This document shows, piece by piece, positions 1 to 64,000 of a DNA stretch of 64,000 nt. Every line of letters begins with the position of its first letter. The stretch's first letter is position 1. The notes beneath the pieces are model-generated. The model had not been told where the DNA came from. It made no database searches and was given only the letters and a program-made list of their open reading frames with translations. Location of the stretch: NCBI GenBank assembly GCA_027488815.1, contig JAIYAX010000005.1:62001-126000 (forward strand). Reading direction: 5' to 3'. The position numbers and the translations under genes are program-made. This stretch comes from Cytophagaceae bacterium. GTDB taxonomy: Bacteria; Bacteroidota; Bacteroidia; Cytophagales; JAIYAX01.

Positions 1-294
1 AACATCGTTGGCCTTCCTGATGGCCTCATCGATGCCACGGAGCTGGGTATTTTCCCTAACCCTGCCAATGAGAAGCTGACGCTTCGATTTAGCGAGCCTA
101 TCCAAAAGCCTATGCACTACACCCTCGTCGATCTGATGGGTAAAACCATGCTCGAAGGCGTGCTGCAAGCGGATACGCAGGAGACTGAGCTCAGGACAGA
201 GGAGCTCAAATCGGGTATGTACATCTTCCGACTGTACTCACCTGATAGCCCTGAGCAGGAGCTAATCACAAAGAAGATTATTATTCAGCATTAA
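1..294 (+). CDS. C-terminal part of a T9SS type A sorting-domain protein (5' end outside window)
   Basis: Frame +1 is open from base 1: NIVGLPDG...ELGIFPNPANEKLTLRFSEPIQKPMHYTLVDLMGKT...SGMYIFRL...KKIIIQH*. The 'FPNPAxxxLxL' start and 'G.Y.....KKI.' end are typical of Por secretion C-terminal domains. Confidence 0.85.
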   Translation, partial: NIVGLPDGLIDATELGIFPNPANEKLTLRFSEPIQKPMHYTLVDLMGKTMLEGVLQADTQETELRTEELKSGMYIFRLYSPDSPEQELITKKIIIQH

Positions 295-298
295 AGTG

Positions 299-360
299 CT
301 GTCGGGTGGGAACACCCGACAGACTTCAGGTTCTGTCAGGTGGGAACACCTGACAGAACC
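299..360. repeat. Two tandem perfect palindromes (hairpins) with GGAA loops
   Basis: CTGTCGGGTG-GGAA-CACCCGACAG (299-322) and GGTTCTGTCAGGTG-GGAA-CACCTGACAGAACC (329-360); both stems are perfect and the loop is the same. Confidence 0.9.
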
Positions 361-367
361 AAAGCAT

Positions 368-398
368 AAAAAAACCCCGATTTCCCGGGGTTTTTTCG
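368..398 (+). terminator. Rho-independent terminator
   Basis: AAAAAACCCCG-ATTTCC-CGGGGTTTTTT. Confidence 0.85.
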
Positions 399-482
399 TT
401 TGCTTTTATGGGCCACAGCTGGTGATATGATCCGGCCATTGATACGCTTCAGCTACCTAAAGGTTACCCAACTGACTAAAAT

Positions 483-1643
483 TTATTTTAACCAGCTTTT
501 TGGATAGCTCTCGTCCACAAACTCAAGAGCTTGCGATGTCAGATAGAGAGGCTTGAAGGTGTCAATCATCACAGCCAGCTCATTGGTCTCCTTTGCACCG
601 ATGCTGGCCTCTACCGTGCCGGGGTGCGGGCCATGAGGCAGGCCACCGGGGTGTAGCGTAAAGGAAGCCCTGTCGATGCCTCTCCTGCTCATAAAGTTGC
701 CTTCCACATAGTAGAGCACCTCATCCGAGTCGATGTTGCTGTGGTTGTAAGGAGCAGGGATAGCAAGCGGATGGTAGTCAAACAGCCGGGGCACAAAAGA
801 ACAGATCACAAAATTGTGCGCCTGGAACGTCTGATGCACAGGTGGCGGAAGGTGTATCCTGCCGGTAACCGGCTCAAAATCATGGATCGAGAAACAGTAG
901 GGATACAAAAAGCCATCCCAGCCGATCACATCAAGAGGATGGTGACCATAGTAGTAATGGTGCATATAGCCTCCCTTTTTGATCTTCAGCAGAAACCTGC
1001 CTTTCTCATCACGGGTGATGAGCTCTGAGGGCGGCCTGATGTCACGTTCACAATAGGGGGCATGCTCCAGCAATTGTCCCAACTGGTTGCGGTAATGCTT
1101 CACCGTCTCCACCGGGCTGAAGGACTCGATGATGAGCAGTCGGGTATCAGCCTGGTCAAAGTGAAGCTGATAGATGGTGGTGCGTGGGATCAACACATAG
1201 TCTCCCTGCCTGAAATGCAATCTCCCAAACTGGGAGTCCAGATACCCGCTCCCATCATGCACAAAGAGCACCTCATCTGCTTCACCATTTTTATAGAAGT
1301 AATCCATGTCAGTAGAAGACGGATTACAGATGCTAAGCGTCACATCCTGATTGGCGAGCAGCGTTTTTCTTGATTCCAGAAAGTCAACACCGGTACGCTT
1401 TGCCTTGGAGGTCTGTAGGTGGGTTTGCAGCAAAGCCCGATCTTTCAACAGCTCAAATCCATAGGGAAGCGGCTCACCTACCTCTGTGACTTGTGTCGGC
1501 GGCACGATATGGTACAGGTTTGAGTAGATACCTGAAAAGCCATGGGAACTTACCAACTCTTCTGCATAGAGGCTTCCATCGGGTTGCCTGAATTGGATGT
1601 GTCTTTTGGGAGGGATTTGCCCCAACCGGTGGTAGTATGACAT
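483..1643 (-). CDS. hmgA: Homogentisate 1,2-dioxygenase family protein
   Basis: 386 aa cupin-type protein (MSYYHRLGQIPPKRHIQFR..., EVLFVHDGSGYLDSQFGRLHFRQGDYVLIPRTT, ...LPHGPHPGTVEASIG). Confidence 0.85.
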   Translation of the reverse strand: MSYYHRLGQIPPKRHIQFRQPDGSLYAEELVSSHGFSGIYSNLYHIVPPTQVTEVGEPLPYGFELLKDRALLQTHLQTSKAKRTGVDFLESRKTLLANQDVTLSICNPSSTDMDYFYKNGEADEVLFVHDGSGYLDSQFGRLHFRQGDYVLIPRTTIYQLHFDQADTRLLIIESFSPVETVKHYRNQLGQLLEHAPYCERDIRPPSELITRDEKGRFLLKIKKGGYMHHYYYGHHPLDVIGWDGFLYPYCFSIHDFEPVTGRIHLPPPVHQTFQAHNFVICSFVPRLFDYHPLAIPAPYNHSNIDSDEVLYYVEGNFMSRRGIDRASFTLHPGGLPHGPHPGTVEASIGAKETNELAVMIDTFKPLYLTSQALEFVDESYPKSWLK

Positions 1644-1646
1644 CGT

Positions 1647-3320
1647 TTAGTTGTTTGTCTGATTAGCGATATTCTCTGCTTTGTCAAAAAGCCTCATGGC
1701 CTGAATAAACTCATCATCAGCCTGATGTAAAACCGGGAAGAACCCTTCGTTTTTAAAAGCTGACCTTCCGATGAATGCTTTGGCCACATTGCGGATCAGT
1801 TTGTCAGACTTGGCCAATTGACTATCGTCCACTTTCACCCCGTTTGTTTTTGCCAGGGCCATGATTTCTGTCATCATTGGCTTTGTGATTTCGAAAGATT
1901 TTATGAACTCTTCCACCTTCATTTTTGCAAAACGCTTTTTCTCGGCGTTGTAGTAATTCAGCGCATATTCTCTGAACACATTGCTCACGATCATCTCTCC
2001 ATACAATTGGGTATAGTCGGTCGTGTCTCTAGGTATAAAATAATCAGGCATAATGCCACCACCACCATACACTGTTCTTCCCTTTAGCGTTTTATACTTG
2101 AGGTTTTCGTCAAAATGTATGCTGTCGGAATGGAAAAATTCCCCTTGCTTATACCTGTTCATCAGGTCCATTTCGTAGCTCTCATCGCCTCCTCCGACAT
2201 AGGGTTTCTGTATGGATCTGCCGCTTGGGGTATAGTACCTGGATATGGTCAACCTCAATTCTGATTTGTCACTCAGGGCAAAAGGATATTGAACCAAGCC
2301 CTTGCCAAACGTACGCCTTCCAACGATCAAGCCACGGTCATTGTCCTGAACGGCACCTGACACAATCTCAGAAGCTGAAGCCGAGCCTTCGTCTACCATA
2401 ATGATCAGGCCACCTTTTTCAAAATTACCCGGCCTAAGGGCCCTCACCTCTGAGTTGTACTGCCTTTGCTTTCCTTTGGTATACACGATCAGTTCATTGC
2501 CACCCAAAAACTCATCGGCAATATTTGTGGCCCGGTCCATGTAACCGCCCGGGTTGCCACGTAAATCCAAAACCAGGCGCTTCATTCCTTTTTTCTTAAG
2601 GGTGCTGAGGGCATTCACAAATTCATCATAAGTGGTAGCGGCAAATCGGCTGATTTTAATGTAGCCTGTCTGGTTGTCCACCATGTAGCTGACATCCACA
2701 GAGTAATTGGGTATTTTATCCCGGGTAATGGTATAGTCGATCAGATCAGAAGACTTTCCTCTCATGATGCTAACCTCAACCCTGGTTCCTTTAGGCCCAC
2801 GAAGCAGATCAAATACATCTCTGTTTTGAATCTTGGCTTCGTTTTCCACTCCCTTTTCGTCTTTGCGTTTATAGGTTCCTGCCACATTTTTGCCGTCTAC
2901 TTTGATGATTTTATCACCTGCTTGCAAACCCACTGACTCTGAAGGGCCACCACTGATGGGAGAAACCACATAGATGGTGTCTTTTATGATGTTGAATTCA
3001 ATACCTATTCCTTCAAAATTGCCCTCCAACTGAGATTGAACAATCGTTAGATCTTTGGGTGGAATATAGGAGGAGTGAGGGTCAAGCTCACTTAGCATCT
3101 CAGCAATGGCATTTTCCACGATCTTCTCGGTATCTACGGTGTCCACATAGTCCCGGTCAATGATGGTCAGAATATCTCTGAATTTCTGAGAGATCTGGTA
3201 CACGTCTTTGCTTGGACCAGGGCTAAAAACAGTTGCCCCAATCAGGATGCCTGAGGCTAATGCGATAGAGAGCAACAGAGGTAAGCGTATGGAGAAATTG
3301 GAATTCTTATAATCAGCCAC
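1647..3320 (-). CDS. S41 family C-terminal processing peptidase with PDZ domain
   Basis: N-terminal TM/signal, PDZ (GIGIEFNIIKDTIYVVSPISGGPSESVGLQAGDKIIKVDG), catalytic Ser/Lys motifs (DEGSASASEIVSGA...RTFGKGLVQ). Confidence 0.92.
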   Translation of the reverse strand: MADYKNSNFSIRLPLLLSIALASGILIGATVFSPGPSKDVYQISQKFRDILTIIDRDYVDTVDTEKIVENAIAEMLSELDPHSSYIPPKDLTIVQSQLEGNFEGIGIEFNIIKDTIYVVSPISGGPSESVGLQAGDKIIKVDGKNVAGTYKRKDEKGVENEAKIQNRDVFDLLRGPKGTRVEVSIMRGKSSDLIDYTITRDKIPNYSVDVSYMVDNQTGYIKISRFAATTYDEFVNALSTLKKKGMKRLVLDLRGNPGGYMDRATNIADEFLGGNELIVYTKGKQRQYNSEVRALRPGNFEKGGLIIMVDEGSASASEIVSGAVQDNDRGLIVGRRTFGKGLVQYPFALSDKSELRLTISRYYTPSGRSIQKPYVGGGDESYEMDLMNRYKQGEFFHSDSIHFDENLKYKTLKGRTVYGGGGIMPDYFIPRDTTDYTQLYGEMIVSNVFREYALNYYNAEKKRFAKMKVEEFIKSFEITKPMMTEIMALAKTNGVKVDDSQLAKSDKLIRNVAKAFIGRSAFKNEGFFPVLHQADDEFIQAMRLFDKAENIANQTNN

Positions 3321-3441
3321 GATGGATCAAATTGAGATGTAGAAACAAAGATAAAGAAATAAAGTGCCAGAGGCAGGTTCGAATTAAGCAAGCAATCCCC
3401 TGATCCAAAGTCATTTTTATTCGAGTGGCTTTTTTTTAGTT

Positions 3442-4200
3442 TTGTGGGAAATGATAAGCACCTCCCAGCCGATACGAGTTCTTCTGCAAGATCAGCCTGT
3501 TCTTGGAGAGATTCTTTTTGACTTTGGGGTACGGTTTCACCTCCATCAGGACGATACCTTGACTCAATTGATGGAAAGGTATCGCATAGAGGAGCATATT
3601 TTTATGGCAACAGTTGAGCTTGCCTTTGAAAGCCGTTTGCTTGACATGAGCTATCTGGCCCAGTTGCCTACTCATCTTTTACTCGCCTATCTGGATTACA
3701 ATCACCGTCAGTTTATCAAACACCGTCTACCTTACTTTGCAGAGCTGATACAAGCGGCAGGAACAAGCCATCCTGACTATAAAGTGGTCATTGAAGATCT
3801 TAAAATGGCTTTCCCTCTTTTCCGAGAGGATTTCATCAGGCACGTTTACAAAGAAGAAGATGAGCTTTTTGCTTTTGTAAGGCAAATGCTGGTTTTCCTG
3901 GAAGACCCACGCCGTTACGGATCCATGCTCAAACGACTGAGCACTTCTTCTTTGCATCGCATGGCCCTTCATCATGCAGAAGATGACGATGATATGGCCG
4001 GAATACGCAGCCTCACCAAAGAATACTTCTTAGATCCTGAAGCTCCGCTTACGTTAGTGCTGTTGTACGATGGGCTACAGAAGTTTGAAAAAGAGCTGGC
4101 TCACCATGCCCAGGTGGAAAATGAACTGTTATTCCCCAAGGCACTTGAGTTGGAGTACAAAGTCAATGGCTTCATCCACAGGCATTCAGTCTTGAATTAA
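3442..4200 (+). CDS. Hemerythrin-domain protein, RIC/ScdA-like (iron-sulfur cluster repair type)
   Basis: ScdA-N-like N-terminus (LGEILFDFGVRFHLHQDDTLTQL) followed by His/Glu-rich helices (HRQFIKHRLPYF, HVYKEEDELF, MALHHAEDDDD, HHAQVENELLFP). Confidence 0.65.
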   Translation: MWEMISTSQPIRVLLQDQPVLGEILFDFGVRFHLHQDDTLTQLMERYRIEEHIFMATVELAFESRLLDMSYLAQLPTHLLLAYLDYNHRQFIKHRLPYFAELIQAAGTSHPDYKVVIEDLKMAFPLFREDFIRHVYKEEDELFAFVRQMLVFLEDPRRYGSMLKRLSTSSLHRMALHHAEDDDDMAGIRSLTKEYFLDPEAPLTLVLLYDGLQKFEKELAHHAQVENELLFPKALELEYKVNGFIHRHSVLN

Positions 4201-4616
4201 TGGCCAGGGTACTGGCGATTGATTACGGTCTCAAAAGGGTTGGCATTGCGGTAACGGATCCTCTCAGAATGATTGCTCAGCCCTTGCTCACCGTATCGGC
4301 GCATCAATTGATGCAGTTTTTGACAGATTACATGAGCAAGGAGGAAGTAAGCGATATCGTTCTTGGTATGCCGGTTGACTTGTTCAATCAGCCAACGCAC
4401 ACCACCCAGCCGGCCCGTCGATTGCATGAGCAACTGAAAAGCAAATTCCCACAGATCAATATTCACCTTATTGACGAGCGTTTTACCACCGTGATGGCGA
4501 AAAAGTCAATGCTTGAAGCCGGCGCAGGTAAAAAACAAAGAAGTGATAAGAAAATCATGGATAAAGTGAGTGCAGCTATTATTTTGCAAGACTTTTTAGC
4601 CCGAAATCCTACATGA
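4200..4616 (+). CDS. ruvX: Holliday junction resolvase RuvX (YqgF family)
   Basis: MARVLAIDYGLKRVGIAVTDPLRMIAQPL..., IVLGMPVDL, LIDERFTTVMA, DKVSAAIILQDFL. Confidence 0.93.
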   Translation: MARVLAIDYGLKRVGIAVTDPLRMIAQPLLTVSAHQLMQFLTDYMSKEEVSDIVLGMPVDLFNQPTHTTQPARRLHEQLKSKFPQINIHLIDERFTTVMAKKSMLEAGAGKKQRSDKKIMDKVSAAIILQDFLARNPT

Positions 4617-5167
4617 TCCGCCCGATAGTTGCTTACGGAGACCCGCTTTTAAAGAAAAAGTCAGTTGATATCGTGGAGAACTTCCCTCAGCTCAGTGTAC
4701 TTATCGACGATATGTTTGAAACCATGTATGCAGCCAGTGGAGTAGGGCTTGCTGCACCTCAGATTGGGCTGAACGTCAGGCTTTTTGTGGTTGACGGTGC
4801 CCCAATTGACGATGAAGATCTTAAGGATTTCAAAAAGGTGTTTATCAATCCTACCATTGTTCATGAAGAAGGAAAGGAATGGGCTTATGAAGAAGGCTGC
4901 CTGAGCATACCCGGCATACGTGAAGATGTCTACCGCAGTGAAAAGCTGACCATTCAGTATGTGGATGAAAATTGGATTGAGCATACCGAACATTTTGAAG
5001 GGATCAGAGCCAGAATCATCCAGCATGAGTACGATCATATCGAGGGCATCTTATTTACTGACCACTTATCAGGCTTTAAAAGAAGGCTACTCAAAGGAAA
5101 GATGCAGAACATCAGCAAAGGCAAGGTAGATGTATCGTACCGCATGAAATTTCCTGCAAAAGTCTAA
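4613..5167 (+). CDS. def: Peptide deformylase
   Basis: GVGLAAPQIG, EGCLSIPG, HEYDHIEGILF motifs. Confidence 0.96.
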   Translation: MIRPIVAYGDPLLKKKSVDIVENFPQLSVLIDDMFETMYAASGVGLAAPQIGLNVRLFVVDGAPIDDEDLKDFKKVFINPTIVHEEGKEWAYEEGCLSIPGIREDVYRSEKLTIQYVDENWIEHTEHFEGIRARIIQHEYDHIEGILFTDHLSGFKRRLLKGKMQNISKGKVDVSYRMKFPAKV

Positions 5168-6315
5168 TGCCATTTACGTTTCAATCAAGACTTCCGGCAA
5201 CGGGTACCAGCATATTCAGTACCATGTCGGCTTTGGCCAAAGCGCACCAGGCCATTAATCTGGGACAAGGCTTTCCGGAGTTTGACCCCCCAAAAGCGTT
5301 GATTGACTCTATTCATGAATATTTAAAAAAAGGCCTCAATCAGTATGCCCCTTCGATAGGCTTGCTCTCCCTGAGGGAGGCCATCGCCTCAAAGCTGGAA
5401 GTCTTTAACAAGACACGTTTTGATCCTGAACAGGAAATCACCGTAACCTCCGGAGCCACTGAGGCTTTGTTTGATGCCATCCTGGCTTTTTGTAAGCAAG
5501 GTGATGAAGTACTGATCATAGAGCCAGCTTATGACAGCTACACTCCCGCTGTTCTTATTGCAGGAGCCAGGCCAGTCTACTACCGACTCCCCGAGCCTGA
5601 TTTTCACTTTGATGCGTGGGAATTCAGAAAACTGATTTCTCCTAAAACAAAGGCTATTCTGTTAAACAATCCCATGAACCCATGTGGGAAAGTATGGACA
5701 AAATCAGATCTGGATCAAATTGAGCAAATCGTTTTGGAGCATAACCTGCTGCTAATTTGTGACGAGGTTTATGAACATATTTATTTCGAGCAGGCCTTTA
5801 ACAGCATGCTTACTTACCCCCGATTGAAGGGGCATGTCATCTCAGTTTCATCATTTGGTAAGACCTTTAACAACACCGGCTGGAAGCTAGGCTATGCAGT
5901 GGCTGAAGCTGCATTGATGGCAGAGTTCAGGAAAGTGCACCAGTTTGTAACCTTTTCCAGTTTTACCGCAGCTCAGGCAGCTCTTGCAGATCAATTGGCT
6001 GACCATAGCTGGTATGATGCCCTGAGGAGCATGTATTTGAGCAAGAGAAACGTACTTATAGAAGCATTTCGTACGCATGACAGGGAGCTTAAGCCCAGTG
6101 AAGGCACTTATTTCCAATTGTTAGGTATGCCCTCAAATGCATTAGGAGACCTTGAATTTGCAGAGAAACTGGTCAAAGAGGCGGGAGTGGCGGTGATCCC
6201 ACTTTCTCCTTTCTACCACGATGCTTATGACCCAAAACTGCTTCGCCTGTGCTTTGCGAAGAGTGATGATACGCTGAAAGAAGGAGCCAGAAGACTATGT
6301 CAGACCTTAGGATAA
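5167..6315 (+). CDS. Methionine/glutamine-type aminotransferase (class I/II, YbdL-like)
   Basis: PLP fold; SVSSFGKTFNNTGWKLGY lysine motif; NNPMNPCGKVW; LRLCFAKSDDTL C-terminus. Confidence 0.85.
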   Translation: MPFTFQSRLPATGTSIFSTMSALAKAHQAINLGQGFPEFDPPKALIDSIHEYLKKGLNQYAPSIGLLSLREAIASKLEVFNKTRFDPEQEITVTSGATEALFDAILAFCKQGDEVLIIEPAYDSYTPAVLIAGARPVYYRLPEPDFHFDAWEFRKLISPKTKAILLNNPMNPCGKVWTKSDLDQIEQIVLEHNLLLICDEVYEHIYFEQAFNSMLTYPRLKGHVISVSSFGKTFNNTGWKLGYAVAEAALMAEFRKVHQFVTFSSFTAAQAALADQLADHSWYDALRSMYLSKRNVLIEAFRTHDRELKPSEGTYFQLLGMPSNALGDLEFAEKLVKEAGVAVIPLSPFYHDAYDPKLLRLCFAKSDDTLKEGARRLCQTLG

Positions 6316-7076
6316 CACTTGTACAGACTGATATTCACTGGTGTGAGCCTGAAGCCAACCGGTCGATGCAGGAGGAGAAAATTTGGTCATTAAGGGATCA
6401 GACAGATTTGATTGTATTGCCTGAGATGTTCACAACCGGGTTTTCCATGAAGGCCAAAGAATTTGCAGAGCATGAGAACGGGATTAGCGGCAAGTGGATG
6501 AAAAGAATGGCCTCGCATACTGGCGCACTTTTGGTCGGCAGTATCATGTGTGCTGATGGTGGTAAATTCTTCAACCGTATGCTAATGGCCTTCCCGGATG
6601 GGCGGTTTGAGCACTATGACAAACGACATTTGTTTAGTCCGGCAGATGAGCATAAAACCTATACTGCAGGCAGAGAGAGAAACATAATTGACTATAAAGG
6701 ATGGAGAATTTTCCCTCAGATTTGCTATGATCTCCGCTTTCCTGTTTTTAGCCGGAACGACCTTGGCTATGACTTATTACTTTACGTCGCTAACTGGCCT
6801 GAGGCAAGGATTTACGCCTGGCAAACTTTATTGAAGGCCAGGGCAATCGAAAACCAATGCTATTCTGTTGGGGTCAATCGGGTAGGAACCGATGGCAATC
6901 AATGGAAATTTCCGGGTAGTTCCATGATCTGCGATTTTCTTGGTCAGGTCATTTCACAAGGCTCAGATGCAGAGCAAATAATCAGCAGCACGATACAACT
7001 AGAGCCTTTAAAAGACTTCCGAAGTAAGTTTAACTTTCTATCCGACAGGGATCATTTTGAGTTAAAAGACCTTTAG
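6297..7076 (+). CDS. Nitrilase-superfamily amidohydrolase (omega-amidase YafV/Nit2-like)
   Basis: Glu-Lys-Cys triad context: LPEMFTTGFSM, YDKRHLFSPADEHKTYTAG, ICYDLRFPVFSR. Confidence 0.85.
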   Translation: MSDLRITLVQTDIHWCEPEANRSMQEEKIWSLRDQTDLIVLPEMFTTGFSMKAKEFAEHENGISGKWMKRMASHTGALLVGSIMCADGGKFFNRMLMAFPDGRFEHYDKRHLFSPADEHKTYTAGRERNIIDYKGWRIFPQICYDLRFPVFSRNDLGYDLLLYVANWPEARIYAWQTLLKARAIENQCYSVGVNRVGTDGNQWKFPGSSMICDFLGQVISQGSDAEQIISSTIQLEPLKDFRSKFNFLSDRDHFELKDL

Positions 7077-7433
7077 GACCTGCTCAGAAATCAGGCTTTC
7101 CTCCACATGTTTTATCTGAAGTTTGTGGACAAAAAATTCCTGAATAGGGGTTTCAGGGTCTGCAAAAAAAAAGAGTTCATTTTCAGTTGTATTCAGTTTC
7201 TCAAGCAATCTGATTAATGGAGCGGATAATGATCCTTTTCCTCTGATGTAAATGCAAATCGGTTGTAGTGCATCCATCATTTTTTCTGCAGCCATGTATA
7301 GCTCCGGCTCAGAGCCTGAATCCAAATCAAGCATCGGGAATTGATGTCCTTTACTTCTTAATTCATTGAAGACCTCAGGCTCCCAATAGGTCGATATACT
7401 ATCTGTATTGAAGTATAAAAAACCTTGTATCAA
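7062..7433 (-). CDS. Hypothetical protein, 123 aa
   Basis: ORF overlapping the stop of the upstream VCBS protein by 4 bp (ATGA-type coupling); no recognised family. Confidence 0.55.
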   Translation of the reverse strand: MIQGFLYFNTDSISTYWEPEVFNELRSKGHQFPMLDLDSGSEPELYMAAEKMMDALQPICIYIRGKGSLSAPLIRLLEKLNTTENELFFFADPETPIQEFFVHKLQIKHVEESLISEQVLKVF

Positions 7434-9688
7434 GGCCTGATGATCAGCCTTTTGTGTATGGTTTTTTGAGACTGATCAGAAGTAAATCTCATGATGTACA
7501 AACCGGGACTTAACTCACTGCTGATGGCAGTTTCCTGATGGGCATTGACCCACTTTTCTGCACCGATGGCTTTACCTTCCGCTGTAAATGCTTTTAACCA
7601 ACCACTTTCGTTGGTCTTAAAACTAAATTGACCGGAGGAAGGATTTGGCCATAGTTCGAACTGGGGTTCTGACTTACTAAGCTGATTTACAGGTGTTCCC
7701 AATACTCCATTGGTGTTTTCCAAATAATGCAACCCACCTGTGAAAGTACCCACGATCATGTCCCTGGCACCATCACCATTCAAGTCTCCTATGGCTATTG
7801 AATTAAAGTTACCATTGCTCATAGGATTGGTGAGACCCGAGAGATTGTTGAAAAGCTGAACTTCATAGCGGGGGAGCGAGTCAAGCAGGTTTTGCTTCAC
7901 GTGGTCAATGACATAAACGACCCCTCTCGCTGTGGCATACACCAAATCCTGTAGGCTGTCATTGTTGATATCGGTCACAAAAGGTGCGATACCCCTGTCG
8001 AATGCAGCTATATCAAGCCCCATAAAAGTAGAGGTAACTTGAGAAAACACCCCATTGTTGTTGCGGATATAAACCAACCTGCCTGTCGCTTTACCGATCA
8101 GGAGATCAAGGTCTCCATCGTTATCCATATCATGGAAATGATGCAAGTCTCCAACCGCATATGGAACGTTTAGGATTTGATTGTTGGTAATACTAAACAG
8201 AAAGGGTACCTGATTGCTGGTTGCTGTATTGGGGTAGAGCGTTACCTGACCTTGTCCCAGGCTGCTGTTTAAGGAAGTCACAATCAAGTCTCTTTTGCCA
8301 TCATTGTTGAAATCAACGAAGATGGGGGTAAGGCTGGTTCGATTAAGGCTGCTTAGTCCCAAATAATCAGGGTCTGTTAAGGAAAAGCTTGGATTTGTGG
8401 AACTCCCCACATTGGTAAAAAGGCTAAGGCTGGCTCGGTAGTTTCCGGCACTGATGAGCCTTCCGTCATTTCCTACCAACAAGTCAAGATCACCATCACG
8501 ATCGATGTCTTCAAGTACCGGGCGTGCAAATTGACCCAAGTCAACCATGCCCTCTTGTAAAAAGTTGGATTTATTGAATTGTAAGGTGGTTCCATTGCCT
8601 GGGTTCACGTTTTTGTAAAGCCAGGAAGAAAACTGAAAGTTGACTTGATTGGCCTCATCGTTTGAAGTATTGGGTGCCACAAGCATATCCGTTTTGCCAT
8701 CAAAATCCAGATCTTCAAAAAAGGCAGCGGGGTATCTGGGCAAAATAGCAGGTAATGTATTCGGTGGGAAGGCGGTAGGAGGCGGTGCTACGACTGCATT
8801 CGCAAGAGTTCCAATGTTTTGCATGTAATACAATTCATTGCAACTGATATCACCCATGAAGAGGTCTTTATCCCCATCGCCATCGTAGTCATAAAGGCTT
8901 ACGGTTGAGCCGGCATGCAGAGGCGAAGAGCCTTTCGCCCCACTTAAAGGCCCCGTAGGGGCTGGTTTTAAAGGGCAGCTGTAGTTAAAAGTGAAGGTAA
9001 AACAAGTGTTTCCTTCGAAGAAGTCTCCCCAACAGGCATCTGCTCGTACCATCCTCATGGTATCAGGGTGCAAGTTGAGTTCTGTGCGCAGGTTTTTATA
9101 CCATTCTAGTGTGCCACCGGCGAAGAAGTCGAAAACCAATACATCTAAGTCATTGTCATTGTCAATATCGACTAAACCGGGCAGGTCTTGAGGATTAAAA
9201 GGAATGTTGAAGATGAGCCCTTGAAAATCATACTCCAATGGATCAAATGCCAGTTGAAAACTAGGAAATTGCCCTGGGGTGGTCTTGTTTTTATAAATTG
9301 CAATACCATAGATGGTGTAGGTGAAAATGTCTTTCCTGCCATCACCGTTAAAATCAGCTACAGACATCCAAAAAGTGACGGGGGGCAAGAAGGCTTCGTA
9401 TTCAGGCGTATATTTCCATGACCATACGCCGCCGTTTTGCACAGCCAGGTAAGTTTGAATTTTGTGTACTCCTGTACGATCAAAGACAAGCAGGTCTTCC
9501 ACTGTGTCGTTATTCAATCGCATTTTGTAAAACTGAGGGCTGTTTAAACCACCTGCCCATGCATTCGGCAGTTGCTGGTTATTTATGGATAAAGGTATAT
9601 TCGTCCGGTGTTTGAAAAACACCTGTTGACCTTGTGTCCCATAAAAGGGCAATGACAAGACTAAAAGCAGTAGATAGAACCTATTCAT
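7430..9688 (-). CDS. FG-GAP/VCBS-repeat secreted protein with T9SS type A sorting domain
   Basis: Signal peptide; repeated D(I/L)D.DGD.DLL...N motifs; C-terminus FELWPNPSSGQFSF...SPGLYIMRF...KRLIIRP. Confidence 0.9.
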   Translation of the reverse strand: MNRFYLLLLVLSLPFYGTQGQQVFFKHRTNIPLSINNQQLPNAWAGGLNSPQFYKMRLNNDTVEDLLVFDRTGVHKIQTYLAVQNGGVWSWKYTPEYEAFLPPVTFWMSVADFNGDGRKDIFTYTIYGIAIYKNKTTPGQFPSFQLAFDPLEYDFQGLIFNIPFNPQDLPGLVDIDNDNDLDVLVFDFFAGGTLEWYKNLRTELNLHPDTMRMVRADACWGDFFEGNTCFTFTFNYSCPLKPAPTGPLSGAKGSSPLHAGSTVSLYDYDGDGDKDLFMGDISCNELYYMQNIGTLANAVVAPPPTAFPPNTLPAILPRYPAAFFEDLDFDGKTDMLVAPNTSNDEANQVNFQFSSWLYKNVNPGNGTTLQFNKSNFLQEGMVDLGQFARPVLEDIDRDGDLDLLVGNDGRLISAGNYRASLSLFTNVGSSTNPSFSLTDPDYLGLSSLNRTSLTPIFVDFNNDGKRDLIVTSLNSSLGQGQVTLYPNTATSNQVPFLFSITNNQILNVPYAVGDLHHFHDMDNDGDLDLLIGKATGRLVYIRNNNGVFSQVTSTFMGLDIAAFDRGIAPFVTDINNDSLQDLVYATARGVVYVIDHVKQNLLDSLPRYEVQLFNNLSGLTNPMSNGNFNSIAIGDLNGDGARDMIVGTFTGGLHYLENTNGVLGTPVNQLSKSEPQFELWPNPSSGQFSFKTNESGWLKAFTAEGKAIGAEKWVNAHQETAISSELSPGLYIMRFTSDQSQKTIHKRLIIRP

Positions 9689-9701
9689 AGACGATCATTA
9701 A

Positions 9702-11042
9702 ATGCGAGACACCAATTTAAAACAGATTTCCGAAAAAACAATTAAAAGCCTGTATGATTTTTATGTAAAAAGTTCAGGGATTACCACAGACACCCGATCG
9801 GTTTTGCCGGGGCAGTTGTTTTTTGCTTTGAAAGGGGAGCGGTTTGACGGAAATGAGTTTGCCCGGCGGGCACTTGAAAATGGTGCCACACTTGCTGTAG
9901 TTGATCGTTCAGATCTTCCTGATGAGTTTCCGTTCTTCAAAGTGCCTGATGTGTTGCTGGCATTGCAAAAGCTGGCATCGTATCACCGAAGCAGGTTTAA
10001 TGTCCCTGTTCTGGCCATAGGCGGCTCCAACGGCAAAACAACCACTAAAGAGCTCGTAGCTGCCGTTCTTTCCTCGCATTACAACACATTCAGTACTCCC
10101 GGAAATCTTAATAACCACATAGGGGTTCCTTTGAGCCTTTTGAAAGTCGGTTCCGGTTGTGAGATGATGGTACTGGAACTTGGCGCAAACCATCCATGCG
10201 AAATCGCTGACTTATGTGAAATCTGCCGACCTACCCATGGGTATATCACCAATGTGGGCCAGGATCATTTGGAGGGATTTGGCAGCGTTGAAGGGGTGCT
10301 GCATGCCAATGCCGAGTTGTATGATTTTTTAGAAAGGAACAATGGGCATGTTTTTCTGAACAGCTATCAACAAGAGCTCAGTCAATTCGGATCCAAGGTA
10401 AGCTCAAAGTCGAGCTTCCCTGAAAATCATGACGATTACCGGATCATCAGTAAATCAACCGCTACAGGCAATATCATTGAAGTAGAAGGCATGGGAACCA
10501 TTAGCTCCGTTTTGCCAGGCAGGCATAACTTTGAAAACATCGCTGCTGCAGTTGCAATAGGTCAGTTTTTCCATGTGCCTTTTGAAAAGATCAAAAGCTC
10601 GATCGAATCCTATGTCCCCAAAAACAACCGTTCTCAAATAGAACATATCCAAAATGCCACGCTTATCCTCGATGCCTACAATGCAAACCCATCATCCATG
10701 AAGGCAGCAATTGAGGCTGCGAAAGCATATGCCGGCAGCAGGAACTGGGTAGTCGTATTGGGAGATATGTTTGAAATGGGGGCATTTGCAAAACAGGTTC
10801 ATTTGGAAGTTCTGGAAACACTGGCAAAAAGCGGTGTAAACAAGGCTTGTTTAGTGGGTGAGCATTTTTTTGAACACCAGTCCCATTTCCCTCATTTTCA
10901 TTTTTTCAAAACCACAGCTGAAGTTGAACTAGCCGTTTTGACCAAGGACCAGGCAGGTTCTGTCTTTTTGATCAAAGGCTCCAGGGGCATGCGTCTCGAA
11001 GTGATTGGCGAACAACTGAAAGAGGCTTTAAAAGCCACATGA
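9702..11042 (+). CDS. murF: UDP-N-acetylmuramoyl-tripeptide--D-alanyl-D-alanine ligase
   Basis: ITTDTRSVLPGQLFFALKGERFDGNEFA, GSNGKTTTKELVAAVL, ELGANHPCEIADLCEI, LDAYNANPSSMKAAIEA. Confidence 0.95.
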   Translation: MRDTNLKQISEKTIKSLYDFYVKSSGITTDTRSVLPGQLFFALKGERFDGNEFARRALENGATLAVVDRSDLPDEFPFFKVPDVLLALQKLASYHRSRFNVPVLAIGGSNGKTTTKELVAAVLSSHYNTFSTPGNLNNHIGVPLSLLKVGSGCEMMVLELGANHPCEIADLCEICRPTHGYITNVGQDHLEGFGSVEGVLHANAELYDFLERNNGHVFLNSYQQELSQFGSKVSSKSSFPENHDDYRIISKSTATGNIIEVEGMGTISSVLPGRHNFENIAAAVAIGQFFHVPFEKIKSSIESYVPKNNRSQIEHIQNATLILDAYNANPSSMKAAIEAAKAYAGSRNWVVVLGDMFEMGAFAKQVHLEVLETLAKSGVNKACLVGEHFFEHQSHFPHFHFFKTTAEVELAVLTKDQAGSVFLIKGSRGMRLEVIGEQLKEALKAT

Positions 11043-11160
11043 AAAGCATCTGTTCGGTGGTGGTTAAGTTGGTATGAAATAATAGTTGGAAGTTTATCAA
11101 CAATCAGATTACTTCATTAACTTTGTTAAATACTAAACCTTTGTTAACCAGCCAAATCCG

Positions 11161-14100
11161 ATGTGTTTTTTTGACCAAATCTGCAAAAGATATAAGCTCT
11201 TGGTTTTGCAGGGGCTATTTAGCTTACTAATTACCCCTCTGTACGCCCAGCAATCGGTGGGCATAGGCACAAACACCCCAAACCCAAATGCAGTCCTTCA
11301 ACTGGTAAGCCCGGGGCAAAACCAGGGATTTTTACTTCCTAAGTTAACGACAGGGCAAATAACCTCACTGGGTTTAACACTCGTAGCTGCAGACAAGGGC
11401 TTGCAGGTATATGACTCGCTTTTGCAACAAATCAGGTATTGGGATGGAAGTAGCTGGCTTACATTGAGTACATCTGCAGCTTCAGGAACTGTTTCCTCAG
11501 TAGGTTTAAGCTTGCCTGCCATTTTCAACGTCTCCGGCTCACCGGTGACGACTTCGGGTGTACTATCAGCTACGTTTCAAAATCAGGCACAAAACACGGT
11601 TTTTGCAGGGCCTACAGTAGGTTCAGCTTCTCCAACATTTAGGACATTGGTGGCAGGTGATATCCCTTCTTTACCTGCAACGATCATAACTTCAGGAACA
11701 CTCCCAATAGCAAGAGGTGGAACTAATGGAACAGCTGCTCCATCTTCCGGAGCTGTGGCCTATGGCACAGGTACTGCTTATGCATTTACATCGGCTGGTA
11801 TCAACGGTCAATTACTACAATCCACAGGCGCAGGGGCACCCATTTGGATAAATCCACCCGCTACCCTCACGGCAAGCAATGGCCTCACCAGAACTGTGAA
11901 TGACATAGCTCTGGGCGGGACGCTTAGCGGAGCAACCAACATAAACAGGGCAGGATTTAACCTGGTGGTTAGTGGGGCTGGTGATTTCAGTGTGCGTCCG
12001 GGAGGAGCCGGCTCCGAACGATTGTTTGTAAATGGGACCACCGGAAACGTGGGCATTGGTACCGTCACACCACTTTCGCCACTTCAAGTGGGGACCAAAC
12101 TCAGCATCTTCACTGACCCGAGCACTTCTCAAGAAGTTATTGCCAACAACGTTTACAATGACGGAACCGACTTTAGGTATGTCACCACCAACTCGTCCAG
12201 CGCCCTTACACTTGGTAGCGAGCGTGTAGGACTCTTTACATTCCCCATTGGCACAGCAGGAAACATCCTTGCAGGCACTCCAAGCATGCGCCTCAATCTT
12301 ACCACTCTTGGACTAGGTATTCAGGTAGATAACCCGCAGGAAATTTTACATATCAACGGTCCAGCTTTACTGAACCCTATAACTGCTCCGGGCACTACAA
12401 CAGGCAGGCTATACAATGTGGGTGGTAACTTGTTTTGGAACGGTACCAATATTTCAGCTGGTAGCAGTGGCGCAAATCTCACATTGAGCAACCTGACTAA
12501 CCCCACGGCTTTCAATCAAGACTTGCGCTTTGACAACAGTGCTGACCGTTTCATTGGCTTTCCGGCTGGCTTTAGCCCTTTACAAGGCCGCAGTTTGGCT
12601 ATTTCTGGAGAAGCTACCTCAGGAGCTGTTTTGGCGGGTGGAAATGTCAGCATATCCGGTGGATTTTCCAGCACAGGGGTTGGCGGTAGTGCAGGTATAA
12701 CTGGGGGTTCATCAAGCACGTTTGCAGGAGGTAATGTGGGCATTTCCGCAGGAGATGGTGGTGCACAGGGAGGAAGTACATTTATACGGGGAGGCAATTC
12801 ATCCGGTGGCACGGGTGGAAATATTTTTATGACACCTGGTGATGGTTTTTCGACCAACGGTAACTTATACTTGGCCTCAGAGTTTGGCCTTGGCCTGGTT
12901 GGGCGAGTCGGAATAGGTTTGAATGGCACCACTGAATCCCCTACTGCCTTATTGGACATCACATCCAATACCAGCGCTAGGGCTGCCCTTCGATTACGCA
13001 ATGGAGTACCACCTACTACACCCAATCAAGGCGATATCTACGCCGATGGCAACAGCGTCTTTTATCGAAATTCAACCAGTTGGGTCGATTTGGGTGGTTC
13101 TTCTAGTGGTTGGAGTTTAACAGGGAATGCAGGAACGACCGCAACAGATTTTATCGGTACTACCGATCTACAAGATTTCAGGATTAGAACCAATAACCTG
13201 GAGCGCATGATTTTGGCTGCCAACGGAAACATCGGCATTGGGGCAACCGTACCTCGAAGCCGCTTACAAATTGGCAGCCGTATGGGATTGGTCGCTGCTT
13301 CCGTGGATGATTTCAATGCACTCACCCGCAATATCTATATCGATAACGCTGATGATCCTTTCTATCTGAACAACGGCCCTGCCAATGTCTTGTTCATGGA
13401 TGACAACTTTATTGAGTTGGCCATTCATCCTACAGGAGTTGCCAATGCTGCCGTTTCAAGCCCAACGAGAAATCTGGTTGTTGGACTGAATGGAATAGGA
13501 TTAAACACCAACAATCCGATTTATCCGGCGCACTTAGTAGCTGGATCAATAGGCTATGGCTTTGTGCATGAAGGGGGAGGAGTAAGAGTAGGTACCTATG
13601 TCAATGCTGCAGGGGGCTGGCTGGGTACACAATCCAATCATGATTTGCGACTTTTCACAAATGATAATACGGGAAATTTGATCATTCAGGCCTCCACGGG
13701 TAATGTGGGTATCGGCACCACCGCACCACCGGAGCCCCTTTCGGTAATTGGGCAAATTGGCTGGGGTACCCCAAATGCCGGAACCAACAGGCTGCAATCC
13801 GATCAGGGTGGATCAATAGAATTGGGTGGCAATAACTTTACGGCTAACCCGCTCGTAGGTGCAGGCCCATACATCGATTTTCATTTCGGTAACGGGATTG
13901 CCGAAGATTTTAACTTTAGGCTCATTAATTCCGGCAACCGAATTCTAGATTTTGTTGATAATACAAATGTCAGCATGTTAAGAATAAACAATGGAAACAT
14001 AGGCCTTGGTGTATTAGCACCAGTTTCCAGACTTGATATTGCCGGCGATGTTCATTTAGCTGACATAGTAAACCCACCAGCACCCACTACTAATAAACTC

Positions 14101-16491
14101 TACAACAATGGGGGTAACTTGTTTTGGAACGGTACCAATATTTCAGGAGCAGGATTTAGTACTTTAAATAGTATTCCAAAAGGTAATGGACTAGGATTAG
14201 TACCGTCTTCAATTACTGATAATGGATCTGAAGTTGCCATTACAAGTAGTTCTGCTGGTTCAGACATTCTTAGGGTTGTAAATACAGCTTCATCCGCAAA
14301 TGTCAACATTCAAGGTACCGCAGCAGGAGGTAGTTTGATTCGGCTTTCTGCTGGCTTGCAGCAGACCTTTGTTTGGAGTGGCAGCGGTAACCTATTTATG
14401 GATGCCAATGCAGGTACTCTCCACTTACAAACTTCGGGAACAGACCGACTTTTTATCAATAATGCAGGTAATATTGGTATAGGCACTTCTTCACCGGCAG
14501 CCAGATTTCATCTTTCTGGGGCGATTGCCAACAACTTACAAGCGCATTTTACCCAAGGTGTGACAGACGGGGGGTTTAAACTGACCGCTTCCAACGGAGT
14601 GGCTGGAGGAGTAGGAACAAAGCAAGCTGATTTTGGTATGTTTTATTCAGGTTCAGGCTATGGATCTAGCTTTTCATTTTATAGAGGAGTTGGAGCTTTA
14701 GATGGCTCTATTGGAATAAATACAAATGGAGCAGAGAGGATGCGAATCGACAATGCAGGTAATGTAGGTATTGGTAATCCTTTCCCTTCCGCTCCTTTAC
14801 ACTTTGCCAATACAGTTGCTAATAGAAAGATAGTTCTTTGGGAAGCAGCAAATAACGAACATCAATATTTTGGATTCGGAATAAATCCAAATACACTTAG
14901 ATTTCAATTGCCGGCGACATCTGAAAGATTTGGGTTTTTTGTAAGTACCTCCTCCACTTCTAGCAATGAAATAATGCGAATCGATGGAAATGGGAATGTG
15001 GGAATTGGTACTACAGTTTCACCTAGTTACAGACTTCATGTTCAGCGAGCAGCCGGAGCAAGCATCGTGGCAGATATGTACAATAGCGATGGCAGCCAAT
15101 GGACGCAATACAATACGAATGCGGCACCTGGCTGGAGTCCAATGATATCTACTGGAGATCATTCGATACTTTACAGCAACGGCAGCCCAGAAACAGGTGC
15201 TCTATTTATAGGGCAATGGTCTGCTTCTGGAAGAGGGATCAGGATTGACGCCATTGGCAGGGTGGGAATTGGCACAGGTGGCCCTACAGAAAATTTAACT
15301 GTGCAGAATGGGATGAACATTGATGCAGCTGACGCAAATGCTGGCTCGATAAGCAATAGTATTAAATTCGGTTCAGCCTCCGGCGAAGCCATTGGGAGCA
15401 GACGAACTCCTGGCACAAACCAATTTGGAATAGATTTTTACACTAGTTCAGCAAGTCGTATGAGTATTACCAATGGGGGTAACGTAGGTATTGGTACAAC
15501 AAATCCGCTTGGAAGGCTTCATATCGCCAACGCCGATTACAACCTTTCACCTGTTCATGTAAGTTCCTCACTAGGCACAGCTGGAGCCACCATACGTTTC
15601 ACCAATCCCGATTTTGGAGCACGTACGTATAATTTGATTGGTTCCACAGGCAGCCTTTCAAACATGGGGGCAGGTTACTTTGGTATTTACGATGACAACG
15701 CTATTGCATATCGGTTTACTATCGGCCCTGCTGGCAATACGGGGATTGGTGTTGATGTGGCGCAATCAAGATTGCATGTTCAGGAATCAATTTCTGCTGG
15801 AGGACAATATGTAGGTCGCTTCATTAACTCTTTTACAGGCTCTGCTGATGGTGTTGCACTTTTAGCGCAAACAACGAATACCTCTACCAATTGGGGTATT
15901 GGCCTTGAAGCACGTGGCAATTACATAGGAGCATATGCATGGGGAAGTACAGGAGGGTTTACTGCATTAAGAGCTAATGCAAATGGTGCTACAAATGCAG
16001 CTTATTTTGATGGAAACGTGCAGGTGATCGGAGCACTTTCTAAAAGTTCAGGTACTTTCAAGATCGACCATCCCTCTGACCCGTCCAACAAATACCTTGT
16101 GCACAGCTTTGTAGAAAGTCCGGACATGATGAATATCTACAACGGCAATATTACAACAGATGCAAATGGAGAAGCAGTGGTTCAGCTCCCTGATTATTTT
16201 AATGTGCTCAACAAAGACTTCCGCTACCAACTTACTGTGATCGGTACCTTTGCTCAGGCAATAGTATTTGAAGAGATCCATGAGCAGGCCAATTCATTCA
16301 AAGTAAAAACCAGCGAGCCTCAGGTAAAAGTAAGCTGGCAAGTAACCGGAGTTCGCAAAGACCCATTTGCGAATGCCAACCGGGTAGTGGATGTGGTAGA
16401 AAAGCCGGCTCAAGAAAAAGGTACTTATCTGCACCCAGAGCTCTATGGCATGCCAGCCCATCTGAGACCGGGTAACAAAGAAAAGAAATGA
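11161..16491 (+). CDS. Giant repetitive secreted protein 1 (1776 aa); NVGIGT-module fibre-like protein with a distinct C-terminal domain
   Basis: Signal peptide then QQSVGIGTNTPNPNAVLQLVSPGQNQGFLLPKLTT; many '(N/G)(V/I)GIGTxxPxxxL' modules; C-terminus SGTFKIDHPSDPSNKYLVHSFVESPDMMNIYNGNI...VSWQVTGVRKDPFANANRVVDV. Confidence 0.9.
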   Translation: MCFFDQICKRYKLLVLQGLFSLLITPLYAQQSVGIGTNTPNPNAVLQLVSPGQNQGFLLPKLTTGQITSLGLTLVAADKGLQVYDSLLQQIRYWDGSSWLTLSTSAASGTVSSVGLSLPAIFNVSGSPVTTSGVLSATFQNQAQNTVFAGPTVGSASPTFRTLVAGDIPSLPATIITSGTLPIARGGTNGTAAPSSGAVAYGTGTAYAFTSAGINGQLLQSTGAGAPIWINPPATLTASNGLTRTVNDIALGGTLSGATNINRAGFNLVVSGAGDFSVRPGGAGSERLFVNGTTGNVGIGTVTPLSPLQVGTKLSIFTDPSTSQEVIANNVYNDGTDFRYVTTNSSSALTLGSERVGLFTFPIGTAGNILAGTPSMRLNLTTLGLGIQVDNPQEILHINGPALLNPITAPGTTTGRLYNVGGNLFWNGTNISAGSSGANLTLSNLTNPTAFNQDLRFDNSADRFIGFPAGFSPLQGRSLAISGEATSGAVLAGGNVSISGGFSSTGVGGSAGITGGSSSTFAGGNVGISAGDGGAQGGSTFIRGGNSSGGTGGNIFMTPGDGFSTNGNLYLASEFGLGLVGRVGIGLNGTTESPTALLDITSNTSARAALRLRNGVPPTTPNQGDIYADGNSVFYRNSTSWVDLGGSSSGWSLTGNAGTTATDFIGTTDLQDFRIRTNNLERMILAANGNIGIGATVPRSRLQIGSRMGLVAASVDDFNALTRNIYIDNADDPFYLNNGPANVLFMDDNFIELAIHPTGVANAAVSSPTRNLVVGLNGIGLNTNNPIYPAHLVAGSIGYGFVHEGGGVRVGTYVNAAGGWLGTQSNHDLRLFTNDNTGNLIIQASTGNVGIGTTAPPEPLSVIGQIGWGTPNAGTNRLQSDQGGSIELGGNNFTANPLVGAGPYIDFHFGNGIAEDFNFRLINSGNRILDFVDNTNVSMLRINNGNIGLGVLAPVSRLDIAGDVHLADIVNPPAPTTNKLYNNGGNLFWNGTNISGAGFSTLNSIPKGNGLGLVPSSITDNGSEVAITSSSAGSDILRVVNTASSANVNIQGTAAGGSLIRLSAGLQQTFVWSGSGNLFMDANAGTLHLQTSGTDRLFINNAGNIGIGTSSPAARFHLSGAIANNLQAHFTQGVTDGGFKLTASNGVAGGVGTKQADFGMFYSGSGYGSSFSFYRGVGALDGSIGINTNGAERMRIDNAGNVGIGNPFPSAPLHFANTVANRKIVLWEAANNEHQYFGFGINPNTLRFQLPATSERFGFFVSTSSTSSNEIMRIDGNGNVGIGTTVSPSYRLHVQRAAGASIVADMYNSDGSQWTQYNTNAAPGWSPMISTGDHSILYSNGSPETGALFIGQWSASGRGIRIDAIGRVGIGTGGPTENLTVQNGMNIDAADANAGSISNSIKFGSASGEAIGSRRTPGTNQFGIDFYTSSASRMSITNGGNVGIGTTNPLGRLHIANADYNLSPVHVSSSLGTAGATIRFTNPDFGARTYNLIGSTGSLSNMGAGYFGIYDDNAIAYRFTIGPAGNTGIGVDVAQSRLHVQESISAGGQYVGRFINSFTGSADGVALLAQTTNTSTNWGIGLEARGNYIGAYAWGSTGGFTALRANANGATNAAYFDGNVQVIGALSKSSGTFKIDHPSDPSNKYLVHSFVESPDMMNIYNGNITTDANGEAVVQLPDYFNVLNKDFRYQLTVIGTFAQAIVFEEIHEQANSFKVKTSEPQVKVSWQVTGVRKDPFANANRVVDVVEKPAQEKGTYLHPELYGMPAHLRPGNKEKK
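11248..11352 (+). repeat. Conserved N-terminal 35-aa block, copy 1
   Basis: QQSVGIGTNTPNPNAVLQLVSPGQNQGFLLPKLTT; nearly identical to 16746-16850 and 26074-26178. Confidence 0.9.
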
Positions 16492-16506
16492 TGCTTTAGA
16501 GGGCTT

Positions 16507-16531
16507 TACTCTGGGTTCCTGATCCAGAGTA
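16507..16531. other. Intergenic hairpin after giant gene 1
   Basis: TACTCTGG-GTTCCTGAT-CCAGAGTA perfect 8-bp stem; no clear T-tract. Confidence 0.5.
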
Positions 16532-16676
16532 TGTATAATTGAATAACTTTGATCCCCCTGATCACGTACAAGGTACAGTCCTTTTTGTTTCTAATTATTG
16601 GATGTTCCGACTTACTTTTTTGAGTTGGGAGTATAAATGAACAACTGAAATTTCAAGTTACTTTAACCAACCCATT

Positions 16677-19600
16677 ATGAAGCTACTACTACGTACTTCA
16701 CTAGTCTTTATTCCTGTTTTGCTGAACGTTTGTGCGGTGTATGCCCAGCAATCTGTTGGCATAGGCACAAATACTCCAAACCCCAGAGCGGTACTACAGT
16801 TGGTCAGCCCTGGGCAAAATCAAGGCTTTTTACTTCCCAAACTGACCACAGCCCAGATCACCAGCCTTGGAAGTTCGCTGGGGGCAGGTGATATAGGCTT
16901 ACAGGTTTATGACTCACTTCTTCAACAAATAAGGTATTGGAATGGCACTGCCTGGCTTACCGTAAGCACTGCAACATCAATGGGTACAGTCACTAGTGTG
17001 GGGCTATCCTTGCCTTCCATTTTCACGGTTTCAGGTTCGCCAGTTACAACTTCGGGTACGCTTACAGGTACGCTGGTAGCTCAGGGTCAAAACACTGTTT
17101 TTGCAGGACCTACAACGGGTACATCTACTCCAACGTTTAGAGCATTAGTGGCAGGAGACATTCCTTCTTTACCCGCAACAATTATTACTTCAGGGACACT
17201 CCCAATTGCAATAGGTGGAACAAACGGAACAGCTGCACCAACGGCAGGAGCCCTCGCATACGGAACAGGATCCGCCTACGCATTTACCGCTGCAGGCACA
17301 ACAGGTCAGGTTTTGCAAAGCAATGGAGTAGGCGCTCCCACCTGGGCATCTCCGAATAGCTTTGGATGGGGGTTGACAGGAAATGCAGGTATTAATCCCG
17401 CTACGAATTTCTTAGGCACAACAGATGCACAGCCCTTGCGCTTTGCCACCGGTGTTGGAGGAGTAGAAAGAATGAGAATTACCCCAACAGGGAACATAGG
17501 AATTGGAACTACAACACCTGCTACAGAGCTTCATGTGACTGGAAATGCAGCCGTGATAAGAATTGAAGGGGTAGATCATGCTTATCTGGAGTACTTTAAC
17601 GATGGCCCAGCAACCCGAACCGGGTGGATCGGTTATGGAGATCCTGCAGCAACAGCATTAAACCTAAGTAATGAAATTGGGGATGTCGCTTTTTCCTCTG
17701 GAGTAGGTACAGCCTTTGAGCGAATGCGGATTACCAATACCGGCGAAGTAGGTATTGGAACAATCAGTCCTACTGAAAGACTACAGGTCGCTGGGAATAT
17801 TCGTTTCTCCGGCGCACTCATGCCAAACAACCTTGCAGGTACTTCAGGCCAAATACTTACCTCACAGGGAACTGGTGTTGCACCTGTTTGGAGTAATCTT
17901 TCCGCATTAGCTTGGAGCTTGACAGGCAATGCTGGCACCAATCCATTGACAAATTATATCGGAACATCAGATGCCCAGCCCTTAAGAATTAACACCAATG
18001 GTGCTGAGCGTATGCGTGTTTCTGCTGCGGGTGTAGTGGGGATAAACAACACTAATCCGGTTGCCGGTAGTTTTAACCCCGCTATGCGCCTGGATGTTAG
18101 TGGTGCAATTCGAACCGCAAGGGATGGTGTAAATGGGGAAGAAGGGGGTGAATTTGCACTCGGAGAACCAAGCCTGGCCCCAGGAGGAGGTACAGGCAAC
18201 TGGATCATGGATGCTTATTTTGCAGGTGGAGTAAACAAAGTGAGATTGTTCAATACACGTACAGGTAACAATCATTTGAATATCACAGATAACGGAACTC
18301 CTTTTGTGGGTATTGGAAATTTTGGATTTGCAGAGGCTGCACTTGCCACTTTAGACGTAAAAGGTAATGTGAGAATAGTAGATGGCACACAGGCTGCGGG
18401 TCGTGTGCTTACCTCAGATGCCGGAGGGTATGCCACCTGGCAAACACTCCCTGCTGTAAATTCCTGGTCATTATCAGGTAATACTGGCACCGTTGATGGC
18501 ACCAATTTTCTCGGTACAACAGACAATATCGCCTTCACCATCCGCACCAACAATATCCGATCAGCAAGGCTGGAACCTGCGCTTAACGGAAACAGCTTTT
18601 TTGGCTTTGAAGCCGGGCTAAACGTTCCAAATGCCTCCACTTCAACGGCCATGGGATATCAGGCTTTGCGAGCAGCTACAGTTGGGTCTCAAAATACAGC
18701 TATAGGATACAGAGCGATGAACGTTACCAATAATGCGATCCAAAACGTGGCGGTGGGGATGAATGCCATGTTATTGAACACTGCCGGTAGCCAAAACACC
18801 GCCTTGGGTTATGGGGCAATGAGCGCCAATACTGATGGATTAAGGAACGTGGCTGTTGGAATGAGTGCACTTAACGCAAATACTACAGGCGATGACAACG
18901 TATCAGTAGGTTATCAAAGTTTGTTAAGTAATTCGTTAGGAAACTTCAACGTAGGCATTGGTTCTCAGGCTTTGCTAAATACCACAGCTGACAACAACGT
19001 AGCAATAGGTATAGGAGCAGGAGCATTCAATACTTCCGGTACAAATAATACCTTTCTAGGTCGCTCGGCCAATGCCACAGTAAATAACCTGACCAATGCG
19101 ACAGCAGTTGGTGCGAATGCTACCGTTTCCCAATCAAACACTATCATATTAGGTAACAATGCCAATGTGGGTATCGGAACCTCCACACCAGCCCGTCGAC
19201 TACATGTTCAGCAGACTGGAAGCTCAGGAGGGTTGGTGCTGGAAGCTCCATCTAACTCCGCAGCACTTCTTGACCTTTTAACCTTGGGTAACGGTTCGTC
19301 TCCTGTAAATAATCCAGCTACCAGAGGCTGGCAATGGATCGCCTATGGGAATACATTTGGCTTATTGGCTTTGCAGAATGATATGGCATTGTTTAGCTAC
19401 AATGGAACAGGAGGCACCAATGTAATGCACTTTGATGCTGCTGGTAATGTGGGACTAGGAACAACCGCACCTTTTGAACGTCTGCATGTGGGGGCCAATA
19501 TTTTCTTACAGAACGATCTAAACCTGGCGGAGGATAATGATCATACTATTAAGGTAGCAAACAGGACAACGCCTTCTGCCAACGGGTCAAACTTAGTCCT

Positions 19601-22541
19601 GAATGCATCCAATGCCGGATCTGGCGGGCTCGGAGTAAGTGGGGGTTCAATTACTTTACAAGCAGGCGATGCCTGGAACAATGGAGGAGCAGGATCAGGA
19701 GGAGCAGTCAATATCATAAGTGGGGGAAATTTCAATACAAGCGACAATCCCGGCTTTATCACGATGAGTACCAGAACAGGCACGGTGACGACCGAACGCA
19801 TGCGAATTCTGGCAAGCGGAAATGTGGGGATTGGTACAACTGCCCCCACAGCACAACTACATACCACAGGAGGAGTCAGATTTCAGGCTTTCACCGGTCC
19901 CGGAGTATTAACGGTTGATGCTTCAGGAAATGTAAGCTCGGTTTCTGGTGGTACAGTTGTTGGTTCGGGACAGATCAACAGGGTTGCTTATTGGAACACC
20001 GCATCTACCTTAAGTTCATCAACACAGTTTTATTGGGACAATGCGAACGAATTTTTGGGTGTTGGATGGTCTGCTCCTGAGCATCCACTTCATCTTCACA
20101 GAGCAGCAGGGGCTGACGTACTTTCAAAATATACAAATACCAACACATTTGTAGGCGCAGGAAACGGCTTTGAAGTAGGTATTTTGGCGGCAGGCGATGC
20201 CATTTTTAGAAACATGGAACCTACCAGCATGCAGTTTTCAACGAGTAATATCGAAAGGATGCGGATCTCTGCTGCTGGAAATGTGGGCATTGGAACAACA
20301 ACTCCAGATGCATCTTCATTAGTAGACGTTGTCTCAACACTTGCCAACACGATTATTTCAACAAACAATCATATTGGGGCTAGTAATAAAACCGGTTTTA
20401 TTACTACAGTCAGTGGAACTGGAACTGGTGCAAAGACTGGACTTCAATCTATTGTAAGCGGTACAGTAGGCTCTGCTGCTCAAGTCCTTGGATTTAGCAA
20501 TAACATAAATCCACAAGGAACCGGTACAACATTTGGGATTAATAATACTATTGCAAATTTGGGCACCGGAATTCGATATGGTGTATTCAATAATATATCC
20601 TCCTCAGCAACAAATACATCCATTATTTATGGAACCTTTAACAGCTTAGGAAGTGGAGGCCCAGGTGGAGTTATTGGGGACTACAGCACCATTAGCTCTG
20701 TTGCCACTACCACCGGGGAGCTTTATGGATCCAGATACGACATTACGCCAAATGGTACCGGTTTGGTAATGGGAAGCAGAACCACCCTATTTGCAGGAAC
20801 AGGCACCGGTCAGCGATATGGGTATTACAGCTCCATTGGAACAGCAGCAGGAAATGCATCGGCTATTTATGGACTTCATTCATTTATCAATCCAGCAGGT
20901 ACAGGTACCGTTTATAGCACTTACAATGTAGTACAAGCTGCCGGTACTGGACCTAGGTATGGCAATTATGCTCTTGTAGAGGCTGGTGCAAGCAATACAT
21001 CACCTATTTTTGGTCTTAATAATGATGTTATACCAAATGGATCAGGAAATGCTTTTGGGGCCTCAAATATTATCTCTTCGTTTGGAACTGGTGAGAGGTA
21101 CGGTACATATAACAGTGTATCAGCATCAAATTTGAATACATCAGCTATTTATGGTTTGCACTCATTAACTAATCATTCGGGCTCGGGTACGGTTTATGGA
21201 TCGTACATTGATGCCAATAAGGCAGCTGCTCAGCCTGGAACGGTATATGGTCAGTATGTGATATCTGACAATGATGGAACAGGGGACTCCTACCTAATGT
21301 TTGCTAATTCCATTGGAGCCACAACAGGAATTGAATATGGGTTATATGTTATCGGTGAAGACAGGAACTATTTTAGTAACAACGTGGGTATTGGCACAAC
21401 CATCCCAAATGCCCCGCTTCAGTTCTCCAATGCTTTGGTGAATAGAAAAGTTGTACTTTGGGAAGGGGCAAACAATGACCACCAATACTATGGATTTGGT
21501 GTAAATGGGGCTACTTTAAGGTATCAGGTGGACGCTACTGCTGCTAACCATGTTTTTTATGCAGGTACATCAGCAACTACCAGTGAAGAACTTATGCGGA
21601 TCACCGGCACAGGAAGGGTGGGTATTGGTACTAACGCTCCCAATAGCTTGATTGATGTTGTTGGAACTGCTACTGATCCTCAAACCATTGTCAATATGAC
21701 TTCGGCAAATACCTGGGGAACGGCACTAAACATTGGCAATTCTACCTCATCAACTGCTTACCAATTGGTAACAGCAGGTAGTGCACATCCAAGCCTTCCC
21801 TCAGGTTCATTTGCGTTAAGTTCATTAAGTTCAGGCAACTTAATCACCGTTGATGGAAGCACAGGTGACATGGCCATTGGCGCTTTGTCAGTGACAACAA
21901 ATAAGATTGGAATAGGTATCGCCCCAACAGGATCATCAAAAGTATACGTAAGAAATACAGATAACAGTTTCTCTGACGGAATGTGGTTAGCCAATAACAG
22001 AACTTCAGCCGGTACTGTATGGGGACTTTACAACACCACATCTAACTCCTCAACGGGCACTTTGTATGGTATTTTTACCAGTGTATCAGGAGGTACCGCT
22101 GCAAACAGATGGTCATTTTATGGCAATGATAAAGCTTTTATTACTGCGGGTACTTGGGGAACTTCTGATCAGAATTTGAAAGAGAACATTTCCGAGATAA
22201 AAAATGCGATCTCAATTGTTCAGCAAATCCCTTCTTATTCTTACTCATATAAAAAGGATGATTTATATAAAAGCTTCAATTTCCCAGAAGGAATTCAATA
22301 CGGATTTATGGCCCAAGATCTTGAAAAGGTGTTGCCAACCTATGTAAATGATAGTGAGCATTTTGTCCCAGAGGATCTTGAAAAGAAGAGAAAAGGGCTT
22401 ATTAGTGAACCGAGAAGCGTTCGTATCAAATCAGTAAACTACCAAGGCATTATCCCCATCCTCACCCAGGCCATCAAAGAGCAACAGGAACAAATTGAAC
22501 TCCTGAGGGAGCAAGTAGAAGAGCTCTTGAAAAAGCCCTAA
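16677..22541 (+). CDS. Giant repetitive secreted protein 2 (1954 aa); NVGIGT-module protein with C-terminal S74-type chaperone domain and coiled coil
   Basis: Signal peptide, same N-terminal block, many NVGIGT modules; C-terminus TWGTSDQNLKENISEIKNAISIVQQIPSYSYSYK...QYGFMAQDLEKVLPTYV...YQGIIPILTQAIKEQQEQIELLREQVEELLKKP. Confidence 0.93.
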   Translation: MKLLLRTSLVFIPVLLNVCAVYAQQSVGIGTNTPNPRAVLQLVSPGQNQGFLLPKLTTAQITSLGSSLGAGDIGLQVYDSLLQQIRYWNGTAWLTVSTATSMGTVTSVGLSLPSIFTVSGSPVTTSGTLTGTLVAQGQNTVFAGPTTGTSTPTFRALVAGDIPSLPATIITSGTLPIAIGGTNGTAAPTAGALAYGTGSAYAFTAAGTTGQVLQSNGVGAPTWASPNSFGWGLTGNAGINPATNFLGTTDAQPLRFATGVGGVERMRITPTGNIGIGTTTPATELHVTGNAAVIRIEGVDHAYLEYFNDGPATRTGWIGYGDPAATALNLSNEIGDVAFSSGVGTAFERMRITNTGEVGIGTISPTERLQVAGNIRFSGALMPNNLAGTSGQILTSQGTGVAPVWSNLSALAWSLTGNAGTNPLTNYIGTSDAQPLRINTNGAERMRVSAAGVVGINNTNPVAGSFNPAMRLDVSGAIRTARDGVNGEEGGEFALGEPSLAPGGGTGNWIMDAYFAGGVNKVRLFNTRTGNNHLNITDNGTPFVGIGNFGFAEAALATLDVKGNVRIVDGTQAAGRVLTSDAGGYATWQTLPAVNSWSLSGNTGTVDGTNFLGTTDNIAFTIRTNNIRSARLEPALNGNSFFGFEAGLNVPNASTSTAMGYQALRAATVGSQNTAIGYRAMNVTNNAIQNVAVGMNAMLLNTAGSQNTALGYGAMSANTDGLRNVAVGMSALNANTTGDDNVSVGYQSLLSNSLGNFNVGIGSQALLNTTADNNVAIGIGAGAFNTSGTNNTFLGRSANATVNNLTNATAVGANATVSQSNTIILGNNANVGIGTSTPARRLHVQQTGSSGGLVLEAPSNSAALLDLLTLGNGSSPVNNPATRGWQWIAYGNTFGLLALQNDMALFSYNGTGGTNVMHFDAAGNVGLGTTAPFERLHVGANIFLQNDLNLAEDNDHTIKVANRTTPSANGSNLVLNASNAGSGGLGVSGGSITLQAGDAWNNGGAGSGGAVNIISGGNFNTSDNPGFITMSTRTGTVTTERMRILASGNVGIGTTAPTAQLHTTGGVRFQAFTGPGVLTVDASGNVSSVSGGTVVGSGQINRVAYWNTASTLSSSTQFYWDNANEFLGVGWSAPEHPLHLHRAAGADVLSKYTNTNTFVGAGNGFEVGILAAGDAIFRNMEPTSMQFSTSNIERMRISAAGNVGIGTTTPDASSLVDVVSTLANTIISTNNHIGASNKTGFITTVSGTGTGAKTGLQSIVSGTVGSAAQVLGFSNNINPQGTGTTFGINNTIANLGTGIRYGVFNNISSSATNTSIIYGTFNSLGSGGPGGVIGDYSTISSVATTTGELYGSRYDITPNGTGLVMGSRTTLFAGTGTGQRYGYYSSIGTAAGNASAIYGLHSFINPAGTGTVYSTYNVVQAAGTGPRYGNYALVEAGASNTSPIFGLNNDVIPNGSGNAFGASNIISSFGTGERYGTYNSVSASNLNTSAIYGLHSLTNHSGSGTVYGSYIDANKAAAQPGTVYGQYVISDNDGTGDSYLMFANSIGATTGIEYGLYVIGEDRNYFSNNVGIGTTIPNAPLQFSNALVNRKVVLWEGANNDHQYYGFGVNGATLRYQVDATAANHVFYAGTSATTSEELMRITGTGRVGIGTNAPNSLIDVVGTATDPQTIVNMTSANTWGTALNIGNSTSSTAYQLVTAGSAHPSLPSGSFALSSLSSGNLITVDGSTGDMAIGALSVTTNKIGIGIAPTGSSKVYVRNTDNSFSDGMWLANNRTSAGTVWGLYNTTSNSSTGTLYGIFTSVSGGTAANRWSFYGNDKAFITAGTWGTSDQNLKENISEIKNAISIVQQIPSYSYSYKKDDLYKSFNFPEGIQYGFMAQDLEKVLPTYVNDSEHFVPEDLEKKRKGLISEPRSVRIKSVNYQGIIPILTQAIKEQQEQIELLREQVEELLKKP
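16746..16850 (+). repeat. Conserved N-terminal 35-aa block, copy 2
   Basis: QQSVGIGTNTPNPRAVLQLVSPGQNQGFLLPKLTT. Confidence 0.9.
18540..19190 (+). repeat. 'NTAxGYxAMxxNTxGxxN' repeat block in giant 2
   Basis: NGNSFFGFEAGLNVPNASTSTAMGYQALRAATVGSQNTAIGYRAMNVTNNAIQNVAVGMNAMLLNTAGSQNTALGYGAM...; homologous block in giant 3 at 31548-32199. Confidence 0.85.
20391..21366 (+). repeat. Alternating 'GTGxRYGxY / NTSxIYG / PxGTGxxxG' repeat array unique to giant 2
   Basis: Protein periodicity: GTGIRYGVFNNISSSATNTSIIYGTFNSL..., GTGQRYGYYSSIGTAAGNASAIYGLHSFINPAGTGTVYSTYN..., GTGPRYGNYALVEAGASNTSPIFGLNNDVIPNGSGNAFG..., GTGERYGTYNSVSASNLNTSAIYGLHS.... Confidence 0.8.
22164..22538 (+). other. Peptidase S74-like intramolecular chaperone/autoprocessing domain of giant 2
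   Basis: Ser1830-DQNL-Lys1835 (S-x4-K) followed by ENI...MAQDLEKVLP... and a C-terminal coiled coil. Confidence 0.8.
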
Positions 22542-22545
22542 CCCA

Positions 22546-24195
22546 TCAGGGTGCCATCAGGGCCTTGATCCTTGTAAGGTTATCCAGATACATTTGGTTG
22601 TTCGGGTCCAAATTAGTTGCCTCCGTAAAGTCACGATAGGCACTTAGGGTATCGGAGCTCATGATGTTGCAAACTCCACGGTTGTTCCAGGCTTCGGCAA
22701 GCTGGGGGTCCAGTTTTAATGCGGCAGAATAATCTTGAATGGCTTGCTTCCAAATCCCCTGCTTCTTGTACGAGTTACCCCGGTTATAAAAGTTCACCGG
22801 ACTTTCCTGAAGCCTGATGAGTTCATCATAGAGTTTTAAGGCATCCTGATCTTTGCCCAATGCATCCGCCTGTATGGCCAATGCACTTAACACCTTGGGA
22901 TCACCCGGCTGTAAAGCATAGGCAGATTTATAGTCCAGAAAGGCTTTTTCGACCTCCTTTACTTTTTCATAAGCCTCCGCTCGCTTCATGTATCCGAAAT
23001 AGAGCTCAGGATATTGCTTTAAGACATTGCTCCAGATCAACACATCACTTTTCCAGGTTTTCAGGTGTTGCGTATTGATGCTGAAAAAAACGATTGACGA
23101 AATGCCCAGAACGAGAACTGTGATGATTTTGAATGACCTAGAACGGCTGATCAGCACATGGAAAGGAATACAAAGCAACGGAAACAGGCCAAGGTAAAAA
23201 TACCTTTCAGCTACCATAGGATACCCGGCAGGGTAAATTCGGATGGTTGGCCCAAGCAAGATGACAGAGGTCAAAAGGCAAAAGAATACTGTTCGTTCTT
23301 TTTTGAAGGTATAGACCATTAGAATGGCCAAAGCAATCAAAAACACAGGGGAGGTTATATAGTACCACGGCACTGTCTGTCCGGGTAATGGGTAGGCATG
23401 ATAAGCCGAAAATCCCCAGGGGAGCACTGTTTTTTGAAAGTAAAACTGTAGGGTATAAGCTCCTAGCGACAAGTACTCATACCAATGATATCCCGTGTCC
23501 GGCATTTTTCTCAGATCGAGCTGTGCTGCACCATAAATGGCCACAATCCCCGTGGCTATGGCTACAAGAAAAAAGGGCATTAAAGGGAGTACATCTGCAA
23601 TCTTTAACCCTTTCTTCTCAAACCAAATGAACGCCAGCATCACTACCGGAAAGGTCATCGCAGTAGGTTTGCTTAAGGAAGAAAGTACGATGAAAAGAAG
23701 CGACAGGAAGTATCCTTTTCTTGAGTTTTTCTGAATAAACGCTGTGTAAGCGATCGCCGCCAGCAAGTAAAAAAGACTAAAAAGCAGATCTTTTCTTGAT
23801 GAAATCCATACGACAGGCTCGATATGAATGGGGTGAATGCTGAACAAAAGGGCAACTGAAAATGCAAGCCATTCGGACTTAAACCATTGCTTCAAAAGAA
23901 AGCCCAATAAGAGTGCGTTAAGGACATGAAGAATCAATTGGGTCAAATGAAAGTATTTGGCTTTCAGGCCAAAAAAATGCATCTCAAGAATGTAGGAAAG
24001 GGAAACGATGGGGGTATAAAGCCCTACAGTAAAGCTGTCCCAAATGCCCCTAACATCTTTTTGAAGGATTTCAGGGTTTTCAGTGACATATAAATTGTCG
24101 TCCCAGTTGGTAAATCCCAGTTTGAGGACACCTGCGAAATTCAGGCTTACCATCAGGATGATAATTCCCGCCCAAAGAATATTCTTTTTATACAT
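22546..24195 (-). CDS. Polytopic membrane protein with C-terminal TPRs, TMTC/DUF1736-like (candidate protein O-glycosyltransferase)
   Basis: FTNWDDNLYV, HLTQLILHVLNALLLGFLL, FSIHPIHIEPVVWISSRKDLLFSLFYL, SSLSKPTAMTFPVVML; C-terminal TPR units (NRGNSYKKQGIWKQAIQDYSAALKLDPQLAEAWNNRGVC). Confidence 0.8.
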   Translation of the reverse strand: MYKKNILWAGIIILMVSLNFAGVLKLGFTNWDDNLYVTENPEILQKDVRGIWDSFTVGLYTPIVSLSYILEMHFFGLKAKYFHLTQLILHVLNALLLGFLLKQWFKSEWLAFSVALLFSIHPIHIEPVVWISSRKDLLFSLFYLLAAIAYTAFIQKNSRKGYFLSLLFIVLSSLSKPTAMTFPVVMLAFIWFEKKGLKIADVLPLMPFFLVAIATGIVAIYGAAQLDLRKMPDTGYHWYEYLSLGAYTLQFYFQKTVLPWGFSAYHAYPLPGQTVPWYYITSPVFLIALAILMVYTFKKERTVFFCLLTSVILLGPTIRIYPAGYPMVAERYFYLGLFPLLCIPFHVLISRSRSFKIITVLVLGISSIVFFSINTQHLKTWKSDVLIWSNVLKQYPELYFGYMKRAEAYEKVKEVEKAFLDYKSAYALQPGDPKVLSALAIQADALGKDQDALKLYDELIRLQESPVNFYNRGNSYKKQGIWKQAIQDYSAALKLDPQLAEAWNNRGVCNIMSSDTLSAYRDFTEATNLDPNNQMYLDNLTRIKALMAP

Positions 24196-25066
24196 CTGCT
24201 TTACCTGAATGAATGACCAGACCCACGATCAAAATTAACAGACAGACCAATGCATAATGAAACAAGTACAATTTGCGATAGGTAAAGATGTTTGCTCTCA
24301 TAAACTGGTTAAAGGCAGGGTGAATGATGAGATGCATAAAGCTAGGAATGATCAACATCAAATGCACTCCGGGTTGTGTTAAAAAAGGGATTACTACCAA
24401 GGTGAATAGCGCTCCCATTTGCAGCAAAAAGCTTAACCAGAGTGCACGATCAGCACCCACTTTGCAGGCTGTAGTATGTTCCCCATTTCGTTTATCCGCT
24501 TCGTAATCTACATATTCATGAATCATGTGGCCGGAAGCGACCATGAGGCCAAAATAAATCGAAAGTAAACCTGCTGTCATGGTGAGTTCTTTTTGATACA
24601 CCGAATAACCCAGAAAGTAATGAGCAACCTGAGTGATGAAGGCCAGACTTAGTCCGCCCCAGGGAATGCCTTTCAAGCCTTTGGGTATGCTATAGGCAAT
24701 CCATAAGGCAAGCACCAAATGGGCAATCAGCAGGGTATTGAAAGGAAGGAAGAAAAGCAAAACGTAACCACATGCCATAAATCCCAAGGCAAAATGAAGG
24801 TATTGAGAGCGGCTAAGCTTCAGAGTAGGTTGAAGGCGAGGATTGATTTGATCTGATTCAAAACCCCAGTAACTGTTAAGGCCGTAAATAGCCGTAGCAA
24901 AAAAGAAACTGGAAAGCGCAAGCAGAAATACCGATAAACGAAACACAGTACCTTCTTCAATCATGGGGATCATGCATCCAATCAAGACAAAAGCAAGTTT
25001 GGGGATCACTTCCCTGACTCTGAAGCTCAGTAAAACGTTTTTAAACTTGTCAATCGTTTTGGGCAC
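24188..25066 (-). CDS. UbiA-family prenyltransferase-like integral membrane protein
   Basis: Multi-TM; motif I position LNSYWGFESDQINPRLQP; motif II EYVDYEADKRNGEHTTACKVG. Confidence 0.75.
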   Translation of the reverse strand: MPKTIDKFKNVLLSFRVREVIPKLAFVLIGCMIPMIEEGTVFRLSVFLLALSSFFFATAIYGLNSYWGFESDQINPRLQPTLKLSRSQYLHFALGFMACGYVLLFFLPFNTLLIAHLVLALWIAYSIPKGLKGIPWGGLSLAFITQVAHYFLGYSVYQKELTMTAGLLSIYFGLMVASGHMIHEYVDYEADKRNGEHTTACKVGADRALWLSFLLQMGALFTLVVIPFLTQPGVHLMLIIPSFMHLIIHPAFNQFMRANIFTYRKLYLFHYALVCLLILIVGLVIHSGKADV

Positions 25067-25103
25067 CTTTGGTTTTTACATGTAAAATTGAATTAAAAAC
25101 TCA

Positions 25104-25904
25104 TTGGAGGAAACTGTCCTTGATATTGCCAGATTGAATACACACTCGGTTGCCGAAGGTGTTTGGATGATCGATGAGATCATTTCTCAAGAACTGGGGG
25201 CCAATCTGTACCGGCAAGCCATGGAGCTGAAGTCAGGTTGGGTAGATTACCGGCATTTTATGGAGAGGAAATCTGCCTTTCAGAGCTGGGAGGAATTGCC
25301 GCCCGCCTGGCAGCAGGTGCTGTCTGAATTAAGCAGCAATGAGTTTATCGATTTCCTGAGTCAACTTTCTGGAATTGATCATCTGGTATTTGATCCTCAG
25401 TTAATCGGATCAGGAATTCACCGCATGGGTAGGGGAGATTATTTAGCCGTCCACCGAGATTTTACTCATCATCCATCAAAGAAATTGCAGAGACGATTAA
25501 ACCTGATCATTCACTTAAGTCCGGTATGGAAAGAGGATTGGCAAGGTCATACACAATTTTATGATGAAGCTGATCAGCCTCCTTCATTGAATCTTCGTCC
25601 TTCCTTTTGTCAAGCCCTTGTCTTTAAAAACGATGCATTTAAATACCACGGAGTTCCCGACTGTATTGATTGTCCAGAAGGAGTTCACCGGCTTACCTTA
25701 AGCACATTTTACTACGCTCCTGAGCCAGTGAAGACCCGAAAGAAATACACGTATTACCCACCCTTTCAATTTTCAGGGATGAAAATGCGCTCTTTGGCTT
25801 TTGCAGAAAACTTAATGATCACTATTTACAGCTTTGTAACAGCAAAGAACAGGGCTCGGCTAGACAAAATGGTCGGGTCTGTTATGAAAAAGTTGTTTAG
25901 TTAA
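25104..25904 (+). CDS. 2OG-Fe(II) oxygenase (prolyl-4-hydroxylase-like fold), TTG start
   Basis: HRDFTHH (HxD), KYHGVPDCIDCPEGVHRLTLSTFYY (distal H and R of the double-stranded beta helix). Confidence 0.75.
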   Translation: MEETVLDIARLNTHSVAEGVWMIDEIISQELGANLYRQAMELKSGWVDYRHFMERKSAFQSWEELPPAWQQVLSELSSNEFIDFLSQLSGIDHLVFDPQLIGSGIHRMGRGDYLAVHRDFTHHPSKKLQRRLNLIIHLSPVWKEDWQGHTQFYDEADQPPSLNLRPSFCQALVFKNDAFKYHGVPDCIDCPEGVHRLTLSTFYYAPEPVKTRKKYTYYPPFQFSGMKMRSLAFAENLMITIYSFVTAKNRARLDKMVGSVMKKLFS

Positions 25905-26004
25905 AGGAGCTATTTGCCTCAACATTATATGTTTTCCGGTTACACATTTGATTTTAAATTATTAAACATAAGCGTTATTTTTACACGCCTTTGACTAACC
26001 AGCA

Positions 26005-29000
26005 ATGAACAATTTTAGACTACACCTGTCCCTCATAGCTATCACGATCCTGCTTCCCGTCTTCAGCAATGCTCAGCAATCAGTCGGTATCGGTACGAAT
26101 TCGCCCAATCCAAGAGCTGTACTTCAACTGGTAAGCCCAGGTCAGAATCAGGGCTTTCTCTTGCCTAAGCTTACCACTACTGAAATTAATACAATGCCAG
26201 TGATAGCTTCTGATAGAGGATTGATGGTGTATGATAGCTTGACCAATGAGATTAAATATTGGAGCGGCACCTTGTGGATTAGCATGGGTTCAGGAGGGGC
26301 AACTAGCCTAAATTCCTTGTCGGATGTGACACTTACAGCACCTGCAATTGGTAGTTACCTTCGATATAATGGGGTTGATTGGGTCAATTCCTCCACTATT
26401 TTCCCGATAAATGAAACAGTTGCAGCAGCAGGCACGCAGTTTCAATTAAATCAGACAGGTCCTGGGACGACCTTCAGGCTAACCAATTCAAGCCCGCTCT
26501 CAACCGATTTTGTCATGAGTGTAGAGGCATTCGGAGATGCGATTGCTGGCTACTTCGTCAAGAATAATCCGGCTTCCACAAATCAGGCAATTTACTCCCA
26601 TACTCTTGGTACCGGACCGGCATTGGTAAGTTTTGGATTAGGTAACAATTCAACGGCAGCCAGATTTGCAAATACAAGTATTTCTAGTAATCAACCTTCT
26701 GTGATTATCGAAAATGCCGGAACAGGCTTAGGCTTAAACGTAGCCTCAGGTGGAGTTCGTGTAAATCGATTTGGAGGCGGAGGCAACAAAATGATTGTGA
26801 CCAACAACACAGGGGTTTTGGATACTGCAGCACTGCCCACCTCTCAGTGGATCACAAATGGGTCAAATATTTTTTATAACAGCGGGAATGTAGGAATTGG
26901 TACCATCACACCTACCGAGAGGTTACATGTCGTGGGAAATAGTCGAGTAACAGGTATCAGTTATTCAAGGAGCGTTGAAGTATTTGATACGTTAAATCAA
27001 GCTTCTTTTTTCAGGACCAATTCTACTGTACAGGCGCAGAATTATATTGAATTCAGTACGGGCAGATACAATGGAAACAACAATCGTACGGATTCAAGAT
27101 GGCAACTAGGTTTAAGCCAATTAGCTACACCGAGTGACAACGATTTTTTTGGTATAGGCCGAAACAACATTGGGTATGATTTTGTAGTCAACCGTGCTGG
27201 TTTTGTTGGTATTGGCGCAGAAACCCCTACAGAAAGACTAGACGTTGTAGGTAATTTAAAATTCTCAGGAGCCATAATGCCTAACAACCAGCCGGGCTCC
27301 TCCGGTCAGGTATTGACTTCTTCAGGTCCCGGCTTACCTCCAACCTGGACTTCCGCAGGAGGCTCAGGTACCGTTACAAGCGTGGGTCTCACTCTGTCCG
27401 GAATTTTTTCAGTCTCAGGTTCCCCGGTTATTGGCAGTGGTACACTGACTGGCTCTCTTATCAATCAGGCACAAAACACTGTCTTTGCAGGGCCTACATC
27501 AGGATCAAACACACCTAGCTTCAGGGCATTGGTGGCAGGTGATATCCCTTCTTTACCTGCAACGATCATTACTTCAGGAACAATCCCTATAGTAAGAGGT
27601 GGAACCAATGGAACCGCCGCACCAACTGCAGGGGCTGTAGCGTATGGAACTGGCACTGCCTATGCATTCACCGCTGCAGGCTCTTCAGGTCAGGTATTGC
27701 AAAGCAATGGAGCTGGAGCACCAACCTGGGTTAACCCTCCTGCTTCATCAGGATGGTTACTTTCTGGTAACACAGGCACTACACCTGCCACTCAATTTAT
27801 TGGAACGACAGACCTACAGGACTTACGTTTCCGAACAGATAATGCCGAGCGTATGGCTATCACTTCAATTGGAAACGTAGGAATTGGAGTTGTAAATCCT
27901 ACTTCCCGACTTCAAGTTCTAGCATCTGGAGGGCTGAATCCCGATGCAAATGGACTTTATGTAAACAACCCGATTAATTCCCCCGGTGAAGATGCAATAC
28001 TTACAACACGTGTAGCAGGTTCTAGTGCCGGTAACCCTTTTGTATCCTTTGACATCGCAGGAGAGGCCGGTTATTCCTTGGGGATTGACAATGCCGACAC
28101 GAATAAATTTAAACTAAGCGCCACATGGAATAGTCTTGCCGCCAGTCCTTTGATAACTGTTCAGCAAAATGGTTTCACAGGGTTCGGCACCTCCAACCCA
28201 ATAGATCGATTACATGTTGCCGGTAGAGTGCGAATTGTGCAAGGCCAATATGGTTTAATTCATACAGACGGCATTACAGAAATGGGAACCTTTGTAGATG
28301 CATCCGCAGGTTGGTTTGGAACCAACACCAATCACCCCTTGTGGTTTTACACAAATAATCAACCTTTTCCAGGTTTGATGGTCAGCGTTTCAAACAATGT
28401 AGGAATTGGTACCGTCAACCCTACTGAGAGATTGGAAGTTTTAGGCAACATCCGGTTCACTGGGGCACTTATGCCAAACGGACTGGCCGGAAATACTGGT
28501 GAAGTGCTCACCTCTGCTGGGCCGGGCTTGCCACCAACATGGACCGCAGTCGGAGGCTCGGGAACAGTCACTTCAATCGGTACAGGAACAGGACTAACTG
28601 GCGGGCCGATCACAACTACAGGAACCATCTCATTGGCCAATTCCGGAGTTACAATAGGCACTTATGGAACGGCATCAGCAGTGGGAACATTCACGGTAGA
28701 CGCCACAGGTAGGCTAACCTCAGCTTCTTCTACTCCAATAGCTATTAGTGCTGGCCAGATCACTTCGGGAACACTTCCTATAAATAGAGGAGGTACAAAT
28801 TCAACTGTAGCTCCGGTTGATGGAGGACTAGCATACGGTATTGGAGGGGCCTATGCATTTAACGCTGCAGGTACACCCGGCCAAGTTTTGCAAAGCAATG
28901 GTACAGGTGCACCTACGTGGGTTACTTTACCTTCTTTTTTAACAACAAGCTTAAACAATGGAAGTGTATTAGTTGGAAATGCCAGCAATGTTGCTACTCA

Positions 29001-32000
29001 AGTTCCGACTGGTAACTTAACGACTACTACCAGTGGATTATCAGTTACCGGAGGTGCCGGTGCAGTTATAGGAACGGGTGCGACAATTAATATACAAAAT
29101 GCCAACGGTACACAGCCGGGTTTACTCACTGCTGCTGATTGGACAACATTTAACAACAAACAAAATGCTTTTACACCGGCTAACTTATTGATAAGAGGAA
29201 ATTCCGGCGGTACAGCCTTGGTATCATCACAAGTTTTTGATGATGGTGTCAACGTTGGAGTAGGTACTACATCGCCAGCTTACAAAATGCAAGTTTCCGG
29301 CTCTCTTGCAGCAGTTGGATCAGCTCCTGCTCCTATTGTTAATGATGCCGGAACAGGTACAACCAATGTTTGTAACCCACAGACAGCAGGACAAGGATTT
29401 ACAGCAACCCAATCAAGAAATATTACAAGCATCGAGATAGATCTGTTCGGTGGTTTTTCAGTGGGTAATGTCACCCTTGAAATTTACAATGGCCTGACCA
29501 ATACGGGGGTACCAGCGTATTCTCAAGTATTTAATATAGCTGCAGTTCCTGCACAGGGCTTTTTTGCATTTCCATTAAGTACACCTTTCCCAGTAACCAA
29601 CGGAAGCACTTATGCCTTTAAAATAATTCCTTCCGGTTGCTTTTCGTTTTACAATTCAACCTCAAACCCTTATACCGGCGGGGACAGGTTCTTTAACAGT
29701 GTTGTATCAACAGGTTGGGATTTGGATTTCAGGATTAATTACCAAGCCTCAGGAGTGATTGCAAATAGCACTGGCAATGGTGAGTTAAGTTTTAGCGGGG
29801 CTTTGATTTCTAATGGGAATTCAGGCATTTCAGGCCAGGTACTCACCTCTCAGGGTTCAGGCTCAGCACCTATTTGGACCGCAGTCGGTGGCTTGGGAAC
29901 AGTCACTTCAATTGGTACAGGAACAGGACTAACAGGCGGGCCAATCACGACTACTGGTACTATATCTTTGGCCAATTCAGGTGTTACAGCAGGCTCCTAT
30001 GGTACGGCATCAGCAGTAGGAACATTCATAGTTGATGCCACCGGCCGACTGACCTCTGTAGCCAATCAGGCTATAGCCATCAATGCCTCGCAAGTGACTA
30101 CAGGTACTTTTGGCATCACTCAGGGCGGGACCAATAGTACAGCCACACCTATTGCAGGGGCCATCGCTTATGGGACAGGAACTGCTTACTCTTTTACCAC
30201 GGCAGGTACTATGGGACAGCTATTACAAAGCAATGGGGCAGGTGTTCCTACCTGGGTAAATCCCCCAACATTTGCCGGCTGGGGACTGACTGGTAATACA
30301 GGAACAGTTGCAGGTACAAATTTTATTGGTACAACAGATGCTCAGGATTTACGGATACGAACCAATAACATAGAACGCCTGGCAATTACCTCTGCTGGCA
30401 ATGTAGGTATAGGTATCACAAACCCATCAGCCCGATTACAGGTCCTGGCTTCGGGCGGGACAAATCCTGATGCAAACGGAATACTTGTAGCAAACACTAA
30501 TAACTCAGTAGGTCAGGATGCCATTATCACAGCTCGTGTTGCAGGCACAAATGCCGGTGATCCATATATTTCCTTTGACATAGCTGGAGAAGCCGGGTAC
30601 TCTTTAGGTATTGATAATTCTGATAATAACAGTTTTAAACTAGGTGGCTTTTGGAACGGTGTTGACGGAAATACACTCCTCACCATTCAGTCTGGTGGAA
30701 ATATGGGAATTGGTACAACAACTCCAAGCCAAAGACTAGATGTGGCAGGTAATATCCGCTTCTCCGGTGCCTTAATGCCAAACAACATAGCAGGTACAGC
30801 AGGACAAGTTTTGTCCTCCAATGGCGCAGGAGTTGCTCCTACCTGGGCATCTCCAAATAGCTTCGGATGGGGGTTGACTGGAAATGCAGGCATCAATCCC
30901 GCAATCAATTATTTGGGAACCAGTGATGGACAACCTTTAGTAATGAGAACTTCCGGTACAGAACGTATGCGCATACTTTCTGGGGGTAATGTGGGGATTG
31001 GAACTGCAACTCCTGCTTCCACTTTTAGCGTAGTGGGCAGGGGACAATTTGGAGATAATAGTTTGACAATCCCTGATGCGAATGACGATTTATATCTTGA
31101 AAAAAATTCATTTTATACGCAGATTCATTTAACAAACACAGATTTAGCCAATCCGGATATCAGCGGATTTATTTCTCAAAACAGAACAGGTGCAGCAAAT
31201 GGGATGGGCAATACTACACCCGGTTTTAATATATGGACTTCATCGAACCATCCAATACAGTTTGGTACCAATAGTTTAAACCGCATGACCATTTCAAGCG
31301 CCGGGAACATCGGAATTGGAAACGTAGCTCCAACTGAACGCTTGGATGTGACCGGCAATGTTCGTTTTTCAGGAGCATTGATGCCAAACAATATAGCAGG
31401 AACAGCGGGACAAGTTTTGTCCTCCAATGGCGCTGGACTCACTCCAACATGGACCAATCCGAGTTCTTTTGGATGGAGTTTATTAGGAAACGGAGGCACA
31501 GTTGACGGCACAAACTATATCGGAACTTCAGACAACGTTCCTTTTACCATCCGCACCAATAATATCCGATCTGCCAGATTGGAACCTTCCTTGAATGGAA
31601 ACAGCTTTTTTGGTTTTGAAGCAGGTTTGAACGTGCCAAACACTTCCACTTCTACTGCCATGGGGTATCAGGCACTTCGAGCAGCAACAGTAGGTAGTCA
31701 AAATACTGCAATTGGGTATAGGGCGATGAACGTGACGAACAATGCTATACAAAACGTAGCCGTGGGTATGAATGCCTTATTGGTAAATACTACTGGTAGT
31801 CAAAACACAGCGGTTGGGTATGGAGTAATGAGCGCCAATACAGATGGTTTACGCAACGTGGCCATGGGAATGAGTGCTTTGAATGCAAATACTTCAGGCG
31901 ATGACAATGTGGCCATTGGATATCAAAGTTTATTAAGCAATTCCTTAGGGAACTTTAATGTGGGGATTGGTTCTCAAGCCTTGCAAAACACCACTGCAAG

Positions 32001-35000
32001 TAATAACGTAGCGATAGGGGTAGGTGCTGGTGCATTTAATACCTCCGGATCTGACAATACTTTTTTGGGAAATGGTGCCAATGCAACAGTGAATAACCTG
32101 ACCAATGCGACTGCGATTGGTACCAATGCGAGCGTTTCACAATCGAATACTTTGGTTTTAGGCAACAATGCGAGTGTTGGAATAGGTACTTCAACCCCGG
32201 TAAGTCGATTGATGGTGGAAGGTACCACCAACCGAATACAGGCATTGGTGAGCAATAGTACGATTGGTGCCTGGAATGAGATTTCCAACACAAGCACCGG
32301 GGGTCAGGTGTTTTCAATGATTTCTACCGGATCAGCCAATTCCGAAGGAGTTGGTAAATTGATATTTACCCGCAATACAAGCCTTGGTCTTACCGCAGGA
32401 ACCATTATGTCATTGGTACATGCCACTTCTCATGTAGGTATCGGATCAACCACTCCGGCCAGAAGATTACATGTAGTAGACCCTTCCACATTCGGAATGG
32501 CGATTGAAGGTACCAATACCACCGGAACAATTTTGGATCTGTTGACTTTAGGCAATGGGGCCACAGGGGTAAATAACACAGCCACCCGGGGCTGGCAGTA
32601 TTTGGCCTATGGCAATGCATTTGGCACAGCCTCTTTGCAAAATGACTTGACACTGCGCTCGTACAATGGAACAGCAGCAACCGATGTGATGCACTTTGAT
32701 GCATTAGGAAATGTTGGATTAGGCACTACAAGTCCGACAGAGCGTTTAGAAGTAAACGGTCGCATCCAACTGCCCAATCAGGCCATCACTTTGGCTGGAA
32801 ACAAGCTATATGCCAATGGAGGTAACCTTTTCTGGGGTACAACTCAGCTAAACACAGGTGGCAGCCAGTGGATCACAAACGGTGCGAATATCCACTACAG
32901 TTTAGGAAATGTAGGAATTGGAGTCGCTACACCTGCTGAACGACTGGATGTAAATGGTAATATTGTTTTGAGAGAAGGCAACAGAACCTTTTCTGTAGCA
33001 CAGCCACCGACGAATGCCACAGGAGGCAGCTTACAATTAAAAGCAGGAAATGCGGGTGCAGGAGGTTTTGCTATGGATGGTGGCTCTGTCATTATTGAAG
33101 CCGGGCATAAGTTCGATCAATCTTTTGGCACCTCACCAGGTAGTATTGTCATGAGGTCAGGCGGTAATATCGACCCTTCAAACTTTGCTGCTAACCCTAG
33201 CGGTAACTTTGTATGGGAGTCTGGTGGAGCCAGCCAAGCATTTACAGAGCGTATGCGAATGTTGGGCTCTAACGGTTTCCTTGGTATTGGTACCAATGCC
33301 CCCACCGCCCAACTACATACCACTGGCAGTGTGCGCTTTCAGGGTTTAACAGGCCCCGGACTTTTGTCCGTGGATGCAACAGGTAATGTTTCTGTTTCTG
33401 GTTCAGCTGTGGCAGGCTCAGGCCTGATCAACAGATTAACTTACTGGAACACTGGTAGTACAGTTGCAGCTGGTTCTAATTTAGCTTGGGACAATACCAA
33501 CGAGAGACTAGGTATTGGCATTTCTATTCCTGAGGCTCCCTTACATGTACACAGAGGAGCTGGGATAGAGGTGTTGTCAAAATACACCAACACCAACACC
33601 TTCATTGGTGCTGGCAATGGTTTTGAGATGGGTATACTAGCTGCCGGAGATGCGATATTTAGAAATTACGAGAACACCAGCATGCAGTTTCTGACCAATA
33701 ATACAGAGCGTATGCGTATACTTGGTAATGGCAATATAGGCCTTGGTACCGCTGCACCAGTTGAACGGTTAGAAGTAGAAGGCCGCATCCAACTACCTAA
33801 TCAATTAACTACTGCTGCAGGCAATAAATTGTATGCAAGTGGTGGCAATTTGTTCTGGGGTACAACCAATATTTCAAATGGTGTAATTAATTCAGTTCTA
33901 CTTGGCGGAAATACCGTAGCCTCGACCATGAACATCGGCAGCATCAATGCTTTTGCACTTGAGCTACAGGTCAATAGCGTGCGGGGGCTGCGCCTGGAGG
34001 TTGGTACTGTACCTAATTTGATAACTGGCTCGCCTGCTAATACGGTGACTGCCGGTGTGAATGGTGCTACTGTTATGGGCGGTGCCTTGACCACTCAACT
34101 AAACACTGCGACTGATAACTACTCCACAGTGAGTGGGGGTTTACAGAATCGTGCCGGTAATAACTCAGGTACGGTCGCAGATGCAACGGCTGCTACTGTT
34201 GGCGGAGGTTGGCAGAATATAGCAAGTGCCACACAGTCAACTGTTTCAGGTGGTTTCGGCAACAACGCCAGTGGAGATATTTCTACTATAGGTGGTGGAT
34301 TCTCCAATCTTGCATCTGGTGCACGTTCGGCTATCACAGGAGGTGAAAGCAATACCGCATCCGGTGGATTGTCTAGCATTGGGGGTGGTTTGACTAATGT
34401 GGCTAGCGGTGCTCGTAGTGCTATTCCCGGTGGAGAAGGACTTTTGGCCCGGTCCTTTGGAGAAACGGTAGTAGGGTTGTTCAGCAGCGACTATGTTCCT
34501 GTAAATGCAACTGCCTACAATGCCAATGATAGAATCTTTTCCATCGGCAATGGGACTGCTACCGCAAGCCGTAGCAATGCAATGACCGTGCTGAAGAATG
34601 GAAATGTGGGTATAGGATCAACAAATCCTACTAGTTTACTAGGTGTTTATGGGGGAATAGCTCCTACCGCTGCTTTGGATGAAGGTGTATTTATAGACAT
34701 ACAAAATACTCTCGGTGTTGCTAATCATTTGTCAGGAATACGATTCAAAGTTAACTCAATTACCACCAACGAGCGATTCAATGCAGCTCTCTTCTACCGA
34801 ATGAATGCCTCTGTAGCAGGAGAACTAAACTTTGCAATCAAGCCAAACTCGATACCAAATATCAGTGCAAATGACATTAAAATGACTATTACAGAACCGG
34901 GAAATGTGGGTATTGGTACTACTGCACCCAATGCTCCATTGCAGTTTTCAAATGGCTTGGTAAACCGGAAGATTGTACTCTTTGAAGGTGCCAATAACGA

Positions 35001-35781
35001 CCATCAGTATTATGGGTTTGGAGTAACCGCAAGTACGCTTAGATATCAGGTGGACGCAACAGCGGCTAGTCACGTTTTTTATGCTGCTACCTCTACAACT
35101 GCAAGTTCCGAATTGATGCGGATCACAGGAACCGGAAATGTTGGAATAGGTACCGCAACACCTTCCCGGAAATTATCTGTAGTGGGCGATATTGATGCCA
35201 CTGGTGGAGTATACTTTGGCTCAGTTGAATTTTTTGCTGATGGTGGTGCTTCTGAAATCATGACAAATTCTGATATTAGGCCAGAAACAAACAACGTACG
35301 TTCACTTGGAACAAGCACAAGGAGATGGACTACTGTCTTTGCAACCAATGGAAGCATCAATACTTCTGATGCCAGATTGAAAGAGAATATCACTAACCTT
35401 AATCATGGTCTCAAATCCATTTTGGAACTTAGGCCGGTGTCTTACAACTGGATAGATGATACCTTAAAACGTACAAAACTAGGCCTCATAGCGCAGGAAG
35501 CAGAAAAAGTGATTCCTGAAGTAGTGCATAGTCCTAAAAGTGCAGAAGAGTTTTATGGATTGAACTACGCTGATCTGGTTCCGGTGTTGATTAAAACAGC
35601 ACAAGAGCTTCATGCAAAAATAGAAGTGCTTGAAAAGGAAAACACACAATTGAGAAGCCAATTGAGCACAGAAGTATCGGCAATCAAGTTAAAACATGAA
35701 AACGATCTGGTTACGCTCAGAAAACAGTTAGATCATGTCATAAAAATAGTGGGAGAAGAGGCAAGAAACACGGATAAGTAG
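26005..35781 (+). CDS. Giant repetitive secreted protein 3 (3258 aa); NVGIGT modules, YadA-head-like region, S74-type chaperone domain and coiled coil
   Basis: Signal peptide, QQSVGIGTNSPNPRAVLQLVSPGQNQGFLLPKLTT, numerous NVGIGT modules; C-terminus NTSDARLKENITNLNHGLKSILELRPVSYNWIDDTLKRTKLGLIAQEAEKVIPEVV...LVPVLIKTAQELHAKIEVLEKENTQLRSQL. Confidence 0.93.
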   Translation: MNNFRLHLSLIAITILLPVFSNAQQSVGIGTNSPNPRAVLQLVSPGQNQGFLLPKLTTTEINTMPVIASDRGLMVYDSLTNEIKYWSGTLWISMGSGGATSLNSLSDVTLTAPAIGSYLRYNGVDWVNSSTIFPINETVAAAGTQFQLNQTGPGTTFRLTNSSPLSTDFVMSVEAFGDAIAGYFVKNNPASTNQAIYSHTLGTGPALVSFGLGNNSTAARFANTSISSNQPSVIIENAGTGLGLNVASGGVRVNRFGGGGNKMIVTNNTGVLDTAALPTSQWITNGSNIFYNSGNVGIGTITPTERLHVVGNSRVTGISYSRSVEVFDTLNQASFFRTNSTVQAQNYIEFSTGRYNGNNNRTDSRWQLGLSQLATPSDNDFFGIGRNNIGYDFVVNRAGFVGIGAETPTERLDVVGNLKFSGAIMPNNQPGSSGQVLTSSGPGLPPTWTSAGGSGTVTSVGLTLSGIFSVSGSPVIGSGTLTGSLINQAQNTVFAGPTSGSNTPSFRALVAGDIPSLPATIITSGTIPIVRGGTNGTAAPTAGAVAYGTGTAYAFTAAGSSGQVLQSNGAGAPTWVNPPASSGWLLSGNTGTTPATQFIGTTDLQDLRFRTDNAERMAITSIGNVGIGVVNPTSRLQVLASGGLNPDANGLYVNNPINSPGEDAILTTRVAGSSAGNPFVSFDIAGEAGYSLGIDNADTNKFKLSATWNSLAASPLITVQQNGFTGFGTSNPIDRLHVAGRVRIVQGQYGLIHTDGITEMGTFVDASAGWFGTNTNHPLWFYTNNQPFPGLMVSVSNNVGIGTVNPTERLEVLGNIRFTGALMPNGLAGNTGEVLTSAGPGLPPTWTAVGGSGTVTSIGTGTGLTGGPITTTGTISLANSGVTIGTYGTASAVGTFTVDATGRLTSASSTPIAISAGQITSGTLPINRGGTNSTVAPVDGGLAYGIGGAYAFNAAGTPGQVLQSNGTGAPTWVTLPSFLTTSLNNGSVLVGNASNVATQVPTGNLTTTTSGLSVTGGAGAVIGTGATINIQNANGTQPGLLTAADWTTFNNKQNAFTPANLLIRGNSGGTALVSSQVFDDGVNVGVGTTSPAYKMQVSGSLAAVGSAPAPIVNDAGTGTTNVCNPQTAGQGFTATQSRNITSIEIDLFGGFSVGNVTLEIYNGLTNTGVPAYSQVFNIAAVPAQGFFAFPLSTPFPVTNGSTYAFKIIPSGCFSFYNSTSNPYTGGDRFFNSVVSTGWDLDFRINYQASGVIANSTGNGELSFSGALISNGNSGISGQVLTSQGSGSAPIWTAVGGLGTVTSIGTGTGLTGGPITTTGTISLANSGVTAGSYGTASAVGTFIVDATGRLTSVANQAIAINASQVTTGTFGITQGGTNSTATPIAGAIAYGTGTAYSFTTAGTMGQLLQSNGAGVPTWVNPPTFAGWGLTGNTGTVAGTNFIGTTDAQDLRIRTNNIERLAITSAGNVGIGITNPSARLQVLASGGTNPDANGILVANTNNSVGQDAIITARVAGTNAGDPYISFDIAGEAGYSLGIDNSDNNSFKLGGFWNGVDGNTLLTIQSGGNMGIGTTTPSQRLDVAGNIRFSGALMPNNIAGTAGQVLSSNGAGVAPTWASPNSFGWGLTGNAGINPAINYLGTSDGQPLVMRTSGTERMRILSGGNVGIGTATPASTFSVVGRGQFGDNSLTIPDANDDLYLEKNSFYTQIHLTNTDLANPDISGFISQNRTGAANGMGNTTPGFNIWTSSNHPIQFGTNSLNRMTISSAGNIGIGNVAPTERLDVTGNVRFSGALMPNNIAGTAGQVLSSNGAGLTPTWTNPSSFGWSLLGNGGTVDGTNYIGTSDNVPFTIRTNNIRSARLEPSLNGNSFFGFEAGLNVPNTSTSTAMGYQALRAATVGSQNTAIGYRAMNVTNNAIQNVAVGMNALLVNTTGSQNTAVGYGVMSANTDGLRNVAMGMSALNANTSGDDNVAIGYQSLLSNSLGNFNVGIGSQALQNTTASNNVAIGVGAGAFNTSGSDNTFLGNGANATVNNLTNATAIGTNASVSQSNTLVLGNNASVGIGTSTPVSRLMVEGTTNRIQALVSNSTIGAWNEISNTSTGGQVFSMISTGSANSEGVGKLIFTRNTSLGLTAGTIMSLVHATSHVGIGSTTPARRLHVVDPSTFGMAIEGTNTTGTILDLLTLGNGATGVNNTATRGWQYLAYGNAFGTASLQNDLTLRSYNGTAATDVMHFDALGNVGLGTTSPTERLEVNGRIQLPNQAITLAGNKLYANGGNLFWGTTQLNTGGSQWITNGANIHYSLGNVGIGVATPAERLDVNGNIVLREGNRTFSVAQPPTNATGGSLQLKAGNAGAGGFAMDGGSVIIEAGHKFDQSFGTSPGSIVMRSGGNIDPSNFAANPSGNFVWESGGASQAFTERMRMLGSNGFLGIGTNAPTAQLHTTGSVRFQGLTGPGLLSVDATGNVSVSGSAVAGSGLINRLTYWNTGSTVAAGSNLAWDNTNERLGIGISIPEAPLHVHRGAGIEVLSKYTNTNTFIGAGNGFEMGILAAGDAIFRNYENTSMQFLTNNTERMRILGNGNIGLGTAAPVERLEVEGRIQLPNQLTTAAGNKLYASGGNLFWGTTNISNGVINSVLLGGNTVASTMNIGSINAFALELQVNSVRGLRLEVGTVPNLITGSPANTVTAGVNGATVMGGALTTQLNTATDNYSTVSGGLQNRAGNNSGTVADATAATVGGGWQNIASATQSTVSGGFGNNASGDISTIGGGFSNLASGARSAITGGESNTASGGLSSIGGGLTNVASGARSAIPGGEGLLARSFGETVVGLFSSDYVPVNATAYNANDRIFSIGNGTATASRSNAMTVLKNGNVGIGSTNPTSLLGVYGGIAPTAALDEGVFIDIQNTLGVANHLSGIRFKVNSITTNERFNAALFYRMNASVAGELNFAIKPNSIPNISANDIKMTITEPGNVGIGTTAPNAPLQFSNGLVNRKIVLFEGANNDHQYYGFGVTASTLRYQVDATAASHVFYAATSTTASSELMRITGTGNVGIGTATPSRKLSVVGDIDATGGVYFGSVEFFADGGASEIMTNSDIRPETNNVRSLGTSTRRWTTVFATNGSINTSDARLKENITNLNHGLKSILELRPVSYNWIDDTLKRTKLGLIAQEAEKVIPEVVHSPKSAEEFYGLNYADLVPVLIKTAQELHAKIEVLEKENTQLRSQLSTEVSAIKLKHENDLVTLRKQLDHVIKIVGEEARNTDK
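26074..26178 (+). repeat. Conserved N-terminal 35-aa block, copy 3
   Basis: QQSVGIGTNSPNPRAVLQLVSPGQNQGFLLPKLTT. Confidence 0.9.
29340..29750 (+). other. Non-repetitive beta-sandwich-like domain embedded in giant 3
   Basis: NVCNPQTAGQGFTATQSRNITSIEIDLFGGFSVGNVTLEIYNG...YSQVFNIAAVPAQGFFAFPLSTPFPVTNGSTYAFKIIPSGCF...GGDRFFNS...DLDFRINY. Confidence 0.6.
31548..32199 (+). repeat. 'NTAxGYxAMxxNTxGxxN' repeat block in giant 3
   Basis: NGNSFFGFEAGLNVPNTSTSTAMGYQALRAATVGSQNTAIGYRAMNVTNNAIQNVAVGMNALLVNTTGSQNTAVGYGVM...; homologous to 18540-19190. Confidence 0.85.
34046..34490 (+). repeat. YadA-head-like repeat region of giant 3
   Basis: STVSGGLQNRAGNNSGTVADATAATVGGGWQNIASATQSTVSGGFGNNASGDISTIGGGFSNLASGARSAITGGESNTASGGLSSIGGG. 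Confidence 0.75.
35365..35778 (+). other. Peptidase S74-like intramolecular chaperone/autoprocessing domain of giant 3
   Basis: Ser3121-DARL-Lys3126, then ENITNLNHGLKSILELRPVSYNW...LGLIAQEAEKVIPEVV. Confidence 0.85.
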
Positions 35782-35882
35782 GCTCCAATTGGTTTGTTCT
35801 GTAAGGGTGTTTCTACTTAGTAGAACCATATTCCTACCTGATTTTAATTGCAAAAATCTTCTCCCTACATGCTATTCATTTG

Positions 35883-35951
35883 GGAGTAGTTAAGATCGAA
35901 GCCCTTAAAAAGCAAACCGAAGAGCTAATTGCTCTTTTGAGAAAGGATTAA
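35883..35951 (+). pseudogene. Possible remnant of an S74-protein C-terminal coiled coil
   Basis: Open frame GVVKIEALKKQTEELIALLRKD* lying about 100 bp after giant 3, with heptad-like pattern resembling the giants' C-termini (EQIELLREQVEELLKKP*). Confidence 0.45.
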
Positions 35952-35959
35952 GAAACAGA

Positions 35960-35984
35960 AAAGCCCCGGAAAGGGGCTTTTTTA
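35960..35984. terminator. Terminator hairpin between convergent genes
   Basis: AAAGCCCC-GGAA-AGGGGCTTTTTT. Confidence 0.85.
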
Positions 35985-36485
35985 GTATAGGCTTTTGCTC
36001 ATAACGTAATCGTTCAAGACAAATTGGTAATAAGGAATATCAACTTCCTCAAGCACCTGGTACCCCATTTGAAGGTAAAACCCAAAGGCAGGGTTTTTAC
36101 GATTTACATTTAATATGAGCTCTTTCCCTTGTCGTAGTCGGCACCAATCTTCGGCTGTAGATAATAGCTTTCTTCCCAGTCCATATCCTTTGTAGTCAGG
36201 ATCAAGGTAGAGCTTGTGCAGCTTCCAGACTTTTTTGCTGACCGAGTGAACGCCAATGGATGCAAAACCTAAAAGATCACGATGGCTCTCTGCCATAATA
36301 AACAGGTGCCCATCTTTCACTTGCTGATTGAGTGCTTCCAGCCGATACATCTGTTCCAACATTAAGGCTATCTGCTCACTACTGATGATCGCAGGGTAAT
36401 GTGCCCACCAGGCTTTAGCGGCTAATTCTGAAATCAATGGAAGGTCTTGACTCAGGGCAAGCCGGAATGAGATCTCTTCAACCAT
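35982..36485 (-). CDS. GNAT family N-acetyltransferase
   Basis: DLLGFASIGVHS...KLYLDPDYKGYGLGRKLLSTAEDWCR...NVNRKNPAFGFYLQMGYQV. Confidence 0.88.
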   Translation of the reverse strand: MVEEISFRLALSQDLPLISELAAKAWWAHYPAIISSEQIALMLEQMYRLEALNQQVKDGHLFIMAESHRDLLGFASIGVHSVSKKVWKLHKLYLDPDYKGYGLGRKLLSTAEDWCRLRQGKELILNVNRKNPAFGFYLQMGYQVLEEVDIPYYQFVLNDYVMSKSLY

Positions 36486-38361
36486 TCCAAATCATCAGAC
36501 CAAAAATACCGGTACCGATCAGCAAGCTAGAAAACAAGGCCATGATCAGACTACTGATAAACAAAAAGATAGAGTTGAAGCTAAACTCCTTCTTTATCAA
36601 TCGTTTTCCCCAGATAAAAGTGCCTAGAAAGGAAAATGCAGGAAAAGCCAAAGAGCATATAAAAATACTCAATGTGAGAGGATTAACAGATGCTGCCTCG
36701 ATCAAGTTACCAAAGGCCATTGAGATACCAAACAAAAGGCCCATAAAAGAAGCCAATGCCAACACAGGGATCATGCGCTCCCGGAATTCATGAAGGTTTA
36801 TGCCTTTCATAATTAGCATGATACACCAGATTAAGCCAAAAACAGCAAGCACCATACCTAAAAGAAATCCGGAAAAGAAAACTATTCTCCAAAAAAGTCC
36901 CCAGGGGAAACTCTCTTTTGCGAAGTAGTCATCCAATAGAAAAATCCACTCTTGTTCCTCATTCTGGACCAGATGAAGGGATGGGCAACAATTCCCAACT
37001 CGAGTAAAGGACTGACCACCGGTATAAACAAAAGGTACCGGATCGTTAAACAATTGGGAGGCATAAAGTGTGTCGGACGAATACTTAAATCTCATAGAAC
37101 TAAACATGAGCTCTGAAGCATAAAAGAGCTGGTTCCTTGGGTTAATCAATCGATAGGAGCCATTAACCTTTTCAAGTACTTTTTTCAGTTCAGTGGGTAA
37201 TTTCTGAGTTACAACTTCTTTTCTGCTGATCTCCTGGGTGATAAATGAAGATAGTAAATTGGAAAGTTTCCCTGCGGACTCCATACAGTTGATGCTTAAA
37301 GCAAACCCTGAACGGGTTTCCGGTACATAGCCATAGTAGGAGACAAAGCCGTCTATTCCCCCGTCATGGCCAAAAACCGCTTGGGGCTTGTCATAAAACC
37401 CGGGAGAAATCCCCCAGGCATATACATCATTTACCCCTTGTTTAGCTGCATAACTTGCCGATGCTTTTCTCATTTGAGAGAGGTCTTCTAAAGTGATGGA
37501 AAGTGGCTGAACGGCTCTTTGAGGTAAGTTTAAAAAGAGAAGCCATTTGCTAAAATCATCAGCTGTGGAGATGAGCCCTCCGGCACCATTCCCATAGATG
37601 GCGAAACTTTCAGCCACTTTTACCTCATTCTTGGGTCGTAAGGCATAGCCGGTCACTCTTTTAAAACCAGCTTTAGGCTCAAATCCGATAAAGAAAGAAT
37701 TGGTCATGCCAATGGGTACAAGTACTTGCTCCTTTACAAAGTCCTCATACTTTTTGCCAGATACCTTTTCAATCAGGTAACCCAGTACCGCATAGCCCGG
37801 ATTTGAATAGGAGTAGTAGCTGCCTGGTTTCCATCGGCAGCGCATGGATTTTTCATGTCGGTTAACCTGCTCCAAATGGCTAAGACCATCTTCAGCCCTC
37901 CGGTAAATGACGCTGAAGTGCATATCATCAAATCCAGCGGTATGTTCAAGCAAGTGAATTACCCGAACCGGGGCATCAGCCTCCCAGGGATTATCGATAA
38001 GCAGCTCCGGGGCGATACTTTTGACGGTAGCCTGTGGGTTGATTTTGCCTTGTTTTTCGAGAACTTTGATGGCTAGTGCGGTGAATGACTTGGTTACTGA
38101 TCCCATACGGAAATGATGCTGCCCACTTACCTTGACCTTCGCCTTAACATCAGCCATACCCAAGCCTCCGGAAAACAACAAACTATCATTTTTTACCACA
38201 CTAAGCATCATCCCGGGGATGCGCTCCTTTTTCATGATTTTCTCCAAACTGTCAATGACCCCGGTTATCGATAGTATTGATTGAGAACTGGCTATGGAGC
38301 TGACCATCAGCAATATCAGCAATAAGGTTAACCTGAAAGGGTAAGCCAATGGAGAGGTCAT
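36478..38361 (-). CDS. Serine beta-lactamase-family hydrolase (class C-like) with C-terminal TM helices
   Basis: FRMGSVTKSFTALAI (SxxK), YSYSNPGYAVLGYLIE (YxN), GHDGGIDGF. Confidence 0.88.
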   Translation of the reverse strand: MTSPLAYPFRLTLLLILLMVSSIASSQSILSITGVIDSLEKIMKKERIPGMMLSVVKNDSLLFSGGLGMADVKAKVKVSGQHHFRMGSVTKSFTALAIKVLEKQGKINPQATVKSIAPELLIDNPWEADAPVRVIHLLEHTAGFDDMHFSVIYRRAEDGLSHLEQVNRHEKSMRCRWKPGSYYSYSNPGYAVLGYLIEKVSGKKYEDFVKEQVLVPIGMTNSFFIGFEPKAGFKRVTGYALRPKNEVKVAESFAIYGNGAGGLISTADDFSKWLLFLNLPQRAVQPLSITLEDLSQMRKASASYAAKQGVNDVYAWGISPGFYDKPQAVFGHDGGIDGFVSYYGYVPETRSGFALSINCMESAGKLSNLLSSFITQEISRKEVVTQKLPTELKKVLEKVNGSYRLINPRNQLFYASELMFSSMRFKYSSDTLYASQLFNDPVPFVYTGGQSFTRVGNCCPSLHLVQNEEQEWIFLLDDYFAKESFPWGLFWRIVFFSGFLLGMVLAVFGLIWCIMLIMKGINLHEFRERMIPVLALASFMGLLFGISMAFGNLIEAASVNPLTLSIFICSLAFPAFSFLGTFIWGKRLIKKEFSFNSIFLFISSLIMALFSSLLIGTGIFGLMIWNG

Positions 38362-38369
38362 TTGATGGA

Positions 38370-40001
38370 TCAGTCAGGTAATAAAAATGAGTATCTGTAA
38401 TCTGTTGGTGGCACAAAAGTTTCTTTAATTGCCCTGGGTGAAACCCACCTCAGCATGTTCAGAATAGAGCCCGCTTTATCGTTAGTTCCTGAGGCTCTCG
38501 CTCCCCCAAAGGGTTGCTGTCCTACCACAGCTCCAGTAGGCTTGTCATTGATGTAAAAGTTTCCTGAAGCGTTTACCAGTTTTTTAGAAGCCAGCTCTAT
38601 GGCATATCGGTCCTGGGCAAAAACAGCACCCGTCAAAGCATAAACCGAGGTTTGGTCAACAAGGCTTAAGGTGTCTTCGAAATTTTCTTCATGATACACG
38701 TACACTGTGAGCACCGGCCCAAAGATTTCCTCACACATGGTCAAAGACATGGGATCTTTGCTTTCAATCAATGTCGGAGCGATGAAGTAGCCTTTGGACT
38801 TGTCATAAGTGCCTCCGGAAACGATTTCACAAAGGGGATTGGAACGTGATTGCTCAATATAAGAAGCGATCTTATCAAATGCTTTTTCGTCGATCACAGC
38901 ATTGAAGAAATTTGAGAAATCCTCAGGCCCTCCCATTTTGACCGTTTTAAGCTCCTTGATCATCAGTTCCTTAATTTCCGGCCATAGGTTGGAAGGAATA
39001 TAAGCACGTGAGGCGGCACTGCATTTTTGCCCTTGGTATTCAAAAGCACCCCTGATCAAGGCAGTGGCCACCTGTGCGGGAATGGTGCTCTTGTGGGCAA
39101 TCACATAGTCTTTTCCACCTGTTTCACCAACGATCCTGGGATAGCTTTTGTAACGTTGTATGTTTTCACCAATGGTTTTCCAAATCCTTTGAAAAACGCC
39201 TGTGCTTCCTGTAAAGTGAATTCCGGCAAAATCAGGATGGCTGAAAATAACCTCACCAGCTATCGGACCCTCTACGTAGACCAGGTTGATTACCCCCTCA
39301 GGGAGACCGGCTTCCATAAGCAACTCCATGATGACCTGAGCTGAATAAATCTGCGTATTGGCGGGCTTCCAGACTACCGTGTTGCCCAGCATGGCAGGGG
39401 CGCATGGCAAGTTGCCAGCAATGGAAGTGAAATTGAAGGGTGTAAGTGCAAACACAAAACCCTCCAGAGGCCGATGTTCAAGTCGATTCCACATGCCAGG
39501 TCCCGATTCAGGCTGCTCATGGTAAAGCTTCTCCATAAAGGCCACATTGTACCTGAAAAAATCAATCAGTTCACATGCTGAGTCGATTTCGGCCTGAAAG
39601 GGGCTTTTAGATTGTGCCAGCATGGTAGCTGCATTCATCCTTGCCCTGTATGGTCCGGCCAAAAGCTCTGCGGCCTTTATAAAAATGGCTGCACGTTGTT
39701 CCCATGGTAAAGTGGCCCATTGCGCTTTAGCGTTTAAGGCCGCTTGAATGGCTTGCTCTACTTCTGTTTTACCCCCTTCATGGTAGTAACCTAGCGTATG
39801 CTGATGGTCGTGAGGAGGAGCAATTCTCTTTTTGATACCGGTGCGCACCTCTTCCCCTCCGATATACATGGGAATATCCCTGGTTTCAGAGCGGGCTTGG
39901 GCAATGGCTTGCATTAAGGCAATCCGTTCTTTACTGCCCGGTGCGTAACTCAGTATGGGTTCATTGATGGGTTTGGGAGTAGTGAAAAATCCAGTAGACA
40001 T
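38370..40001 (-). CDS. pruA: L-glutamate gamma-semialdehyde (1-pyrroline-5-carboxylate) dehydrogenase
   Basis: ALDH fold; FALTPFNFTSIAGNLPCAPAMLGN, VGETGGKDYVIAH, GQKCSAASRAYIP, QQPFGGARASGTNDKAG. Confidence 0.93.
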   Translation of the reverse strand: MSTGFFTTPKPINEPILSYAPGSKERIALMQAIAQARSETRDIPMYIGGEEVRTGIKKRIAPPHDHQHTLGYYHEGGKTEVEQAIQAALNAKAQWATLPWEQRAAIFIKAAELLAGPYRARMNAATMLAQSKSPFQAEIDSACELIDFFRYNVAFMEKLYHEQPESGPGMWNRLEHRPLEGFVFALTPFNFTSIAGNLPCAPAMLGNTVVWKPANTQIYSAQVIMELLMEAGLPEGVINLVYVEGPIAGEVIFSHPDFAGIHFTGSTGVFQRIWKTIGENIQRYKSYPRIVGETGGKDYVIAHKSTIPAQVATALIRGAFEYQGQKCSAASRAYIPSNLWPEIKELMIKELKTVKMGGPEDFSNFFNAVIDEKAFDKIASYIEQSRSNPLCEIVSGGTYDKSKGYFIAPTLIESKDPMSLTMCEEIFGPVLTVYVYHEENFEDTLSLVDQTSVYALTGAVFAQDRYAIELASKKLVNASGNFYINDKPTGAVVGQQPFGGARASGTNDKAGSILNMLRWVSPRAIKETFVPPTDYRYSFLLPD

Positions 40002-40051
40002 GGCGCTATCGTAAGTGATGAAAACACAAAGTTAAAATAAGCATATGACCA

Positions 40052-40747
40052 CTATACAATTTCGGTCAACTCTGTGAGTTTACGAATATGAAAAGTGGCC
40101 TGACAGGTATTTGATAAGGCAGCAGGAGCGAACCAGACGGTATCCAGGCTTGCAGATCTGCCTCCTGAAATATCCGTTTCGGGGTTATCACCAATCATCA
40201 GTGACTCTATAGGATTGGCATTGGCATTAAGGAGTGCAAACCGGAAGAATTGAGGATCCGGCTTCCGAAATCCGCTGCTTTCAGAGGTATGAACAGTCTC
40301 AAAGAGGTGATCAATTCCACTGCTTTTAAGTTTTGTCTTTTGGGCTTGTTCGAAGCCATTTGATATAATATGCATTTTATGACCCTGGTCTTTTAGTTTG
40401 TGTAAGACCTCAAAGGCTTCCGGGTAAAGGGCACTTTTTTGTGGGCAGTGTATTGTAAAATAGAGGGAAAGTTCGAGGATCTTTTCCTGGCTGCATTTTT
40501 CCATTAGAATTTCACTGAATCGGCCAAAACGAAGTTCCTCTTTCGTAATCTTATTCTGGTTGAACAGCTTCCAGTAGTCTGAATTGGATCGGAGAAAGTC
40601 ACTGATCAGTTGTTGCGGCTGGATATCGAAACGGTACAAATGGAGCACATCATAGGCTTCCAGAAGGGTATCGGCAGCATTTTGGTCATAGTCCCAAAGG
40701 GTATGATCAAGGTCAAAGAACAGAAATGGATAGGCCTTCCTAGTCAA
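40052..40747 (-). CDS. HAD-family hydrolase, YjjG-type (noncanonical pyrimidine nucleotidase)
   Basis: FFDLDHTLWDYDQNAADTL, IISNGFEQAQKTKL, SSGFRKPDPQFF, MIGDNPETDISGG. Confidence 0.85.
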   Translation of the reverse strand: MTRKAYPFLFFDLDHTLWDYDQNAADTLLEAYDVLHLYRFDIQPQQLISDFLRSNSDYWKLFNQNKITKEELRFGRFSEILMEKCSQEKILELSLYFTIHCPQKSALYPEAFEVLHKLKDQGHKMHIISNGFEQAQKTKLKSSGIDHLFETVHTSESSGFRKPDPQFFRFALLNANANPIESLMIGDNPETDISGGRSASLDTVWFAPAALSNTCQATFHIRKLTELTEIV

Positions 40748-41049
40748 AATTTTAGCATTAAACGCTCTACTGGCCTGTTATTGATCAAATGCTCCAGCAC
40801 AATTTCTTTGATGTCTTCTTTACTGACATGCCCATAAAAAATTGCATCAGGATAAACGACAAGGGCAGGACCAAGAGCACATACATCAAGGCAGCCTGCA
40901 CGTTGGGCTCGTATACTAGCCCGATCAGGATGATCTTTCAGTAGTTCTTTAAATTCATTGATCAACTCCATACCTCGAACACTCCCGCATGCTGCTTTAG
41001 CTTCCCGGTCATTGGTACAGACAAAAACGTGTTTTTTATATTTACTCAT
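40744..41049 (-). CDS. Thioredoxin-like [2Fe-2S] ferredoxin
   Basis: MSKYKKHVFVCTNDREAKAACGSVRG...AGCLDVCALGPALVVYPDAIFYGHVS; start placed at the internal Met by family resemblance. Confidence 0.85.
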   Translation of the reverse strand: MSKYKKHVFVCTNDREAKAACGSVRGMELINEFKELLKDHPDRASIRAQRAGCLDVCALGPALVVYPDAIFYGHVSKEDIKEIVLEHLINNRPVERLMLKF

Positions 41050-41145
41050 GGCATTGCAAAGGTACATTTTACTCTCGCTGGCACGGCATGGGTTTATATT
41101 TGGCTGCTTATTTGTAGGTTTACATCAGCTTAGGTTGGATTCCTA

Positions 41146-41790
41146 TTGATGAAGTCATTTTTCATTCTTTTGGTTTTGTGTTTGGCAGTAGTCATGAACA
41201 CCCACGCTCAAAACAGCAGACCATTGGTTACGCTCAATGGTTTGGTGGTGAGTGGGGAAGAGCAATATGGTGTATCAGGGGCTCACGTATTTATCCCAAG
41301 AGCCGGACGAGGAACAAACACCAATCCTTACGGCTATTTCAGTATTCGCTCACTCATAGGTGACAGTGTGATGATCACTGCCGTAGGGTACAAGAGACAG
41401 TATTTTGTAGTGCCACCTGTTGAAGATGCTACCATTTCTATTGTTATCAATCTAAAGGATGATACGACCTTTTTGCCTGAGGTACAGATTTTGCCATACC
41501 CTACAGAACAGCTTTTTAAAGAGGCTTTTTTGGCACTGGAGATACAGGAGGATAAAAACATGCGAAACATGGAGAAAAACCTTAACCGCCGAACTTTGGC
41601 CAGAATGACCTACAATACAGCGGCTGACGGAAGTGAGAATTACAAGGTTTACATGCGTAATAATGCGCAGTTTCCACAAAACAGACATTTCCAACCCACT
41701 TTCTCTTTGCTCAATCCCTTTGCCTGGGCGCAGTTTATTCAGTCAGTAAAAAGGGGTGATTTGAAAAGAAAAGAATGGATGGATGATTGA
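41146..41790 (+). CDS. Carboxypeptidase-like regulatory-domain secreted protein
   Basis: Signal peptide; LNGLVVSGEEQYGVSGAHVFIPRAGRGTNTNPYGYFSIRSLIGDSVMITAVGYKRQ. Confidence 0.8.
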   Translation: MMKSFFILLVLCLAVVMNTHAQNSRPLVTLNGLVVSGEEQYGVSGAHVFIPRAGRGTNTNPYGYFSIRSLIGDSVMITAVGYKRQYFVVPPVEDATISIVINLKDDTTFLPEVQILPYPTEQLFKEAFLALEIQEDKNMRNMEKNLNRRTLARMTYNTAADGSENYKVYMRNNAQFPQNRHFQPTFSLLNPFAWAQFIQSVKRGDLKRKEWMDD

Positions 41791-41884
41791 TATGGAATGG
41801 AATAACATAAATTTGTCCCGGATCATTGACTTTTTAAAAAAAACGATCAAAATTTCCCGCTATAAACTAACCCTCTAAGCCCTT

Positions 41885-42922
41885 ATGACAGCGTTGCTCT
41901 CGCACCCCCTCGTCGCTTTGGCGATTGTTTTGCTTTCTATTTTCATTTTAATCAAAAGTGCCGATTATCTGGTAGAAGGAGCAAGTTCAGTGGCAAAAGT
42001 GTATGGATTGTCTGATATCTTTATCGGATTGACCATTGTTGCTTTTGGTACTTCATTTCCTGAAATGTTCATCACCATTTTTGCCAGTGTATTTAGCCTG
42101 ATGGACGCAGAAACCTATGTGAAGATGCCCAATCTGGCTATAGGTACCATCATAGGAAGCAATATCTTCAATACCATGTTTGTGCTGGGTATCGCAGGGT
42201 TTATCCATTCCTTGAATTGCAAGAAGCCAACGGTGTGGAGAGAAATCCCAATGTCATTAGGTATCACACTGCTTTTCTTTGTTTTGGTGAATGATACCAT
42301 GTTTTTTGGCTCTGAGACTGGCGACTCCCTCTCCAGAATTGACTCCATTATCATGCTTATAGGCTTTGTTGCCTTTTTTTACTTTATCATCAAAAGCTCA
42401 GCTTCAGAGGATAACAGCCATCTGGCATTCCCTGGTATACAAGTAGTGAGTGCCGGTAAAGCATGGACCTATATTATCGTAAGTGTTTTGGGTTTGACCA
42501 TCGGTACCATTTTGATCCTTTCGAATATTCATACTCTGGCAAAATCAGCCAATATTAGTTATGAGTTTTTAGGACTTACCCTTCTGGCATTTGGTACTTC
42601 ACTTCCTGAGTTGAGTACTGCCGCTGTGGCTTCTTTCCGTCGTAAAGCGGATTTTGCAATGGCTAGTGTGGTAGGTTCAAACATTTTCAATTTACTATTC
42701 ATCTTACCGATTGGTGGCCTCGTTAACCCAATGCCATTTGACCCTAAATTGGATTTCGATCTGTATTGCCTCATGGGTGGAACAGCACTGCTCTTCATCG
42801 CCATGTTTACAGGTAAAAAGAAGAAGCTTGATCAGTGGGAAGCATTTATTCTCTTAGCTGCCTTCTTTGTGTACCTGATTTACATCATTTTCAGAGACAC
42901 AACACCTGGGGTAAACAGTTGA
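41885..42922 (+). CDS. Calcium/sodium antiporter (CaCA family, YrbG-like)
   Basis: Duplicated alpha-repeats GLTIVAFGTSFPEMFIT...AIGTIIGSNIFNTMF and GLTLLAFGTSLPELSTA...ASVVGSNIFNLLF. Confidence 0.93.
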   Translation: MTALLSHPLVALAIVLLSIFILIKSADYLVEGASSVAKVYGLSDIFIGLTIVAFGTSFPEMFITIFASVFSLMDAETYVKMPNLAIGTIIGSNIFNTMFVLGIAGFIHSLNCKKPTVWREIPMSLGITLLFFVLVNDTMFFGSETGDSLSRIDSIIMLIGFVAFFYFIIKSSASEDNSHLAFPGIQVVSAGKAWTYIIVSVLGLTIGTILILSNIHTLAKSANISYEFLGLTLLAFGTSLPELSTAAVASFRRKADFAMASVVGSNIFNLLFILPIGGLVNPMPFDPKLDFDLYCLMGGTALLFIAMFTGKKKKLDQWEAFILLAAFFVYLIYIIFRDTTPGVNS

Positions 42923-43284
42923 TCAAGATTAACGTCATTCAAAAAGCAGGGCTGGTTCCTGCTTTTTTTTTGCTACTTACATCAACGGCTTGTGTGCAGG
43001 ACCGTGCTGAAAGCTTGGTTCAAGAAAAGCTTAATGAGCTTAAAAAAGAGTCCGCTCTGCTTGAGGATAGGTTTGTGAAGTGGAAAGCAACTCAATGTCC
43101 AGACATGCAACCATCCACCTGCCAATTAGTTGACTCATTGCTGATTGAGCTGAAAGACTTTAATCAGGCAATGGCAAATTTCTCTGTTAATGGACAAAAC
43201 CAGGATGTCTTGGACATAGGCCTAGCTGATCTGGAGTACCGAATCGGATTAATCAGTAGGGAAGCAGTATTGCTTAAGCCTTAG
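42919..43284 (+). CDS. Small putative lipoprotein, hypothetical
   Basis: ORF overlapping the antiporter stop; hydrophobic LVPAFFLLLTSTACVQD. The true start is uncertain because the ORF track begins at 42835 inside the antiporter. Confidence 0.5.
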   Translation: MIKINVIQKAGLVPAFFLLLTSTACVQDRAESLVQEKLNELKKESALLEDRFVKWKATQCPDMQPSTCQLVDSLLIELKDFNQAMANFSVNGQNQDVLDIGLADLEYRIGLISREAVLLKP

Positions 43285-43287
43285 TGA

Positions 43288-45171
43288 TCAGTTCTCTAGT
43301 CTGACTTGTTGGATTCTAGCATCACTTGATTTACCGACTTCCTGTATCGGTAAATAGAAGCGGAATACTGAGCCTTTGAATCTGATAGAGTCAACGTTCA
43401 ACTCACCTCCCAGTATTTCAATAAATTCTTTACAAAGCAACAAGCCTAAGCCGGTGCCTTTCTCCTGCATAGTGCCTATTTTACTGAAATGGGTATCTTG
43501 TCTGAAGAGAAGTTGCAGTTCCTCAGGAAGCATCCCCAGACCTTTGTCAGCGACTTCGAAGTAGATTCTTTCATCTTTTTTATAAGCATTCAGCCTCACC
43601 TCTCCGTGTTTCTCACTGAATTTAACGGCATTTGATAAAAGGTTCCTGATGATCAAGTCGAGCATGTTTTGATCGGTGTTGATAAACATATCCGGATCCG
43701 CATTTACGTTCACCAATAGCTCTTTTTGCTGTATGATATCTTTAAACAAAGCGATGTTTCGATAGGTGACTTCTGCAATATTTACCCTGGCAGGCTTAGG
43801 CTCAATGATGTTCATCTGACTTCTTGACCACTCTAGCAAGTTGGTCAACAAAGTATTCAGATTACTCACCGAAGCAAGCATATCGTGTGCAAATTTCTTG
43901 ATCTCATCTCTTGTAAAGCTGTCCTGATGTTTAACTAGCATTTGCAAAAAGGCACTGAGGTTTCCGATAGGACCCCGGAGATCGTGTGCGATGATGGAGA
44001 AAAACTTGTCTTTGATTTTATTGGTCTCTACAAGCGACACTTCTGAAACTTTAAGCTTATCGTTGATCAATTGTAACTCTTCAAATTGTGCGTTGAGGTT
44101 GGATCGACTTTCCTCAAGGTCATCAATCAGTCCCTGAAGTTCATAGAGCATGGCGTTGAAACTCTCTTGTAAATAGAGAATCTCTTTTATGCGGGTTTCA
44201 ATGTTAATCTGAGGAGGTAGTTGCTGAACCGACTCGATTTTTCTGGGCAGGTTGTTGGCAATTTTTTTGATAGGCCTTGAAATGACCTGTGTCAGCCAAT
44301 AGGCCATACCGACGCTGCCAATCAGAAAGATGACAACAGCAAACACCCAAAGGTATCGGAGGTTTCTCAGGGTAAGTGAGCCATAATTCTCAGCATTTTC
44401 AACAATGACCTCAGAGGTGCCTTCGAGTAAGGTGGCAAGACTTCGAAGCTCAGCCCAAAGACCTTCATCTATGCTATTTCCAATGATTTGGTCGATCTTC
44501 ACCATTTCTGCAAAAGTGGCTCTATATCGATCCAGTGCCAGTTTCACACTGTCTATAGAGGCTGGCATTTGATCCAGATTATCCTTGAGCTTTATAGAAT
44601 TGAGGTTGAACTTGTCGATGTAGGCCTGCTCCCTCCTGAGCATATAGTCTTTTTCATTTCTTCTTAGTTGCAGCAGCAATATCTTGTTTTCACCGGTAAG
44701 CCTCTCTTCACAATAATGAGCTGAAGTCCTCATTTTACCTTCCAAGCCCTCGTCCTTGTAACCTCTCTCACGCATACTTTTAACCATACGGCTCATGCCA
44801 TATTCATAAGCAAGCAATAAACTGTCAAGCTTTCTGATTTCACGTGTGACACCAAATTCCTTAACAATAGGATTGGTGGCTAAACTTAGGGTTATGCTAT
44901 CTAACTCATTGAACTGAGACTTTCTGGTTTGAAAGTACTCTAGGCCTTCACTGATATAGAAATCCTCGTCTCTCGAAGAGTAAAGCAAAAAGTCTTTATC
45001 TTTTAAAATCAGCATCTGAATGTTCTTATTCAAAAGCTCAATATGACTTTTTTGAGTTCTTATCGTGTCGCCCTTGTCGAGCAGAAAGAAAGACAGAATC
45101 AAAAACAGGACAAAGAGCAATGCCACACTCATGAAAGAAATCATGAGCTGCTTGCGTAGACTTATGGCCAA
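43288..45171 (-). CDS. Membrane sensor histidine kinase with HAMP domain
   Basis: Two TM segments, HAMP, FFSIIAHDLRGPIGNLSAFLQ (H-box), NLLSNAVKFSEKHG (N-box), GTGLGLLLCKEFI. Confidence 0.92.
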   Translation of the reverse strand: MAISLRKQLMISFMSVALLFVLFLILSFFLLDKGDTIRTQKSHIELLNKNIQMLILKDKDFLLYSSRDEDFYISEGLEYFQTRKSQFNELDSITLSLATNPIVKEFGVTREIRKLDSLLLAYEYGMSRMVKSMRERGYKDEGLEGKMRTSAHYCEERLTGENKILLLQLRRNEKDYMLRREQAYIDKFNLNSIKLKDNLDQMPASIDSVKLALDRYRATFAEMVKIDQIIGNSIDEGLWAELRSLATLLEGTSEVIVENAENYGSLTLRNLRYLWVFAVVIFLIGSVGMAYWLTQVISRPIKKIANNLPRKIESVQQLPPQINIETRIKEILYLQESFNAMLYELQGLIDDLEESRSNLNAQFEELQLINDKLKVSEVSLVETNKIKDKFFSIIAHDLRGPIGNLSAFLQMLVKHQDSFTRDEIKKFAHDMLASVSNLNTLLTNLLEWSRSQMNIIEPKPARVNIAEVTYRNIALFKDIIQQKELLVNVNADPDMFINTDQNMLDLIIRNLLSNAVKFSEKHGEVRLNAYKKDERIYFEVADKGLGMLPEELQLLFRQDTHFSKIGTMQEKGTGLGLLLCKEFIEILGGELNVDSIRFKGSVFRFYLPIQEVGKSSDARIQQVRLEN

Positions 45172-45291
45172 AGTGTTATAGTTTCGTTACTCAATGAGTG
45201 TTGTAGGAACAAAGTTAATTCACTAATTCCTCAGATTGAGGTTATATTATTGTGAAGTTTCGTTAACTTTTGCCTCATACTGCCAACATTT

Positions 45292-45711
45292 ATGCCACAT
45301 TCAATTTCAAGAGTTTTCATTACTTTGTCCGTAATCATGCTTGGGTGTTCTCTTCAAAGCGCATATGCTCAAATCACTGCAACGGTAATAAATGCAAATC
45401 CACAGGAAGTAGAGAAGTTATGGAAAGCAAAAGGAGGGTTGTTGTTGGATGTGAGGACGGCTCAGGAGTGGGAAGAAGATGGCTTTATCAAAGGAGCAGT
45501 AAGAGTTGATGCCTATTCTAAAGACCTCAGCGAACAAGTAAGTCGGAAAGCGGTTGATAAAAAGAAACCAATTTTTATTTATTGCGCTGCGGGTGGCCGA
45601 AGTGCCAGAGTAGCGCAAAGGTTAACGCAAGAAGGGTATACTCAGGTATACAACATGAAGGGAGGTATTTATCAATGGATGGCGGATGGCCTTCCTGTAC
45701 AAACCAAGTAA
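45292..45711 (+). CDS. Secreted rhodanese-like domain protein
   Basis: Signal peptide; LLLDVRTAQEWEEDGFIKGAVRVD; FIYCAAGGRSARVAQRLTQEGYTQVYNMKGGIYQW. Confidence 0.9.
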   Translation: MPHSISRVFITLSVIMLGCSLQSAYAQITATVINANPQEVEKLWKAKGGLLLDVRTAQEWEEDGFIKGAVRVDAYSKDLSEQVSRKAVDKKKPIFIYCAAGGRSARVAQRLTQEGYTQVYNMKGGIYQWMADGLPVQTK

Positions 45712-45783
45712 TATCCTGAACTGAAGGTAAGCTATGAACCCTTATATTTGATTGCCAAGTAAAACCTAAACCTGTCCACTAAA

Positions 45784-47223
45784 ATGGCCAAGCTGAAGAA
45801 TATCATTAAGCAGTTGTCTGACACTGACTATCAAAAGATACATGACTCTCTGATAGAGCATAACGCCGATAAATCAGCCCAATTGCTTAAGTCCATGCGT
45901 GAAAAGCAGATGTCTGATGCTAAAATCATGGAGGAATTGGATGTAAATACCAATGCTTATTATACCCTCAGGTCAAGACTCAATCAGAAGATAGAAGAGT
46001 ATCTGCTCCAACAAATGGAGAACCCCAGAACGGATCTTTTGAAAAAAGTAGCCAATATCAATGAAATCGTTTTTACTAAAAAGAGCGCTATAGCCGCAGC
46101 CACACTCAAAAAGCTGGAGAAGGAGCTTCTCGATTATGATCTGGCGAATGAGCTTACCATCGTTTACAAGAACCTTAAGAAATTAAACCTCAATTCACCT
46201 GACTATTTCAGCTATTCGCAGCTATACAACAGGCATGTAGCCTATATGCTAGCTGTGGATAAGGCAGAGGATATACTTGCTGAATTCTTTAAAAAATATG
46301 GCAACTATTTTCTGACTGAAAATGCAGGGGATAAAATTGCTCTTTCCATCCTGAAGGATGAGATTACCAATATTAGCCAATTGTATAAGTCACATAGGCT
46401 TTATGTATATCAGAGCTGCCTTCATATCTTCCATAGGTTGTTTGTGGATGCCGATGACTCCCAACAGGAAGATGAAGAGCCTATCGAGGATATACTTAAT
46501 AATGTGCAGCGAATTTTTGAACAATACTACCTGGATAGCATTTACTACCACTTGAAGTTGGTGTTTGAGTTTTTGAAACTGGAGTATTACAGTTATTACA
46601 AGGTTTACCGCAAAGCAGAGCGCTATTATGAAGAGATGAACAACGAGGCTTCAACTGTATTAACCAATTTTGCTCAGTTTACTTTTCCTGCACAGTTTTT
46701 AATCACCAAATTGCAACGAAGTCTTCGTATGAGCACTCAGCAAGAATTGTATGAGGAAAATATCGAGCTATTTGAAGATTTTGAATCAAGTACTCTTGAC
46801 GCCCCAAGACACATCATTTATGTGCTTTACAGAGCCGTAAGTTGTTACTATGCTTCTAAGTATGACGAAGCTGCCCGTTGGATCAACATCTTACTTAATG
46901 AAATGAGCTTGAAAAAATATCCTCAGGCCTTCATCGAGATCAAGTCAATCCTTGCATTGCAATATTGTTTGCTCAATGATTTCGATTTGTTTAACCAACA
47001 CATCAACAGTATCCAAAGGCAGGTAAGGTTGATGGGCAAAGATTCCTGCGATCACATCATTGTATTTACCAAGATCCTGAAAACTTCACTAAGCGAAAGT
47101 AGTCGTACAAAAGGTGCCAAGATCAAGCAATTGGTGGAACGATACAATGGCATAAAAAAACCTGCCTTTTCAGTAGGCAGGTTCATCAAACTGGATGAGG
47201 ATTTTGTAAGCAGGCTTAGTTAA
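45784..47223 (+). CDS. Conserved-looking helical protein of unknown function, 479 aa
   Basis: Long ORF; N-terminal HTH-like segment (MSDAKIMEELDVNTNAYYTLRSRLNQKI) and TPR-like helices; no recognised family. Confidence 0.75.
   Translation: MAKLKNIIKQLSDTDYQKIHDSLIEHNADKSAQLLKSMREKQMSDAKIMEELDVNTNAYYTLRSRLNQKIEEYLLQQMENPRTDLLKKVANINEIVFTKKSAIAAATLKKLEKELLDYDLANELTIVYKNLKKLNLNSPDYFSYSQLYNRHVAYMLAVDKAEDILAEFFKKYGNYFLTENAGDKIALSILKDEITNISQLYKSHRLYVYQSCLHIFHRLFVDADDSQQEDEEPIEDILNNVQRIFEQYYLDSIYYHLKLVFEFLKLEYYSYYKVYRKAERYYEEMNNEASTVLTNFAQFTFPAQFLITKLQRSLRMSTQQELYEENIELFEDFESSTLDAPRHIIYVLYRAVSCYYASKYDEAARWINILLNEMSLKKYPQAFIEIKSILALQYCLLNDFDLFNQHINSIQRQVRLMGKDSCDHIIVFTKILKTSLSESSRTKGAKIKQLVERYNGIKKPAFSVGRFIKLDEDFVSRLS
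47153..47183 (-). terminator. Intrinsic terminator for the minus-strand response regulator, embedded in the opposing CDS
   Basis: Minus strand: AACCTGCC-TACTGAAAA-GGCAGGTT-TTTTT. Confidence 0.7.
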
Positions 47224-47633
47224 GCCTTTTTAAGATTTTCCAGATTATCAGAAGTAAGAGGCTTATTTAGATACAGCTGTACGTAAGGGTATTTTTTTGC
47301 CCGGTTTACATCCTGAGGATTGATGGAGGAGGTGAGCATCACAATACGACAGTGTTTTTTAGTCTTTTCGGTCAGTTTTTCAAACTCTTCCAAAAACTGA
47401 AAACCATCCATCAGAGGCATATCGATATCTAAAAAGATCATATCGGGGAGCATGGTGCTGTCTTTCACTTTCTCAACATTCCGTAAAAACTCTATAGCAC
47501 TTTTGGCCCCTGTGTGTGAAAAGATGTGCTTACTAAGCGACGCAGATTCAATCATTTTTTGATTGATGAGATTATCAATCTCATTGTCATCAATTAGCAT
47601 GACAGAGTTGTATTTGAATTGATCAGTTGCCAT
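47220..47633 (-). CDS. Single-domain response regulator
   Basis: VMLIDDNEIDNLINQKMIE, IFLDIDMPLMDGFQFLEEF, VMLTSS, LNKPLT. Confidence 0.92.
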   Translation of the reverse strand: MATDQFKYNSVMLIDDNEIDNLINQKMIESASLSKHIFSHTGAKSAIEFLRNVEKVKDSTMLPDMIFLDIDMPLMDGFQFLEEFEKLTEKTKKHCRIVMLTSSINPQDVNRAKKYPYVQLYLNKPLTSDNLENLKKA

Positions 47634-47665
47634 GTGCCTGTATTGTTTCGATAAACTGTTGATTG

Positions 47666-49237
47666 TTAAATTTCAAATTGAATGCCTTGAGCTAGAGGTA
47701 GTTCAAGACTATAATTGATGGTATTGGTTTGTCTTCTCATATAGCTTTTCCAAGCATCTGATCCGCTTTCTCTACCTCCTCCGGTTTCTTTTTCTCCCCC
47801 GAAAGCGCCACCTATTTCTGCGCCAGAGGTTCCAATGTTCACATTTGCAATACCGCAATCAGATCCTGAAGCGGCTAAAAACCGCTCTGCTTCTAAAAGA
47901 TGATTGGTGAAGATGGAAGAAGAAAGACCTTGCTTGACATCGTTTTGAATGGCAATAGCTTCCGTAACCTCTCCTTTGTACGGGATAAGGTAGAGAATAG
48001 GAGCAAAGGTTTCTTCTTGTACCATATGGTAGTGGTTTTGAGCCTCAATGATGGCCGGCACCACATAATTACCATTGGTGAATGGCTCACCTTCCAATAC
48101 TGTGCCACCAAAGAGGAGTTTGCCTCCCTCCAGTAAAACAGAACTGATTGCATTTTTAAACAATTCAACGGCATCTTTATCGATAAGTGGTCCGACTAGC
48201 GTACTCTTATCCATTGGGTTGCCGATAGGAATATGGTCATAAACGGCTAAAAGACTCTTTTTCACATCTTCGTAGATATCCTCATGTACGATCAGTCTTC
48301 GTGTGGTGGTGCATCGTTGCCCTGTGGTTCCTACGGCTCCAAATACAACCGCTCGCAAAGCAAGATCGATATTGGCATTAGGTGTTATGATGATGGCGTT
48401 ATTTCCGCCTAGTTCCAGTAAAGCTCTTCCCAGTCTTGCTCCTACAGCAGCTCCCACTTTTTTACCCATTCGTGTAGAGCCTGTTGCTGAAACAAGTGGA
48501 ATTCTTGTGTCGGCGGCCATCAGGGCACCAACACTTCCATCTCCGATGATCAAATTGAATATTCCCTCAGGAAGGCTGTTCTTTTTCAAAACTTCAGCTA
48601 CAATCTGCTGACAAGCGATGGCTGTAAGAGGAGTTTTTTCTGATGGCTTCCAAATGCAAACATCACCACAAACAGCAGCCAGCATAGCGTTCCATGACCA
48701 AACGGCCACCGGAAAATTGAAAGCGGAGATGATGGCAACCGGTCCGATAGGATGCCATTGTTCATACATCCTGTGCTCCGGGCGCTCCGAATGCATGGTC
48801 AAACCATGCAATTGTCTGGAAAGACCAACTGCAAAATCGCAAATATCAATCATCTCCTGCACTTCACCCTGGCCCTCCTGATAGATCTTGCCCATTTCAA
48901 AGGTTACTAACCTTGAAAGGTTTTCCTTGTTCTCTCTTAACTTATTGCCAATTTGTCTTACAATCTCTCCCCTTTTTGGAGCTGGCACTTTGCTCCAGAC
49001 CTTAAAAGCTTCAATGGCTTTAGCTACTACAAGGTTATAGTCTTCCTCATTGGCCAGATAAACTGAGGCCATTTTAGTACCATCAATAGGGGAATTAATG
49101 GTTTTTATTTCCCGTCCTTCATTTACTTTATTCCATTGCTGACCAGTGCTGTAGCTGGGATTAATTTGCGCAACATTTAAAGTACGCAAAACATCTGTAA
49201 GCAGGTCATTTTTAAAGATTTTTGGAAGGGTGCTCAT
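47666..49237 (-). CDS. Aldehyde dehydrogenase, ALDH7/AmaB-like (alpha-aminoadipic semialdehyde dehydrogenase type)
   Basis: GPVAIISAFNFPVAVWSWNAMLAAVCGD, LELGGNNAIIITPNA, GQRCTTTRRLIVHE, GGAFGGEKETGGGRESGSDAWKSYMRR. Confidence 0.9.
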   Translation of the reverse strand: MSTLPKIFKNDLLTDVLRTLNVAQINPSYSTGQQWNKVNEGREIKTINSPIDGTKMASVYLANEEDYNLVVAKAIEAFKVWSKVPAPKRGEIVRQIGNKLRENKENLSRLVTFEMGKIYQEGQGEVQEMIDICDFAVGLSRQLHGLTMHSERPEHRMYEQWHPIGPVAIISAFNFPVAVWSWNAMLAAVCGDVCIWKPSEKTPLTAIACQQIVAEVLKKNSLPEGIFNLIIGDGSVGALMAADTRIPLVSATGSTRMGKKVGAAVGARLGRALLELGGNNAIIITPNANIDLALRAVVFGAVGTTGQRCTTTRRLIVHEDIYEDVKKSLLAVYDHIPIGNPMDKSTLVGPLIDKDAVELFKNAISSVLLEGGKLLFGGTVLEGEPFTNGNYVVPAIIEAQNHYHMVQEETFAPILYLIPYKGEVTEAIAIQNDVKQGLSSSIFTNHLLEAERFLAASGSDCGIANVNIGTSGAEIGGAFGGEKETGGGRESGSDAWKSYMRRQTNTINYSLELPLAQGIQFEI

Positions 49238-49324
49238 GTACGGAGAGGATAGTTGACAAAGGTAAAAAAAAACCTAAAGGCCACAGATTGAATTCAATGA
49301 TGGTGATAAAAGATGCAAGGCATA

Positions 49325-49356
49325 AAACAAAGAAAGGAGACCCAGATCTCCTTTTT
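49325..49356 (-). terminator. Terminator downstream of the DegP/HtrA gene
   Basis: AAAGGAGA-CCCAGA-TCTCCTTT perfect stem flanked by A/T tracts. Confidence 0.7.
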
Positions 49357-49379
49357 GATTAGTCATATTGGACGAAAAC

Positions 49380-50876
49380 TTACCAGCCCAGGGCGTAGTA
49401 GGCTTTTTCTCCGTTAGGATACAGCCCTTCGATCAGTAAGCCTCCTGTCTTATTAGAAAGTATACTTTCAAGGTCAGAGGGCTTGTTTATTTTACGTTTG
49501 TCTACGGAAGTGATGATAAAACCTTCCTTGATGTTGGTATCATCCTTAATTTTTCCAGATAGTATTTTACTGATTTTTACTCCTGAGTCGATTTTCATCG
49601 CTTTTTTCTCAATCTCACTCAGTTCCATCAGCTCTACTCCCAATGCTTTGTTAAGAACAACTGGTTGTTTCTTGGATGGAGCAGTTTCTCCTCTTATGTT
49701 TTTAAGGGTTGCGCTGAGGGTTTTTTCTTTGCCATTTCTGATTACCGTCACGCTGATCTTATCACCGGGGCGATTTCTTGCCACCAACTCCTGAAGTTCA
49801 GAAGTGGAAGCAATGGATTTATCTCCAAGTTTCACTATCACATCACCTTCAGCGATGCCGGCGGCCTCAGCGGCACCGCCTTCATTTACCTTGGCTACAT
49901 ACACTCCCTCGGTCACTTTCAGTCCTTTCTCTTCGGCCATTTTGCCGTCGACATCCTGAATTTGTATGCCAAGTAATGCCCTTTGAACCTCACCGTATTT
50001 GAGTAAGTCTTCCACTACTTTTTGTGCCAGGCTGATGGGCACAGCAAAAGAGTAGCCCTGATAGCTTCCATTGCGGGTGGCTATGGCAGTATTGATGCCA
50101 ATCAATTCCCCATTCAAATTGACCAGTGCTCCTCCTGAGTTGCCGGGGTTTACTGCAGCATCCGTTTGGATAAATGCCTCAATCGCCAGTTGGTTTTCCT
50201 GTGACCTGAGTATATCAATGTTTCTTGCTTTGGCACTTACAATACCGGCTGTCACAGTGGATGTAAGGTCGAAAGGGTTACCAATGGCGAGTACCCATTC
50301 ACCCACCCTGAGTTTATCACTGTCACCAAATTTGACAAATGGTAATCCTTTGGCCTCTATTTTTAGAAGGGCCAGATCAGTTGTAGGGTCTGTTCCTATT
50401 ACTTTAGCTTCAAGGATTCGTTTATCATCCAATACCACTTCAAGTGTTGATGCCTCCTTGATCACGTGGTAATTGGTGACCACATAGCCGTCTTCACTCA
50501 AAATAACACCTGAACCGGAAGAAAAAACAGGCCCCTGATTTGGGAACTGATGAAAACCATTTGGCGCTTCACCAAAGAACTCACGCATGATATCCTCTTG
50601 TGATCGGCCTGAAGCAGTGCTGCGGCTGTTCATCGTGGTTTTGATATGCACCACTGCGGGAGTAACCAGTTCAGCAGCTCTGATGAAATTGAGACCTTCC
50701 GGCACTATGATGTCAGTTTTATCATAGCTTGAAAGTTTTACGTTATTGTTTTGCTGAAAGCTTTGGGTGCCTTCTGATTTGTTTGAATGGGTGTAGAGCA
50801 GCACTCCAGCTACCAATAGGGCACTGAGCATAGCAGAAAGCATTATGCCCAGGAAAAATTGACGTGTACTGATCAT
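49380..50876 (-). CDS. Do/DegP-family periplasmic serine endoprotease with PDZ domains
   Basis: TNYHVI, TTDLALL, GNSGGALVN catalytic triad contexts; PDZ LLGIQIQDVDGK.... Confidence 0.93.
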   Translation of the reverse strand: MISTRQFFLGIMLSAMLSALLVAGVLLYTHSNKSEGTQSFQQNNNVKLSSYDKTDIIVPEGLNFIRAAELVTPAVVHIKTTMNSRSTASGRSQEDIMREFFGEAPNGFHQFPNQGPVFSSGSGVILSEDGYVVTNYHVIKEASTLEVVLDDKRILEAKVIGTDPTTDLALLKIEAKGLPFVKFGDSDKLRVGEWVLAIGNPFDLTSTVTAGIVSAKARNIDILRSQENQLAIEAFIQTDAAVNPGNSGGALVNLNGELIGINTAIATRNGSYQGYSFAVPISLAQKVVEDLLKYGEVQRALLGIQIQDVDGKMAEEKGLKVTEGVYVAKVNEGGAAEAAGIAEGDVIVKLGDKSIASTSELQELVARNRPGDKISVTVIRNGKEKTLSATLKNIRGETAPSKKQPVVLNKALGVELMELSEIEKKAMKIDSGVKISKILSGKIKDDTNIKEGFIITSVDKRKINKPSDLESILSNKTGGLLIEGLYPNGEKAYYALGW

Positions 50877-51080
50877 CTCGACTTAGTTTTTCATTAATGA
50901 ACCTCCTTTTATGGACAAGTTTTTTGCCAATTCAGTTCAGCAGGTCGTTTTGTCAGCGAGATTTTGATGAAAGGTAGGTGGTGGTATTGAATGGGGAATA
51001 ATCACTTTCAAATTATTTGAAGGCAGTTCAAAAAAAGGTTTGTAATGAATTTTGAGCATTTCTATATTTGCAGCCCAAAT

Positions 51081-51154
51081 TCCTCCTTAGCTCAGTTGGT
51101 TAGAGCACATGACTGTTAATCATGGGGTCCCTGGTTCAAGCCCAGGAGGGGGAG
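51081..51154 (+). tRNA. tRNA-Asn (anticodon GTT)
   Basis: TCCTCCT...AGGGGGA acceptor, D-arm CTCAGTTGGTTAGAG, anticodon loop CTGTTAA, T-arm CCTGG-TTCAAGC-CCAGG; CCA not encoded. Confidence 0.95.
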
Positions 51155-51155
51155 C

Positions 51156-51185
51156 AAAAAGCCCTGAGAGATCAGGGCTTTTTTT
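51156..51185 (+). terminator. Terminator after tRNA-Asn
   Basis: AAAAAGCCCTGA-GAGA-TCAGGGCTTTTTTT. Confidence 0.85.
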
Positions 51186-51448
51186 CCATTCAAGCAGGTA
51201 GCCTAAATACTTCAGATAGTTGGATCTGCACCTTGTTTTTGTTAAGTCCCAGTCCTTATCTAAAGTTTGGGATAGTAGGGATAGTTGACTAAGTGATTAC
51301 GAACATACTAGTTAACTATAAAACGAATCGCTCTTTTCTAGTTTACATTTTAGTAGTTAGCTCCCAAGAAAGCAGAGGCCAAACATAGAAAATATTCGAC
51401 GCAAGATCAATACAGCGTAAATTTTTGCTAATCGTGTTTGAGGAAATA

Positions 51449-52774
51449 CTAAGAAGAAATTGCCATATCCTTTTTCAACTTCACATACTCCAGCATCATG
51501 AGCAAGCCACAAGTATAAAGTGGTAAAAAGGGGATTTTGTAACGTACCAGCGTACCAAAATTGAAAGAATTCAGCCCCACAGCCACAGCAAACAATAATG
51601 TAAAGCTAAAGCAAAACAGTAGAAATGGCCGGCCCAAAGCCAGTACAAAAAACTGCCAGGGACCCACTCTAATCAGGCAATAAAGCAACAATAATAAGAG
51701 AAACAAGCTTTCAAGGGCGGAGATAAGCATGATGGGGTTTCTTACTTCCCAAACATAAGGCCTGAAAAGGGATACCACCAATGCTGATGGGGCTAGTGAG
51801 AGCATACTACTTAATGAGCCATCCAATTCCCCTAAATAATAGGCACTTCCACCCTCAAGCACGCTTTGACTGTAGAGGTACTCCGCATTTATTTTGGTCA
51901 GCTGACCTATTTTTTCAAGGTCATACTTCCTATGGCCACTTGTGATTTGAGAGCCCACATAGGCAGAAAGCACTCCTAAACCTATAAATGCTGGCTTTAG
52001 CAACCATCGAAGCACTTTGTTTCTGATCATTCGGTTATTTTCCAAAATAATCCAAAATAAAGCTGGTGGTAAAAATGATAGTAAGATGTAGACCCTTACC
52101 TGGAATAACAGCCATACAGAGAGCAATATGGCAAGGCTGGCGCCGATGATGTTTCGCTTTTCAACAAATAGAAAATAAAACCCATAGATCAACCAACCAA
52201 GAGCGCCTATTCCCAGGGTGTCTTTCATCAGGCCGGAGCCCCAGAAAAATACTGAAGGCACAAAAAAAACGGCAATGGCCATCGTTTTTTCGGTCCCCGG
52301 AAACAGCCTTACAAATGAAGTGTACATCGCCCAAAGCCCCGAAAAAGAAATTACTGCAAACAGTACCGCAATCGAACTGTAGGTATTGAAGCAAATCAGT
52401 CCCAACAGAGCAGACATTCGCACGACAAACATCTCTGAAGGAGCGTTCCACCAATACAAATAGGGCAGGAGTGGGGCGATATGCTCATCAACCGGCTGAT
52501 GGATGAAATAGAGTTTGAAAAAGGATAGAGGTGCTCGGAAGAACAGATCGTACAACAAAGTCCCTTGCTGATAATAATTGAACGTATCACCTCCTCCATA
52601 ATAAAACTGATAAATGATGCCAAGCGAAAGAGCTCCGCCGACTTTGATCAACAGCCCGGGAATAAAATAAACCGAACTTTCTTCTGTGCTTACCCGCTTT
52701 TTGACCAGTACTGCCAGAGAATAAACCAAAAGTAGCAGTATTGGGGTGACCAATAAATCAGCAAATCCCATCAT
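51449..52774 (-). CDS. Polytopic membrane protein of unknown function, possibly GT-C-like
   Basis: 441 aa with many TM segments; YYGGGDTFNYYQQGTLLYDLFF..., FFVPSVFFWGSGLMKDTLG. Confidence 0.75.
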   Translation of the reverse strand: MMGFADLLVTPILLLLVYSLAVLVKKRVSTEESSVYFIPGLLIKVGGALSLGIIYQFYYGGGDTFNYYQQGTLLYDLFFRAPLSFFKLYFIHQPVDEHIAPLLPYLYWWNAPSEMFVVRMSALLGLICFNTYSSIAVLFAVISFSGLWAMYTSFVRLFPGTEKTMAIAVFFVPSVFFWGSGLMKDTLGIGALGWLIYGFYFLFVEKRNIIGASLAILLSVWLLFQVRVYILLSFLPPALFWIILENNRMIRNKVLRWLLKPAFIGLGVLSAYVGSQITSGHRKYDLEKIGQLTKINAEYLYSQSVLEGGSAYYLGELDGSLSSMLSLAPSALVVSLFRPYVWEVRNPIMLISALESLFLLLLLLYCLIRVGPWQFFVLALGRPFLLFCFSFTLLFAVAVGLNSFNFGTLVRYKIPFLPLYTCGLLMMLEYVKLKKDMAISS

Positions 52775-52863
52775 GAATGCTTAATCACCAAATAATATTT
52801 TGGAAATACACCTTTAAAAGTAAATATTTGTTTATGAATTAAAACATCTCTTTTCATCATACC

Positions 52864-53340
52864 ATGGCAAGCATAAAACTAGACCCTACCGACAAGAAAA
52901 TTCTGAAAATACTTCAGGAGGATGCGAAAATAACCAATGCTCAACTCTCGAAAGAGATTGGCCTATCACCTGCACCGACACTTGAGCGGGTAAAGAAACT
53001 GGAAACCTCCGGGATCATCAAAAGTTATCATGCTAAACTTGACAATGATAAAATAGGACTCGGGGTAACGACTTATATCACTGTGCACCTTGACAGCCAT
53101 AAGAAAAACGATCTCTTTGGCTTTGTGGAGTCGATCAAATCTATAGATGAGATCATCGAGTGCCATCATGTGACTGGAAACGGTGATTTCTTGCTCAAGG
53201 TCGTAGCCAAAGATATCAGCAGCTATCAGAAGTTTATTTTGGAAAAGCTGAGCAGCCTCGATGGAGTAGCCAATACACAAACTATGGTGGTGCTGGCGAC
53301 TTACAAAGAGAGTCATTCTATTCCTCTACCACAGGTTTAA
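52864..53340 (+). CDS. Lrp/AsnC family transcriptional regulator
   Basis: LDPTDKKILKILQEDAKITNAQLSKEIGLSPAPTLERVKKLETSGIIKSYHAKLD. Confidence 0.93.
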   Translation: MASIKLDPTDKKILKILQEDAKITNAQLSKEIGLSPAPTLERVKKLETSGIIKSYHAKLDNDKIGLGVTTYITVHLDSHKKNDLFGFVESIKSIDEIIECHHVTGNGDFLLKVVAKDISSYQKFILEKLSSLDGVANTQTMVVLATYKESHSIPLPQV

Positions 53341-54544
53341 GTTTCTTAAGCTTTTTGCGTTTGTTGTTTTTGAAGAAGTCTTTGGCATCTTCGTAAACGG
53401 GGCTTTCTTTTTCTTTGCTGTCGATGATTTTCTGGTAGCAGATCATGGCTTGAAAAAGATTACCTTCCTCTTCATACAGTTTTCCCAGATAGCTTAAGGC
53501 ATACAAGTAATAACCTGCTTTAGTGGACTTGGACTGCTCAGAAAACAGAACCGTTTGCTTGTAATAGCTTTTGGATAGTTGGTTGTTTCTATATAGGTTT
53601 TTTTGAATGAAACCCAGGAAAAAGCTGGCGTATCTGCCGCTCACCGCCTCATAGCCCATATAGCCTGAATCCAGCTTTCGCAATATTTCAGTAGAGACAC
53701 GCTCGCAGTCATACAGGCGACCCTCCGTAAATAGCATTCGGGCAAAATACCTTTGGAAATAGGCATTATCCGTATAGGTTTTAGCAAGATAGGATGAAAT
53801 TTCTAAGGCCTCGGCTGGTTTTTTTTCGTCAGAGGCCAATATCTTCATCAAGAAAATCTGGGCCTCAGTACGGGTGTAGAAGGCATTTTGAGCCACTTCT
53901 CTAAGTTGCTTCAACCCCAGAGCTTTGTCACCTTTGGGGAAAAAAGCCACCACAGGCCTTAGCATCACATAGTTTTCAGGCACCCAAACGGAATAGTAAT
54001 TATAGAGTGCCTCTCCGAAAAGAAACTCAGGACTTAGGGCATGATTACCCCGGCTGTCATTCATGTATTTTACTGAAAGTCTGCCCGCAAATGTCGCTTT
54101 CCTCCAGTTTTTTCGATCCGAATAAAGCCTTCCTTTAAAACCATAAGCAGCCGCAAGGAAAAACAAGGCTTCATGATTCTTTTCATTTTTTGACAAGAGC
54201 TCCTCTGAAAAATAGATTGATGTATCGAGGTAGGATATAAAGCGGTCATCAAACTCTTCTATTTCAGGATTGGGTACGATCTTCCACCATTCGCTGAGCG
54301 CCAGTAAAAAGTACGGTAGCGGGTGACGGGGAAACTGTTGCCTGAGCCATCTGAATTGACGCTCAGCCCTGGGGAATTTAAAATTGTACAGATCGTTCAC
54401 CGCCTGTGTAGCATCGAGCTGTACCTGCATATCGGTGAGGATATACTTTAGCGTATCAGTAGGAGTAGCTGACTGTGCAGTAGCCTCATGGCTAAAGTTT
54501 ATACACAGACAGAGCAGAACTAACGCAAAAGTCTTTTTATTCAA
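53318..54544 (-). CDS. Secreted TPR-like protein
   Basis: Signal peptide; helical repeats (AEALEISSYLAKTYTDNAYFQRYFARMLFTEGRLYDCE, YALSYLGKLYEEEGNLFQAMICYQKI). Confidence 0.75.
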   Translation of the reverse strand: MNKKTFALVLLCLCINFSHEATAQSATPTDTLKYILTDMQVQLDATQAVNDLYNFKFPRAERQFRWLRQQFPRHPLPYFLLALSEWWKIVPNPEIEEFDDRFISYLDTSIYFSEELLSKNEKNHEALFFLAAAYGFKGRLYSDRKNWRKATFAGRLSVKYMNDSRGNHALSPEFLFGEALYNYYSVWVPENYVMLRPVVAFFPKGDKALGLKQLREVAQNAFYTRTEAQIFLMKILASDEKKPAEALEISSYLAKTYTDNAYFQRYFARMLFTEGRLYDCERVSTEILRKLDSGYMGYEAVSGRYASFFLGFIQKNLYRNNQLSKSYYKQTVLFSEQSKSTKAGYYLYALSYLGKLYEEEGNLFQAMICYQKIIDSKEKESPVYEDAKDFFKNNKRKKLKKLKPVVEE

Positions 54545-54593
54545 GGCCAGAATTTGCTAACTCCCAAAAATAGGACAGTTTTTTACAACGTAG

Positions 54594-55232
54594 CTAAACA
54601 TCCAGTATTGCCAATTGCTGTGCTTTGATCAGCAGTTCTATGGAGTTACTCACTTTTAGTTTTTTGAAAAGATTACTGCGGTGACTCTCAACAGTACGGT
54701 AAGAAATGTGGAGGATGTCAGCAATCTGATGCGAAGTATGACCCTTGCTGATCAGCCTGATGATCTCCACTTCTCTGCTGGTGACTTTGTAGGGTTGGTT
54801 TTCCTGGTTGTAGCTTTGGGCATAGGCTCTGGCTAATTGCCTGGACAGCGAGGAAGAAATGTAAACCTCTCCTGCCATCACATGCTCCAAAGCAGATAAA
54901 AGCTCTTTGCCTCCTTCACTTTTTAGAACAAAACCTTTGGCATTGAGCTCTAGGCAGCGCTTGAGGTAGGTAGGGTCATCGTGCATGCTGAGGACCAGAA
55001 TTCGGGTATCCGTCTTGTGTCTGGTAAAGTGCTTGAGTAAGTCGATGCCACTTTCATCGCCAAGGCTAATGTCCAGCAAGGCAAGGTCAGGCTTTGATTT
55101 TTCGATCAGTTGGATGGCAGCCGCTAGGTTAGAAGCCTCTCCACATACCTCAAGATCGGATTGCTGGGCAAGAAAAAGCTTAATCCCTTCCCTAAAAATC
55201 TCATGGTCATCAATCAGCACTATCTTTTTCAT
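54594..55232 (-). CDS. NarL/LuxR-type response regulator
   Basis: MKKIVLIDDHEIFREGIK, LALLDISLGDESGIDLL, VTSREVEIIRLISKGHTSHQIADILHISYRTVESHRSNLFKKL; start moved to the internal Met. Confidence 0.93.
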   Translation of the reverse strand: MKKIVLIDDHEIFREGIKLFLAQQSDLEVCGEASNLAAAIQLIEKSKPDLALLDISLGDESGIDLLKHFTRHKTDTRILVLSMHDDPTYLKRCLELNAKGFVLKSEGGKELLSALEHVMAGEVYISSSLSRQLARAYAQSYNQENQPYKVTSREVEIIRLISKGHTSHQIADILHISYRTVESHRSNLFKKLKVSNSIELLIKAQQLAILDV

Positions 55233-55233
55233 T

Positions 55234-56241
55234 TCAATCGATAGGTATTTCAATACTCAGGTAAGTGCCTTTGCCTGGCTCACTCTCCAGTAAATAAGTG
55301 CCAAGAAGTACTTCTACCCGGTCTTTGATGTTTCTGATCCCGTTACCAGGGCTGTTCAGGGTTGGATCAAATCCTTTCCCATTATCTTCAATCGAAAGAC
55401 TGATCATGTTGCCTCTCGAGTATAACTGCAAGGCTATCATGCTGGCTTGAGCATGTTTTAGAATATTCTGAAAACTCTCCTGAACAATTCGGTAAATGGC
55501 GGTTTTCTGGGCTTGATTAATTCTAAGCGGTTGGGGGTCAATTTGTAAATCATAGCTTATCCCGGGACGTGAGCATTCCTCTGCAAGTGATATGATGCAT
55601 GATTTTAGATCAAAGTCCTGAAGCCGGAGGGGGATGAGGTTGCTGATGATGCTCCTCATGTCCTTGATGGCTTTTTCAGTGAGCTCGATTAGATTGGCTT
55701 TGATGGCTTTTTGGTCATCGTAAGCGACACTTGACTCAAGGGTGAAGCGTATGCTGTTCAGGATCTGGCCCAATCCATCATGAAGTTCCCTGCTGATTCT
55801 GGCTCTCTCCATTTCCTGCCCTTCGATCAGATGTTTGAGGCGGTCACGGACCAGTTCTTTATCCAGAGAGAATTTGTAAAGTGCCAGATCTACACGATTC
55901 AAAAGGTCATGTTCCTCAAAGGGCTTGATGATGTAGGCAAAAGGTCCTGTTCTTTTGGCCATTTCCATGGTAGCTGTATCGGAAAGGGCCGTGAGGTAAA
56001 TGATGGGTAAATCACAAATGGCAAGTATTTTTTTTGTTGCATCAATTCCATTCATAGGCCCATCCAGCATGATATCCATTAATACCAGATCCGGAGTTTC
56101 TTTTTCACAGAAAGCAACTGCATCTTCACCTGAGGAAAAAGTGCCTACTACCTCATAGCCGGCACGCTCCAACACCGATTTGATGAAGGTTGAAACGATG
56201 GCCATGTCTTCCACGACAAGGATTTTTGATTTTTTCATCAA
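55234..56241 (-). CDS. Receiver domain-HisKA_3 histidine kinase hybrid
   Basis: Receiver (ILVVEDMAIVSTFIK, LVLMDIMLDGPMNGIDA) followed by RISRELHDGLGQILNSIRF and HATPase DNGKGFDP. Confidence 0.92.
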   Translation of the reverse strand: MMKKSKILVVEDMAIVSTFIKSVLERAGYEVVGTFSSGEDAVAFCEKETPDLVLMDIMLDGPMNGIDATKKILAICDLPIIYLTALSDTATMEMAKRTGPFAYIIKPFEEHDLLNRVDLALYKFSLDKELVRDRLKHLIEGQEMERARISRELHDGLGQILNSIRFTLESSVAYDDQKAIKANLIELTEKAIKDMRSIISNLIPLRLQDFDLKSCIISLAEECSRPGISYDLQIDPQPLRINQAQKTAIYRIVQESFQNILKHAQASMIALQLYSRGNMISLSIEDNGKGFDPTLNSPGNGIRNIKDRVEVLLGTYLLESEPGKGTYLSIEIPID

Positions 56242-59200
56242 TAGTCAATTTGAATGTAGGCACCATTGTCGTTTGCTACGGTTAGTTTTCCTTTAAGGTG
56301 ACTAACCAGTATTTCTACCAACTGAAATCCAAGTTTACCTGCCAGTTGCTCTGTGTTTAAATCCGGGAAACCCAAACCATGGTCTCTTACCGTGAGTTTG
56401 CGCTTTTCATCAGAGGATTCATATGTCACTTCTATAGGCTTTTTAGGTCCGGAAACCTGGCCATACTTAAGGGCATTGGTCAGTAACTCATGAAGTATAA
56501 GCCCAAGATTAACCGCCATATCCATTGTAATCTGTTCCTCCTGAATGCTCAAATGTATCTGAGCATGTCCATCCTTTCCGGAGTGCATCATCGTAAGTTC
56601 ATCAACAATGCTTTGAAAATAGCTTTTGATGGAGACCTTTTCAAGAGGGTTTTTCTGAATAAGTTTTTCATGAAGCAGTGCAATTGACCTTAATCGTCTG
56701 CTGATGTCTGTAAGGATGCCTTTGACCTGAGGATTCTCAATTCCTTGAGTACGAAGAAAGATAACGCCAAGTATCACCTGAAGGTTGTTTTTAACCCGAT
56801 GATGCAGCTCTTTTATCAACAAATCCTTTTCCAGCAAAAGTTGCTTTAGCTCACTCTCTTTGGCTTTAAGTTCTTCGATGGATTGTACCTGAAGGCTGAT
56901 GTCTGTGCTTGAGCCTAGAAAACCCATAAACTGACCCATTTCGTTAAAACGGGGTACTACATGATCAAAAAGCCATCTGAATTCATGACCAACTTTGCAT
57001 CGGTAGCTCATGGTAAACTCTTCCTGTTTTTTAAACTGCTCTTCCACCCAGGGAAGAAATTCATCAAGGTCATCCGGGTGAAGTAGCTTTTCCCATGAAG
57101 TGTTGATGATTGACTCGAGCTCTCTTCCTGTGTTTTTAAGCCAGGCCTTGTTGTAATAAACAGGTTTGTCTTGCTCATCGCTCATCCAGATCCCTACCGG
57201 AGCAATATCAGCCAGGGTTCTGAATCGTTGCTCACTTTCTCTAAGGGCAAGTTCTGCTTGTTTCCGGTAAGCGATATCTTTGATATTGAGTGCGGCACCT
57301 ATGATCTTTTGATCAGAGTCATAAGCCGGATTGATTGATATTCTATACCAATGGTGAATGCCATCCGCTGAGCGCACATTTAGCTCATCAATGAGGCTTT
57401 CTCCTCTTAAACTTTGCTCAATTTGCTGTAGGTATATTTCCTTTTCAAATTCAGGCAGGTGATCCCTGAGGTCTTCTCCAAAAGCAGGGCTTGTGCCTGA
57501 CCACCATTGAAAGAATGAGATACCCCTTTGATTGATGGCTTCTATCCTGTACCTCCGATTTACGAGCAAAGAAGCATCGGGGCTGGACTCAAAAAATGCC
57601 CTTAGTTTGTTTTCATATCCATCAATTTGAAGATGAACGAGTTTTTCCTCATTCACGTCCATTGTAAACCCCAGAACAAATGGCTTATCATCTTCCTGAT
57701 TTCTAATGACTTTAATGATCGTTCTAAGCCATTTGAAATATCCCTCTTTGTGCAGAGACCGATACTCAATCAATGTGGTTTGCTCTGATTCGATACAGTC
57801 AGTTACCTTTGTTTTTACTTGATCCAGATCATCGGGGTGAATGTGCCGAAAGGCACCATGTGTTATAATCCATTCTGAAGGTGTGTAGCCTGTAATATGT
57901 TCAATAACCGGGCTCAGAAAAGTTGGAACAAGTGTATTGTAATCTGATTTGAAGACTGCAATAGGAAGGTTATCAACTAAATTCTGATAAAGATTTTGAG
58001 CCTTTATAAGCTCTTTCTCAGCATTTAATCGTCGGGTAATATCTCTTCCCATGGCCTGAATAGCAGATGGATTGCCATTGGAGTCTTTTATGCAGTTAAA
58101 TTCCCATTCTGTGTGTAGAAATTCCCCATGTTTATTGGGTTTGCGAATGATAACTTGTACAATTTTATCAGGGTTAGTCAGGCACTTGATAGCTGCTTCC
58201 ATACAAATTGAAATGTCTTCATGATGTACGGTTTCAGTAAATGTCATTCCAATCAACTCTGCCTCAGAAAATCCGAAAACCTCACAAAACAGCCTGTTGA
58301 CATACGTGTATTTACCATCCAAATCTGTTCGGATCAGGTAGGAGGTACTCGACTCTAAAAGCGATTGAACGTATTGTAGATTTTGGGCCAGATCAGCCTC
58401 TTTCTTTTTGAATGTTATGCGGTCTTTGAGATGAATAATCAACCCATCGTCAGATCCCTGTCCACTATTCACAGGGTAGTAGCTCGATTCGATAACTACC
58501 TGCTCTCCTTTGAGATCTGTATAACTGCCTTGGAATTCAACGAAGTTACCTTCCTGAGTATCGCTTTTTGAATCAGAAATGGATGTCCTTTGATCAGGAA
58601 AAACATATTGAGCCATATCTTGTCCTACCCTTAGTTGCTCAAGGCTAAAACGTTGGTACAACTCATTTGCCTCTTGGTTAAAAAGTTTTATCCTAAAGTT
58701 TCGATCAACTAATATAAGCCCGTCATTTGTACTTTGAAACAAGACCAAAAGCTGGCTCCATAGCATTCTCATTTCTGCATTTACGCCATCAAGCCTATTG
58801 CTTAGCTGGCCTTCAGAACGTTTCTTTTCGGTAATATCAGTCTGATAGGCAAAAAAGTAGTTCAGCTGGCCCTCCTCATCATGAACAGGCTCCACTTGAA
58901 GCAACAGCCAATACGCTTCTCCTTTTTTACTGTAGTTGAGTATCTCTACCTGAAAACCATGTCCCTGCTCCAATCTTGAGTGCATATACTCCACCACATT
59001 TGGGTCGGTGTCCTTACCCTGAAGAAAACTTCCCGGCTTTTTACCTATCACTTCACGGAATGAATAGCCGGTCATTTGCTCAAATCCTTTGTTTACCCAA
59101 ATGATGTGTCCTCTTCTATCAGTCAGTATATTGATGCTGGTTTGAAACTGCTCAACAATCGTCGAGATTTTCCTCTTGATGCTTTGAGTGGGGTCTAGTA

Positions 59201-59531
59201 TTTTAAGAATCAGAACTTTTCGGCCTTCAAAGCCAAACTCTGAAAAGCTGGTTTTGCATGCAGCCTCCGGAGCAATTAAGGGCACCAATATTCCGCTATA
59301 ATCGTTTTCAAACGCTTGAAAGACAAAGTAATTCCCAAACTTTTGTCCTACAATTTCTTCTCCCAGAAAAGAAAACAAAGACCTGCACACTAAATTTTGA
59401 TAGATTATTACATCTGATTGCGGGTCAAATAGCAGGTAGGCTTCTGATGAGCTACCCACCAAAAGCTCAAATGCTTCTGGATTTAGTGCAGAACTTGACC
59501 GAGTAGAGGTGTCGATTTGTAAAAAGCTCAT
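56238..59531 (-). CDS. Multi-PAS sensor histidine kinase (HisKA_2/HWE-like)
   Basis: Several PAS/PAC units (GHIIWVNKGFEQMTGYSFREVIGKKPGSFLQG etc.); LLIKELHHRVKNNLQVILGVIFLRTQ. Confidence 0.93.
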   Translation of the reverse strand: MSFLQIDTSTRSSSALNPEAFELLVGSSSEAYLLFDPQSDVIIYQNLVCRSLFSFLGEEIVGQKFGNYFVFQAFENDYSGILVPLIAPEAACKTSFSEFGFEGRKVLILKILDPTQSIKRKISTIVEQFQTSINILTDRRGHIIWVNKGFEQMTGYSFREVIGKKPGSFLQGKDTDPNVVEYMHSRLEQGHGFQVEILNYSKKGEAYWLLLQVEPVHDEEGQLNYFFAYQTDITEKKRSEGQLSNRLDGVNAEMRMLWSQLLVLFQSTNDGLILVDRNFRIKLFNQEANELYQRFSLEQLRVGQDMAQYVFPDQRTSISDSKSDTQEGNFVEFQGSYTDLKGEQVVIESSYYPVNSGQGSDDGLIIHLKDRITFKKKEADLAQNLQYVQSLLESSTSYLIRTDLDGKYTYVNRLFCEVFGFSEAELIGMTFTETVHHEDISICMEAAIKCLTNPDKIVQVIIRKPNKHGEFLHTEWEFNCIKDSNGNPSAIQAMGRDITRRLNAEKELIKAQNLYQNLVDNLPIAVFKSDYNTLVPTFLSPVIEHITGYTPSEWIITHGAFRHIHPDDLDQVKTKVTDCIESEQTTLIEYRSLHKEGYFKWLRTIIKVIRNQEDDKPFVLGFTMDVNEEKLVHLQIDGYENKLRAFFESSPDASLLVNRRYRIEAINQRGISFFQWWSGTSPAFGEDLRDHLPEFEKEIYLQQIEQSLRGESLIDELNVRSADGIHHWYRISINPAYDSDQKIIGAALNIKDIAYRKQAELALRESEQRFRTLADIAPVGIWMSDEQDKPVYYNKAWLKNTGRELESIINTSWEKLLHPDDLDEFLPWVEEQFKKQEEFTMSYRCKVGHEFRWLFDHVVPRFNEMGQFMGFLGSSTDISLQVQSIEELKAKESELKQLLLEKDLLIKELHHRVKNNLQVILGVIFLRTQGIENPQVKGILTDISRRLRSIALLHEKLIQKNPLEKVSIKSYFQSIVDELTMMHSGKDGHAQIHLSIQEEQITMDMAVNLGLILHELLTNALKYGQVSGPKKPIEVTYESSDEKRKLTVRDHGLGFPDLNTEQLAGKLGFQLVEILVSHLKGKLTVANDNGAYIQIDY

Positions 59532-59665
59532 AAAGCAACGACCCTAAATTCTGCATTTAATATGTCAAAACAATAACATATTTAAGAATCTACTTACTCG
59601 ATGCTATTTGCATAATTTTAATAAATTCTTTAAGTAATTGATTTGAAACGCCGATATACAACAAG

Positions 59666-60730
59666 TCAGGCCATCTGGTACCTGAGAGAGCTTAAGGCAT
59701 TATGCGCTAGTTGCTCCAGAGGCAATATTTTCTCTACAGCATTTAGTTTGACCGCTTCTTTGGGCATCCCATATACCACGCAAGATTTTTCATCCTGGGC
59801 AAGGGTAGGTGATCCGGCTTCGTGCATTGCCAGCAACCCTTTAGCACCATCGGCACCCATTCCGGTCATGATCACACCTGCTGCATTTTTACCGGCAAAT
59901 TGAGCGACTGAGTAAAAGAGTACATCTACTGAGGGTCGATGTCTGTTTACAGGTTCTTGTTGATGCAGCTCTACATAATACCTTGTGCCACTTCTTCTCA
60001 GTTCCATATGTTTGTTTCCGGGAGCAATCAGTGCCCTGCCTCGAAGCACAGCATCCCCGGAGCTTGCTTCTTTCACTTCGATTTTACAAAGCTGGTTGAG
60101 TCGCTCCGCAAAAGAGCGGGTGAAAACCTCTGGCATGTGCTGCACGATGACGATACCCGGGCAATCCACCGGCATTTGCTCCAGAAACACACGTATGGCC
60201 TCGGTACCGCCCGTTGAGGCTCCTAAGGCAATTATTTTGCTGCTGGTCTGCGCCGGGAAGGCTTTTTTTACAGATGCTGAAGTTGTATAACTCACCTGAT
60301 CGGCCAGAGATTTTCTTTTTACAATGGCTTTGGACGCTGCTTTGATGACTTGAATAATATGCTGGTCCTGATCGATGAAATTATCAACGCTAATGGCATT
60401 TTTTTTCAGAACCTCTACTGCCCCATATTCCAGTGCTCTAAGGGTAGACTCTGCTCCCAGGTCTGTAAGGCTACTGATGACCACCACAGGGATCGGGTGT
60501 TGCGACATGATTTTTTTTAAGAAAGTAAGCCCATCCATCCGAGGCATTTCCAGATCAAGGGTGATGACATCCGGTATTTCGTCTTTGATTTTTTGTGCCG
60601 CAATAAATGGGTCTGCCGCTGTGGCCATCACTTCTATGCTTGAGTCAGCAGAGAGAATTTTACTCAAAGCCTGCCTTACCAGTGCGGAGTCATCAACGAT
60701 GAGCACTCTGATTTTCTTGATCAATGACAT
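59666..60730 (-). CDS. cheB: Chemotaxis protein-glutamate methylesterase CheB
   Basis: Receiver plus [54 protein letters not shown]. Confidence 0.95.
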
Positions 60731-60742
60731 ATATAGGTTGGC

Positions 60743-61207
60743 TTAAACATATTTGAGCATCACCAGATTTTCATGAGTCACAAACTTGATGTTGCGACCA
60801 CGGCTGCCTCCTGTGTCACTTTTGAGGATTTTTATTTTACGCTCGGCCAGAAAGTCAAAAGCTACTTCTGTATTCCGTTTGCCGATTTCATACACATTGC
60901 TGTCTGACAACTGATGTGCACCGCCAAATACTTTTGCAACCAATTGAGAAGGGTCGGACCCTAAAGAGATCATTTTGTCGATCAACTTAGGGATTGCTAT
61001 GTTGCCATATTTTGGAGTTGCCAGACCCTGGTCGTTCCAGTAAGGAAGCATGTAGTGGTTGATGCCTCCTATTTGCAGTCTCGCATCAAAAAGGCATACT
61101 GCTATGCAGGAGCCAAGGACCGTTTGTACTATAGTTGGCTTTGCCACAGCAAAAAGAGTTGAAGGAAACAAGAAATGGGTTGAAAGAGCTACCTCAGGCT
61201 GTTCCAT
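60743..61207 (-). CDS. cheD: Chemoreceptor glutamine deamidase CheD
   Basis: TVLGSCIAVCLFD, GGINHYMLP, KVFGGAH, SDTGGSRGRNIKFVTHENLV. Confidence 0.93.
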   Translation of the reverse strand: MEQPEVALSTHFLFPSTLFAVAKPTIVQTVLGSCIAVCLFDARLQIGGINHYMLPYWNDQGLATPKYGNIAIPKLIDKMISLGSDPSQLVAKVFGGAHQLSDSNVYEIGKRNTEVAFDFLAERKIKILKSDTGGSRGRNIKFVTHENLVMLKYV

Positions 61208-61210
61208 GGC

Positions 61211-62083
61211 TTAAAAGAGCTCTTCCTCGCCAAAGATCACCTCTTTCGATTCTGCCGTTTGTTCTTTTTGATGCTCCATTGATGGGATCGCTAGATAGAA
61301 GGTACTCCCTCTGCCTTTTGAGCTTTCCAGTCGCAAGCTTCCACCGATCACATCAACATACTCTTTCACTACTGACAATCCCAAGCCATTGCCTCTGTGT
61401 AACTTATTGGGTCCGAAATCCAACTGCCGAAACCTTTCGAAAATGGTCAGTTGGTCTTCATCGCTTATTCCGTTTCCATCGTCTTTGATCGTGATATAAA
61501 ATTCATTTTCAAGCATTTGACCCTTGATGGAAATGGTCGACCCAATAGGACTAAATTCTATAGCATTTCCGATCAGGTTGATCAGAATTCCAAACAATAG
61601 TGCTGCATCGGTGCAATAAAACTGTGGTGTTTCAGGATCAAGCTCTACCTGAAGGTTCAACTTCTTTTTTGAAACCTTGAACTGGAAATCATTGAGCAGG
61701 TTAATGACAAGCTTGTTCAGATTTACCTTACCTGGCTTTGGACTCAACAGACCGGCCTCAATTTTGGCTGCGGCAAAAATATTTCGCATCTGATAGTCCA
61801 GATCAAAAGCTTCTTCAAAGACCAGATTTGCCTGTTTGTGTACCAATTCAGCATTATCATAGGCAGCATGCATGATGCTTTTTGATAACCCCAGAATACT
61901 GGTCAGCGGATTATTGATCTCATTAAGAATATTGCTCAAAAAATGAGAGCGTTGTTGCTCTGCATGAAGCACTTTGGTACTGAGCCTTTCAATCTCTTTC
62001 AACAGCACTTGCTCCATTTCCGTTTTCTTTTGAAGCTGATTTTCAAGTTCGATTAGTTCAATGGGTCTTTCCATCGTTTTCAA
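61211..62083 (-). CDS. Soluble histidine kinase-like protein lacking the canonical phospho-acceptor His (Asn instead)
   Basis: H-box position reads FLSNILNEINNPLTSILG; N-box LINLIGNAIEFSP, DDGNGISDEDQLTIFERF, GNGLGLSVVKEYV intact. Confidence 0.9.
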   Translation of the reverse strand: MKTMERPIELIELENQLQKKTEMEQVLLKEIERLSTKVLHAEQQRSHFLSNILNEINNPLTSILGLSKSIMHAAYDNAELVHKQANLVFEEAFDLDYQMRNIFAAAKIEAGLLSPKPGKVNLNKLVINLLNDFQFKVSKKKLNLQVELDPETPQFYCTDAALLFGILINLIGNAIEFSPIGSTISIKGQMLENEFYITIKDDGNGISDEDQLTIFERFRQLDFGPNKLHRGNGLGLSVVKEYVDVIGGSLRLESSKGRGSTFYLAIPSMEHQKEQTAESKEVIFGEEELF

Positions 62084-62912
62084 ATGTTTGTTGGATTTTT
62101 TGAAAGGTGGCAGGCATAATCTGCCTGACCGGTAAGTTCATGTGAAAAAGCGACTCAGAATGGCCGATGAGTAGATATCCTCCAGGTTTAAGCCTTTTTA
62201 AAAGGCGGGATACGACTTTTTCCTGAGTAGGCTTATCAAAGTAGATGAGCACATTCCGGCAGAAGATGATGTCAAAAGTTTTATTTGACGGGAGTTCATC
62301 GCTGATCAGGTTAAATCTTTGGAATTCAACTTTTTGCCGAATCTCGGGCACAAATCTGATCAAATCTCTTGCCGGGTCTTTGCTTTTAAGTAGGTATTTG
62401 TGGCACAAAGCGCTTGGAATGTCATGCTCCTTAGACTTGGGATAAACGGCATTTTTGGCTGACTGAAGCACTCTGGTTGAAATATCGGTTGCCAGTATTT
62501 TGTACTCATACATTCCGAGACGCTGCATGGCTTCCTGAAGCACCATAGCGATGGTATATGGCTCTTCGCCGGTTGAGCAGGCTGAGCACCATATCTGAAT
62601 GGATTTATTGCCTTTTTGCTGCACTTGTTCAGGCAATGCTACCCGGTTCATAAAATCGAAGTGTGCGGGCTCTCTGAAGAAATCAGTTTTATTGGTCGAT
62701 ACCACATCGATCATATGAACAAACTCTTCTGTTCCGGCTGCGCTGCTGAGCAACTTTCGGTATTCATCAAAAGAGTTTAAGCCCAATGAAGTTAATCGCT
62801 TTTGCAGCCTCCCCTCCAGAAGGTTTTTCTTGGGCAAAGTAAGGTGTATACCGGCGTACCGGTATACCTCCTCACTTAACTTATGGAAATCCCTGTCACT
62901 TAGTCGGATCAC
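62058..62912 (-). CDS. cheR: Chemotaxis protein methyltransferase CheR
   Basis: IQIWCSACSTGEEPYTIAMVL, ILATDISTRVLQSAKNAVY, FDIIFCRNVLIYFDKPTQEKVV. Confidence 0.95.
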   Translation of the reverse strand: MIRLSDRDFHKLSEEVYRYAGIHLTLPKKNLLEGRLQKRLTSLGLNSFDEYRKLLSSAAGTEEFVHMIDVVSTNKTDFFREPAHFDFMNRVALPEQVQQKGNKSIQIWCSACSTGEEPYTIAMVLQEAMQRLGMYEYKILATDISTRVLQSAKNAVYPKSKEHDIPSALCHKYLLKSKDPARDLIRFVPEIRQKVEFQRFNLISDELPSNKTFDIIFCRNVLIYFDKPTQEKVVSRLLKRLKPGGYLLIGHSESLFHMNLPVRQIMPATFQKIQQTFENDGKTH

Positions 62913-62927
62913 TTTTGTAGTCAGTTT

Positions 62928-64000
62928 TTAATACTTTACAAAATCGTGATCAGAAGCATCACCATTCAATTCAAGCACTACTCCATTGCTCTTGCTTAGC
63001 TTTTGTCCGGCTTTGCCATTGCTTGATGGGTAGCTGCTACGAATTGAAGTGTTGGGCTTTGAAAGATAAGAAGGGCGATTTGACTGGTTAGCCCTTATAG
63101 AATTGTCAATTTTGAAAAACCCAATGATAGAGCGAAGATTTTCAGCCTGGCTGGATAACTCTTCAGCACTTGCAGCCATTTCTTCGGCACCTGCAGCGTT
63201 TTGCTGTATAACCTGATTGAATTGCTGTATGGCATTGTTAACCTGATTGGCTCCGCTATTCTGTTCCATGCTGCTGGCACTTATCTCTTGCACCAATCTG
63301 GCTGTGTTTTGAATGTTTGGCGTGATTTGCTCCAGTAGCCTTCCGGATTTGTCGGCGATGGAAACACTTGAGGTAGAAAGTTCATTGATCTCCGAAGCAG
63401 CTGACTGACTGCGCTCAGCGAGCTTACGTACTTCTGCCGCCACGACTGCAAAACCTTTCCCATGGTCTCCTGCACGGGCAGCTTCTACTGCTGCGTTCAA
63501 GGCCAATAGGTTGGTCTGCCTTGCAATTTCTCCTATGATCGAGATCTTATCTGCTATTTTCTTCATACTGTCAACGGTCTTCACAACAGCCTCTGAACCT
63601 TCCTTCATGTCTTCGGCGGCCTTGAGGGCTATTTTTTCAGTCTGTTGGGCATTGTCGGTATTTTGTTGAATGTTGGACACCATCTCTTCCATACTGGAGG
63701 AAATCTCTTCAGCTGAAGCAGCCTGCTCCTGAGAGCCTTGAGACATACTTTGTGAAGTAGAGCTCATTTGCACACTGGCGGCTGAAATGTTATCGGCACT
63801 TCCGGCAACTGATGAGATCACCTCTTTGAGTCGACCCACCATGTCTTTGAAAATGACCAGTAGTTCACCGATCTCGTCCTTAGAAGTATTTTCAATCTGA
63901 ATGGTGAGATTTCCCTGAGCCACTTCGTTCACGATGCTCTTAGCCTGATTGATCGATTTCACAATAGATAAAATGATCCAAGTGGTGATTGCAATGGATA
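62928..64000 (-). CDS. Methyl-accepting chemotaxis protein (5' end outside window)
   Basis: HAMP ([29 protein letters not shown]) and signalling tip [44 protein letters not shown]; frame stays open to the window edge through a TM segment. Confidence 0.95.

Follow-up and report, generated by a model that had tools for sequence, protein, structure and literature searches.

Three very large genes in the chromosome of a Cytophagaceae bacterium encode proteins built from modules of the phage tail-fibre kind, and the question they raise is whether they are left over from a phage or are fibres that the bacterium makes and displays for itself. The window analysed here is a stretch of 64,000 nucleotides, bases 62001-126000 of contig C14, in a genome of 3.37 Mb on 30 contigs. 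The first-pass annotation of this window had described three tandem, co-oriented open reading frames of 1776, 1954 and 3258 aa. An ORF check found the sizes and coordinates to be exact, with an ATG start and a plus-strand position for all three (P1, P2 and P3; Table 1). The tandem arrangement holds for the first two genes, which are separated by a gap of 185 bp, but not for gene 3, which lies 3.4 kb off behind three unrelated genes. These are a convergent pair on the opposite strand (a TPR/mannosyltransferase-like gene and a UbiA prenyltransferase gene) and a 2OG-Fe(II) oxygenase gene. The oxygenase gene (25104-25904) is on the same strand as gene 3 and ends 100 bp upstream of it. The Bacteroidota promoter pattern occurs 4 times in the window against 3.1 by chance and is absent upstream of the fibre genes; a sigma-70 scan was of no information.

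Table 1. Features of the three fibre genes, in window coordinates
Feature	Coordinates	Strand	Basis
P1, 1776-aa NS74-type MAT-like fibre protein	11161-16491	+	8OND_A E=3.7e-10; phrog_9942 tail fiber E=6.5e-31
P1 constant N-terminal domain, 'QQSVGIGTNTPNPxAVLQLVSPGQNQGFLLPKLTT...YW.G..W'	11242-11475	+	alignment A2
P1 shaft: six capping loops, one WSLTGN module, one NRKIVLWEAANNEHQYFGFG module	12049-15519	+	motif scan
P1 C-terminal end domain, 'FKIDHP...HSFVESPDM...SWQVTG', ~150 aa	15985-16488	+	no Pfam or NCBIfam family
P2, 1954-aa S74-type MAT-like fibre protein	16677-22541	+	PF13884 E=2.6e-13; phrog_9942 E=1.3e-34
P2 constant N-terminal domain	16743-16973	+	alignment
P2 shaft: seven capping loops, three WSLTGN modules, YadA-head-like repeats (18642-18893), NRKVVLWEGANNDHQYYGFG module	17367-21650	+	motif scan
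P2 S74 domain, motif SDQNLK, then 64-aa coiled-coil-like tail	22164-22346	+	PF13884 E=2.6e-13
P3, 3258-aa S74-type MAT-like fibre protein	26005-35781	+	PF13884 E=2.3e-16; matches to 8OND, 8OJN, 8OML, UspA1 3PR7
P3 constant N-terminal domain	26068-26295	+	alignment
P3 shaft: twelve capping loops, five WSLTGN modules, two YadA-head-like tracts, NRKIVLFEGANNDHQYYGFG module	26890-35175	+	motif scan
P3 YadA/UspA1-head-like repeats, residues 2711-2810	34135-34434	+	phmmer to UspA1 head 3PR7, whole-sequence E=3.9e-10, with a large low-complexity bias
P3 S74 domain, motif SDARLK, then 84-aa coiled-coil-like tail	35365-35529	+	PF13884 E=2.3e-16

The shafts of the three proteins are mosaics of shared modules, and the NVGIGT, WSLTGN and HQYYGFG types that had been read from the sequence are present in all of them. 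Capping loops of the VGIGTxxPxxxL class number 6 in P1, 7 in P2 and 12 in P3, far over the shuffle means of 0.08, 0.05 and 0.13. The W-L-GN...GTTD modules number 1, 3 and 5 in the same order, and the motif NRK(I/V)VL(F/W)E.ANN(D/E)HQY(Y/F)GFG is found in one copy per protein. A capping-loop profile run over the whole genome retrieved the three window genes and five other ORFs, of 1042, 768 and 613 aa (all with S74), 392 aa and 346 aa. The 392-aa ORF is cut by a contig end (G000:C14:165190-165882) and may be part of a further fibre gene that runs on beyond it. The mosaic is old: in the stretches that the paralogues have in common, synonymous divergence is close to saturation or beyond it (pS 0.64-0.83). 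This divergence rules out recent module shuffling among the three genes, and likewise an assembly artefact.

A fibre system of this plan is already known. Bdellovibrio bacteriovorus has mosaic adhesive trimer (MAT) fibres, among them Bd3182, Bd2133, Bd1334 and Bd2439, which have been described as the prey-recognition kit of this predator (Caulton 2024, PMC10769870). The MAT superfamily is a precedent that the first-pass annotation had missed. P1 matches the Bd2133 fibre 8OND_A at E=3.7e-10, and P3 matches 8OND at 2.9e-9, 8OJN at 7.5e-5 and 8OML at 5.7e-4, all of them values that repetitive shafts can inflate. The alignments of P1 and P3 to 8OJN and 8OND fall on the capping loops. Bd3182 has two such loops of 14 residues, R656-H669 and F752-H765 (PMC10769870), and we infer that 8OJN, 8ONB and 8ONC are Bd3182, because three crystal forms of a construct of that size are reported in the same paper. 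Since RVGVGTTAPTSALH and FFGINTAAPAYNIH in the 8OJN chain fit these two loops, NVGIGTxxPxxxLHV reads, on sequence grounds, as the MAT capping loop, bounding beta-helical segments.

The likeness to MAT fibres covers the capping-loop shaft, the presence of S74 members (SDxxxK) beside non-S74 members, and the swapped ends, and it may extend to the signal peptide and the constant N-terminal domain. However, P1-P3 reach 3258 aa as against about 1000 aa, their host is a Cytophagales bacterium, and the P1 end domain corresponds to no described MAT tip and to no PDB sequence. P1-P3 depart from the known MAT architecture in size, in host group, in the P1 end domain and in the N-terminal domain, the last of unproven relation to that of MAT. 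Trimeric autotransporter heads (YadA, UspA1) are also resembled, through the YadA-head-like repeats of P2 and P3, but P1-P3 have no Pfam match to the YadA beta-barrel anchor of these type Vc proteins, and an S74 end is found instead.

The N-terminal part is common to the three proteins. Each starts with a signal-peptide-like stretch ending ...A-QQSVGIGTN, judged by eye, which agrees with the signal peptide annotated earlier. In MAT the N-terminal domain is conserved, beta-rich and about 130 aa long; the constant domain of P1-P3 likewise follows the signal peptide, and homology between the two is putative. An AlphaFold2 monomer of the domain was of low confidence (pLDDT 64.9). The domain was found in 94 of 399 Bacteroidota genomes (24% of the sample), and in 40 regions outside the order it comes next after the signal peptide in most ORFs. 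Across Bacteroidota it is joined to S74, to the P1-type end, to T9SS-tag-like ends and to more than 10 other unrelated kinds of C-terminus. Such a constant base with exchanged C-terminal ends is the MAT plan, a diversified end set against an end fixed for presentation.

The comparative genomics that had been suggested for this locus uncovered related proteins in many Bacteroidota genomes and similar arrays in two of them, G011 and G020. At least 8 co-oriented related fibre ORFs, one of 3859 aa, extend over about 33 kb in G011 (L053-L054), and G020 carries a gene pair of the S74 and P1 types. The G011 array includes one more fibre ORF without S74, with a different kind of C-terminus. An end of another kind, 'YKIYGRG..NDIVVLPLNA...DYIEVFAQRYTG', is shared by seven Bacteroidota proteins that have this N-terminal domain (L279, L282, L289, L294, L295, L297 and L306); it is C1q/TNF-like by eye, and two of the seven gave no convincing Pfam match.

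At the C-terminal end, the three proteins cease to be of one kind, as they had originally been treated. The S74 domains attributed to the fibre set are present in P2 and P3 by Pfam scan, but P1 lacks S74 and has a separate end domain. Of 66 Cytophagales S74 proteins, 62 retain S1, D2 and K6 of the SD...K motif. The tails after S74 in this order fall into two kinds, one coiled-coil-like and the other with a T9SS sorting domain at its end. The sorting domain (PF18962/TIGR04183) has no match in P1-P3 and is found at 103 other places in the same genome. Among Cytophagales S74 proteins, with N-terminus classes drawn by simple patterns, TIGR04183 is matched by 0 of the 31 that have a VGIGT- or NYQG-type N-terminus (P2 and P3 included) versus 12 of the 30 that do not. 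For an earlier count by hand, 0/30 versus 15/32, a Fisher test that ignores kinship gave p = 8e-6. The contrast is clean in Cytophagales only. Phylum-wide, 3 of 38 ORFs with the N-terminal domain end T9SS-like, L287 among them with a Pfam match to S74, and these exceptions rule out exclusion of the T9SS tag by the N-terminal domain as a strict rule.

The T9SS-tagged S74 proteins of Bacteroidota have the same S74 and share some capping-loop modules with P1-P3, but carry a Por_Secre_tail after S74, which P1-P3 do not. Three are encoded in this genome (L002 in C20, L051 in C18 and L052 in C1), all full-length S74 proteins with the T9SS sorting domain after S74, and this domain order is also found in other Cytophagales. 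Because the sorting domain is placed after S74, self-cleavage at S74 would take off the secretion tag along with the chaperone. No description of S74 combined with T9SS was found in the literature searched.

The P1 end domain is widespread. It was found in 5 of 41 genomes of the order, the four relatives being 55-69% identical to P1, in 13 of 200 Bacteroidota genomes, and at no fewer than 585 loci in GTDB genomes of several phyla. Bacteroidota, Acidobacteria, Zixibacteria, Chloroflexota and Armatimonadetes are represented among the 80 matches listed, which are biased to close relatives. The proteins that carry it usually have a signal-peptide-like start. Its HSFVESPD motif lies 101-263 residues from the protein end, mostly 130-160, and the domain is C-terminal wherever read. 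It is combined with S74 in none of 83 proteins, of which 12 have a VGIGT-type and 52 a 'NYQG'-type N-terminus. Phage proteins ending in this domain are the tail fibre of Prochlorococcus phage P-SSM2 and the minor tail protein gp19 of Arthrobacter phage Mufasa8. Within Cytophagales, its pairwise identity is 51-63% versus a mean of 36% for the S74 core, in an S74 set that includes paralogues.

A sequence profile of the P1 end domain gave nothing significant against PDB and Pfam, and the AlphaFold2 monomer, from an alignment of 5 sequences, was of low confidence (pLDDT 55.7). Foldseek of this model against PDB returned non-significant matches only, at the top the cyanophage Pam1 tailspike 7EEA and an R2-pyocin fibre. 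Against viral models there were 15 matches at E<=0.001, with Mufasa8 gp19 first; these mainly repeat the sequence relationship, because the query TM-scores are at most 0.40 and the rmsd is large. We tentatively raise the reading, itself rather doubtful, that the domain could be a second intramolecular trimerisation or processing domain replacing S74 and not a ligand-binding tip, because it takes the position of S74, never occurs together with it, is C-terminal in phage fibres and is unusually conserved for a receptor-binding tip.

With phage proteins sharing this end, a phage source for the whole locus has to be weighed, either as a prophage tail-fibre cassette that is decaying or has been domesticated, or as the fibres of a tail-derived particle (pyocin- or eCIS-like). 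All three proteins match PHROG tail-fibre families, which show the same NHQYYGFG and NVGIGT modules; S74-dependent phage tail fibres and tailspikes (K1F endosialidase, T5 pb1) have the same C-terminal S74 chaperone with SD..LK; and some eCIS operons include an S74 gene (PMC8213781). However, phage tail fibres have no need of a signal peptide such as stands at the start of each of P1-P3. The coiled-coil-like tails after S74 in P2 and P3 are a further difference from the S74-dependent phage fibres. All three ORFs are unbroken, and their synonymous sites have diverged almost to saturation. The phage match concerns only the module that follows the N-terminal domain, in one phage, whereas the N-terminal domain itself is in 24% of the sampled Bacteroidota genomes. 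The neighbourhood is that of housekeeping genes: the flanking ORFs scanned, a part of those in the window, encode MurF, peptide deformylase, CN-hydrolase, aminotransferase, acetyltransferase, beta-lactamase-like protein, aldehyde dehydrogenases, a Na/Ca exchanger, histidine kinases and an FG-GAP protein with a T9SS tail. No phage structural, lysis, integration, tail or capsid gene is among them, as the first-pass annotation had also remarked. We regard a prophage or particle origin as very unlikely.

The preferred reading is that of a chromosomal trimeric fibre or adhesin of the bacterium itself, which had been proposed at the outset. The 8OND, 8OJN and 8OML matches, the SDxxLK motif, the flanks and the Bacteroidota relatives support it, and the structure predictions run were low-confidence monomers only. 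The analysis shows how the proteins are built, what they are homologous to, where they lie in the genome and that the S74 motif is intact; trimerisation, surface display, self-cleavage in this organism and adhesion are what we infer. Taken together, P1-P3 are quite probably secreted, cell-surface, trimeric MAT-like fibres with a constant base, a beta-helical shaft and a variable end, most likely for adhesion or recognition.

In the mechanism that we propose, a Sec signal peptide would export the chains, and the fibre is probably kept on the cell by its constant N-terminal domain. From this base a long beta-helical shaft would project outwards, its segments split by VGIGTxxPxxxL capping loops and YadA-head-like repeats. 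Scaled from the Bd3182 fibre model of about 550 angstrom (PMC10769870), the P3 fibre would, very roughly, be some 200 nm long. In P2 and P3 the C-terminal S74, as an intramolecular chaperone, would trimerise the chains and then cut itself at Ser1830 (P2) or Ser3121 (P3), baring a ligand-binding tip. In P1 the end domain of about 150 aa, which is also present in phage tail fibres, would replace S74 and trimerise the chains from the C-terminus. The fibres would most likely serve to adhere to, or recognise, glycans carried by other cells or by surfaces, because the MAT relative Bd2439 binds GlcNAc and Proteus LPS.

The fibres might instead be structural surface material, such as a sheath, a matrix or a decoy layer (for example a phage shield), and not adhesins for foreign targets. 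A surface coat would suit the extreme length, the low-complexity shafts and the tandem paralogues, and no ligand is identified by sequence. S74 and exchangeable ends, however, are typical of receptor-binding fibres, and solved MAT relatives bind glycans, Bd2439 being the case in point; a purely structural role is in our view unlikely. Glycan recognition is most likely the function of these fibres.

A literature description of these proteins in Bacteroidota, including under the name 'tail fiber domain-containing protein', was not found, which is limited evidence, with subscription papers mostly outside the scope of the search. Bacteria and phages share the P1 end domain, a common module without a name. 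The contrast between the N-terminal domain and the T9SS tag is a concrete handle on how the fibres exit the cell. Additionally, the MAT-like build in very large tandem genes of a Cytophagales genome, along with a base domain in about a quarter of the sampled Bacteroidota genomes, suggests a general Gram-negative way to display phage-like fibres.
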